IMG/VR virus record: IMGVR_UViG_3300026094_001012
Coordinates: 1 to 33,157 of that record
Reading direction: 5' to 3' (one strand)
Length of the DNA: 33,157 bases
Origin: a virus
How positions within the stretch are numbered: the stretch's first letter is position 1; the number at the start of each line of letters is the position of its first letter. Below, in pieces: positions 1 through 33,157 of the stretch. The notes beneath the pieces were generated by a model. It worked only from the letters and a program-made list of their open reading frames with translations. It was not told where the DNA came from and made no database searches. The position numbers were made by a program, and so were the translations under genes.

Positions 1-107
1 GCGCATTTAAGCCTAACGAAATGATGACTGTGGGACAAACATACACAAAACTAGAAACATTCCTCGCCGCTGTATCACAGCAGCAGGAGGCACAAGGAGA
101 ATCCTAA
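1..107 (+). CDS. C-terminal end of an unidentified phage protein (5' partial)
   Basis: An open frame enters from the left edge (first full codon at position 3) and ends at TAA 105-107. It encodes the last 34 residues of a protein ending QQQEAQGES. The stop overlaps the next start as TAATG, so the two genes are translationally coupled. The visible piece is too short to assign a family. Tight linkage to the next two genes suggests it belongs to the phage core. Confidence 0.6.
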   Translation, partial: AFKPNEMMTVGQTYTKLETFLAAVSQQQEAQGES

Positions 108-718
108 TGGCTCTTAAGCATGTAGGTCGAATCAAGAACAATCAGAGAAAGGTCGTAGTTGCTTATCGCACAGTACCAGGTGATGCTGAAAGCTGTATCG
201 TAGTTACTACTGAAAATCTAATGGCAGACGAGCACGATGCTCTTATGAAGTGTGTGGAAAGCCACACAGGACAAAACTCTACCGAATTTGCTGAGGCAAT
301 GGCACGTACACAGTTGCCCGATGGTAGAAACATGCTCGCAGGGTTTCATACCACCGGTAGAATGATGAAAGTTGCTACTAACGAAGTAGAAATGGTGCCT
401 GATCGCAACACTGCTATTCCGCTTAACGAACTTAACCAGCAGATTGCTGAGCAGAAAGGCGTGTCTGTAGAAGACCTTGCTATAAGTGGCGGTGATCAGC
501 CCGTTGACAATCAGCGTGAAACTACTTTAGAGACTGTGGATTACGATGCTCCTCAAGCCGAGCCTGTAAGTACACAAGGTGCTTTGTCAGATGAAGAAAT
601 TGCTGCCAAGTACCGTAGTGACGCAGATCGTCTATACAAAGAAGCAAAAGCGCTTAGAGAGCAAGCAGAGGAACTTTCTCCTACAAAGAAAAAGACCAAA
701 GCAGCAAGTGGCCAGTAA
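107..718 (+). CDS. Conserved hypothetical protein of marine T4-like phages
   Basis: A 203-residue protein starting MALKHVGRIKNNQRKVVVAY. The ATG overlaps the upstream stop by one base. The first about 125 residues look globular (a VVVAYRTVPGDAESCIVV strand region, then LPDGRNMLAGFHTTGRM). The tail from about residue 160 is charged and probably helical or coiled coil, ending in a Lys-rich stretch (SPTKKKTKAASGQ). I recall near-identical openings in marine T4-like phage proteins of unknown role, but I cannot attach a T4 gene number. It has no signal peptide or membrane segment. Base composition is higher in GC (about 44% in a 50-base sample) than most of the accessory region, fitting a core gene. 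Confidence 0.75.
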   Translation: MALKHVGRIKNNQRKVVVAYRTVPGDAESCIVVTTENLMADEHDALMKCVESHTGQNSTEFAEAMARTQLPDGRNMLAGFHTTGRMMKVATNEVEMVPDRNTAIPLNELNQQIAEQKGVSVEDLAISGGDQPVDNQRETTLETVDYDAPQAEPVSTQGALSDEEIAAKYRSDADRLYKEAKALREQAEELSPTKKKTKAASGQ

Positions 719-1010
719 AAAACTTCCGCCTGAAGTCATTGAATACTGGCCTGAGGTTTTTGAAGATGTAGAAGTAGAAGTAGTCCCAGTAGATTATCTC
801 CATTCTGTTCGAATATCTTTCGAAGACGGAATAACCTGGGACATTGACCTTACTAAAGAAGAAGGTCTTTACGATCTAGAAGCTTCAATAGCTGATCTTT
901 TTGAAACCTACGAAGACTCAATTACTCATATTGACTTTCGTTTAAATACGGAAAAGGTCAAAGAAGATATCTCGAAACGCACTCATCTGTTTATGAAGAA
1001 GCGGCGATAG
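708..1010 (+). CDS. Conserved small hypothetical phage protein, GTG start
   Basis: A 100-residue acidic protein beginning (V/M)ASKKLPPEVIEYWPEVF and ending in a basic tail (THLFMKKRR). The same frame is open further upstream to an ATG at 579, but that stretch lies inside the preceding gene in another frame and gives low-complexity Lys-rich sequence. The GTG at 708, overlapping the preceding stop by 11 bases, is therefore the likely start. The SKKLPPEVIEYWPE opening and the FRLNTEKVKEDISKRTH end resemble a family I associate with marine T4-like phages. Function unknown. It is the last gene before a late-promoter motif at 1014-1021. Confidence 0.65.
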   Translation: MASKKLPPEVIEYWPEVFEDVEVEVVPVDYLHSVRISFEDGITWDIDLTKEEGLYDLEASIADLFETYEDSITHIDFRLNTEKVKEDISKRTHLFMKKRR

Positions 1011-1013
1011 TTG

Positions 1014-1021
1014 GATAAATA
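1014..1021 (+). promoter_or_regulatory. T4-type late promoter octamer (GATAAATA)
   Basis: GATAAATA differs from the T4 late consensus TATAAATA at one position. It sits in a 39-bp gap, 28 bases before the ATG at 1050. A Shine-Dalgarno AGGAG (1038-1042) with a 7-base spacer follows. This gives a normal leader of about 20 bases and late expression of the fibre-like gene, as expected for a virion protein. Confidence 0.6.
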
Positions 1022-1049
1022 CTTTAACACGGAATTTAGGAGTATTTGA

Positions 1050-2204
1050 ATGTCGCTCAGAATCAGAAGAGGATTAAGCACTGATCTTCCAACGCCTGTC
1101 GAAGGTGAACTGTTATATACAACAGATAATGGTAACCTGTATGTAGGATTCTTAGATCCGTCTACTAACACAGTTGTACCAAGGCTCACTAGCGGTCAAT
1201 TAATTAATGACGCTAATCCTACATTAGCAGCAAATCTTGATTTAAATGGTAACAACATTCTAGGCACAGGCGATATAAACATTGACGGCACTATTACGGC
1301 AACAGGCAACATTAATCTAGGTGATGGCTTTGAAGATAATGTTATTGTTGGCGGTCAGATTGGATCAGACTTAATACCTAATACCGATGATGCTTACGAC
1401 CTTGGTACACAGAATGTTAGATGGAGAAACGGCTATTTCCAAGGTCTTGAAGTCGACGGAGAAATTTCTGCTGGTTCGTTGCTTGTTACAAATATTTCTA
1501 CCCCTGATAGCACTAGTATTTATAGCGGAGCAGAAGGCGAGCTTTCTGTACCTGTTGTAACAGCGGACTCAATCAATGCTGCATCTATTAACGGAGATAT
1601 AAAAGGATCAATTTTTGGCGACGACTCTTCACTTTTAGTAGATGCTGTTTCAAACTCTTTTTTCACTTCGTCTATAGAAATTTCAGATTCAAGTATAAGA
1701 CGTATCGACAGCGGATTTGAATTAACGTTCGAAGGAAAATCACTAGCAGTACAATATTATGAAGTAGACTCGGATCTTGCTTCTGCTCCTAGATTTTTAT
1801 GGAAAGCAGGAAGAAATAACGGTGATATTATAGCTCCAGTTCAGACTAACGACACTGTAGGGGCAATTATTGGCACAATATTTGACGGGTCAGCAGAAGT
1901 TCCTAATTCTGCTATATCAATTGTAATAGACGAAAAAACTGGCACTTATGATTATCCTAGTAGATATAATCTTGAATTAGCAAACCCAGAAGGCGAATTG
2001 TTCGATGCTTTAACGGTTAATTCGACGGGAACTGCTTCTGCAAATATATTTAAAACTGGTACATACAGCAACGAATCGGAAAGAGATGCTTCTATTCCTA
2101 CTCCGGAAGCAGGTATGATTATTTTCTTATCCGGCCACGATGACAGTACAGGAACTCCTAAATTCCAAGGTTATGATGGCAATAGTTGGATAGATTTCAG
2201 TTAA
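1050..2204 (+). CDS. Phage fibre-like virion structural protein
   Basis: A 384-residue protein. The N-terminus (RIRRGLSTDLPTPVEGELLYTTDNGNLYVG, about residues 4-33) is the capsule-like motif found at the start of many phage fibre and tropism proteins. Residues about 60-140 contain short repeats with the pattern LDLNGNNI..GDINIDG.ITATGNINLG, then DLIPNTDDAYDLGTQNVRWRNGYF, the 'DLG...RWRN.Y' motif common in T4-like fibres and often beta-helical. The C-terminus (PEAGMIIFLSGHDDS...KFQGYDGNSWIDF) is a typical phage fibre ending. It is probably part of a tail or accessory fibre. A late-promoter octamer and AGGAG ribosome site precede it. Its stop overlaps the stop of the opposing radical SAM gene by 4 bases. 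Confidence 0.8.
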   Translation: MSLRIRRGLSTDLPTPVEGELLYTTDNGNLYVGFLDPSTNTVVPRLTSGQLINDANPTLAANLDLNGNNILGTGDINIDGTITATGNINLGDGFEDNVIVGGQIGSDLIPNTDDAYDLGTQNVRWRNGYFQGLEVDGEISAGSLLVTNISTPDSTSIYSGAEGELSVPVVTADSINAASINGDIKGSIFGDDSSLLVDAVSNSFFTSSIEISDSSIRRIDSGFELTFEGKSLAVQYYEVDSDLASAPRFLWKAGRNNGDIIAPVQTNDTVGAIIGTIFDGSAEVPNSAISIVIDEKTGTYDYPSRYNLELANPEGELFDALTVNSTGTASANIFKTGTYSNESERDASIPTPEAGMIIFLSGHDDSTGTPKFQGYDGNSWIDFS

Positions 2205-3451
2205 GGCAAGTATTCAAAAATATTTTCGAATTTTTGATTTCTGACTTTATTATAGAGCTCTAAAACTCTTTTCATTTCTTCTCTAACTTCAATATAATCT
2301 TCTGGTGTTTTTTCCAATAGTGCATGGATACCTTCTAGTTCTGAATGCAATCTCGAATTTTTATAACCTATTTCTGATTCTTTAACAAAACCAAGAGCAT
2401 TATTAATTTGCAAACTTGCCTTTTCCTTTGTGGTTACGTTTAGATACGGCACAGAAAAATATTTTGGATCGACTACTAAATTACAGGAAATCCTAATTGG
2501 AAAATCTCTTGATAACTTTTCAAATTGTTTTAAAATATTATGAATTTCAAGAACATTAAAAACATTTATTGTTAAAGAAAAAGTTACATTAAATTCAAAA
2601 TTATTTAAAACGTACATTAAATTTTTTGTAAATGTGTCATACCTAGCCGGATGTCTAATATAATGAAACGCATCAGCATCAACACTATCATATGATATTA
2701 CTAGAATTAAATTTTTAAAATGCGTAAGTAATTTTAGAGTTTCTGCGTCTACATTTGAAAGATTCGTTATTATTTCTATATTACAATCGACTAGGCCCTT
2801 TTCGTATAATCTTTGCAGAATCTTTATAGTAATAGGATTAATTAGAGGCTCACCTCCCACAAGCATTATAGTTTTTAAGTAAGGTGCAAGGTTTATAAGG
2901 TTGTCTATTGCTTTATCTATTTTATTCTTGGGCAATCGATACAGTTCATTACCTTCATTCAAATTGTTTTCAATAAAATCTAAAAGTTGTGGTATTTTAT
3001 CAGAATAGTTCTTTTTAATATGTTTGATTTCAGTTTCGTGCTGAGAACTTTCCATCTGAGTACACATTATACACTTTAAATTACATAAATTTCCTAGTTT
3101 AAATTCAAATAAATTGGGATAAATTGACAGTTCGCCTGTTTTTGAATTAAAAGAATTTATTATTGAGTTGTATTCGTCTTGAGAAATGATTTGGTTTTGA
3201 TCTAACCTTGACGAAAATCCTCCTTGTGATTCTCGACGCCAGCACTGACTGCAATTTTTATGCTTTATGCCGTTTACTAGATCTAATCTAAGGTTTTTAT
3301 AAAAGTCACTGTTCCAAATATCTTCAATTGAATCTTCTACTGCTGAAAATCCTAAAGGCAAGCCTTCGCAACAAGTTCTAAAGTCACCAGAATTAGTCGT
3401 GCTCATCATTTTGAAAGGCAATACACAGAAAGTTTCTTTATTTGGTTTCAT
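2201..3451 (-). CDS. Radical SAM protein with N-terminal twitch-type Cys domain
   Basis: 416 residues. The radical SAM cluster motif is C123-x3-C127-x2-C130 (NLCNLKCIMC), with a GGEP motif at about 199-202, so it should bind a 4Fe-4S cluster and cleave S-adenosylmethionine. Before it lies a Cys domain with C9, C27-C28 and C67-x2-C70. This is the arrangement of the 'twitch domain-containing radical SAM' family, in which the auxiliary cluster domain precedes the catalytic barrel. The substrate is unknown. The start overlaps the stop of the upstream gene (3451-4266), forming a two-gene unit with an H-x-D...H protein. The coding DNA is extremely AT-rich (about 16% GC over 2521-2640), unlike the adjoining fibre gene, which suggests recent acquisition. 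Confidence 0.85.
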   Translation of the reverse strand: MKPNKETFCVLPFKMMSTTNSGDFRTCCEGLPLGFSAVEDSIEDIWNSDFYKNLRLDLVNGIKHKNCSQCWRRESQGGFSSRLDQNQIISQDEYNSIINSFNSKTGELSIYPNLFEFKLGNLCNLKCIMCTQMESSQHETEIKHIKKNYSDKIPQLLDFIENNLNEGNELYRLPKNKIDKAIDNLINLAPYLKTIMLVGGEPLINPITIKILQRLYEKGLVDCNIEIITNLSNVDAETLKLLTHFKNLILVISYDSVDADAFHYIRHPARYDTFTKNLMYVLNNFEFNVTFSLTINVFNVLEIHNILKQFEKLSRDFPIRISCNLVVDPKYFSVPYLNVTTKEKASLQINNALGFVKESEIGYKNSRLHSELEGIHALLEKTPEDYIEVREEMKRVLELYNKVRNQKFENIFEYLP

Positions 3452-4266
3452 TAATACGAATCGAGATGATCGATGCCAAGTTTTTTCCTAAAATCTTCTG
3501 TAAAAACACAATCTACCCGCACGCCGTACTCTTGCTCTTTGGATTCTTCTCCACCGTGCCAGTCTTGGTCGTTCCAAAAAGCAGCATGGCAATTTAGATA
3601 ATATTTGTTCTGTTCTTCTGGATCCCAGATATAGAATCCCCTTTTAGTTCTAGGCCGTATATGTATAAATTCATTTTTATGATCAGTATAATAGTCGTTT
3701 TCAAAAACGCCATTATTTGCATCGAGATCTCTATGTTCAAATGCCTTGCCGTTATGATCGCAATGAAAGATTATAACTCTGCCAATCTGTTCTATAATGT
3801 TATTATCAATTAGATTGTAAACCCATTCAACTAGTCCTGGAAAAAATTTTGACTCTTCGGTAGGTTCTCTTTTTGCGTTCCTATGATTCCAGTCGCCCTC
3901 TTCCCATAAAAAGTAATAATTATAAGGATCGTTTGCTCCTAGAGTATTTTTTAAATATCTTGTAAAAACATTTCTCTGCTTATAATCACTAAAGTTGTTA
4001 GGCAGTATTTTGTTTCCTGCAATTTTTATAGGGTCGTCATCGGATAGTGCTTGATATTCTTCCCATGCTTTGTAAATGGGTTTCCAGTTAATTATATAAC
4101 TGGCCTGATTCCAATCAAAACCGGGCGCCATCCAAGTTCCTTCTTTAGCGTAGTCTCTAGCTAATGCCATTCCTTGTGCAATTTCTGGATGTAAGTTAAC
4201 GAACCCTGCAGTATCAATGTAATCATCTAGTTTAATATATTTGTTTCCGCCTATTCCTCTAATCAT
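3451..4266 (-). CDS. Putative 2OG/Fe(II)-type or Asp-hydroxylase-like oxygenase
   Basis: 271 residues. A candidate metal triad is H178-x-D180 (AFEHRDLD) with H237 (DQDWHGG), followed by R250 near the end of a predicted double-stranded beta helix (EYGVRVDCVF). That order is typical of Asp/Asn hydroxylase-like 2-oxoglutarate oxygenases, but overall similarity is only at motif level. Four other proteins in the window share the H-x-D...H layout. A strong ribosome site AGGAGG (complement of 4272-4277) lies 5 bases before the ATG, and an ACTAAATA late-like octamer lies upstream. It forms an operon with the radical SAM gene 2201-3451. Confidence 0.5.
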   Translation of the reverse strand: MIRGIGGNKYIKLDDYIDTAGFVNLHPEIAQGMALARDYAKEGTWMAPGFDWNQASYIINWKPIYKAWEEYQALSDDDPIKIAGNKILPNNFSDYKQRNVFTRYLKNTLGANDPYNYYFLWEEGDWNHRNAKREPTEESKFFPGLVEWVYNLIDNNIIEQIGRVIIFHCDHNGKAFEHRDLDANNGVFENDYYTDHKNEFIHIRPRTKRGFYIWDPEEQNKYYLNCHAAFWNDQDWHGGEESKEQEYGVRVDCVFTEDFRKKLGIDHLDSY

Positions 4267-4271
4267 TCTTA

Positions 4272-4293
4272 CCTCCTAGTGCGCATATTTAGT
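4272..4293 (-). promoter_or_regulatory. Late-like promoter and Shine-Dalgarno for 4266->2201
   Basis: On the minus strand ACTAAATA (complement of 4286-4293) resembles the T4 late octamer. It is followed by GCGCAC and a strong AGGAGG (complement of 4272-4277) 5 bases before the ATG at 4266. The octamer overlaps the plus-strand GTTAAATA at 4292-4299, giving a compact divergent promoter. Confidence 0.45.
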
Positions 4294-4299
4294 TAAATA
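4292..4299 (+). promoter_or_regulatory. Late-like octamer GTTAAATA, 5 bases before ATG 4305
   Basis: GTTAAATA followed by TTGGT and then ATG. No Shine-Dalgarno is present. If transcription starts 6-7 bases after the octamer, as at T4 late promoters, the transcript would begin at or next to the start codon and be essentially leaderless. Confidence 0.4.
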
Positions 4300-4304
4300 T
4301 TGGT

Positions 4305-5012
4305 ATGAGAGAAAATGTATTTGAATATTACTATAATAATGTGCCTCACAAAGGGTTATGTAGGAATAACCTAATTTATACTAGTCTAATATCTTCTGAT
4401 AGAAAGACATTTTGTCAATGGTTTTACAACGATACAGAATATCATAGATTAAAAAACAAAGTAGTTAAACCAGAGTTAATGCAGGAAAAATGGGAAAGAG
4501 AGGTAAGTTTTCTAGAAAAAATGCAAACTCATTATCCTAATCATGTACCTGTTGTTGAAGATATAGACTACAAAAATAAGAAAATATATTATCAAATCGA
4601 CGGATATGACATTTGGGAACAGAACGGCTGTACCGGCGAAACCTACGAAAAAGTTACTGCAGACTGGAAAGAGCAAATTTTAGAAATACTAGGTTGCTAT
4701 AGAAAATTAGGGATATATAAATATTCTTTGCATCCGTCAAGCTACTTTATAGTACATGGTAAGATAAAAAGTATAAATCATTTCTTTTGTTACACTGATG
4801 AAGACAGCCCTATTTCGATTTCTGACATTGAAAGTCATATAAGCGAAGAAAGATTAGATATGTTAAAAGACTATCTCGCAAAAAACAATATAAGTTATTA
4901 TACTAAACAAACTTTTAACACTATTCAAGAAATTGCTTTAAACAGTTTTCGAACTAATTTCTCTGATGATTTTATTGCTGACGCTAAAAAAGTTATGTTA
5001 GCTGACCTGTAA
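4305..5012 (+). CDS. Protein of unknown function, degenerate kinase-fold-like
   Basis: 235 residues, paralogous to 7734-8420. Shared blocks are ISSDRKTFC near residue 30, EVSFLEK, then DIDYKNKKIYY, and a segment KYSLHPSSYFIVHGKIKSIN (about residues 139-158). The last block recalls the catalytic-loop layout H..P.N...G.I..ID of aminoglycoside kinase-like proteins. However the catalytic Asp and metal-binding Asn/Asp are not evident, so if it is kinase-like it is probably a pseudokinase. This is inference from pattern only. The ATG has no ribosome site and follows a late-like octamer by 5 bases. The 3' end overlaps the opposing SDR-like gene by 20 bases. Confidence 0.5.
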   Translation: MRENVFEYYYNNVPHKGLCRNNLIYTSLISSDRKTFCQWFYNDTEYHRLKNKVVKPELMQEKWEREVSFLEKMQTHYPNHVPVVEDIDYKNKKIYYQIDGYDIWEQNGCTGETYEKVTADWKEQILEILGCYRKLGIYKYSLHPSSYFIVHGKIKSINHFFCYTDEDSPISISDIESHISEERLDMLKDYLAKNNISYYTKQTFNTIQEIALNSFRTNFSDDFIADAKKVMLADL

Positions 5013-5574
5013 AATTTGGATTTAATCTAAGAATATCATCTTTTACTGTTTTAGTTAATCTTCCTGCAAATTCAATATTCTTTATATTTGGATTTGATAA
5101 CCAAAAATCAATTGCGCTAATCACTTCTGTATAGGAAATACACATATCGCCTTTAATTTTTGTATCATCTTCGTAATCTTTTGGTTCTTGTTCAAGATGA
5201 CTTATATCAAGATGCAAGCACGGAATAGCATCAGGATTAAGACAGTATAGGCTAACAGTATCAAATAAGATTTGTTTATCCTTTGCTGATTTTTTTAAAA
5301 TTATATCTTGATAAAACCGTGCAACACTACCCATAACTATCATTTTTCCAACATGATCAACTAATCTTTCGAATAAATGAATTTGAACCCCATCGGCATA
5401 ACAGTTATTAATAAACAAATCACAGCCTTTACTTTCTTCAATCACGTCTAGCAAAGAATCTGGCAAGTTATATCCGTTTGATCTAGAGAATCCGATAACT
5501 TCGTTCTTTTTAGAATAGTAGTCATATAATGCTTTGCCTATTCCCGATGTGTGGCCCGTAATTGCTATTTTCAT
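4993..5574 (-). CDS. SDR-like NAD(P)-binding protein, catalytic Tyr apparently lost
   Basis: 193 residues, Rossmann fold of the short-chain dehydrogenase type. It has T6-G7-x3-G11-I-G13 at the N-terminus, the FSRSNGYNL segment, and DLFINN at about 52-57 (the NNAG position). It is a paralogue of 6170-6631, whose N-terminus is nearly identical. The partner carries Y94-x3-K98, but the aligned position here reads KKSAKDK with no Tyr, although the Ser of MGS is kept. It may bind cofactor without normal SDR catalysis, or act with the partner. The start overlaps the sulfotransferase stop by one base (TAATG). A sugar or alcohol oxidoreductase role is only a guess. Confidence 0.65.
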   Translation of the reverse strand: MKIAITGHTSGIGKALYDYYSKKNEVIGFSRSNGYNLPDSLLDVIEESKGCDLFINNCYADGVQIHLFERLVDHVGKMIVMGSVARFYQDIILKKSAKDKQILFDTVSLYCLNPDAIPCLHLDISHLEQEPKDYEDDTKIKGDMCISYTEVISAIDFWLSNPNIKNIEFAGRLTKTVKDDILRLNPNFTGQLT

Positions 5575-6170
5575 TATTTCTTATAACCTAAGTGTAAAAA
5601 ATCATCAGAATAATAGTTTTGTATTATTGTTTTAGAAGAGTCAGTCAACTTTTCTTGTATATCAACACCTTTTCCTATATGGGTTAAACTGTTAAAACAG
5701 TTTTCTACCTGTTGTATTTTTCTAAATGCATTTGTAATATTCTCAAAATGTAGTATATAATCTACATCAATCTTATTGTTTCTAGAAATATAACTAAATT
5801 GCGGTTTTAAAAACGGGTAAAATGTTTCCGATGGCAGAATTTCTTCAACAAAATAGTTAAGACCCTTTTCCCATTTTTCCATATTTAATCCCACACTTTC
5901 TATATAGTTGGCCACCGGACGCCTAGTTTTTAAAACTCTGAATGCTTCCTTATACAGACTTTCTATTCGAGAATAAGGATTTCTTACTACTGCAAAAGAG
6001 TAAGAATATCTAAAATGATCAAAATCTACTATACCCCCGTGTTCTATTTTGTATATCTCTTCAACGAATTCTAATTGTTCTAACCAAGCAAGTATACATC
6101 TACCTGCATTTTTTGGAATATGAATATGTAGGATCGAATTTCCGTTTTTTTTTGTTACAAGATAACTCAT
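5574..6170 (-). CDS. Sulfotransferase-family protein
   Basis: 198 residues. The N-terminal HIPKNAGRC (about 17-25) matches the 5'-phosphosulfate loop of PAPS-dependent sulfotransferases (PK-x-G-x-T/S type). FAVVRNPYSRIESLY (about 59-73) matches the 3'-phosphate-binding motif (R-x-P-x-x-R-x-x-S). It resembles the small carbohydrate sulfotransferases rather than the larger aryl type. Expected reaction: transfer of sulfate from PAPS to a hydroxyl of a sugar or other small acceptor, in the cytoplasm, since no signal or membrane segment is seen. It lies between two SDR-like paralogues with one-base stop/start overlaps on both sides, so the three should be co-expressed. Confidence 0.75.
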   Translation of the reverse strand: MSYLVTKKNGNSILHIHIPKNAGRCILAWLEQLEFVEEIYKIEHGGIVDFDHFRYSYSFAVVRNPYSRIESLYKEAFRVLKTRRPVANYIESVGLNMEKWEKGLNYFVEEILPSETFYPFLKPQFSYISRNNKIDVDYILHFENITNAFRKIQQVENCFNSLTHIGKGVDIQEKLTDSSKTIIQNYYSDDFLHLGYKK

Positions 6171-6631
6171 TACTCAGTTTGAAACCCTATAAAATTGACA
6201 GAGTTATTTTTTAACCAAAATTCTATTGCATCAAAAATTAGAGGAAATTGTCTATAACTTTTTCCAGTCAGCTGTAAGTACAAGAAATCATTTTTTGTGT
6301 GGTTATAATTTTTTAAAAAATATTCTTCTATTTTTTTCTTTTCTGCACAGTAATAAGGCATGTCTGGGTTAGGACTACGAGCGGCAATTGATCCCATTAC
6401 TACATGCTTGATATCTCGGCAAGACTGTAGATATTTCATCTGAGCTCCCATTGCAAAAGAGTTATTAATAAACAAATCACAAGATTCAATTTGCTTCACG
6501 ATTATATTATGATCTTTTTCTAGATCATATCCGTTAGAACGCGAGAATCCTATACAATCATGATAGAGCGAATACTCGTCAAAGAGAAATTTGCCTAAAC
6601 CTGACGTGTGACCTGTAATTGCTATTTTCAT
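6170..6631 (-). CDS. Short SDR-family oxidoreductase-like protein
   Basis: 153 residues, shorter than a typical SDR (about 250). It has T6-G7-x3-G11-L-G13, DLFINN (52-57), MGS with Ser81, and Y94-C-A-E-K98, so the Ser-Tyr-x3-Lys catalytic set is present. The region after the Lys is trimmed. It shares the MKIAITGHTSG start and the FSRSNGY segment with 4993-5574, clearly a duplication. Its start makes an ATGA overlap with the upstream gene and its stop a TAATG with the sulfotransferase. An NAD(P)-dependent oxidoreductase acting on a sugar-like substrate is likely, with the substrate unknown. Confidence 0.7.
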   Translation of the reverse strand: MKIAITGHTSGLGKFLFDEYSLYHDCIGFSRSNGYDLEKDHNIIVKQIESCDLFINNSFAMGAQMKYLQSCRDIKHVVMGSIAARSPNPDMPYYCAEKKKIEEYFLKNYNHTKNDFLYLQLTGKSYRQFPLIFDAIEFWLKNNSVNFIGFQTE

Positions 6632-7173
6632 TTTCCAAACGCATTAAGAAGATATTTAGGCTCTAACCCACAATTTGACCCTGCATGCCAGCTTTTTCTT
6701 GATTGCCATTCATAGACATTGCCTTTTTCTTCGTTGTAAAATGCAACATCGTCTACTACAAAAAAATGCCCAAATTTTGGGTTTGTGATGTGACAATGAA
6801 ATCTACGATAGTGATCTTCGGTATATTCATTTTCATTAGACTGTACGTCCCAATGAATAGGAGCAAAACATCCTGGATTTATTTTGCTTATCCACATGCT
6901 GACTGGTTCAGTAATGCCAACAAAATCCCAAAATCTATCAGCGTCTTCTTGATTCCATTGCTTGCCTGGAAAATACATATCCCATGCGACAGTCCCTCCA
7001 TTGTCAAATCTATCGTACCATTTTCTCCAAATTTCATTTATTTCTCTAAGCTGAGGAATGTCATTGTCCATACCTTTGCCCGGGCCAACATATTCAGGAG
7101 ACGTTTTCTCACATTTTTTTATTATCTTGTCCCAATCTATTATACTACTACAGTTGCCAAAAAACTTTGCCAT
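6628..7173 (-). CDS. Asp/Asn-hydroxylase-like H-x-D...H protein (copy 1)
   Basis: 181 residues from the ATG at 7173, which is preceded by AAGGAGA. A longer frame to 7191 exists but lacks this site. The metal-ligand pattern is H107-W-D109 (APIHWDV) and H163 (KSWHAG), inside a cupin-like series of strands (SKINPG, FHCHITNP, HFFVVDDVAFY, GNVYEW). This matches the aspartyl/asparaginyl beta-hydroxylase fold and suggests a 2-oxoglutarate/Fe(II) oxygenase. It is a clear paralogue of the adjacent 7184-7741, sharing the HWD motif, the MAK start and the ..WD.VL/II.. opening. The target may be a peptide side chain or small molecule. Confidence 0.65.
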   Translation of the reverse strand: MAKFFGNCSSIIDWDKIIKKCEKTSPEYVGPGKGMDNDIPQLREINEIWRKWYDRFDNGGTVAWDMYFPGKQWNQEDADRFWDFVGITEPVSMWISKINPGCFAPIHWDVQSNENEYTEDHYRRFHCHITNPKFGHFFVVDDVAFYNEEKGNVYEWQSRKSWHAGSNCGLEPKYLLNAFGK

Positions 7174-7183
7174 TCTTGTCTCC

Positions 7184-7741
7184 TTATACATAACCTAGAA
7201 AATGGTAAAGATACTGCGGTTCTTTGCCCGCAACAGTTGCAGCATGATAAGAATCCCAATTATTCCACTCAATTATTGATCCTTGTTCAAGGTCATAAAA
7301 TAATTCGTCTTCTATTATAAATGCAGATCCCCATTTTGGTGTATCAATAAAACAGGTAAATCTTACTAATTCTCCTAGTTTTTTCCATTCGTCTGCTCTA
7401 TCATCTACGTCCCAATGATGAGGTACATTCCTACCTGGATCGACTCTGCTAACCCAACTTCTTAGAAGCGTGGATCCTGTAAATTCAGCAAACTCTTTAT
7501 CTATACTATCAGAATAATGTTTACCGGCAAAGTAGTCGTACCAATAAATATCAGAAATTCTGTAACCTGCTTTTACACAACGTTCAAATATTTCTTTGTA
7601 GGCATTATAACTAGGAGTATCTGGGAGAGAGGCTTTGTTCTCCCAAATTATAGCAAAATCTCTTTTGTCTCCTTCGCCCAAATTCGATAAAACATCATTC
7701 CAGTTGATTGTAGACAACTTGTTTTCTAATACCTTAGCCAT
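7184..7741 (-). CDS. Asp/Asn-hydroxylase-like H-x-D...H protein (copy 2)
   Basis: 185 residues, MAKVLENKLSTINWNDVL. The ATG at 7741 has an AAGGATAT ribosome site. H109-W-D111 (VPHHWDVDD) and H166 (DSYHAAT) form the likely Fe(II) triad. The intervening strands VRFTCFIDTPKWG, SAFIIEDELFYDL and GSIIEW match copy 1 (6628-7173) one for one, so the pair arose by tandem duplication. It overlaps the upstream kinase-like gene by 8 bases. Probably a 2-oxoglutarate-dependent hydroxylase, on motif evidence only. Two tandem copies may act on two sites or two substrates. Confidence 0.65.
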   Translation of the reverse strand: MAKVLENKLSTINWNDVLSNLGEGDKRDFAIIWENKASLPDTPSYNAYKEIFERCVKAGYRISDIYWYDYFAGKHYSDSIDKEFAEFTGSTLLRSWVSRVDPGRNVPHHWDVDDRADEWKKLGELVRFTCFIDTPKWGSAFIIEDELFYDLEQGSIIEWNNWDSYHAATVAGKEPQYLYHFLGYV

Positions 7742-8420
7742 CGAATATATCCTTGTAAATAAATTCCAATGAATAGTCTCCCCATTTTATGTGATTCATA
7801 AGTCCATTTTTAAACATTTTCTCTAGATCGACTTTTTCATTATTCACTGTTACTCCTTGTTCTTTAATTCTATACTCACTTTTTTTAGATATAATAGCAT
7901 CAATGTATTTTTTATCGATATAGATGTTGTCAATTTCGGTGCATGCATAGAAATCAAACGTTTTCATGTTTCCTTGTTTGTCTATAAAATGACAATGAGG
8001 GTATTGAGATAATTTATAGACTTTCATAGAAATCTGTCTTTTAATAATTTTGTGTAATTGATTAAGCCAAGCATCTATAGAACCAGTTTGTGTAGGATAC
8101 AAACTATGATTACAGCAATCATCGTTCCATTCAAAAAATATTCTAAAATTTTTATAATCTATGTCGATGTTGTTGGGAGCAAAGTCTTCTTTTTCAAAAA
8201 TTTTAAGAAACTTTACTTCTTTTTCAAAGAAATATTCTGCAACTTCTTTATAGTTTCTTACGTTGTCTGCAAATGTGTTTTGATAGTGGTTATTGGGGTC
8301 GTAATTAGCACAAAATGTTTTCCTATCTGGACTTATCAAAGGTTCGTAGGTTTGCTGAGGAGAACACCAGTTTCCTTCAGTATCTTTATTAAAAAAATAA
8401 TTCCAATTTTCTAGTTTCAT
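7734..8420 (-). CDS. Protein of unknown function, paralogue of 4305-5012
   Basis: 228 residues. It shares LISPDRKTFC (about 29-38), EKEVKFLKIF, NIDIDYKNFRIFF, the VYKLSQYPHCHFIDKQGNMKTFDF segment and the CTEID turn with 4305-5012. The H..P...F.D..G..K..DF layout resembles the catalytic loop of small-molecule kinases but lacks the canonical Asp, so any kinase activity is doubtful. It is the first gene of a six-gene minus-strand operon running to 4993. A perfect TATAAATA late octamer lies upstream, with a palindrome between octamer and ATG. The two paralogues bracket this operon in opposite orientation. Confidence 0.5.
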   Translation of the reverse strand: MKLENWNYFFNKDTEGNWCSPQQTYEPLISPDRKTFCANYDPNNHYQNTFADNVRNYKEVAEYFFEKEVKFLKIFEKEDFAPNNIDIDYKNFRIFFEWNDDCCNHSLYPTQTGSIDAWLNQLHKIIKRQISMKVYKLSQYPHCHFIDKQGNMKTFDFYACTEIDNIYIDKKYIDAIISKKSEYRIKEQGVTVNNEKVDLEKMFKNGLMNHIKWGDYSLEFIYKDIFDG

Positions 8421-8431
8421 GTGCGTATTCC

Positions 8432-8444
8432 GCTAATTATTAGC
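8432..8444. repeat. 13-bp palindrome GCTAAT-T-ATTAGC downstream of a late promoter
   Basis: Six-base perfect arms around one central base. It starts one base downstream of the minus-strand TATAAATA, so it covers the expected transcription start of the 8420->4993 operon. It could be an operator or a 5' mRNA hairpin. Confidence 0.45.
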
Positions 8445-8445
8445 A

Positions 8446-8453
8446 TATTTATA
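8446..8453 (-). promoter_or_regulatory. Perfect T4 late promoter TATAAATA for the 8420->4993 operon
   Basis: The complement of 8446-8453 reads TATAAATA exactly. It lies 25 bases upstream of the ATG at 8420, in the 55-bp divergent gap. It is the best consensus match in this part of the window and should drive late expression of the six-gene cassette. Confidence 0.65.
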
Positions 8454-8475
8454 GACTTTATTTTTTAGGACAAGT

Positions 8476-9036
8476 ATGTTTGAAATTATAGAATGGAACG
8501 AAAAACTGAATTTAAATTCCTTTTATAGTAATGCCGCAGAAAGAGGTTTTGTTAATAACTCTTCTCAGAAAAAAATGATAGACTGTTTTCGAAACGAAAA
8601 AGAATGGAATGCATGGATACTTTATAAAGGCGGTTCTGCGATAGGTAGTGTTGCTGCGCATAGCTTCGAAGATATTATGGGAGAAAATTCTTTTAGAATA
8701 CTTACTAGAACTTGTTCATTTGCAGAATACGCACCGTCAAAAGGGTTAATTACACCAAAAAAATTAGTCGCACAACATCAAAACTTTACTGACCAATTTC
8801 TACTTCCTACTTGTTTAGATTGGGTAGATGATCGAGGAAGGGTGTTTGCTACTTCAAACGCTAACGAACAAGGTAGCCAACGTCTGGTTCATAATTATTA
8901 CTTTCCTACTTTAGTGAAGATTGGCATTGTATCAAAAGTAAAAGATGTTTATTACAGGCATACCTATCAAACAGTATGGGAAATACACCCTGATAACTTT
9001 TATGCTAACCTAAGTAAATTTCCTAGGTGGCAATAG
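8476..9036 (+). CDS. GNAT-like putative acyltransferase, conserved in marine phages
   Basis: 186 residues. The central part, ILYKGGSAIGSVAAHSFEDI..NSFRILTRTCSF (about residues 48-83), has the beta-hairpin and conserved Arg pattern of N-acyltransferase folds. QHQNFTDQFLLPTCLDW and NANEQGSQRLVHNYY follow. I associate these blocks with an uncharacterised protein common in T4-like marine phages. A classic acetyl-CoA loop (Q/R-x2-G-x-G/A) is not evident, so the activity is uncertain. An AGGAC ribosome site precedes the ATG. It stands alone on the plus strand, and its 3' end overlaps the opposing gene by 14 bases. Confidence 0.5.
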   Translation: MFEIIEWNEKLNLNSFYSNAAERGFVNNSSQKKMIDCFRNEKEWNAWILYKGGSAIGSVAAHSFEDIMGENSFRILTRTCSFAEYAPSKGLITPKKLVAQHQNFTDQFLLPTCLDWVDDRGRVFATSNANEQGSQRLVHNYYFPTLVKIGIVSKVKDVYYRHTYQTVWEIHPDNFYANLSKFPRWQ

Positions 9037-9691
9037 TAAGGCTGAATTCTGTAGGATCTAAGTTATCAAGTTCGTGTAATCTATCTGTTTGTAAATCAAA
9101 TGACACACCATCTGATATAATTTTAAAATTAGCAAGAGTATTTTGTTTATTAAACTCATTTAGAAGAGGGCTTATTTTATTATCAAAAATAAATCTTGCT
9201 TTTTCGTGTATTGGTCTAACTATAACTCTACTAGGATTGACCAATTGAGTTTGTATAAGACGTTTTCTTACCACTAATTGATATCTGTCGTTACAGTCAA
9301 GATTGACAGCAGAATGTATTCGTCCTGCGTCCATTTCATAAATAATTCCATCGTTTTCAATTTTGTGTATTTCTTGATTATCTACATCCATAAAATAAGA
9401 ATTTTCGCCTACTACGTTTAGGTGATATCTATCGTCAATATCAGCATGTTGCAAATAGCAATTTCCTGATGAAAGATTAATAATTCTTGCTTCGCCTATA
9501 TCCTCAGGAAAAAAATCTAAAATACTTTCCCATACAGTGTTTTTAAATTCTTCTTTTATGATCCATTTATCATAGAAAAAATCACCCGTTGGTTGATTGA
9601 GTGAGGTTTTAACATCACTCATTTTAGAGATATAAGTTGATGCGTCTTTAATTAATTCTAATGGTATAGTTCTATAGGTAGCTGTTATCAT
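9023..9691 (-). CDS. 2OG/Fe(II) or Asp-hydroxylase-like oxygenase with long C-terminal tail
   Basis: 222 residues from the ATG at 9691. A TTG at 9715 would add eight residues but would overlap the promoter-like octamer. H82-A-D84 (LQHADIDDRYH), H126 (AGRIHSAVN) and R136 (DRYQLVV) form the metal and 2-oxoglutarate-binding pattern of the Asp/Asn hydroxylase fold, complete by about residue 145. The remaining about 75 residues are a distinct tail of unknown function. The ATG has no ribosome site and follows GGTAAATA by 5 bases. It stands divergent to the QueC-like operon and convergent to the GNAT-like gene. Confidence 0.65.
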   Translation of the reverse strand: MITATYRTIPLELIKDASTYISKMSDVKTSLNQPTGDFFYDKWIIKEEFKNTVWESILDFFPEDIGEARIINLSSGNCYLQHADIDDRYHLNVVGENSYFMDVDNQEIHKIENDGIIYEMDAGRIHSAVNLDCNDRYQLVVRKRLIQTQLVNPSRVIVRPIHEKARFIFDNKISPLLNEFNKQNTLANFKIISDGVSFDLQTDRLHELDNLDPTEFSLTIAT

Positions 9692-9696
9692 ATGGA

Positions 9697-9704
9697 TATT
9701 TACC
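9697..9704 (-). promoter_or_regulatory. Late-like octamer GGTAAATA, 5 bases before ATG 9691
   Basis: The complement of 9697-9704 is GGTAAATA, then TCCAT, then ATG. Spacing is identical to that at 4292-4305 and 9733-9746, again without a Shine-Dalgarno sequence, implying a leaderless or near-leaderless transcript. Confidence 0.4.
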
Positions 9705-9732
9705 GTTTCAGACAAAAATCAAAAAAAGTAAC

Positions 9733-9740
9733 GATAAGTA
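9733..9740 (+). promoter_or_regulatory. Late-like octamer GATAAGTA, 5 bases before ATG 9746
   Basis: GATAAGTA (two differences from TATAAATA) is followed by TTTCC and the ATG at 9746. It supports choosing this start rather than the ATG at 9692 and would produce a near-leaderless transcript for the QueC-like/radical SAM operon. Confidence 0.35.
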
Positions 9741-9745
9741 TTTCC

Positions 9746-10471
9746 ATGCGCATAGATCATAACATATCTCTTCCGTACGACAAAAAATGGCAGAGAATAG
9801 GCGTTAGTGTAAGCGGCGGCGCAGATAGTGCGTTGTTATTGTATTTAATAAGTAAAAAATACGATTGTGAAATACACGTTATCACCCAAATTCGCTGCTG
9901 GAAAACAAGACCTTGGCAACGGTATAATAGTGTAGCAGTGTTTGATTGGATGCAAGAAACGTTCTCAGATAAAAAATTTATCAGGCATGAAGGTTTCATT
10001 CCGCCTGATCTAGAATGGGCAGATAAAGGTCCTAACATTGTCGACGAGTACGGTAAACTAAAAAGCGGTAACCAAATAATTTTGCGATCACACAACGAAT
10101 ATATTTGTCATAGAGAAAATCTAGATGCTTGGTTTGCCGCAGTTAATCTTAACCCTGATATTAAGATAGACAATGCGTTAGAAGATAGAAACGAAGGCCA
10201 TATTCCTCCTGTTTTTGAACACATGGATACTGTTGTTTGTCATCCTTTTATTCATACTAGGAAAGATTGGATAATACAGCAATACTTTGACTACGATATC
10301 TTAGATCTGTTAGAACTCACTAGAAGTTGTGAAGGAGATAAAAATGATTATCCTGAAGTATTTGGTGATCTAGATTATAAAAACTATATACCGGGACAGG
10401 CTGTTCCAACATGTGGCAAATGTTTTTGGTGTAAAGAAAGAGAGTGGGCTCTAAGTCGTGTCAAAGAATAA
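9746..10471 (+). CDS. QueC-like PP-loop ATPase
   Basis: 241 residues from the ATG at 9746. The same frame opens at 9692, but the extra 18 residues are Lys-rich and would overlap the divergent promoter. SGGADS (23-28) is the PP-loop that binds ATP and adenylates a carboxyl or related group. C195 together with C223-x2-C226-x2-C229 (TCGKCFWC) reproduces the zinc site of 7-cyano-7-deazaguanine synthase QueC. The middle (ITQIRCWKTRPWQRY, HTRKDWIIQQYF) is divergent, so the substrate may be another carboxylate converted to amide or nitrile. No QueD, QueE or FolE homologue is seen here. It starts an operon with three radical SAM genes, with 14 bases of overlap to the next. Confidence 0.7.
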   Translation: MRIDHNISLPYDKKWQRIGVSVSGGADSALLLYLISKKYDCEIHVITQIRCWKTRPWQRYNSVAVFDWMQETFSDKKFIRHEGFIPPDLEWADKGPNIVDEYGKLKSGNQIILRSHNEYICHRENLDAWFAAVNLNPDIKIDNALEDRNEGHIPPVFEHMDTVVCHPFIHTRKDWIIQQYFDYDILDLLELTRSCEGDKNDYPEVFGDLDYKNYIPGQAVPTCGKCFWCKEREWALSRVKE

Positions 10472-11729
10472 TTCCTGTACATTTTGTATGCATCCATTTA
10501 CTGGTCTAGCTACTAGAGAAGACGGTGCTATTAAAATCTGCTGTAGAAGTCAGCCTGTGGGATGGATACAGGAACAAAGCATCGAAGAAGTCTGGAACTC
10601 AGACAAAATGAAAGACGTTCGTAGACAGGTTCTAAGCGGTGAGAGACCTGATGTCTGTATCCCGTGTTTCGATTTAGAAGATCAAGGCGTAGAGAGCTTA
10701 AGACAGCGTCATATACGCGGAGTTATACCCGAGGCTAGAGTCAACCTTTATCCCGATGCTTTAGACAAGCTAGAACACGATTATTCAATGCCGTTTGAAT
10801 TGCCCACTATGGAGATCAAGATCAACAATCTCTGTAATCTAAAGTGCCGCATGTGTAATCCTCTTGATTCTACTTCATGGACTGACTGGAAGGAAGTTGA
10901 ATCGTTCTACGAAAAAGAAAACAATTATCTTGTGCCTACAGTTAAAAAACTTACATCACGGCCTGGGCAGTATATTGGACCATTTGATGATTCTAATAAT
11001 TGGTGGAGTGATTTTGAAAAACTGCTACCTCATTTTAGAAGAGTAGAATTTGCGGGGGGTGAGCCTCTAATGGATCCTAACCATTACAAAATTCTCGACA
11101 TGTTGAAACCCTATGCTGATAACATTGAAATCAAGTATGCTACAAATGGCACCAAACTAGGCATATCAAAAGGCAGAACCATATTTAACTACTGGCCGCA
11201 CTTCAAGTCAGTAGCTGTAAATGTCAGTATTGATGGCATACATGATGTATACGATTACATAAGAGGCAACGGAGAGTTTGCGCTTGTAGAAGAAAACATA
11301 AAAAAGATAAAAGAAATACCTACGGTATCAAGAATAGTCGGTGCGTTTACAGTTCAATCTAATAACATAATGCAGATCGATAAAGTTATAGAATATTTTC
11401 TAGAAGAGATGGGCATTATTTTCTACAGTCACAGAGTAAACTATCCTAGAGCGCTGTCGGCACAGGTTCTGCCTAACGAGTTGAAACAGCAGGTTATAGA
11501 AAAACTCGAAGCAATGAAACACACAGTAGAAGACTACGAGATGGTTAAAAATAATTCCGTCATTCGTGAGGTAACTCTACAACAGATTCAAGATAACATT
11601 AACTTTCTACAAGCCGAAGACCTAAGCGAGTGCTGGCAAGACTGCCTAGAGTTTAACCGCAAATTAGACGCTACAAGAAATCAGGGTCCATTAGAAAAGA
11701 TAATACCACAATTTAAGCCTTATGTATAA
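10458..11729 (+). CDS. Radical SAM protein with N-terminal twitch-type Cys domain
   Basis: 423 residues with a GTG start at 10458 inside the end of the PP-loop gene. C126-x3-C130-x2-C133 (NNLCNLKCRMC) is the SAM cluster motif and GGEP is at 200-203. The N-terminal domain has C10, C28-C29 (IKICCRS) and C67-x2-C70 (VCIPCFDLEDQG), an auxiliary Fe-S domain placed ahead of the barrel as in 2201-3451 and 13743-15152. The C-terminal region after about residue 300 is helical and Cys-poor apart from SECWQDCLEF. Substrate unknown. Coupling to a QueC-like ATPase and two further radical SAM genes points to a shared pathway. Confidence 0.85.
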   Translation: MSKNNSCTFCMHPFTGLATREDGAIKICCRSQPVGWIQEQSIEEVWNSDKMKDVRRQVLSGERPDVCIPCFDLEDQGVESLRQRHIRGVIPEARVNLYPDALDKLEHDYSMPFELPTMEIKINNLCNLKCRMCNPLDSTSWTDWKEVESFYEKENNYLVPTVKKLTSRPGQYIGPFDDSNNWWSDFEKLLPHFRRVEFAGGEPLMDPNHYKILDMLKPYADNIEIKYATNGTKLGISKGRTIFNYWPHFKSVAVNVSIDGIHDVYDYIRGNGEFALVEENIKKIKEIPTVSRIVGAFTVQSNNIMQIDKVIEYFLEEMGIIFYSHRVNYPRALSAQVLPNELKQQVIEKLEAMKHTVEDYEMVKNNSVIREVTLQQIQDNINFLQAEDLSECWQDCLEFNRKLDATRNQGPLEKIIPQFKPYV

Positions 11730-12606
11730 AGTTACCAGCAGGTGGCTGCACCAAGACTCTGTAAAAATAGAATGGAATTTAGGCAAGAGATGTAATCTTG
11801 ATTGTGCCTACTGTCCTGCGGAAATACATGACAATCATTCTCCTCATACTGATATAGAGATTTTAAAATCAACAATAGATAAATTATCTCAAATCGACAA
11901 ACCTTTGAGAATAAGTTTTACTGGAGGTGAGCCCTGTGTCCATCCCAAAATATCAGAACTGTTTGATTACACAAGACAGCATGCTTCGTGGATCAATGTT
12001 ACAACAAACGGGACACGAAAGGCAGAATGGTATGCCAACCAACCTCTAGATCATATTGTGTTTTCTCTACACTTTGAAACAGAGGACTGGGAAAGACATT
12101 TATTAAACATCGTAGATACACATGAATTAGTAGATATTCCAATACAGGTTAATGTAATGGCACATCACGAGCATATGGAAAATGTTAAGTTTGCCGCCAT
12201 GCTTCTACAAAATCACAAAATAAAGTATGTTATACGCCGCATTCGTTGGACCGAATCGCATGATTGGTTTGATGATATGCGCTACGACCAAAAAGATCTA
12301 GACTGGATCTTAGAAAACGAAGCAACTGCTTTACCTAACTGCGAGGTAGATGGAGAATATTACATACATGCTAACGACATAATAAAAAAACACGATAATC
12401 AATTTCAAGGTTGGCAGTGTAAAATCGGATTAGAAAGTCTTATGATTAACTGGGATGGTGAGGTTCATAGAGCAACCTGTAGAGTAGGCGGCAGTTTAGG
12501 AAATATATACAAAGGGAATTTTAATATTCCAACCGAGCCAGTTATTTGTGCTAGAAATTGGTGCACTTGTGCTGCTGATATTCCGATAACAAAAGAAAAA
12601 ATATGA
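11722..12606 (+). CDS. Radical SAM protein with C-terminal auxiliary Cys domain
   Basis: 294 residues. The cluster motif C24-x3-C28-x2-C31 (KRCNLDCAYC) lies very near the N-terminus, with GGEP at 68-71, typical of compact radical SAM barrels. The C-terminus holds C233, C253, C276, C281 and C283 in a SPASM/twitch-like arrangement (GWQCKIG, ATCRVGG, CARNWCTC) for one auxiliary cluster. Together with 12603-13688 and 16813-17808 it forms a second subfamily that lacks the N-terminal Cys domain and carries PAEIHDNHS or related text after the motif. It overlaps both neighbours (8 bases upstream, ATGA downstream). Confidence 0.85.
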   Translation: MYKVTSRWLHQDSVKIEWNLGKRCNLDCAYCPAEIHDNHSPHTDIEILKSTIDKLSQIDKPLRISFTGGEPCVHPKISELFDYTRQHASWINVTTNGTRKAEWYANQPLDHIVFSLHFETEDWERHLLNIVDTHELVDIPIQVNVMAHHEHMENVKFAAMLLQNHKIKYVIRRIRWTESHDWFDDMRYDQKDLDWILENEATALPNCEVDGEYYIHANDIIKKHDNQFQGWQCKIGLESLMINWDGEVHRATCRVGGSLGNIYKGNFNIPTEPVICARNWCTCAADIPITKEKI

Positions 12607-13688
12607 AAGTTGACGCTGTAAAACTTAATAATAACTATACAGAACCTATGATGGTTACCTGGGACACAGGCAAAAAGTGTAACTACGATTGCACATATTG
12701 TGCAGCTTCTCGTCACGATAATCATAGTGCTTTCCATACTCTAGAAGAATACCTAGACACTTTTTATTTTATTAGAGAATATGTAGACCTTTATGATCGA
12801 AATAAAAGCAACCCTGCTGATCATACTAACATAAATTTTACCGGTGGTGAGCCTACCCTAAATCCTCATTTTTGGGAATTGGCAGACAAAATTAAACAAG
12901 ATTATAGTAACTTTAGGTTGAGTCTTACAACAAACGGGGCTTGGAATAAAAAATACACCGAAAAAATCAAAGAACACTTTTCCGGCGTTACAGTAAGTTA
13001 TCATGCTGAATCTAATGATAAATTAAAAGAATTAGTAATCGACAATATTTTAGCATTGAAAGATACTGGCATATGGTTAGAGGTTAATGTTATGCTTCAT
13101 GCTGATTATTTTGACGAATGTGTTGAGGTTTACGAATACCTTAAACGAAACGGTGTTAAAGTTAATCCTATACCAATAGGCGATGGTAACGAAAGTAAAA
13201 AAGGATGGTTTGTTGACGACGGAGGTGTTTTTAGAAAAACTACTCATGATTATAATCAAAAACAGATAGATTGGTTTTTTCGAGAAACAGGGCTAATTAA
13301 AAATACTGAATGTTCATCAGGAGATGAATTCGGAAGAGGGTGCTGCGGAGGAAGATGTATTGCAGGCTTGGTAGACGGAGTTTGGCAGCAGATATCCAGT
13401 ATTGATACACATTTCAAAGATTGGTACTGCTCTGTCAACTGGTACTTTTTACACATCGAACAACACACTGGTCTAGTGTATCATCATCAAACCTGTCAGG
13501 CAAAATTTCAAGGAGAAAAAGGTTCTATAGGATCTCTATCAGACACAGGAAAAATATTAAATAAAGTGTCAGAAAGTATTAACAAAAATAAGATTATTAG
13601 ATGTCCTAACACAAGATGCGGTTGCGGAATGTGTGTTCCAAAGGCAAAAAATAAGGAAATTTTTAATCAAATTAGAGCATCTATTTAG
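12603..13688 (+). CDS. Radical SAM protein with Cys-rich C-terminus
   Basis: 361 residues, paralogue of 11722-12606. C26-x3-C30-x2-C33 (KKCNYDCTYC) is followed by AASRHDNHS, and GGEP is at 81-84. The C-terminal third is unusually Cys-rich (GRGCCGGRCIAG, DWYCSVNW, HQTCQAKF, RCPNTRCGCGMC), enough for one or two auxiliary Fe-S clusters. It is the last gene of the plus-strand operon, joined by an ATGA overlap. The 54-bp gap to the convergent gene at 13743 holds no obvious hairpin terminator. The function is probably sequential modification of the same substrate as its neighbours, by inference only. Confidence 0.85.
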   Translation: MKVDAVKLNNNYTEPMMVTWDTGKKCNYDCTYCAASRHDNHSAFHTLEEYLDTFYFIREYVDLYDRNKSNPADHTNINFTGGEPTLNPHFWELADKIKQDYSNFRLSLTTNGAWNKKYTEKIKEHFSGVTVSYHAESNDKLKELVIDNILALKDTGIWLEVNVMLHADYFDECVEVYEYLKRNGVKVNPIPIGDGNESKKGWFVDDGGVFRKTTHDYNQKQIDWFFRETGLIKNTECSSGDEFGRGCCGGRCIAGLVDGVWQQISSIDTHFKDWYCSVNWYFLHIEQHTGLVYHHQTCQAKFQGEKGSIGSLSDTGKILNKVSESINKNKIIRCPNTRCGCGMCVPKAKNKEIFNQIRASI

Positions 13689-13742
13689 TGAATACATCAG
13701 TAATTTATAACTACACATATTTTTGTATAAGTGCAGGTGCTT

Positions 13743-15152
13743 TTATAATAAATGTGCTAATTCAGGAAATACAGACTTAGCATCAATTCCTCTAATTGTG
13801 TCTAGTTCTGTAATATATTCTCTAAAGCCTGATAATTCATTAGATTTGTCTTCAGAATCCATGTGATTCATTACAGCTTCCCAGCGTCTCCAACCATAGG
13901 GATTGTGTTTCCAAAAATCATCATCCTGTCTGTAATTGCGCCAGAGCCATTCTCTAAATTCTGCATATCTTTCTCGAACTTCTTGCTTGTCTTCCTTAGG
14001 TAAAACCTGTATACTTAGAAAAGTAGGAAGATATAGTAGATGCATATTAACTAATCCTCCGCCCATTTGTACTCCGCCTGGCACATTAGCAAAATTCAAT
14101 TTTTTAAAACCAGATTCTACCTTCCACTTCATGAAATCTGGAAGGTGTTTTACATTGATAATCTGAATTGCTGTGGCAAGACTAGTTGTTATATTATCAG
14201 GCGTATTGTCCAACATGTGTAGATTGCGTTCTACTGTCTGCCAGTCAGTTGGGTAACGGATATATTCGTCTCTTTCGTAGCAGGCATCCATAGATATGGC
14301 AAATTTTACTTTTTTAAAACGCTTCCACATGTCTATTAGGTCTTCATCTACAAGTAATCCATTAGAATTATATCGCAACAGAATTTTATCTTGGTATCCC
14401 TGACGAAGTATTTCTTCTATGAACTGCTTGTGTTCTTTGATCATTAGAGGTTCGCCGCCAGCGAAATATACCTGTCTTAGATTGGGAATCTGCGCATACA
14501 TGTCTTCCCAGAATGTTGATTTTTCGTGCCACTTGTTATCAAACTGTTTTTTATCAAACTGCATTTGACTAGTAACATTAGGATCTTTCAGCTTGTCCAT
14601 TAGCTTGGAATGATCCTGCAGCCATCTCGACGAATCATGCGGAGAACACATTACACATTTTATGTTACAGGTATGTCCGAGCCTTAAATCAAGATATTTT
14701 AGTTGTTCAGGCACTGTGCCGTCATCTTTGGTTTGGCGAATAAGCTCTGGAATATCAACGTCGTCGTGGTGCCAAGTAAGTGTTTCCCAAATTCTTTTAG
14801 ACACAACTCCGTTTGATTCTTCTTCGAAACACTTAGTACAAGATTTAGGAACATTACCTGCTAACATACTAGTACGCACACTTTTCATGTAACCGTTATT
14901 CCACGCACTCATCGGAGTATCTCTTCCAAAATTAGCAGGCTTGCCGTTCTTATTTTTTACAAGTCCGACTTCATGATCTCCTCCGGCTCCGCTAGCATTA
15001 GCAGAACAGCATAGCCGCATGTCTCCGTTTGGCCTAGTAGCAAAATGTATCCAAGGTAGAATACAATAGGTAGAAGATCCTGACACAGATTCAATTTTGT
15101 ATTGTAAATCCGAAACAGAAAGCTGTTTTAATTTTTCTAGTTCGTTACTCAT
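13743..15152 (-). CDS. Radical SAM protein with N-terminal twitch-type Cys domain
   Basis: 469 residues from the ATG at 15152, which overlaps the preceding stop as ATGAGTAA. An in-frame start at 15215 would lie 71 bases inside the upstream gene and is less likely. The SAM cluster motif is C162-x3-C166-x2-C169 (HTCNIKCVMC), with GGEP at 232-235. The N-terminal Cys domain has C30, C48-C49 (MRLCCSA) and C105-x2-C108 (SCTKCFEEES). This is the longest of the four twitch-first members. It closes the minus-strand operon that begins at 21376 and faces the end of the plus-strand radical SAM operon. Confidence 0.85.
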   Translation of the reverse strand: MSNELEKLKQLSVSDLQYKIESVSGSSTYCILPWIHFATRPNGDMRLCCSANASGAGGDHEVGLVKNKNGKPANFGRDTPMSAWNNGYMKSVRTSMLAGNVPKSCTKCFEEESNGVVSKRIWETLTWHHDDVDIPELIRQTKDDGTVPEQLKYLDLRLGHTCNIKCVMCSPHDSSRWLQDHSKLMDKLKDPNVTSQMQFDKKQFDNKWHEKSTFWEDMYAQIPNLRQVYFAGGEPLMIKEHKQFIEEILRQGYQDKILLRYNSNGLLVDEDLIDMWKRFKKVKFAISMDACYERDEYIRYPTDWQTVERNLHMLDNTPDNITTSLATAIQIINVKHLPDFMKWKVESGFKKLNFANVPGGVQMGGGLVNMHLLYLPTFLSIQVLPKEDKQEVRERYAEFREWLWRNYRQDDDFWKHNPYGWRRWEAVMNHMDSEDKSNELSGFREYITELDTIRGIDAKSVFPELAHLL

Positions 15153-16224
15153 CTCGAAATCCAACTGTGTTTGCAAACTGATCTTTAGGCTGGGATAGAT
15201 TTTTAATTTTGCCACAGGTTCTAGCGCATGTTAACAACTTTCTTTCTCCCCAATAGTCTTTCCAGGCGGTTTGCCATTCTTGAGAATTTATAATTTCTTT
15301 TAAACTGTAATTAAGACTGTTAGTATCGCCTAGTGTTTTTCTTAAATCTTTGTATTGCTCTAATACATCTGCCCTAAAATTTTTAGTTATATCATTATCT
15401 GGACTATAAATATAAGGAGCACTTGCAAGAAAACAGCAGGGAAACACATTTCTCTGTGCGTCTATATAACATTCTTTTGTTTTTTTAACATAACAATCAA
15501 TTTCGGCATTCTTAAAAATGTCCGCATAATTTTTTGCATAATCTTCTGGAATATACGAAGTTATAGCATTAGTAGACTGTTCTAAGGCATATGTGACATT
15601 GCCATGTTTATCATACACATCGAATTCGGGCTTTGCAAAAAAACGCGAAGTATTTTTTTCTGTAAATAGATAGAACCCTAGTTTTTTCGCTCTGTCTTTT
15701 GCTTCATGAATTTGGTGTTGGTTGTGTTTAAATTTTATAAAACACCACTCGGCAGTTCCGCCAGCTTGTATAAATGCTTTTGCATTTTCTATAATTTTTT
15801 TATAACTAGTGCCTATTCTATATAAACTGTGCGTATCTTCTAAACCGTCGATTGCAAAGATTACTTTGTGAATTTTCGGCAGCGCATGAGCTAGATGCAT
15901 CCACCATTTAGCATTCCTAGCTGAACCGTTTGTATGGATTCTAATATTAAGATCTGGATTAATACTAACAGCATACTGAATCATTTCTATTAGGCTATCG
16001 TTTATAATCGGATCTCCAAAATTTCCACAAAAATAAAAACCTTTTATCTGATTTAACACTTCATCGGTCATTATCTTTTTAAAATCATGTATAGACCAAT
16101 CTGACAGTTTTAATAAAGGATTTTTTACTCCTCCGTGATAATTTCTTATACACATAGGACAACTTGCTTGACAATTGCTCGTAATTTCTAGGTGTATATC
16201 TTCTAATTCATTAAATTTAAACAT
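15145..16224 (-). CDS. Divergent radical SAM protein
   Basis: 359 residues. C18-x3-C22-x2-C25 (TSNCQASCPMC) is the SAM cluster motif. In place of GGEP there is a FCGNFGDP segment (about 65-72), which is seen in some radical SAM subfamilies. The C-terminal Cys set (EIDCYVKKTKECY, FPCCFLAS, LLTCARTCGKI) resembles a SPASM-type auxiliary cluster domain. It differs from both other subfamilies in the window and so probably has a separate origin or substrate. The start overlaps the methyltransferase stop by one base (TAATG). Confidence 0.8.
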   Translation of the reverse strand: MFKFNELEDIHLEITSNCQASCPMCIRNYHGGVKNPLLKLSDWSIHDFKKIMTDEVLNQIKGFYFCGNFGDPIINDSLIEMIQYAVSINPDLNIRIHTNGSARNAKWWMHLAHALPKIHKVIFAIDGLEDTHSLYRIGTSYKKIIENAKAFIQAGGTAEWCFIKFKHNQHQIHEAKDRAKKLGFYLFTEKNTSRFFAKPEFDVYDKHGNVTYALEQSTNAITSYIPEDYAKNYADIFKNAEIDCYVKKTKECYIDAQRNVFPCCFLASAPYIYSPDNDITKNFRADVLEQYKDLRKTLGDTNSLNYSLKEIINSQEWQTAWKDYWGERKLLTCARTCGKIKNLSQPKDQFANTVGFRDE

Positions 16225-16823
16225 TATTTTTCGCCAATCAACATAAATCGTGTGTATTTAAGGAGCTCTAGTTCGTCTGATAGAACTAGATCGAGTTTGC
16301 TTATTTGTTCAAAATTATCTAGATCTGGTGAACAACGTATATGTTCCTTGCAATCAAAATAGTTGTTACTCTGTAAAATAACTAAAGTTTTTTTGTTTGG
16401 AACATTTTCAAGCCAGCGATTATATTGCTCCTGCGTTAGGTGCTCGCAGCTGGTGTTAATTACTATGTCAGCGTCATATTTATACGAACACATATCTGCT
16501 GTGACTGCAGAAAATCTGCCTTGCATTTCGTATCTTTTGTTAACAGTATTAGCAGTTTCTTTACAATCGGGATCTATATCAACCGAAGTAATATGTTCAA
16601 TGGAAATATTTGAATTAAAAAGCAGAGATGCTAGAACTCCGTTCCAGCCGCCGTGGATAACAACGCGATTAGGCTTATCTGATGCATACTTTGATAGATT
16701 TTCTATTAGCCATATCTTAGAACGAATTTGACCCTTCCAAAAACTTTCTAGAGTTCTATATCTATCACTAGAATTCCTTACAGCATCCATCCAAAATAAA
16801 ACATCTTCTATGTCAACTTTCAT
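16224..16823 (-). CDS. Class I SAM-dependent methyltransferase-like protein
   Basis: 199 residues. Motif I is VVIHGGWNGVLAS (about 54-66), followed by SVDIDPDC (80-87) with the acidic residue that binds SAM ribose. DADIVINTSCEHL (117-129) occupies the motif IV region. The fold assignment is firm but the acceptor is unknown. The long N-terminal helix region (DVLFWMDAVRNSSDRY) precedes the Rossmann core. It lies between two radical SAM genes with 11- and 1-base overlaps, so it likely modifies the same substrate. Confidence 0.7.
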   Translation of the reverse strand: MKVDIEDVLFWMDAVRNSSDRYRTLESFWKGQIRSKIWLIENLSKYASDKPNRVVIHGGWNGVLASLLFNSNISIEHITSVDIDPDCKETANTVNKRYEMQGRFSAVTADMCSYKYDADIVINTSCEHLTQEQYNRWLENVPNKKTLVILQSNNYFDCKEHIRCSPDLDNFEQISKLDLVLSDELELLKYTRFMLIGEK

Positions 16824-17808
16824 ATCGTACCTTGGGTATTTTGGAATCTGCTGAACTTACACAGGTTGGTGTTATACACTTTTTAGGTGATTGAAATAAA
16901 TCAAATCCTTTATCGATAGTGCCAAGAGGTTCGTCATGACAGGAATAAGACCGTTTAATCTCACCCCCTGGCTCACGGATAATACAACTCTGATAACCGG
17001 CATTACAGTTCCAGCCTTTGAACTTGTTAAATCCAAACGCATTTAATCGTTCTGCTTGATCAAGGTCATACTCTACACCAGCATCATCCGTCAGTCTCAT
17101 CTGAGCAATTTCTTCACCGTTAGCATGCTGCGGAAAGCCCGTTTGTAAACAGTCAACCTGTGCCTGAGTATAGCCATGAACAATAAAACTTGCTGTAGGG
17201 TCGCTTTGAGGCTTTACAGTGACGTTTATGCCCCGGTCGGCAAAGCGTTGACAGCGTTCCCAGTATTCGTCGAACAATTCTGGCACCATTACCTGATTTA
17301 TTGTAACAAATACTCCGGCGTCCATCAGTTGAAGACACTTGTCGCCGAACTGTTGTTCGTCGGCAAACTCTGCGTGAAAACTTGCTGTGATAGATCTTCT
17401 GCTGAGGTTTTCAGTAGCAGCAATCCAACGGTTCCACCATTTTACACCCGGTGACAGATTAGTAGTCATGTGTATGCTTTGATACTCTGGCAGGGTGTCT
17501 TGCGCATAGTGTTCTATCAGTTTGAGAAAATGTTTATACGCAGTTGGCTCGCCTCCGGAAAAACTGAAGTGGAAACTGTCGAAACCATTGAGACGACTCT
17601 GTGCCTTGATGTTGTCCATTACGCTACAGTAGGTTTCTAGGGGACGGTGATCTGAGACACTAGATCTTGCGTATGGCCAGCAATAAGAGCATGAATAATT
17701 ACAATATCTAGCCAGGATCCAAGAAACTGAGAAAAGACGGTGGTCTAGGAGAGTCTTTTGGCCTAGTTTGACTATTTTATCGAATGGTATTTGTTGAAAA
17801 TCTTTCAT
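16813..17808 (-). CDS. Radical SAM protein with C-terminal auxiliary Cys domain, GC-richer gene
   Basis: 331 residues from the ATG at 17808. A TTG at 17820 is possible but lacks support. C36-x3-C40-x2-C43 (RYCNYSCSYC) and GGEP at 85-88 define the barrel. The C-terminal GWNCNAGYQSC, SYSCHDEPLG and CITPTCVSSAD match the auxiliary region of 11722-12606. A hand count over 17041-17160 gives about 45% GC, against about 33% in the adjacent methyltransferase, so this gene probably entered from a different source. It directly follows a DxD glycosyltransferase gene, with a 32-base overlap, as does the radical SAM gene at 27278. Confidence 0.85.
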   Translation of the reverse strand: MKDFQQIPFDKIVKLGQKTLLDHRLFSVSWILARYCNYSCSYCWPYARSSVSDHRPLETYCSVMDNIKAQSRLNGFDSFHFSFSGGEPTAYKHFLKLIEHYAQDTLPEYQSIHMTTNLSPGVKWWNRWIAATENLSRRSITASFHAEFADEQQFGDKCLQLMDAGVFVTINQVMVPELFDEYWERCQRFADRGINVTVKPQSDPTASFIVHGYTQAQVDCLQTGFPQHANGEEIAQMRLTDDAGVEYDLDQAERLNAFGFNKFKGWNCNAGYQSCIIREPGGEIKRSYSCHDEPLGTIDKGFDLFQSPKKCITPTCVSSADSKIPKVRYES

Positions 17809-18463
17809 ATAACCATTCAAAGTCGTTTATTTTCTGTAACTCGATAATGTTGTCTTTGTTTTCTTCACCGAATTTTCTACCTTCTTTAGCGCCTTTTATA
17901 GCATCAATGCCAAACGGTCGATTTACACCTTGATTACACCATATTTCTAAGCGTTCAAGTGTTTCTGTATTGAGTTGTCTGTCTATTGTCTGGCTAGCAA
18001 GTTTCGCACACTCTCTAAAACCAGATCGCCAAGCACTAAATGAATCAGTATTAAATGCTGTTATGTTTGATGTTTCGTTAATTGCTTTAAAACTATTGGA
18101 TATACTAGTTGTCATGTCGGGTTTAGAAGTATCCATTTTTAGGGCCTTGATTCTAGGAAGTAGTTTTACTCCTCCATAACCGTATATCAAATCATTTACA
18201 GGGTTCTGAGAACGCCACACATGTACAGTGTCTAAATTATATTCGTCTACTTCGTAATCGAAAGAAAAATTGTCAAGTAGTTCAGCGTCTGCATCTACTA
18301 CCCAAAACATTTTTGTAAAACATTTTTTTGCGGCTTTAATGTGTGCCTGATGAATTCCTTTTACCCCATCTACTCTTTTAGCGGAAGGAAAACGAGACTT
18401 TAACAGGTCCCAGTTTTTATCTGCGTTTGATTCGTTATAGGATATAAAGACGATATCATACAT
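17777..18463 (-). CDS. GT-A-like glycosyltransferase with DAD motif
   Basis: 228 residues. An N-terminal YDIVFISYNES strand leads to FWVVDADA, with D57-A-D59 as the metal and nucleotide-sugar binding motif of GT-A enzymes. NDLIYGYGGVKLLPR and FSAWRSGFRE follow. It is paralogous to 28651-29553, which shares the SY.E.NA.KN opening, RV.GVKG, the DAD motif, YG.GG.KL and AFRAG.RE. The sugar donor and acceptor are unknown. An imperfect late-like octamer (complement of 18479-18486, TATAAATT) overlaps the end of the upstream gene, so it may have its own promoter in addition to read-through. Confidence 0.65.
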   Translation of the reverse strand: MYDIVFISYNESNADKNWDLLKSRFPSAKRVDGVKGIHQAHIKAAKKCFTKMFWVVDADAELLDNFSFDYEVDEYNLDTVHVWRSQNPVNDLIYGYGGVKLLPRIKALKMDTSKPDMTTSISNSFKAINETSNITAFNTDSFSAWRSGFRECAKLASQTIDRQLNTETLERLEIWCNQGVNRPFGIDAIKGAKEGRKFGEENKDNIIELQKINDFEWLYERFSTNTIR

Positions 18464-18481
18464 TACAATATTATATAAAAT

Positions 18482-19261
18482 TTATAGCAATTTGTCAATC
18501 AATGGCCTAAGTTGATCAGCTACTTGTCTGTGTATATCTGCGCCGTCGTGCATTAGATCTCTTGCCCGGCCGGTGTCTTTAGTTTCTATCATATGTAAAT
18601 CCTCAAAATTACAATCAAAATCTCCTGTCCAAGACCAGTTTAAGACCGGCACTTCACGAAGTTTCCATAATAAATTACTTGACAGATAATGAAAATGGTT
18701 GTTCACTATCATTTCTCCTTCGTCAACACAGTATCTTTTTAAATACCAAGAAGTATCATGCTTCTCTATATTACTGTTTACATTATGGTGTTTGAGTTCA
18801 ATATGTTTTTCTGATTTATATGCGAAACTTTTTCTGAATGTTTGCGGCCATTGATATATTACTGCTTTAGGCATAGGATAGCTGTTGTCGATCCATTGCA
18901 TAGTGTTTATATATTGAATGTCGGACCCTGTGCCTGCTTTTCCTAGATTTAGAAAATCTATACCTAACCTTGACAATAGTTGAGAGCACCATATGTCTTC
19001 TTCAAAATTGCCTATTCCTTCTGTGTGCGAGCAACCAAAAACCAAAACAAAATCTTGGTCTAGATCTTTTATATTTTTTGTTCTATAGCCTTCATTGTTA
19101 AATCTATATTCTATGTCACGTTTGAGGTATTTTAGATCTACTAGTTTTTTTTGTCTTTGAAACTGCCTATATTCTTCGTCTCCGTCATAAGATTTTACAG
19201 TTTTGTTTTTGTGAAAATTGTCTATTAGTATTTGGTTTGATAAAAATTTTAAACTAGCCAT
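18482..19261 (-). CDS. SGNH/GDSL-hydrolase-like protein
   Basis: 259 residues from the ATG at 19261, which overlaps the dehydrogenase stop by 8 bases. An ATG at 19276 adds five residues. FGCSHTEG (75-82) matches the nucleophile block of SGNH enzymes with Ser78. LGKAGTGSD (106-114) matches the Gly block, and D242-x-H244 near the C-terminus could complete the catalytic set. Such enzymes deacylate or transfer acyl groups on glycans. The N-terminal about 70 residues are an extra region. Two other proteins here (22003-22650, 26415-27284) share the same three blocks. No signal peptide is seen, so the site of action is cytoplasmic unless exported by other means. Confidence 0.6.
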   Translation of the reverse strand: MASLKFLSNQILIDNFHKNKTVKSYDGDEEYRQFQRQKKLVDLKYLKRDIEYRFNNEGYRTKNIKDLDQDFVLVFGCSHTEGIGNFEEDIWCSQLLSRLGIDFLNLGKAGTGSDIQYINTMQWIDNSYPMPKAVIYQWPQTFRKSFAYKSEKHIELKHHNVNSNIEKHDTSWYLKRYCVDEGEMIVNNHFHYLSSNLLWKLREVPVLNWSWTGDFDCNFEDLHMIETKDTGRARDLMHDGADIHRQVADQLRPLIDKLL

Positions 19262-20477
19262 GTCGCGTATTACCATAGTGTATTACTCGACTAACCGAAC
19301 TAGTAAATTTCCTCCAAGGATCTATCACAATACTGAAAGGAGGAATAGGACAGTAAATCTCGTCTCTAGTTTTTGTTTCTGTATAATCATATGTTACTGA
19401 GGCAGAATGTGCCATGAGAAATACGCCAGACTCTGTAGGTTGATAATCGTCGCCGGTATAAGGGTCTATATAGGTAGGTTTAATTCCTGCTTCTTGAACA
19501 TAGTGTCCGACTAAGAGGCTGTAGGATCCATCTGTATAAGGAACTTGAGGTTTATATGCTTTGCCGTGTATGTATACGGGCATGTTGTTTTCATTGGCGT
19601 GCTTTACTAGTTCGAGAGCAAGGTTTCGTGCTTGGATCTCTCTCGCATTCATAATAGCATCAAACAAATCATAGCCTAGGTCAAGTTCCTGTGCCATATA
19701 ACGTAGAGCGATATTATCTCTAGGATGGCAGGCGCCGCCGTCGCCCATACCTGCTGTCATATACTGAGAGCTCATAATACGTTTGGTAGAATTAGCAAGT
19801 GCATTTGTTACTACATCTACATTAATATTTCTCTGTTTTTCCGCAACGTCTTGGATCATGTTTACCAGTGATATTTTTGTAGAAATAAAAGTATTGTAAA
19901 AAACCTTGATACACTCACATTCGTCGTATGTTCCTACAACTGTAGAAGGATTGTTTTCCATAACAGTATCGTAGAATTCTTTTAACTGTTTAGCATCGCC
20001 TGTTTCAGATCCGTTGTCGGTGCCAATCATTATCATTTCTGGATTGACCATGTCCCAGCCAACAGATCCCATTGCTATTAGATAGGGGTTATAAACAAAT
20101 CTTGTGTTAGTTATAAGTGGTGTAAATTCTTTTCTTGTAGTTCCAGGTAATACAGTAGAAATTAATACTAACAACTGGCCTCGGTTCATATGTGTGTCTG
20201 CTTCTTGGAGGACAGACTTCACAGTATCGTAGGAGAAGTCTTTTGGCGGCAAATGGTGTGTCGGAGCACTTCCGTCGTAGTCAGCATCATGTGGTGTAGG
20301 TACTGCAACAAACACAATGTCGCAGTCTTGAACACACGCTTCGATACTAGAAGTGAATTCAACTAAGTCACTCTCGAGAGGTTCGAGATCATATCCTTTT
20401 ACATTATGCCCCTTTTTAGCAATTTCTTCTGCGCAGGGCAGGCCCAATTTACCTACTCCAATATATCCAATCTGCAT
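19254..20477 (-). CDS. UDP-glucose/GDP-mannose dehydrogenase-family protein
   Basis: 407 residues, close to the usual family length. G7-x-G9-x2-G12 is the NAD Rossmann motif (IGYIGVGKLGLP). VFVAVPTPH, STVLPGTTR and PEMIMIGTDN are standard family blocks. K191 and the YNTF helix correspond to the catalytic Lys/Asn region. C250 in GDGGACHPRDN is the nucleophile that forms the thioester. It should oxidise a nucleotide sugar at C6 to the uronic acid in two NAD-dependent steps. It sits second in the minus-strand operon, overlapping the upstream gene by 25 bases. The presence of this enzyme is the strongest evidence for sugar-nucleotide metabolism in the island. Confidence 0.85.
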   Translation of the reverse strand: MQIGYIGVGKLGLPCAEEIAKKGHNVKGYDLEPLESDLVEFTSSIEACVQDCDIVFVAVPTPHDADYDGSAPTHHLPPKDFSYDTVKSVLQEADTHMNRGQLLVLISTVLPGTTRKEFTPLITNTRFVYNPYLIAMGSVGWDMVNPEMIMIGTDNGSETGDAKQLKEFYDTVMENNPSTVVGTYDECECIKVFYNTFISTKISLVNMIQDVAEKQRNINVDVVTNALANSTKRIMSSQYMTAGMGDGGACHPRDNIALRYMAQELDLGYDLFDAIMNAREIQARNLALELVKHANENNMPVYIHGKAYKPQVPYTDGSYSLLVGHYVQEAGIKPTYIDPYTGDDYQPTESGVFLMAHSASVTYDYTETKTRDEIYCPIPPFSIVIDPWRKFTSSVSRVIHYGNTRHG

Positions 20478-21376
20478 TGAGCGTCCTCTATCAAGTCTTG
20501 ATAGTATTTAAAACCAAACGCTATTTCTGGCACACCTTCTTGATTTCTTACAATTTCAAACGCTCTTTTTTTATTATAATTTACTTTTTCTTCGATTTTT
20601 TTAAACAATTTATTATAGTCTTGTTCCTGGAGGATAGCAAGTTGTTCTAATATCATTTCTATGCGTTGTTCTAAATTAGTTTCCTTGTCGAAATCATAAG
20701 AGATAATTTCGTCGTATAGCTGAAAACCTTGGCTAGATAGAAATTCATGAAAGCCCGGAGCAGCTAGACATATAAAAGGTTTTCGAGCAAGTATAGAGTT
20801 ATAGGTTTTTTCAGTAACAAATATTCCTGTTACTGTTGATTCGGCAACAAGATTAATGAAAACCTTGTTAAATTCTGCTGGCAGGATAAATTGATCCTTG
20901 TTATTTTTGTAATCATCTGTAAGAGTAATTTTTTTTTGACGCCAATGTTTATATTTGTAAGGATCTTTATCATGGTTATGCCAACTTATAATTCCTTGTT
21001 TCAGTAATTCCTTTTTATAGAGCATGTCCATTAACATACATCGATGATAATGTGCAACATTGTTTAAAAATATATAAAGATGTTTTGTTTTTGTCTTTTT
21101 TTTGATTTTTTTTAAATTTATTGCCGACACTGATTTATAAAGCCAAAAATTGCTCCAAAAGTGCAAATTGATTTTAGGATCGTAGTTTTCAAATTCTTCG
21201 TACCATGTACCTCCAAACAAGAAATCAATACTTTTCTGTATCTGCATTTGATTAGGTTCGAACTCGTCATTTATTGTTTGTTCTTCAGCAGCGTACACGA
21301 TAATTTTTTGCTGTGGCGATAAACTATATAGTTTTTCACATGGGTTGTTTTCCAACCAGATATAAACTTCTTCCAA
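20453..21376 (-). CDS. Putative glycosyltransferase with ES...TEKT motif
   Basis: About 307 residues if read from the TTG at 21376, which has AAGGA 7 bases upstream. A TTG at 21403 in the same frame has no ribosome site. The C-terminal block INLVAEST...VTEKTYNSILARKPFI, then PG...LSSQGF.LYDE..SYDFD (about 174-231), matches 24092-25267 and 25264-26418. The E(S/T)...(S/T)EK...PFI...G order resembles the nucleotide-sugar binding end of fucosyltransferase-like or other GT-B enzymes, so a glycosyltransferase role is inferred, not proven. It starts the operon leading through the sugar dehydrogenase. A perfect TATAAATA on the minus strand (21411-21418) precedes it. Confidence 0.5.
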   Translation of the reverse strand: MEEVYIWLENNPCEKLYSLSPQQKIIVYAAEEQTINDEFEPNQMQIQKSIDFLFGGTWYEEFENYDPKINLHFWSNFWLYKSVSAINLKKIKKKTKTKHLYIFLNNVAHYHRCMLMDMLYKKELLKQGIISWHNHDKDPYKYKHWRQKKITLTDDYKNNKDQFILPAEFNKVFINLVAESTVTGIFVTEKTYNSILARKPFICLAAPGFHEFLSSQGFQLYDEIISYDFDKETNLEQRIEMILEQLAILQEQDYNKLFKKIEEKVNYNKKRAFEIVRNQEGVPEIAFGFKYYQDLIEDAQCRLDILE

Positions 21377-21401
21377 ACTGATTTCCTTAAATCTATATAG
21401 C

Positions 21402-21409
21402 AATAAATA
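21402..21409 (+). promoter_or_regulatory. Late-like octamer AATAAATA for the 21419->27284 operon
   Basis: AATAAATA, one change from the late consensus, ends 9 bases before the ATG at 21419. No ribosome site is visible. The predicted transcript would have at most a few leader bases. Confidence 0.45.
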
Positions 21410-21410
21410 A

Positions 21411-21418
21411 TATTTATA
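21411..21418 (-). promoter_or_regulatory. Perfect late promoter TATAAATA for the 21376->13743 operon
   Basis: The complement of 21411-21418 reads TATAAATA. It lies between two divergent operons, one base from the plus-strand AATAAATA at 21402-21409. It would drive the eight-gene minus-strand operon. Confidence 0.6.
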
Positions 21419-22006
21419 ATGTCATTTAATAGTGTTTTTCTACTAGAAGATAAAATTTCTAAATTTTTCGGGTCGCCTTATGCAGTTGCTACTGATTGCT
21501 GTACGCATGCCTTAGAGTTGTGTTTAAGATTGACGAATGCAAAAATCGCCGTATCTCCAAACCAAACTTATATTTCTGTTCCTTTCGTCTTTGAAAAATT
21601 AGGGCTAGAGTGGCAATTTGAAAATGATTTATGGCATGACTTTTATTATATAACAGATGACATAATAGACGCTGCTGTGTATTGGCAAGAGAACGGTTAT
21701 TTGTCTCACACCTACATGTGTTTAAGTTTCCAATACAAGAAACACCTTGGACTAGGACGCGGCGGCGCTATTTTACTAGATAACGAAGACGACTATTTAA
21801 AGTTAAAAAAGATGAGCTATGATGGCAGATTGCCTGATACACCTTGGGCAGAACAAAACATTGACACTATAGGTTATCACTATTACATGACACCTGAAAC
21901 AGCAGAATTAGGTTTAGAAAAATTACCAATAGCAATCAGAACACAACCAAAAAAATGGTTCTGGGAAGATTACCCTGATCTATCTACAATGAAGGTTTTT
22001 CAATGA
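21419..22006 (+). CDS. Half-length DegT/DnrJ/EryC1-type aminotransferase-like protein
   Basis: 195 residues, about half the usual about 370 of this PLP-dependent sugar aminotransferase family. The pieces present are GSPYAVATDCCTHALEL (about 18-34, phosphate-binding loop), SPNQTYISVPF, DAAVYW (84-89, equivalent to the EDAA Asp that contacts the PLP nitrogen) and SFQYKKHLGLGRGG (103-116) with K108 at the Schiff-base Lys position. The C-terminal small domain is mostly gone, replaced by a short tail. No frameshift remnant follows, since the next gene overlaps the stop as ATGA, so this is a genuine short form. It may be a minimal or heterodimeric aminotransferase for a keto-sugar. Confidence 0.7.
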   Translation: MSFNSVFLLEDKISKFFGSPYAVATDCCTHALELCLRLTNAKIAVSPNQTYISVPFVFEKLGLEWQFENDLWHDFYYITDDIIDAAVYWQENGYLSHTYMCLSFQYKKHLGLGRGGAILLDNEDDYLKLKKMSYDGRLPDTPWAEQNIDTIGYHYYMTPETAELGLEKLPIAIRTQPKKWFWEDYPDLSTMKVFQ

Positions 22007-22650
22007 AAATTCTAACTTTTGGAGATAGCTGGGCTGCCGGTTGGGGATTAAAAGAAGAAGAAGGAAATTTTACTAATTTTTTAGCAAATTTGCTAAATTG
22101 TAAAGAAATAAATTATGGCAAAAGTTCTAGTAGCTTAGGACAAATTCTACATGACTTCACAAAAAAAATTCATAATGCAAAACAAAATGATTTTGTTATT
22201 GTTATAATACCTCCAGATACTAGATGGTATACAGAATCTAAGCAATACAGTTTTAGGAGCATGCTTCTAAACGACAAAGACTATAAAAATTTTGTTAATG
22301 ACAAATCAGATTATTGGTTTAGATATCATCACAGTTTATTTGTACATTCTCTCTACAGTATTTGTGAGCAATTCAATTTAAATTATATTTTGGCACACAA
22401 CTACGGCCAACTTCAATTTGTCAACCCGTTCGATCAACTTATACCAGATTCGATTTTTTTGGATAGATATAACTCTTTGACTACTCTACTAGGAGGAGAA
22501 GATTATGCTAATTACGATTTAAATCACGACGGGCCTCCTGATTCTATAAAAGGAAATAATTTTATTCCTAAGGACACTCACCCGAACGAAAAAGGCCATA
22601 AACTTATTGCAGAAATGTTATTAGGAAAAATTCATGAAAAATTGCAATGA
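22003..22650 (+). CDS. SGNH/GDSL-hydrolase-like protein
   Basis: 215 residues. FGDSWAAGWG (6-15) is a clear GDSL block with Ser9. NYGKSSSSLGQ (37-47) is the Gly/Asn block region, VIVIIPPDTRW is the strand before the third block, and D191-x-H193 (KDTHPNEKGHKL) supplies the His. The set is more canonical than the two other copies here. Expected chemistry is esterase, deacetylase or acyltransferase on a sugar or lipid. It overlaps the aminotransferase by ATGA and the amidinotransferase by 17 bases. Confidence 0.75.
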   Translation: MKILTFGDSWAAGWGLKEEEGNFTNFLANLLNCKEINYGKSSSSLGQILHDFTKKIHNAKQNDFVIVIIPPDTRWYTESKQYSFRSMLLNDKDYKNFVNDKSDYWFRYHHSLFVHSLYSICEQFNLNYILAHNYGQLQFVNPFDQLIPDSIFLDRYNSLTTLLGGEDYANYDLNHDGPPDSIKGNNFIPKDTHPNEKGHKLIAEMLLGKIHEKLQ

Positions 22651-23608
22651 ATGGAATACTCTAAAAAAAGTTATAGTAGGTACTGCAACAGGCGCTAAGA
22701 TTCCTGCGTTAGACAAATCTCTTCGTACTGTGAATTACGCTGACCAACAAGATATTTCTCACATACAATCTAGAAATTATCCTACGCAGGTAATTGAAGA
22801 GACCAACGAAGATCTTGAAATTTTTTGTAATTTTCTAAAAAAAGAAAACGTAGAAGTTGTAAGACCAAACGATAACAATCCAAACTATTACAATTACTGT
22901 CCAAGAGATTCTGTGCTAGTGTATGGCGATAAATCCTATGCTACTCCAATGCCTATACAGTGCAGACAGACAGAGTATCAGGCATTCGAGTCGCACTTAA
23001 AGAATCTTACTGTTATGCCTGCTTATTACAATGACGATTTATACAATATAGATTGTGTAGGAGACCCTGATGTTCTTGCTTTACACGAGATTGCTCCTAG
23101 TTTTGATGCTGCTAACATAATTAGAGCAAATCAGGATATATTGTATCTTGTAAGCAATAGCGGTAATAAGAAAGGAGCAGAGTCTCTTCAAGATTTATTA
23201 GGCTCCTCGGTTCAAGTTCATACTTTAGAAAATGTATATTCCTATATGCATATTGATTCTACTGTTGCGTTTCTAAAAGAAGGCCTACTGTTAGTAAATC
23301 CAGAAAGAATTAAAAATAAATATCAACTGCCCAAGCCATTCTGTGACTGGGATGTTATCTGGGCGCCTGAGCCCAGCGATATAGGACATTACCCAGGAAT
23401 CTGTAACGCTAGTAAATGGATAAACATGAATTTGTTTTCCATTCGAGAAGATCTAGTTGTTTTAGAAAAACATCAAAACACACTTAGAATGTTGTTAGAG
23501 AAGAAAGGAATAGAATGTATTATGTTACCTATGCGTCATCAGCGAACATTGGGCGGAGGTTTTCATTGTGTAACACTAGACTTAGAGAGAGAACAAGATG
23601 TCATATAA
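22634..23608 (+). CDS. Amidinotransferase-family protein
   Basis: 324 residues, near full length for the glycine/inosamine amidinotransferase family. NEWNTLKKVIVGTA is the family start. YCPRDSVLVYGD (88-99), PSFDAANIIRAN (155-166) with Asp158, Y-MHIDST (204-210) with His206, and GGGFHCVTLDL (307-317) with Cys312 form the Asp-His-Cys catalytic triad. The enzyme should move an amidino group from arginine to an amine, as in creatine precursor or aminocyclitol (streptomycin-type) synthesis. Placed three genes after a DegT-like aminotransferase, an amino-sugar or aminocyclitol acceptor is a plausible inference, giving a guanidino-sugar. Confidence 0.85.
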   Translation: MKNCNEWNTLKKVIVGTATGAKIPALDKSLRTVNYADQQDISHIQSRNYPTQVIEETNEDLEIFCNFLKKENVEVVRPNDNNPNYYNYCPRDSVLVYGDKSYATPMPIQCRQTEYQAFESHLKNLTVMPAYYNDDLYNIDCVGDPDVLALHEIAPSFDAANIIRANQDILYLVSNSGNKKGAESLQDLLGSSVQVHTLENVYSYMHIDSTVAFLKEGLLLVNPERIKNKYQLPKPFCDWDVIWAPEPSDIGHYPGICNASKWINMNLFSIREDLVVLEKHQNTLRMLLEKKGIECIMLPMRHQRTLGGGFHCVTLDLEREQDVI

Positions 23609-24095
23609 TATAGGATTTATTGAGCCAATATGGAACAGCAATTACAAAAATTTCGAATATACCAAACAGCCAATCTCTCAAAGTGAAGTAGATCGCTGGA
23701 GATCTGAAGGATACATGCACGATAGCTTTACTGGCGAAATGTACAATAGTAAAAACCCTATGCCAGAATGGGTAAACGAAATAGCCTCGCAAATTGGATT
23801 AGAGAAATGTGGCTATGTATTTTATCGAATGAAAACAAATGACATTATGCCAACACACGTAGATCATTTTGAAAAGTATTGTGAAATTTTTGAAGTAGAA
23901 AGAAAAAACGTTGTAAGATGTGCTGTTTTTCTTGAAGATTGGAAAAGCGGACACTACTTCGAAGTTGGTAACAAAGCACTTACAAACTATAGTGCAGGAA
24001 CATACATTACCTGGAGTTGTGACGAACCTCACTTTGCAGCAAATATCGGAATTGAAGATAGATACACATTACAGATAACAGGTGTTCAAGTATGA
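23598..24095 (+). CDS. Asp/Asn-hydroxylase-like H-x-D...H protein
   Basis: 165 residues. H87-V-D89 (MPTHVDHF), H145 (CDEPHFAAN) and R155 (EDRYTLQITG) give the Fe(II)/2-oxoglutarate pattern inside a cupin-like fold (VVRCAVFLEDWKSGHYFEV, GTYITW). It is related in layout, not closely in sequence, to 6628-7173, 7184-7741 and 9023-9691. It is likely a hydroxylase acting on the product of the neighbouring amidinotransferase or glycosyltransferases. 2OG enzymes often hydroxylate arginine- or guanidino-type compounds, but that link is speculation. Overlaps are 11 bases upstream and ATGA downstream. Confidence 0.65.
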   Translation: MSYNIGFIEPIWNSNYKNFEYTKQPISQSEVDRWRSEGYMHDSFTGEMYNSKNPMPEWVNEIASQIGLEKCGYVFYRMKTNDIMPTHVDHFEKYCEIFEVERKNVVRCAVFLEDWKSGHYFEVGNKALTNYSAGTYITWSCDEPHFAANIGIEDRYTLQITGVQV

Positions 24096-25267
24096 GTTTC
24101 GAACAGAAACTTTTTTGGAATAACATGCCTTCAAAAATAATAAGGCATACAAAGAGAAATAATAATTTAAACAATTTGTTAAGGAAAAGTTTTTTAGGAA
24201 ATATTAACGAACCATATTTCCTATATACAGGAACTAACGATATAGATTTTTCGTTTATAAACAAAGATCCAAAATTGGTTAAAAAATTAAGAAAGAGAAA
24301 AGTTAAATTTTTTCTTTATGAACCAGTTTCGTATTATTTTAAGAATGAACAATTTAATCTAGGGTATTATAGTGAATTTCATTCAAAGCATAATAAGTCA
24401 ACAAATCTTAGGGCAGAAGAACTAGATCATATAAACGAATTTGCAGAAAGAATTAACGGAATTGTATTAAATCACTGTGATTATGATTTAGACAAACTGC
24501 TAGGAAAAAAATATCCACATATCACATTTAGATGTAGAGATATTTTTATTCGACAAGGGGCTATGAGTTATATGCCACTTGATCCCAAAATTATTCCTAA
24601 AATTACAAAAAAATTCTGGTGCGGTAATGGTAGATATACTATCCATAGGCATATCATTATGTGTTTCTTAGCAGACAAACCAGGAAATTATAGCTGGTAT
24701 TTTGATTCAGACACAGATTGGGAAACTACGGTAGATTGGATTGAAAATTTACCAAAGGATTATCTAAACAAAAACAACAAAATTCTAAATCAAGAAAAAT
24801 TTGAACTTGATTTCTCGTCTGAAAAGATGGAGGTAGATGAAAAGCATCGCCTGTATTTACCCGATGGCGCGTTTTCTCAGCCAAATATAAATTATAAAAA
24901 AACATTTGACGAATGCTTTGTATGTATAGTAAATGAAACTAGGTTTGCACAACCTACTGCAAATTTTTCTGAAAAAATAATCGATGCTATAAATTACAAG
25001 AAACCTTTTATTGTAGTAGCACCGCCTAAAACATTAGAGTATATAAGAAAATTCGGCGTGAAGACATTCTCAGACTACTGGGACGAATCATATGATAAAA
25101 TTGAAAACCACAGTGATAGAATGCTGGCAATATTTGCATTGATTGACAAAATTAATTCTAAAACTCTGGAAGAATTAAATGAAATTAATCGTGACATGCA
25201 GACTATGCTAGAGCACAATAGAAATATAATTAAACAACTTCCAAAAAATAATTGCATAATAAAATGA
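24092..25267 (+). CDS. Putative glycosyltransferase with NET...SEK motif
   Basis: 391 residues. The C-terminal block VCIVNETR...NFSEKIIDAINYKKPFIVVAPP (about 277-312), then LEYIRKFGVKTF...YD (about 315-335), is shared with 25264-26418 and 20453-21376. The N-terminal half is unlike either. The pattern fits the donor-binding half of a GT-B glycosyltransferase, but I assign this by pattern only. The DNA is very AT-rich (about 20% GC over 24241-24300). It is joined to both neighbours by ATGA overlaps, so translation is coupled through this stretch of the operon. Confidence 0.5.
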   Translation: MSFEQKLFWNNMPSKIIRHTKRNNNLNNLLRKSFLGNINEPYFLYTGTNDIDFSFINKDPKLVKKLRKRKVKFFLYEPVSYYFKNEQFNLGYYSEFHSKHNKSTNLRAEELDHINEFAERINGIVLNHCDYDLDKLLGKKYPHITFRCRDIFIRQGAMSYMPLDPKIIPKITKKFWCGNGRYTIHRHIIMCFLADKPGNYSWYFDSDTDWETTVDWIENLPKDYLNKNNKILNQEKFELDFSSEKMEVDEKHRLYLPDGAFSQPNINYKKTFDECFVCIVNETRFAQPTANFSEKIIDAINYKKPFIVVAPPKTLEYIRKFGVKTFSDYWDESYDKIENHSDRMLAIFALIDKINSKTLEELNEINRDMQTMLEHNRNIIKQLPKNNCIIK

Positions 25268-26418
25268 TAGTTAAAAATCCATACATAACCGCCTGCGAAA
25301 GCAGTACTTTTTCTGTGTTATTCAATACTTTCAACTGGAAACAAAACATAAATCTTGTTCACGGACTTATGCAATACCCAGATTGGCAACCTGGTATAAA
25401 TCTTCTTAGTTATGTAGAAAATGTATACCAATTACGAAACGATCCTAACACCTATTTTGTATTTGACGCTTCTACGGAAGGGTTTTCTCCTTTTAGGAAT
25501 TTCTTTTTCCATAATTTGTACGAATCCTGCAGACTGCATAATGTTTCGCCTGAGAAAATAATATTTGTGTCTACAAATATGAAAGATTCAATAAATCTCA
25601 ACAATTATAATCAAAAAAACAATATTACAAAAAGTATAAAAGTGTTTCCTTTTCTAAGTTTCAAAAAAATGATGCAGGACATGGTAGAAGATGAATACGA
25701 ATTCGATTTCGATAGTGTCAAAGCATTTGATTACTTTTACAAAGAATGTACAAGACAATACAGTGGTAGACCTGGTCTTAGTTTAAGTAGAGTTAATAGA
25801 GAACATAGAACTCTAGCACAATTTCTTCTACATAAAACCAAAATTGACAGATATTTCAAAATCAGTCAGGCAGTGTTGTCTAAAGAAGAAATAATTCATA
25901 CTAAAAAACATTTTAGATTAGATGAAGACTTTGATAAGTGGTGCAATGCATTACCAAAAACAATCGATACTGAAGATTTCGAAACCAATCATGCCCTTAG
26001 TCTAAATTCTCATTTACATAATTCTACTATTTTCCAAATTGTAAATGAGACTCACGTGAAAGACTGGAAGGCTACTAGCATGTTCTTTTCTGAAAAAACA
26101 TTTCGATCAATTGCTCATATGCAGCCTTTTGTAATATTTGGTCAGCCTGGCTGTAACAAAACTCTTGAGCGCCTTGGATTTAGATTATTCCACGACGTTT
26201 TTGATTATGACTTTGATGAAATTCAAAACACAGAAAAGAGATATCGGGCAATACTAGATACATGCAGTAATCTATTAACTAAATTAGAAAAAATGAACAA
26301 ACACGAACAAGTTGATTGGAGATTTAGTCAAGCCGAGGTATTAAAACATAATTTCAGTTTGTTGATGGATATAGATTATTTTAAAGAAGATTTTACAAAG
26401 TTGATAAAAACACTATGA
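25264..26418 (+). CDS. Putative glycosyltransferase with NET...SEKT motif
   Basis: 384 residues from the ATG at 25264, which makes an ATGA overlap. A TTG at 25252 is in frame but unnecessary. FQIVNETHVKDW..SMFFSEKTFRSIAHMQPFVIFGQPG (about 257-296), then LERLGFRLFHDVFDYDFDE, is the shared C-terminal block, closest to 20453-21376. Conserved Glu, SEKT, PF and G positions suggest a nucleotide-sugar site. The N-terminal region YFVFDASTEGFSPF and IIFVSTNMKDS look like Rossmann strands of a first GT-B domain. The two adjacent copies in this operon may act in sequence on one acceptor. Confidence 0.5.
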   Translation: MIVKNPYITACESSTFSVLFNTFNWKQNINLVHGLMQYPDWQPGINLLSYVENVYQLRNDPNTYFVFDASTEGFSPFRNFFFHNLYESCRLHNVSPEKIIFVSTNMKDSINLNNYNQKNNITKSIKVFPFLSFKKMMQDMVEDEYEFDFDSVKAFDYFYKECTRQYSGRPGLSLSRVNREHRTLAQFLLHKTKIDRYFKISQAVLSKEEIIHTKKHFRLDEDFDKWCNALPKTIDTEDFETNHALSLNSHLHNSTIFQIVNETHVKDWKATSMFFSEKTFRSIAHMQPFVIFGQPGCNKTLERLGFRLFHDVFDYDFDEIQNTEKRYRAILDTCSNLLTKLEKMNKHEQVDWRFSQAEVLKHNFSLLMDIDYFKEDFTKLIKTL

Positions 26419-27284
26419 AGAAAAAATTAGTTGATCAAAGTCCACGTAGACTTTTTACATTCGGTTGTTCCTTTACAGAGTACAAATGGGCAACATGGGC
26501 AAATATACTAGCATTTGAGTTTGGTTGTGAATTTTATAATTTTGGAAAAAGCGGAGCTGGTAATGCCTTTATATCTAATCAGATTACGCAGGCGAATCAA
26601 TATTATAACTTTGACGAAAATGATCTAGTAATAGCCTGCTGGACAAACGTATCAAGAGAAGATAGATGGAGCAGTCGAAAAGGCTGGGTAACTCCGGGAA
26701 ATATATATTCTCAGCAAGAATATGACATAAAATTTGTTAAGAGTTGGGCAAACGATATTCACTTTGCTCTTAGAGACTTTTCATATATAGATCTTGTAAA
26801 CAACTATCTCAATGGAAAGACCAATTATCACTTTATATCTATGTGTGACATAAAAAAGCACATAAATCAATGGGAGAGAGGAGAGAGTAAAGATAGAGAA
26901 AATATCGAAAACCTAGCTGACTTATACAAAGACTCATTAGACAATATTTCTCCTAGCTTTTACGAAACACTGTGGCACAACAACATCGACTATAAATGGA
27001 ATAAAGATTGGACAGAAATACATTCTAATTATTCAGACGGACATCCTACTATCTTAGAGCATTATGAATATCTAACAAAAACGTTTGATTTTGATTTTTC
27101 AGAACGAACAAAAAATGCAGTGAATTTATTGCATGCCCAATGGCGAAACTATATTCAAGAAGGATATAAAAGCACCAAACGCAGTTGCGGGCTACACGAC
27201 ATGCCAAGACAGTGGACCGAGGCCATTTACGATAATTTTAGGTTAAAAGAAGAATTACCTATACCTCATCATTTATATCATTGA
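26415..27284 (+). CDS. SGNH-hydrolase-like protein
   Basis: 289 residues. FTFGCSFTEYKW (14-25) corresponds to the nucleophile block with Ser19. NFGKSGAGNAF (42-52) corresponds to the Gly block, and D208-x-H210 (SDGHPTILEH) to the His block. The middle insertion (about 85-195) is longer than in 22003-22650. It is closest in block text to 18482-19261 (GCSxT, GKxGxG). Probably an esterase or acyltransferase of a glycan. It is the last gene of its operon and overlaps the opposing radical SAM stop by 7 bases, leaving no room for a terminator between them. Confidence 0.6.
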   Translation: MKKKLVDQSPRRLFTFGCSFTEYKWATWANILAFEFGCEFYNFGKSGAGNAFISNQITQANQYYNFDENDLVIACWTNVSREDRWSSRKGWVTPGNIYSQQEYDIKFVKSWANDIHFALRDFSYIDLVNNYLNGKTNYHFISMCDIKKHINQWERGESKDRENIENLADLYKDSLDNISPSFYETLWHNNIDYKWNKDWTEIHSNYSDGHPTILEHYEYLTKTFDFDFSERTKNAVNLLHAQWRNYIQEGYKSTKRSCGLHDMPRQWTEAIYDNFRLKEELPIPHHLYH

Positions 27285-28654
27285 TTTTTACATAAATCCC
27301 AAAAATTCTGCATCTCAGGAAACGTTTCTACAAGGCTTACATTTCTCCTACGATCGTGTTCGAAAAACCATGCGTTAAAGTTTTTACGAGCAAGGATCAG
27401 TTTGTCTTGTTCATAATCAGTAGTCTCCATATAGTCAACTACCCGCTTAAACTTTTCGTATTCTAGGTCTGTAAACTTAGTTCTGTCTGAATTGTCTAGA
27501 TTCTGTTTTATAAACTCTAAATGACTGCGCATATAAGGCATGAATTCGTCTTTGGGAAGAATGTTCATATCAAATATAGCAGGTTCTTTTAGATGAGGCG
27601 TGTCGAAGCGAATTCTCTGCCATTGTGTCTCGTTTTCATCCGAGTTATACTTGGTTCTCCATTCTAGTATCTTTTCTAGAAGACTAGTAAAACTAGTAAC
27701 ACCAAATATGTTAAAAGTAATCATAAATGTCACAGGCAATCCTGTGTTAGACAGATAATAGTCTAGATTTCTCTCCCATAATTCGATATCCAGTCCATGT
27801 CGTGCGTATTCTGCTCTTTTACCCCAGGTGTCGATAGAAGTATAAAGTTTAAAACTCTTAATAGCACCAATACTGCGTAGATGCGTAATTCGATCTACCA
27901 ATCGTTCTACTAGTTTGGGCTTAACTCCGAGGTTTGAATTTATTTCTATCTGAATATGTGGTTTAGGATCTTCTTCCAGCCTATCAAACAGATCCCAGGT
28001 GCTTTTGTGCATCAAAGGTTCGCCGCCTGTTATGCGCAAGATGTTTAGAGTCTTTGAAACTTCTGGCCACCAACGCCACCATGCTTCTACATAGGGATTT
28101 TCTTCTTCTTTCTGATAGATCTTAAACCAGTCTATGTCCTGTCTGTGATCTGTCGAAGTGTCATAGGGACCGTGATCGTTGATTTCCTTCCAGTATCTTG
28201 AACTTGCTTTAGGATGGCAGTATCCACATTTGAAATTACACTCATTTGAGAAAGAAATTTCTATATATTCAGGGTTTACGTTGTATTCTGCGCCGCCCTG
28301 TTTGATTTCTTCCAGTCTTTCTGGTGTATATATAGAAGCAGTCTTAATATGACGGTCTGATACATAATCTTTACCCATTGCTTCGATCTTCCAGCAATAG
28401 GAACAGCCTGCGGGCTGCTGGCCTTTCATCATAAACTCGCGTTCGGTCTTCTTCTGTTTGGTATTATGAAGCGCAGAAGGATTGTCTTTGATTTCATCTA
28501 GAGGTATAGGGTGCGGAGCAGGATGATAACAACTATGCGTTTCACCTGTTTGAAGGTAGATAGTAGTATGATGCCACTTTGCCATACAGAATGTCGGCGA
28601 TATTTCTCGATCAGTGTGAGGAATAATTTCCTTTATCTTTTCTAGTTCGTTCAT
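27278..28654 (-). CDS. Radical SAM protein with N-terminal twitch-type Cys domain
   Basis: 458 residues. C139-x3-C143-x2-C146 (NECNFKCGYC) is the SAM cluster motif and GGEP lies at 210-213. The N-terminal domain carries C23, C42 and C84-x2-C87 (GCSYCWKIE), but has a single Cys (C42 in HSCYHP) where the three other twitch-first proteins here have CC. The auxiliary cluster ligand set may therefore differ. It follows the DxD glycosyltransferase 28651-29553 through an ATGA overlap and is the last gene of the operon. Confidence 0.85.
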   Translation of the reverse strand: MNELEKIKEIIPHTDREISPTFCMAKWHHTTIYLQTGETHSCYHPAPHPIPLDEIKDNPSALHNTKQKKTEREFMMKGQQPAGCSYCWKIEAMGKDYVSDRHIKTASIYTPERLEEIKQGGAEYNVNPEYIEISFSNECNFKCGYCHPKASSRYWKEINDHGPYDTSTDHRQDIDWFKIYQKEEENPYVEAWWRWWPEVSKTLNILRITGGEPLMHKSTWDLFDRLEEDPKPHIQIEINSNLGVKPKLVERLVDRITHLRSIGAIKSFKLYTSIDTWGKRAEYARHGLDIELWERNLDYYLSNTGLPVTFMITFNIFGVTSFTSLLEKILEWRTKYNSDENETQWQRIRFDTPHLKEPAIFDMNILPKDEFMPYMRSHLEFIKQNLDNSDRTKFTDLEYEKFKRVVDYMETTDYEQDKLILARKNFNAWFFEHDRRRNVSLVETFPEMQNFWDLCKNQ

Positions 28655-29553
28655 TGTCTTGGTTTTATAATCCTTGGTGTGTTTCTGTAGGTAGATTTAA
28701 AGAAACGGCTACCATCACTGTCAAGCAGAGCAATATCTATTCCTAATTCTCTAGCAAGAACATTTCCTAGACCCTTTATCTCAGTTTCAAGCATGTCTTC
28801 GGAGATTTTTGAATACTTAGAATCCCATTGTTCTGTAAGATACTCAAAATCTCTCACCTGGGCATAATCCCAATCGGTACAGTTGGAAAGATAACAGCCT
28901 TCTCGTGCTCCGTATATACTCCATAACCCGTTTTCTACATCTGCGCCTACCGAGCACCATATTTTTAATCGTTCTAGATTCTGCCACCAGACAGTTTTGA
29001 TGTCTTGTACAGGCGCTCCTTGGTTTAGACTCATCTTTACGCCTTCTCTAACCCCTGCTCGGAATGCCTGAAATGGTGACGAGTTTGTGTATGATGTAGA
29101 AAAGTTCTCGTTGAATTGATAATAAAGATCGTCAAAGCAGAATTCTACCAGAGCAGCAGCATTGTCTTTTTCTGAATTTTCGTGTGTGCGCATGTTTTTA
29201 ACAAAACGCTTATTCCAGAGCTTTAGTCCTCCGTTGCCATACATTAAACCATTGACATGTACCTTTCCGCACCATGAAAATACATGGTCTGATGTCAAAC
29301 CAAGTTCGTCTATATCAACAGTTTGATTTAAAAACTCTTGGTTTACAACATTGTCAGCATCAACTGTAACAAAATATTCTGTTTCGGATAGATCAGCACA
29401 GGCCTTATGCGCAGCGTCTGATCCTTTTACTCCATGAACTCTTTTTGCCCACGGAATCTTTTGACATAAGTCAGCATAGTTTCGCTCGGCATTAGGTTCA
29501 TCGTAGGAGAGAAATATAATATCCTGTTCTGCTATTCTGATAGGGTCATTCAT
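28651..29553 (-). CDS. GT-A-like glycosyltransferase with DAD motif
   Basis: 300 residues. DIIFLSYDEPNAERNY opens the fold. RVHGVKG, then FVTVDADNVV with D65-A-D67, is the metal-binding motif. GLMYGNGGLKLW and FQAFRAGVREG complete the conserved set shared with 17777-18463. It is about 70 residues longer at the C-terminus than that copy. I recall proteins with this VDAD and AFRAG.RE text as uncharacterised glycosyltransferase-like proteins of marine phages. It is coupled by ATGA overlaps to the genes on both sides, with a radical SAM gene next. Confidence 0.65.
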   Translation of the reverse strand: MNDPIRIAEQDIIFLSYDEPNAERNYADLCQKIPWAKRVHGVKGSDAAHKACADLSETEYFVTVDADNVVNQEFLNQTVDIDELGLTSDHVFSWCGKVHVNGLMYGNGGLKLWNKRFVKNMRTHENSEKDNAAALVEFCFDDLYYQFNENFSTSYTNSSPFQAFRAGVREGVKMSLNQGAPVQDIKTVWWQNLERLKIWCSVGADVENGLWSIYGAREGCYLSNCTDWDYAQVRDFEYLTEQWDSKYSKISEDMLETEIKGLGNVLARELGIDIALLDSDGSRFFKSTYRNTPRIIKPRQ

Positions 29554-30125
29554 TTAATATCTCGCTGGAAGCTATAGGAATCAAACATTTTCGCTGTGAA
29601 AATTGAAATATCCGAGTTTGTCTCTTCGAACTCCATCGTAAAAGGTATCACTGCATAGTTATCTCTCACAATTTGTGAAAAATCCACAAAAAGAGTTTTA
29701 TAAAGAATGTTTGGATCGTGTTTTGCTGTAATAGAAAAGCTCAACTGTTTGTTTAATCGAAGGCCCTGTTTCTTTAGGTTCTTCTGAAGAGCATTCCCAA
29801 GTAGTACCTTCCAACAGCTATTTGTAGTATCTTGAAATACACAGATATCAGCGTCGGCTTGCTCGACTTCAGGTAATTCATAGATAAAATCTCGAACCGA
29901 TGCTCCGTCAAACTGTTTTTCATGTTGATTAACTAGGGCAAGTTTCTTTTTTCTAGGTTCGTATTCAACTCGATAGTTTCTTTTGCGCTCTCGACCTTCC
30001 AGTATAGCAGCGACTTCTTCTAGCGGAACTTCTATATCATAATAATTAGCACTAGATCGTGGAGAAATACCTGTGATTTCTCCTGTGTCCTGCTTAAACT
30101 GAACATACATTACATCTGAAGACAT
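29550..30125 (-). CDS. Hypothetical phage protein
   Basis: 191 residues if started at 30125, which overlaps the upstream gene by 16 bases. An ATG at 30110 (MYVQFKQDTGEITGIS, with a TAATG junction) is an alternative start five residues in. The N-terminus YVQFKQDTGEITGISPR is a short beta-hairpin type seen in phage structural or assembly proteins. The middle is charged (EGRERKRNYRVEYEPRKKK). I do not recognise a catalytic motif. It lies among glycosyltransferase genes but may be a phage core protein. Confidence 0.6.
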   Translation of the reverse strand: MSSDVMYVQFKQDTGEITGISPRSSANYYDIEVPLEEVAAILEGRERKRNYRVEYEPRKKKLALVNQHEKQFDGASVRDFIYELPEVEQADADICVFQDTTNSCWKVLLGNALQKNLKKQGLRLNKQLSFSITAKHDPNILYKTLFVDFSQIVRDNYAVIPFTMEFEETNSDISIFTAKMFDSYSFQRDIK

Positions 30126-30940
30126 TTTTCGTACTTCTCTATCATATCTCTAGTAACAAAATCGTTTTCTGTATAATGGAAAACTGTATTCTGTCTAAAA
30201 TTTCCTATTTTCAAAGACAGTTCTTGGTTTAGATAAACACCTACCCTGTCCTGCCAACGCGAAGTTGGTGTTTTCCAGTTCTGTATCTGTGATTTCATAT
30301 GTACTACTTTAACAATATCGCTGAAGCTGTTAGAAATTTCACAATCACAGTCCATAATCTTGCTGGCAATAGCAGTTGTTACGTCCATTGATGGTTGGCT
30401 TGGGTAGTGTTCAGCACAAAAACTGCCATAAAACAGTTCCCAGTTGTTTGAAATAAGTTCCACCCATTCAAAAAACTGTTTTGCCATTGAAGACTTTTTA
30501 AAATAGTGAAAACAATTATAAAAATTAGGTAAATTATTTGCTGTAAATGCTTTTCTGTAATAATCCGATTCAACTGATTCTGATCTATATGTAAAAACTC
30601 TTGTAGGATAGTAGATGTCGTAGTTTTTTAACAGATTCCACGCATAATCTAGATTCTGTAATATCAATACATCCGAATCTAAGACAATAGTTTCTTCGTA
30701 GGGAGTAGCATGATAGATTTTCCAGCGATTTTCAGTTTTTAATCTAGTATTGTCCTGTTTATACCATGGAATTTTCGCAATTTTATCAAATACAGTTTCG
30801 ATTTTATTAGAAACTGTGTTATTTGTAACAAGTGTTACAGGATATGCGTTATCTGTTGCTTTTAAACTTAGCGCAGCAAGGTATGCCTGCTCAACATGTG
30901 CTTCTCCGTCCGCAAAAATCACAAATCCTCTAGACTTCAT
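30110..30940 (-). CDS. Glycosyltransferase-like protein with DSD motif
   Basis: 276 residues. FVIFADGEAHVEQAYLAALS opens like a nucleotide-sugar binding fold. ETIVLDSDVLI with D88-S-D90 is a DxD motif of GT-A/GT8-type enzymes. FYNCFHYFKKS (141-151) and the NWELFYGSFCAEHYPSQPSMDVTTAIA region resemble the acceptor side. It is paralogous to the next gene upstream (30930-31820), which shares the YAR/FAD opening, the PY.ET..LDSD block and the HMK/HCMNK end. The start overlaps the upstream stop by 11 bases. The acceptor is unknown. Confidence 0.65.
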   Translation of the reverse strand: MKSRGFVIFADGEAHVEQAYLAALSLKATDNAYPVTLVTNNTVSNKIETVFDKIAKIPWYKQDNTRLKTENRWKIYHATPYEETIVLDSDVLILQNLDYAWNLLKNYDIYYPTRVFTYRSESVESDYYRKAFTANNLPNFYNCFHYFKKSSMAKQFFEWVELISNNWELFYGSFCAEHYPSQPSMDVTTAIASKIMDCDCEISNSFSDIVKVVHMKSQIQNWKTPTSRWQDRVGVYLNQELSLKIGNFRQNTVFHYTENDFVTRDMIEKYEKCLQM

Positions 30941-31820
30941 CGATACACCTATTCAAACTAAACTTGTTCATACAGTGTAGATTTAGATTTTCCACTGCCA
31001 ATGCTGTATATTCGCCGGTATATTTTGGTTTTTCCAGCAAAATTGTCAATTTTTCGTCGTTGATATTCCATAAAATGCTTTTATCAGTGGTAAAATACAG
31101 GGTTCCTGGCATAGATTGTGTAAAATCCCCGGTTTGGTAACCATTCATAATGTGTATAGCAATAGAAAAAGCATAATCGTTACGGAAATAAGGAGTGTTT
31201 ATTTGAAAAATTGAACAATAGTGATGCCAATTTTCTTGTATATGCTTTATCAAGTCGAAAAATATTTCGTTATTTGGAGTTTTGCGAAAGAAAACAGCTG
31301 ATGCCCAGTAAAAATCTACCGAAGTATCAGAAACTTTTTCAAATGTATTGCCTCTGTCTAGGTCTAAAAGATCTACACTGTCTTTGTAAATTAAAAAGTC
31401 GTGTGCTTGATCAAAGCATTCTTTCCATTTTCCGTTTGATATTACTATATCTGAGTCTAAGAGAAGTGTATCATCGTAAGGGGAAGCATCAAATGCTGTA
31501 GAGCGCAGTTCATTCTTCCAGTCAAGTTTCTTTGCGATTAGAGATCCATCATGATAGGTTTTAAGGCTGTGCTGTTCGAATTTGGATAACACAGATTGAT
31601 CAGACTGGTTTTCTTCCTTCCATACTACGGGAATTACACAATCAAAAACTTCTTTGTAGGCTGGATATTCGTGTTCGAGATAGGAAATACTATCTGTTAC
31701 TATCGAAGTAGGCAGATCAAGATATTTTTTAGCTCTCTCAGCAAGGAAGCAGGCCTGTTTTACATAATCAACTTGGCTATTATTCCTAGCATAAACTAAA
31801 ACGCCTTTAGTTTTGTTCAT
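30930..31820 (-). CDS. Glycosyltransferase-like protein with DSD motif
   Basis: 296 residues from the ATG at 31820. A TTG two codons earlier is not needed. GVLVYARNNSQVDYVKQACF is the first strand and helix, SIVTDS follows, and DTLLLDSDIVI with D122-S-D124 is the DxD motif. VDFYWASAVFFRKTP (166-180) and NDYAFSIAIHIMNG follow as in GT8-like enzymes. It forms a tandem paralogous pair with 30110-30940. Its start overlaps the conserved phage gene upstream by 14 bases, so both would be transcribed from the sigma70-like promoter at 32188-32216. Confidence 0.65.
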   Translation of the reverse strand: MNKTKGVLVYARNNSQVDYVKQACFLAERAKKYLDLPTSIVTDSISYLEHEYPAYKEVFDCVIPVVWKEENQSDQSVLSKFEQHSLKTYHDGSLIAKKLDWKNELRSTAFDASPYDDTLLLDSDIVISNGKWKECFDQAHDFLIYKDSVDLLDLDRGNTFEKVSDTSVDFYWASAVFFRKTPNNEIFFDLIKHIQENWHHYCSIFQINTPYFRNDYAFSIAIHIMNGYQTGDFTQSMPGTLYFTTDKSILWNINDEKLTILLEKPKYTGEYTALAVENLNLHCMNKFSLNRCIDEV

Positions 31821-32166
31821 AGTCAATTAGTTTTTCAACTGATCTTTTTTTAATTAGTTCTTGATACTTGCTATGATAAGTATTTGCGGCAGAAAAGTAA
31901 GTATCTATAATATCACTTAGGAAATCGTCAAGATTTTTAATAAGGACTGGTGTTTCGTTGTCGTCAACAAGAACTATGTCTTCGTCATTGCCTTTCTCTA
32001 CCAGCATGTTTACAAAAGTTACCAGTTCTTTTGTAACTGTAAACTGTCCACCGTTAAAATAGTGTATGATATTTTCTTTGAATTGTTCTTTGATTACTCT
32101 TTTTTGATTGTTAAGAGTAACCATATAGTTGGAAAATTCAAGAGCTTTTTCTAGTCTTTCATCCAT
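31807..32166 (-). CDS. Conserved small phage protein of unknown function
   Basis: 119 residues, starting MDERLEKALEFSNYMVTLNN and containing FNGGQFTVTKEL and IVLVDDNETPVLI. I recall this opening and the NGG.FT.TKEL segment from marine T4-like phage genomes, where the protein is uncharacterised. The ends are predicted helical, with no membrane segment. A GGAG ribosome site lies 7 bases before the ATG. It is the promoter-proximal gene of the minus-strand operon ending at 27278, so phage core and accessory glycosylation genes share one transcript. Confidence 0.7.
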   Translation of the reverse strand: MDERLEKALEFSNYMVTLNNQKRVIKEQFKENIIHYFNGGQFTVTKELVTFVNMLVEKGNDEDIVLVDDNETPVLIKNLDDFLSDIIDTYFSAANTYHSKYQELIKKRSVEKLIDYEQN

Positions 32167-32187
32167 AAACTAACTCCATTTAGTAAA

Positions 32188-32216
32188 ATTATACACGAAA
32201 CTTGTGTAAAAAACAA
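32188..32216 (-). promoter_or_regulatory. Sigma70-like promoter for the 32166->27278 operon
   Basis: On the minus strand TTGTTT (complement of 32211-32216), a 17-base spacer and a perfect TATAAT (complement of 32188-32193), 21 bases before the ATG. No late octamer is present in this 53-bp gap. This predicts recognition by host sigma70 polymerase, hence early or middle expression, unlike the other operons. Confidence 0.55.
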
Positions 32217-32219
32217 GAA

Positions 32220-33157
32220 TTAATTTATGATAGGCCCTTGGACATTTGATTGGCCGCCTTGCCAGTTTATGTTTGCTTCGCCTACAATAGCAGCACCGGC
32301 TTGTCCAGGGTTACTGACGTCGTCAGCAAGTGTATTTGATTCACCTGTATCTGGCTCTTTGGCATCGTAATCAATAACGGCTTGTTGTCCTGGCTGTCCG
32401 TAGCCGCCTCCGTCGCCGGCGTCAACACTTCCAGATGCTGTATAGGTGTCGCCTGTCCCTGGCGGTTCGCTCTGAGTAGGCGATGTAGAATTCGCATCGT
32501 CGGAAGGATCTATTTCTCCTCCAGGTTCGGCGCCGCCGCCAACTGGATCTAGAGTAAATGTTCCGCTTTCAGATCCGCCGTTGCCTGCTGCTGTCAATGA
32601 CGAATCGGTACCGTTATCGCCTACAGGAGCTTCGCCACCGTTGGCAATACCAATACCCGCTCCGCCGCCAGCAGAGAGTATTTCAGTTCCGTCTCTGTTA
32701 GACAATACAGCAGCGCCGCCGCCCCCGCCGCCGCCGGATATATTACCAAAATTTGTAACATTTACAGGAGACAATACCTCAAAAGCAATACCGCCGTCTT
32801 GGCCAGGTCTTGTTCGATTAGGTGAAACAATGAATCCGCCGTCACCGCCTTTACCTAGAATTCTTCCGGAATTAGTAAGTGATACTTGAGAGCCAGTAGG
32901 CAAACTTGATAGCCTAAATGCCGGAATATCTTTGTTTTCAGAAAACACAAAAACGTTTGAAGCAATTTCTACTGTGCCTTGTACCTGTTGATTAGTATCC
33001 CATCCCCAGTTATCTCTTAATTCTTCTTCAAGATCAAAGTTAGGAGTGCTAGACGTAATTAGTGTTGTAAAACCTGCATATTGCGAAGTTACAAAGGTAG
33101 TAGGATCACTCCACGGAGTCCATCCGAGATTTTGTCCCTCGTATCTTACCTGCCATC
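32220..33157 (-). CDS. Glycine-rich phage fibre/adhesin protein (5' partial)
   Basis: The frame is open from the right edge to TAA at 32220-32222, so at least 311 residues are present and the N-terminus lies beyond the window. A GTG at 32948 is internal, since upstream codons read through (WQVRYEGQNLGWTPWSD at the edge, then LEEELRDNWGWDTN). The edge segment looks like the end of a fibronectin type III-like domain. About 190 residues of glycine-rich sequence follow, including NISGGGGGGGAA, AGGGAGIGIANGG and PVGGGAEPGG. Such runs occur in receptor-binding tips of T4-like phages, where they can form polyglycine-helix packing. This is probably a virion fibre or adhesin. Confidence 0.75.
   Translation of the reverse strand, partial: WQVRYEGQNLGWTPWSDPTTFVTSQYAGFTTLITSSTPNFDLEEELRDNWGWDTNQQVQGTVEIASNVFVFSENKDIPAFRLSSLPTGSQVSLTNSGRILGKGGDGGFIVSPNRTRPGQDGGIAFEVLSPVNVTNFGNISGGGGGGGAAVLSNRDGTEILSAGGGAGIGIANGGEAPVGDNGTDSSLTAAGNGGSESGTFTLDPVGGGAEPGGEIDPSDDANSTSPTQSEPPGTGDTYTASGSVDAGDGGGYGQPGQQAVIDYDAKEPDTGESNTLADDVSNPGQAGAAIVGEANINWQGGQSNVQGPIIN

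Follow-up and report, generated by a model that had tools for sequence, protein, structure and literature searches.

A radical SAM-rich island in marine phages

The stretch of DNA analysed here, hereafter the window, spans 33,157 nt (positions 1-33,157 of IMG/VR record IMGVR_UViG_3300026094_001012) and derives from uncultured marine giant phages. Its phage origin, asserted in an earlier note on this DNA, is borne out by the Mtd_N and Gp38 adhesin domains that score above cut-off at the window ends (Table 1) and by a syntenic 79-kb relative (G005) that carries nearly the entire island, with gene order kept and with phage genes and a tail-fibre cluster as its flanks. At the left flank, g01 shares 70% identity and a conserved position with its G005 counterpart; at the right, the Gp38-like adhesin gene marks the border of the tail-fibre cluster, which runs on in G005 and G001/G003. 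A T4-type capsid protein is present in two longer relatives, one closest to RaK2/PA5oct-type jumbo phages, and a DNA search with the first 25 kb of the window for the nearest cultured phages found none. As in myophage host-recognition clusters, a variable island with glycosyltransferases lies at tail-fibre genes, and in an uncultured marine jumbo phage of T4 type the window would be this host-recognition island, with a block of phage genes on one side and the tail-fibre cluster on the other.

Table 1. Features of the window, with the evidence on which each assignment rests
Feature	Coordinates	Strand	Basis
g01, left-flank phage gene	107..718	+	phrog_15894, a family common to RaK2/PA5oct-type jumbo phages
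g03, putative adhesin/fibre protein	1050..2204	+	Mtd_N, PF18454 29.5 bits (cut-off 26.3)
rSAM A, N-terminal-twitch, variable part	2201..3451	-	NF033640 274 bits
Sulfotransferase-like protein	5574..6170	-	phrog_3347 2.6e-8; PF03567 21.9 bits (cut-off 22, just missed)
g14, putative 2OG-Fe(II)-oxygenase-like, cassette member	9023..9715	-	HxD...H pattern, by eye
Q, PP-loop (SGGADS) ATPase, C-terminal CxxC-x2-C, cassette member	9692..10471	+	Invariant alignment columns
rSAM B, N-terminal-twitch, cassette core	10458..11729	+	NF033640 326 bits
rSAM C, C-terminal auxiliary Cys, cassette core	11722..12606	+	PF04055 42.6 bits
rSAM D, C-terminal auxiliary Cys, frequent cassette member	12603..13688	+	PF04055 59.7 bits
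rSAM E, N-terminal-twitch, most conserved cassette gene	13743..15152 (open frame reaches 15215)	-	NF033640 387 bits
rSAM F, overlaps E gene	15145..16224	-	PF04055 25.9-27.3 bits; family alignment
M, Rossmann-type SAM methyltransferase-like, cassette core	16224..16823	-	PF13649 17.5 bits, sub-threshold; alignment
rSAM G, C-terminal auxiliary Cys, cassette core	16813..17808	-	PF04055 37.5 bits
g23, predicted GT-A-fold glycosyltransferase with DxD, cassette member	17777..18463	-	AlphaFold2 + Foldseek
UDP-glucose/GDP-mannose dehydrogenase	19254..20477	-	PF03721/PF00984 ~67 bits each; phrog_9148 319 bits
Compact DegT/DnrJ-type aminotransferase	21419..22006	+	PF01041 48.2 bits
StrB1-like inosamine-phosphate amidinotransferase	22634..23608	+	PDB 1bwd E=9.8e-63
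rSAM H, N-terminal-twitch, variable part	27278..28654	-	NF033640 317 bits
g35, g23 paralogue, predicted glycosyltransferase	28651..29553	-	Alignment; paired with H
Two more glycosyltransferase-like genes	30110..31826	-	30110-30940: PF11051 23.8 bits (cut-off 22); second by eye
Gp38-like tail-fibre adhesin	32220..33157	-	PF05268 47 bits (cut-off 25); phrog_2056 5e-15

The earlier note had counted eight radical SAM (rSAM) proteins in at least three subfamilies, and both figures hold: PF04055 matches exactly these eight, all of which combine a CxxxCxxC motif with the barrel profile of the superfamily. Seven exceed the PF04055 cut-off of 29.5 bits; rSAM F lies below it and forms a conserved family with C18, C22 and C25 invariant in 27 homologues. 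Pfam E-values of 1e-5 to 5e-16 rule out chance, as do a low dN/dS, indicative of strong purifying selection (~0.04-0.12 when B, C, E, G and H are each compared with their closest relatives), and conservation across 80 or more viral loci.

A, B, E and H, described as carrying auxiliary cysteines ahead of the barrel, are indeed of the N-terminal-twitch type, all four scoring above the whole-protein cut-off of 170 bits of NCBIfam NF033640 ('twitch domain-containing radical SAM'). The cysteines placed behind the barrel in C, D and G are likewise invariant in alignments (C233, C253, C276, C281 and C283 in C, besides C24, C28 and C31; C268, C290, C311 and C316 in G). In F, the one protein called divergent, C263, C264, C333 and C337 of the C-terminal part are invariant too, so all eight rSAMs have extra conserved cysteines. 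Invariant in E are C51, C70, C126, C129, C183, C187 and C190, and the first four are consistent with auxiliary Fe-S cluster binding by the N-terminal-twitch proteins. Relatives of E in cultured phages amount to five records, at only ~21-25% identity. The model of E is of moderate confidence (pLDDT 80), and its structural matches (TMq ~0.25) are too weak to name a substrate.

A conserved cassette within the island

Not all eight proteins need serve one pathway. B, C, E, F and G, often with D, form one cassette with methyltransferase M, glycosyltransferase g23, PP-loop ATPase Q and putative oxygenase g14. In all 17 loci that extend 8 kb or more to both sides of E (13 of them distinct), g14, B, C, E, F, M and G are present, with Q and g23 in 15 each and D in 8. 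The earlier note had proposed a survey of marine phage contigs for co-occurring sets; here related phage contigs share a conserved set, for which a literature search found no description. Gene order is reshuffled between contigs although the set stays together, and the pairwise distances of B, C, E, M and G correlate (Spearman 0.46-0.83). Mean pairwise identity is 77% for B (n=53 sequences), and mean identity is 83% for E (n=79). In the window the overlapping cassette genes form two converging runs, Q-B-C-(D) on the plus strand and g23-G-M-F-E on the minus strand. A, in contrast, has just 4 close relatives in the fetched loci and H is found only in part of the related loci; the idea of a dedicated multi-step chemistry is supported for five or six rSAMs, to which A and H need not be added.

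No family match was obtained for g14 in Pfam, PHROGs or NCBIfam, nothing significant for M against PDB profiles, and no match there for Q or g23/g35. Q is distantly QueC-like (phrog_1550, 2.9e-8); it falls short of QueC itself (PF06508, 16.8 bits against a cut-off of 22). The AlphaFold2 model of g23 (mean pLDDT 91) returns mostly glycosyltransferases as top Foldseek matches, including WrtF, SunS, TarP and RmlT, at probability 0.99-1.00 and TM-score ~0.4; together with D57xD59, invariant in the alignment, this predicts a GT-A glycosyltransferase fold with DxD.

The variable part of the island includes A and H alongside genes for the amidinotransferase, UDP-glucose dehydrogenase, a sulfotransferase-like protein and glycosyltransferases. 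In relatives, g35 adjoins H. Among the fetched contigs, the amidinotransferase and aminotransferase occur only in G005/L014, which is one contig. Kinase-like and oxygenase-like genes also lie among the outer genes (kinase and 2OG-oxygenase assigned by eye).

Bacterial counterparts

On Bdellovibrionota chromosomes, homologues of E (44% identity), G (50-54%), g23 (41-42%), D (34-36%), F (32-38%) and M (31-43%) lie clustered with UGDH, and phage E and Bdellovibrionota E form one clade (support 100/99). A pattern scan of genome contigs gave only two loci, a limit of the method, since the later Bdellovibrionota profile search found many more. In one case (G053:C2) the block comes after a group of genes for GT2, NTP transferase, UDP-GlcNAc 2-epimerase, Bac_transf and Polysacc_synt_2; this glycan neighbourhood in cells is plain co-location on a handful of MAG contigs, with an O-antigen/EPS-type cluster adjacent once.

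Proposed function and alternatives

What would such a cassette make? The reading we favour, at about an even chance, is that it makes or tailors an unusual sugar-type building block for a surface glycan; its product, order of steps and benefit to the phage are what we infer. Five to six rSAMs with auxiliary (Fe-S-type) cysteines, the methyltransferase, the PP-loop ATPase, the putative oxygenase and the GT-A glycosyltransferase would act in sequence, and the block would then be attached either to the host O-antigen or capsule, excluding superinfecting phages, or to the phage's own fibres. The varying outer genes (UDP-glucose dehydrogenase, aminotransferase, amidinotransferase, sulfotransferase-like, kinase-like, oxygenase-like, glycosyltransferases, A and H) could add further decoration. 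Against this, glycosyltransferases are able to modify proteins or DNA as well. A glycan is nevertheless favoured because the neighbours are nucleotide-sugar and glycan enzymes and g23 is modelled as GT-A; because the closest solved relative of F, by profile match, is the cytosylglucuronate decarboxylase BlsE (PDB 7vob, 3e-8), which acts on a sugar nucleoside; because the Bdellovibrionota homologues cluster, in G053:C2 behind polysaccharide-type genes; and because the tail-fibre cluster adjoins and published host-recognition islands carry glycosyltransferases and rSAM cassettes (PMC7029224). The earlier note's statement that the substrate is unknown still stands, though the gene neighbourhood and the homologues in bacteria suggest a surface glycan. 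More tentatively, the five to six rSAMs, PP-loop ATPase, methyltransferase and glycosyltransferase in series might constitute an undescribed pathway to a new class of surface-glycan block, common to Bdellovibrionota and marine jumbo phages.

Could the substrate be a peptide instead? Peptides are common substrates of SPASM/twitch rSAMs, the best solved match of E in a PDB profile search is the peptide maturase SkfB (4.5e-10), those of C include YydG/EpeE (7e-7), and adhesin genes flank the island. The target modified by the rSAMs and oxygenases would then be a virion protein, such as one of the adjacent adhesins, or a RiPP-type peptide. However, no fitting precursor gene is present, and one hidden in the gaps is rejected because there is no room: annotated genes fill 98.9% of the window, whose largest gap is at most 55 bp, and the cassettes of L014, L047 and L071 lack any gap of 60 bp or more. 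Sugar genes abound nearby and the bacterial homologues lie away from phage adhesins, and we consider a peptide or virion protein unlikely.

It is more doubtful that the island makes a diffusible aminocyclitol- or nucleoside-like compound released on infection. The StrB1-like amidinotransferase (~1e-62), the DegT-type aminotransferase and the BlsE-like F would suit such a product, but the first two sit in the variable part and are confined to G005/L014 among the fetched contigs, an exporter or resistance gene was not seen, and the linkage to tail fibres would be left unexplained. Hypermodification of DNA or nucleotides, for example of deazaguanine type, as an evasion of restriction is quite improbable: Q is distantly QueC-like and phages G001 and G003 have a QueE-type gene (by motif) outside the island, but the QueC model stays under cut-off in the window and phage contigs, motif searches for FolE and QueD found none, TGT family matches number 0 of 9 contigs (incomplete contigs and a divergent DpdA could hide some), and the island is linked to tail fibres and sugar genes rather than to genes of replication. 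Viperin-type enzymes making chain-terminating nucleotides for antiviral defence or superinfection exclusion can be set aside as very improbable, since D scores 58.1 bits against the 180-bit cut-off of the prokaryotic viperin model NF038283, matches it over residues 17-139 only and carries extra C-terminal cysteines.

The analysis narrows at least five of the rSAMs down to a defined gene set, strongly conserved and present in dozens of uncultured marine phages, and the partial chromosomal counterpart, minimal gene list, likely product class and expressible orthologues make for a testable pathway. If the product of the favoured glycan pathway is a new sugar, ocean viruses would be altering the surface of cells or virions through oxygen-sensitive radical chemistry, and the cassette would also be a source of new enzymes.

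Comparison with known systems

To our knowledge, rSAM-rich phages have been on record since 2010 without a settled explanation. The density that the earlier note called exceptional is high but, such phages being known already, rare rather than unique: the Campylobacter phages CP220/CPt10 encode 11-12 rSAM proteins (PMC2853527), a T4-like TARA genome has 12 rSAM genes (PMC5332604), and relatives of the present contig have 6-15. Host-recognition islands with glycosyltransferases and rSAM cassettes are published (PMC7029224), with an insertion point between VrlC and gp14; that pelagimyophage/cyanomyophage cluster and the TARA genome share with the window a large variable tail-fibre island, glycosyltransferases, rSAM cassettes and a high rSAM count, whereas the relevant parts of the two sources describe no defined conserved cassette. 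Cyanophage S-SCSM2R (PQ898602) has a 63% identical amidinotransferase, a compact aminotransferase gene, a 2OG-Fe oxygenase and glycosyltransferases, but a single rSAM within the stretch read, where E was not found. The Bdellovibrionota clusters resemble the window in their clustered E, G, g23, D, F and M homologues and differ in being cellular, multi-copy and without tail fibres, with no close B or C within the stretches read. CP220/CPt10 belong to another phage lineage, and E and Q were not found in them; no N-terminal-twitch rSAM of CP220 reaches the NF033640 cut-off (the best scores 30.9 bits), and its rSAMs do not qualify as orthologous. The window amidinotransferase is ~25% identical to the Campylobacter phage genes. 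Even so, the interchangeable modules of CP220/CPt10, near baseplate genes, resemble the window in joining an rSAM run to an amidinotransferase and sugar transferases; in these modules the run has five rSAMs, the amidinotransferase is of glycine/inosamine type and the nucleotide-diphospho-sugar transferase genes number two (PMC2853527).

Radical SAM genes in phage DNA

The eight radical SAM (rSAM) genes claimed in the earlier note are borne out: PF04055 has exactly eight matches in the window, and seven of these exceed its curated cut-off, F falling slightly under it. The auxiliary cysteine domain precedes the barrel in four proteins, all above the threshold of the N-terminal-twitch profile NF033640, and auxiliary cysteines follow it in C, D and G, where the extra cysteines are invariant. 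F, described there as divergent, also carries extra invariant cysteines (C263, C264, C333 and C337).

The DNA is phage, as shown by adhesin-type domains and a jumbo-phage family in the window, and by synteny with a 79-kb viral contig, G005, which has nearly all window genes in almost unchanged order. In this contig phage genes lie left of the island, and a long tail-fibre/structural cluster follows on its right. A single ORF of 5,182 residues adjoins this cluster in G005, the closest long relative (L113 region, contig 43837-59385). Tail-fibre and collar genes also border the island in G001 (159.6 kb) and in G003 (104.7 kb), longer relatives encoding a T4-type gp23 capsid protein, which in G003 is 64-68% identical to gp23 of RaK2/PA5oct/Vibrio 2.275.O-type jumbo phages. 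The phage contigs are incomplete. Outside the island, QueE-type genes (QGEG...GCNxxC motif) occur at G001:2645-3652 and G003:79552-80415, with no recognisable FolE or QueD partners in either contig.

Coordinates of features in the window
Feature	Position	Remark
Family common to RaK2/PA5oct-type phages	107-718	
Mtd_N domain	1050-2204	
rSAM A	2201-3451	NF033640 exceeded
Kinase-like genes	4305-5012, 7734-8420	by eye, without convincing family match
g14, putative oxygenase	9023-9715	
Q, PP-loop ATPase	9692-10471	
rSAM B	10458-11729	NF033640 exceeded
rSAM C	11722-12606	
rSAM D	12603-13688	
rSAM E	13743-15152	NF033640 exceeded
rSAM F	15145-16224	
M, methyltransferase-like	16224-16823	
rSAM G	16813-17808	
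g23, predicted GT	17777-18463	
DegT/DnrJ-type aminotransferase	21419-22006	only 195 residues
rSAM H	27278-28654	NF033640 exceeded
g35, g23 paralogue	28651-29553	
Gp38-like adhesin	32220-33157	

A conserved cassette

E was used to scan viral contigs; of the 159 related stretches that this yielded, 80 were kept (75-100% identity). Co-occurrence was counted in 17 loci, with 13 different E proteins, in which E is flanked by at least 8 kb on either side. Every one of them contains g14, B, C, E, F, M and G; Q and g23 occur in 15 loci each, g35 in nine and D in eight, and A and H lie outside the fixed set. Gene order varies (L012, g23-F-G-M-E/C-B-Q; L020, g23-g35-H-UGDH-G-M-F-Q-E/D-C-B, UGDH being UDP-glucose dehydrogenase; L031, Q-E/C-B-M-F-G-g23-g35), and because the set persists despite this reshuffling, joint function explains it better than mere linkage. 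Spearman coefficients between the pairwise distances of B, C, E, M and G are 0.46-0.83, those between F and these five only 0.06-0.24; none of these values is corrected for shared phage ancestry. The dN/dS of B, C, E and G against nearest relatives is about 0.04-0.12. On both strands of the window, adjacent cassette genes share 1-32 bases, the convergent gap 13689-13742 being the only exception; such overlaps suggest translational coupling. A Thermoplasmata MAG includes a contig of 3.5 kb (PUNK01000001.1), probably phage DNA binned wrongly, on which homologues of cassette genes E (85%), D (71%) and C (80%) lie together.

Bacterial counterparts

Related genes reside in Bdellovibrionota, where proteins above the NF033640 cut-off occur in 30 of 114 genomes, some of which have a dozen or more. 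N-terminal-twitch rSAM genes in this phylum show large expansions as well as tandem arrays (for example G046:C4:2575-9905 and G019:C1:2.38-2.40 Mb). Chromosomal contigs (G053:C2, 1.62 Mb; G099:C34, 350 kb; G067:C26, 50 kb; G113:C183, 31 kb) combine E (44% identical) variously with homologues of G (50-54%), F, M, g23/g35, D and UGDH. The best bacterial E proteins group with phage E in a single clade (100/99); the other N-terminal-twitch proteins, B, A and H among them, fall outside it. An E homologue in a Bdellovibrionales MAG adjoins F homologues and glycosyltransferase-like genes. L132, L133 and L120, from a Bdellovibrionales MAG, have E-like and F-like genes side by side, in some cases overlapping, which hints that the two enzymes form a unit.

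Substrate and chemistry

What does the cassette act on? Twitch/SPASM enzymes frequently use peptide substrates and the best solved match of E is SkfB, so peptide modification is the strongest rival to the proposed building or tailoring of an unusual surface-glycan unit; it is opposed by the lack of room for a precursor gene and by the glycan-like surroundings of the bacterial homologues. The G053 block (119961-126314) is preceded by genes for GT2, an NTP transferase, a GDP-mannose-dehydratase-type enzyme, UDP-GlcNAc 2-epimerase, GT group 1, a bacterial sugar transferase and Polysacc_synt_2, a neighbourhood that is supportive of the glycan reading, though not statistically. A small-molecule product, DNA modification and a viperin-type role are weaker alternatives.

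For surface-glycan synthesis, the confident g23 model (pLDDT 91) has mostly GT-A glycosyltransferases as top structural matches, at modest TM-scores near 0.4, and the nearest PDB relative of F is BlsE, a cytosylglucuronate decarboxylase. The variable part encodes UDP-glucose dehydrogenase, a DegT aminotransferase, a StrB1-like amidinotransferase and a sulfotransferase-like protein; 2OG-Fe oxygenases, SGNH proteins and some glycosyltransferases were assigned by eye, without convincing family match. Known sugar-acting rSAM families catalyse dehydrogenation, epimerisation, deoxygenation and decarboxylation, and by analogy the cassette rSAMs may perform sugar steps of these types. Q keeps its PP-loop (SGGADS; SGGCDS in a few) and CxxC-x2-C cluster in 23 of 23 homologues; assignment as QueC was rejected, its score being under the cut-off.

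Precedents in other phages

In cyanophage S-SCSM2R, a gene as long as the 195-residue aminotransferase gene of the window, annotated as AHBA synthase, lies near the amidinotransferase. In each of twelve long relatives there are 6-15 matches to rSAM. A second cluster, of five weaker matches, lies at 114.9-122.6 kb in G001 (the contig of L020), about 80 kb from the island. Campylobacter phages carry 11-12 rSAM proteins (PMC2853527), a T4-like TARA genome has 12 (PMC5332604), and the host-recognition clusters of pelagimyophages contain rSAM cassettes (PMC7029224). The density that the earlier note called exceptional is thus rare in phages but already known, with higher counts in some relatives and in published phages.

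Follow-up and report, generated by a model that had tools for sequence, protein, structure and literature searches.

Can the late transcripts of a phage begin at the start codon itself? The question arises from a 33,157-base virus record of IMG/VR, a fragment taken here at its whole length (hereafter the window), in which three octamers of the T4 late-promoter type stand exactly 5 bases before an ATG, in each case without a Shine-Dalgarno (SD) sequence at the start. On the plus strand, GTTAAATA (4292..4299) and the spacer TTGGT precede the ATG at 4305 of a predicted leaderless gene of 235 aa (4305..5012, plus), which has no match in Pfam or PHROG. On the minus strand, GGTAAATA (9697..9704) and the spacer TCCAT precede the ATG at 9691 of a predicted leaderless gene of 222 aa (9023..9691, minus). 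The variant GATAAGTA (9733..9740, plus), with the spacer TTTCC, precedes the ATG at 9746 of a predicted leaderless gene of 241 aa (9746..10471, plus), whose C-terminal part has a QueC-like match. An earlier note had proposed from these three sites that the transcripts are leaderless; the sequences are exactly as it gave them, and their number is well above expectation. Indeed, TAA(A/G)TA lies at a distance of 4 to 5 bases from 3 of the 57 ATG candidates in the window, against a mean of 0.23 in dinucleotide shuffles, of which none in 200 reached three sites (maximum, 2). The density of the octamer is at chance in the window (109 matches to TATAAATA with one mismatch versus 106 expected). What is unusual is therefore the distance of the octamers from start codons and not their frequency.

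Other octamers in the window are followed by a leader. GATAAATA (1014..1021, plus) is separated by a 28-nt gap from the ATG at 1050, with the SD sequence TAGGAG, and ACTAAATA (4286..4293, minus) by a 19-nt leader from the ATG at 4266, with AGGAGG at 4272-4277; the clear ribosome sites that the earlier note had seen at these two genes are thus real. TATAAATA itself (8446..8453, minus) lies 25 nt upstream of the ATG at 8420, which has no clear SD.

A DNA similarity search gave no match to the window among phage records. Its gene at 107-718 has distant relatives in the jumbo phages PBECO4, GAP32, PA5oct and XaC1 (26-33% identity), and close relatives of two window genes are present on many IMG/VR contigs; its gene content includes radical-SAM proteins, a QueC-like protein, a UDP-glucose dehydrogenase and a tail-fibre gene. 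The genome-wide examination of the spacing covered 160 related loci from IMG/VR together with four long relatives, namely G001, G002 and G003 (282-364 kb) and a further one, G004. In this sample, TAA(A/G)TA occurs 4 to 5 bases before ATG at about 10 times the shuffle expectation. At 732 divergent gene heads of the related loci, TAAATA was found 157 times (92 distinct) at 5 bases and 46 times (33 distinct) at 4 bases, with counts of 0-10 at the other distances. The numbers at distances 4 and 5 are 8 and 17 in G001, 8 and 13 in G002 and again 8 and 13 in G003, with about 0-2 at neighboring distances, and the three genomes pooled hold 76 sites versus 7.4 in shuffles; in G004, distance 5 holds 10 sites and distance 7 holds 6, every other distance having 0-2. 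The long relatives also display a second, broad group of octamers at 16-30 bases. When hexamers were ranked de novo by position specificity at divergent starts, TAAATA at 5 (109) and TAAGTA at 5 (86) came out as the most position specific, and since TAAGTA averages 0.6 per control distance, the GATAAGTA site can be regarded as a genuine, normal variant. A count of octamer-to-ATG distances against shuffled sequence, which the earlier note had suggested as a check, thus gives a large excess in the relatives, not the lack of one that the note had set against its own proposal. The strict 5-base spacing is correct for the three window sites but is too narrow for the relatives, which use 5 or 4.

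The homologues of the window genes support the same picture. An octamer lies 3-6 nt before the start in 25 of 50 orthologues of the gene at 4305, and the arrangement is of the leaderless type in 25 of 30 orthologues of the gene at 9691 (minus). The open reading frame of the third gene extends back to an upstream ATG at 9692 (9692-10471), and its octamer could in principle be coding if that ATG were used; this is countered by the presence of an octamer 3-6 bases before the start in 32 of 42 homologues of the gene at 9746. For the gene at 4266 (minus), 46 of 57 distinct homologues sharing its start codon are of the leaderless type, while the window copy has a leader and an SD; the gene at 1050 has a leader and an SD in all of its 27 orthologues. 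In the homologues of the genes at 4305, 9691 (minus) and 9746, the spacing is kept while flanks and spacers vary. The two forms, leaderless and leadered, are thus swapped from gene to gene.

Pooling all distinct sites yields 212 with ATG, in 71 protein families, whereas GTG and TTG account for 4 and 5, respectively, which is close to background. An SD is present in 4 of the 71 leaderless-type families versus 55 of 113 families in which the octamer lies 16-30 bases away, and the sites hence show both the AUG preference and the lack of SD that characterize leaderless genes. The octamers resemble TATAAATA as T4-type promoters do, with a variable T at -13 and with either A or G accepted at the sites studied; their profile shows no -35 element. 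Bacterial RNAs usually start in a Y(-1)R(+1) context. A pyrimidine (C or T) immediately precedes the ATG in 90% of distance-5 families, versus 51% at all ATG starts; the preference is less strict in the distance-4 class (about 61%) and is followed at 33 of 37 sites in the lineage of the Pelagibacter phage HTVC008M, discussed below. A pyrimidine at -1 together with A at +1 is consistent with an RNA start six bases after the octamer.

In T4, the late octamer occupies positions -13 to -6 (PMC1524935), so that after a 5-base spacer the A of the ATG is +1. We infer from this promoter spacing that the RNA 5' end would coincide with the start codon and that translation would be leaderless. The mechanism that we propose involves a promoter composed of a -10 octamer, NNTAA(A/G)TA, without a -35 element and read by a late sigma factor of the gp55 family; RNA polymerase would start on the A of the ATG, and ribosomes would initiate at the 5'-terminal AUG without an SD. 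The late regulon of each phage would then be split, one part being leaderless and the other retaining a conventional leader, about 10-25 nt long and often carrying an SD. Leaderless late transcription from T4-type late promoters is very probably the best explanation of the sites: the sharp peak at 4-5 bases, the restriction to ATG, the near absence of SD sequences and the -1 pyrimidine all agree with the earlier proposal at the level of sequence. What the note says about T4 late promoters in general is also correct, but T4's own octamers mostly lie 20-30 bases from the start codon, so that the leaderless spacing is not a trait of T4 but deviates from it. In the 4-base class, the T of the ATG would become +1 if the start position were fixed, and the start must therefore shift by one base there.

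The gene content of the relatives is in line with a T4-type late system. A gp55-family late sigma factor (phrog_12791) is encoded by G001-G004, with an E value of about 1e-79 (1.5e-78 also given), and HTVC008M encodes a phrog_234 late sigma factor; none of gp55, gp33 and gp45 was identified within the 33-kb window fragment. At T4-type late promoters, gp45 acts as the sliding clamp and gp33 as a co-activator. Searching with phmmer found gp45 in HTVC008M but not in G001-G003; the Pfam clamp model PF02916 matched nowhere, including HTVC008M, even though phmmer finds gp45 there. As with T4-type late promoters, the octamers precede late (virion) genes: in the relatives, they stand before genes for the terminase large subunit, the tail tube, the head-tail adaptor and baseplate wedge proteins, and in HTVC008M before the tape measure, gp2, gp4, tail tube cap and baseplate genes. 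A quarter to half of the sites in G001-G003 are at same-strand starts with short gaps, which indicates that the sites are not only at obvious heads of transcription units; in G001, 8 are among 228 closely following same-strand genes. We read these same-strand sites in the long relatives as promoters inside late gene arrays.

Many divergent gene pairs have two outward-facing promoters with 25-27 bp between their ATGs; in HTVC008M, the gp2/gp4 pair is an example. In the window, ACTAAATA (minus) and GTTAAATA (plus) are also back to back, overlapping by two bases, and the divergent pair 4266/4305 is a half-leadered version of this arrangement. When 2.9 million viral contigs of IMG/VR were scanned blind with the pattern CAT-N5-TAYTTA-N4-TAARTA-N5-ATG, 118 stretches were retrieved, and 88 of the 114 examined had long open frames on both sides, belonging to 48 flanking gene families; a permuted palindrome of the same composition retrieved 14 stretches, 2 of them qualifying. 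We propose that divergent pairs would often be built in this way, 25-27 bp, or longer distances specific to a locus, being enough to hold both promoters and both starts. An apparent quantization of hexamer spacings in back-to-back pairs (4-5, 17-19 and 32 bp) was set aside, as it probably reflects a few orthologous loci.

This arrangement bears on the possibility that the octamers are real promoters from which, or upstream of which, transcription starts earlier, yielding leaders of 1-4 nt or transcripts from another promoter. The existence of two spacer lengths, 4 and 5, would fit such a scheme. However, the RNA start in T4-type promoters is the sixth base after the octamer (PMC1524935), start sites usually have a pyrimidine at -1, as the A of the ATG does here, and the approximately 26 bp of back-to-back pairs are filled by two octamers and their spacers, which leaves us to consider an earlier start improbable. 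We give a still smaller chance to the idea that the motif is not a promoter but a signal for translation initiation, the A/T-rich sequence at the start taking over from the SD, as its fixed distance to the ATG and its standing in for the SD might suggest. In the first relative set, the motif was found at distances of 4-6 in 218 of 666 divergent heads versus 16 of 1,948 close same-strand followers; moreover, the hexamer is also found 16-30 bases away, with a leader in between, it matches the core of the T4 late octamer in phages that encode the matching sigma factor, and orthologues swap it for an octamer with a leader and an SD. That AT-rich intergenic DNA yields TAAATA near ATG by chance or base composition can practically be dismissed, despite the chance density of the octamer in the window, given that neither dinucleotide shuffles nor permuted hexamers nor permuted palindromes reproduce the pattern and that the AT-rich T4, PBECO4 and Atu_ph07 lack the peak.

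Leaderless late transcription would also account for the sites of a second group of phages. HTVC008M shows the same peak, with 10 sites at distance 5 and 11 at distances 4-5 versus 2.0 in shuffles, and its relatives have 34 at distance 5. In the first 50 kb of HTVC008M, nine sites directly precede annotated CDS starts, among them those of the tape measure, the DNA end protector, the head closure protein, the tail tube cap and two baseplate genes. The peak at 4-5 bases is absent from T4, Syn9, KVP40, PBECO4, PA5oct and Atu_ph07, as well as from Cr30, phiM12, phiM9 and the parts of S-CAM3 and OLIVR5 that were searched. A trait of all T4-like phages can accordingly be rejected (T4, KVP40, Syn9, PBECO4 and PA5oct), as can, for this motif, a trait of all phages of Alphaproteobacteria (Cr30, phiM12, phiM9, part of OLIVR5 and Atu_ph07). 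Pattern counts over whole records, ignoring gene starts, are a weak test in which PA5oct and Atu_ph07 are not separated from background. In a gp43 DNA-polymerase tree, G001-G003 group with PBECO4 and Atu_ph07 (100/100), while HTVC008M is sister to Syn9 (94/96). Given the wide separation of the two lineages and the lack of the trait in the closest tested relative of either, the leaderless spacing probably arose at least twice, in two separate marine T4-like lineages.

The sites share with T4 the octamer core TAAATA, the lack of a -35 element, a gp55-family sigma factor (in the relatives) and virion genes downstream. They differ in position: in T4, the octamer (TATAAATA) is at chance level at 4-5 bases (1 versus a shuffle mean of 2.4), whereas a large share of the start-associated octamers in the window's relatives is found there. 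The cyanophages Syn9 and S-CAM3 have the same octamer core, and Syn9 carries the late sigma family, but their octamers lie about 20-30 bases away, with no excess at 4-5. Some bacteria, Alphaproteobacteria among them, commonly produce leaderless mRNAs (PMC4117421), and leaderless initiation in Escherichia coli and Caulobacter favors AUG (PMC9031893). The phage sites resemble the leaderless genes of Caulobacter, Mycobacterium and Deinococcus in the predicted 5' start codon, the AUG preference and the lack of SD (PMC4117421, PMC9031893), but they combine these features with a phage late-sigma -10 element, a phage late regulon, a presence in two lineages and bidirectional versions. The giant phage AR9, which has RNA polymerases of its own, is likewise a large phage with dedicated late promoters, but its leaders measure 26-491 nt (PMC5312081). 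Among the open-access papers searched, none reports leaderless late transcripts in T4-like phages; judged on this open-access literature, the leaderless spacing is a new form of T4-type late promoter.

If this reading is true, part of a phage late regulon would have been remodelled to suit leaderless translation, probably on two occasions, in a promoter system that has been studied mostly in a leader-using phage. It may explain why late-promoter prediction with cyanophage methods failed in pelagimyophages (PMC7029224). The sequence rule can also be used to correct start codons in a marine phage group, it shows how about 26 bp can serve two divergent late genes, and it makes SD-free translation start testable in these hosts late in infection.

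The ribosomal protein bS21 affects the pairing of mRNA with 16S rRNA at initiation; genes for it are present in HTVC008M and, among the four long relatives of the window, in three (G001, G002 and G004). One may speculate that the phage bS21 turns host ribosomes from SD-dependent initiation, favoring the leaderless late messages; we regard such a coupling of leaderless late mRNAs to a changed ribosome as doubtful. Among the 13 reference phages searched, bS21 is otherwise encoded only by PA5oct and Atu_ph07, both without the leaderless peak, and the HTVC008M protein enters E. coli ribosomes, which then show no activity in the assay employed (PMC6375957). The bS21 gene itself, considered as a leaderless candidate, was rejected as such in G001 and G002, where it is preceded by an SD.

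The majority of genomes with leaderless-type late promoters, in which a T4-type octamer lies 4 or 5 bases before the ATG, encode ribosomal protein bS21. The gene is found on the minus strand in three long IMG/VR relatives of the window (G001:332212-332364, G002:292290-292445 and G004:41266-41424) and at 91237-91392 in the Pelagibacter phage HTVC008M, which belongs to a separate T4-like lineage. Among the reference phages without the 4- to 5-base peak, bS21 is rare, being present in PA5oct and Atu_ph07. The bS21 gene itself is preceded by a Shine-Dalgarno leader in G001 and G002.

In both lineages, an adenylate/guanylate cyclase gene is located directly 3' of a predicted leaderless-type late promoter (L193:8254-10299 in G001, whose protein carries a CHASE2 domain; L210:4558-6606 in G002; 11972-13807 in HTVC008M). 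Such a signalling gene is odd company for late genes. In HTVC008M, a predicted promoter of the same type also stands at the start of a region (7562-9557) whose genes carry the annotations curli csgF, csgG and csgB.

Some octamers fall outside the 4- or 5-base rule. At 21402-21418 of the window, the opposite-strand pair AATAAATA (plus) and TATAAATA (minus) sits between divergent starts at 21403 (minus, TTG) and 21419 (plus, ATG); the spacings are 7 and 9 bases. G004 (pieces L525-L532) displays, in addition to its peak at 5, a smaller peak at distance 7 (6 sites), possibly representing a second spacing class.

Elsewhere in the window, a tight array (4993-8420) holds a pair of small genes that resemble each other, at 4993-5574 and 6170-6631, whose products each begin with MKIAITGHTSG, together with further small minus-strand genes.
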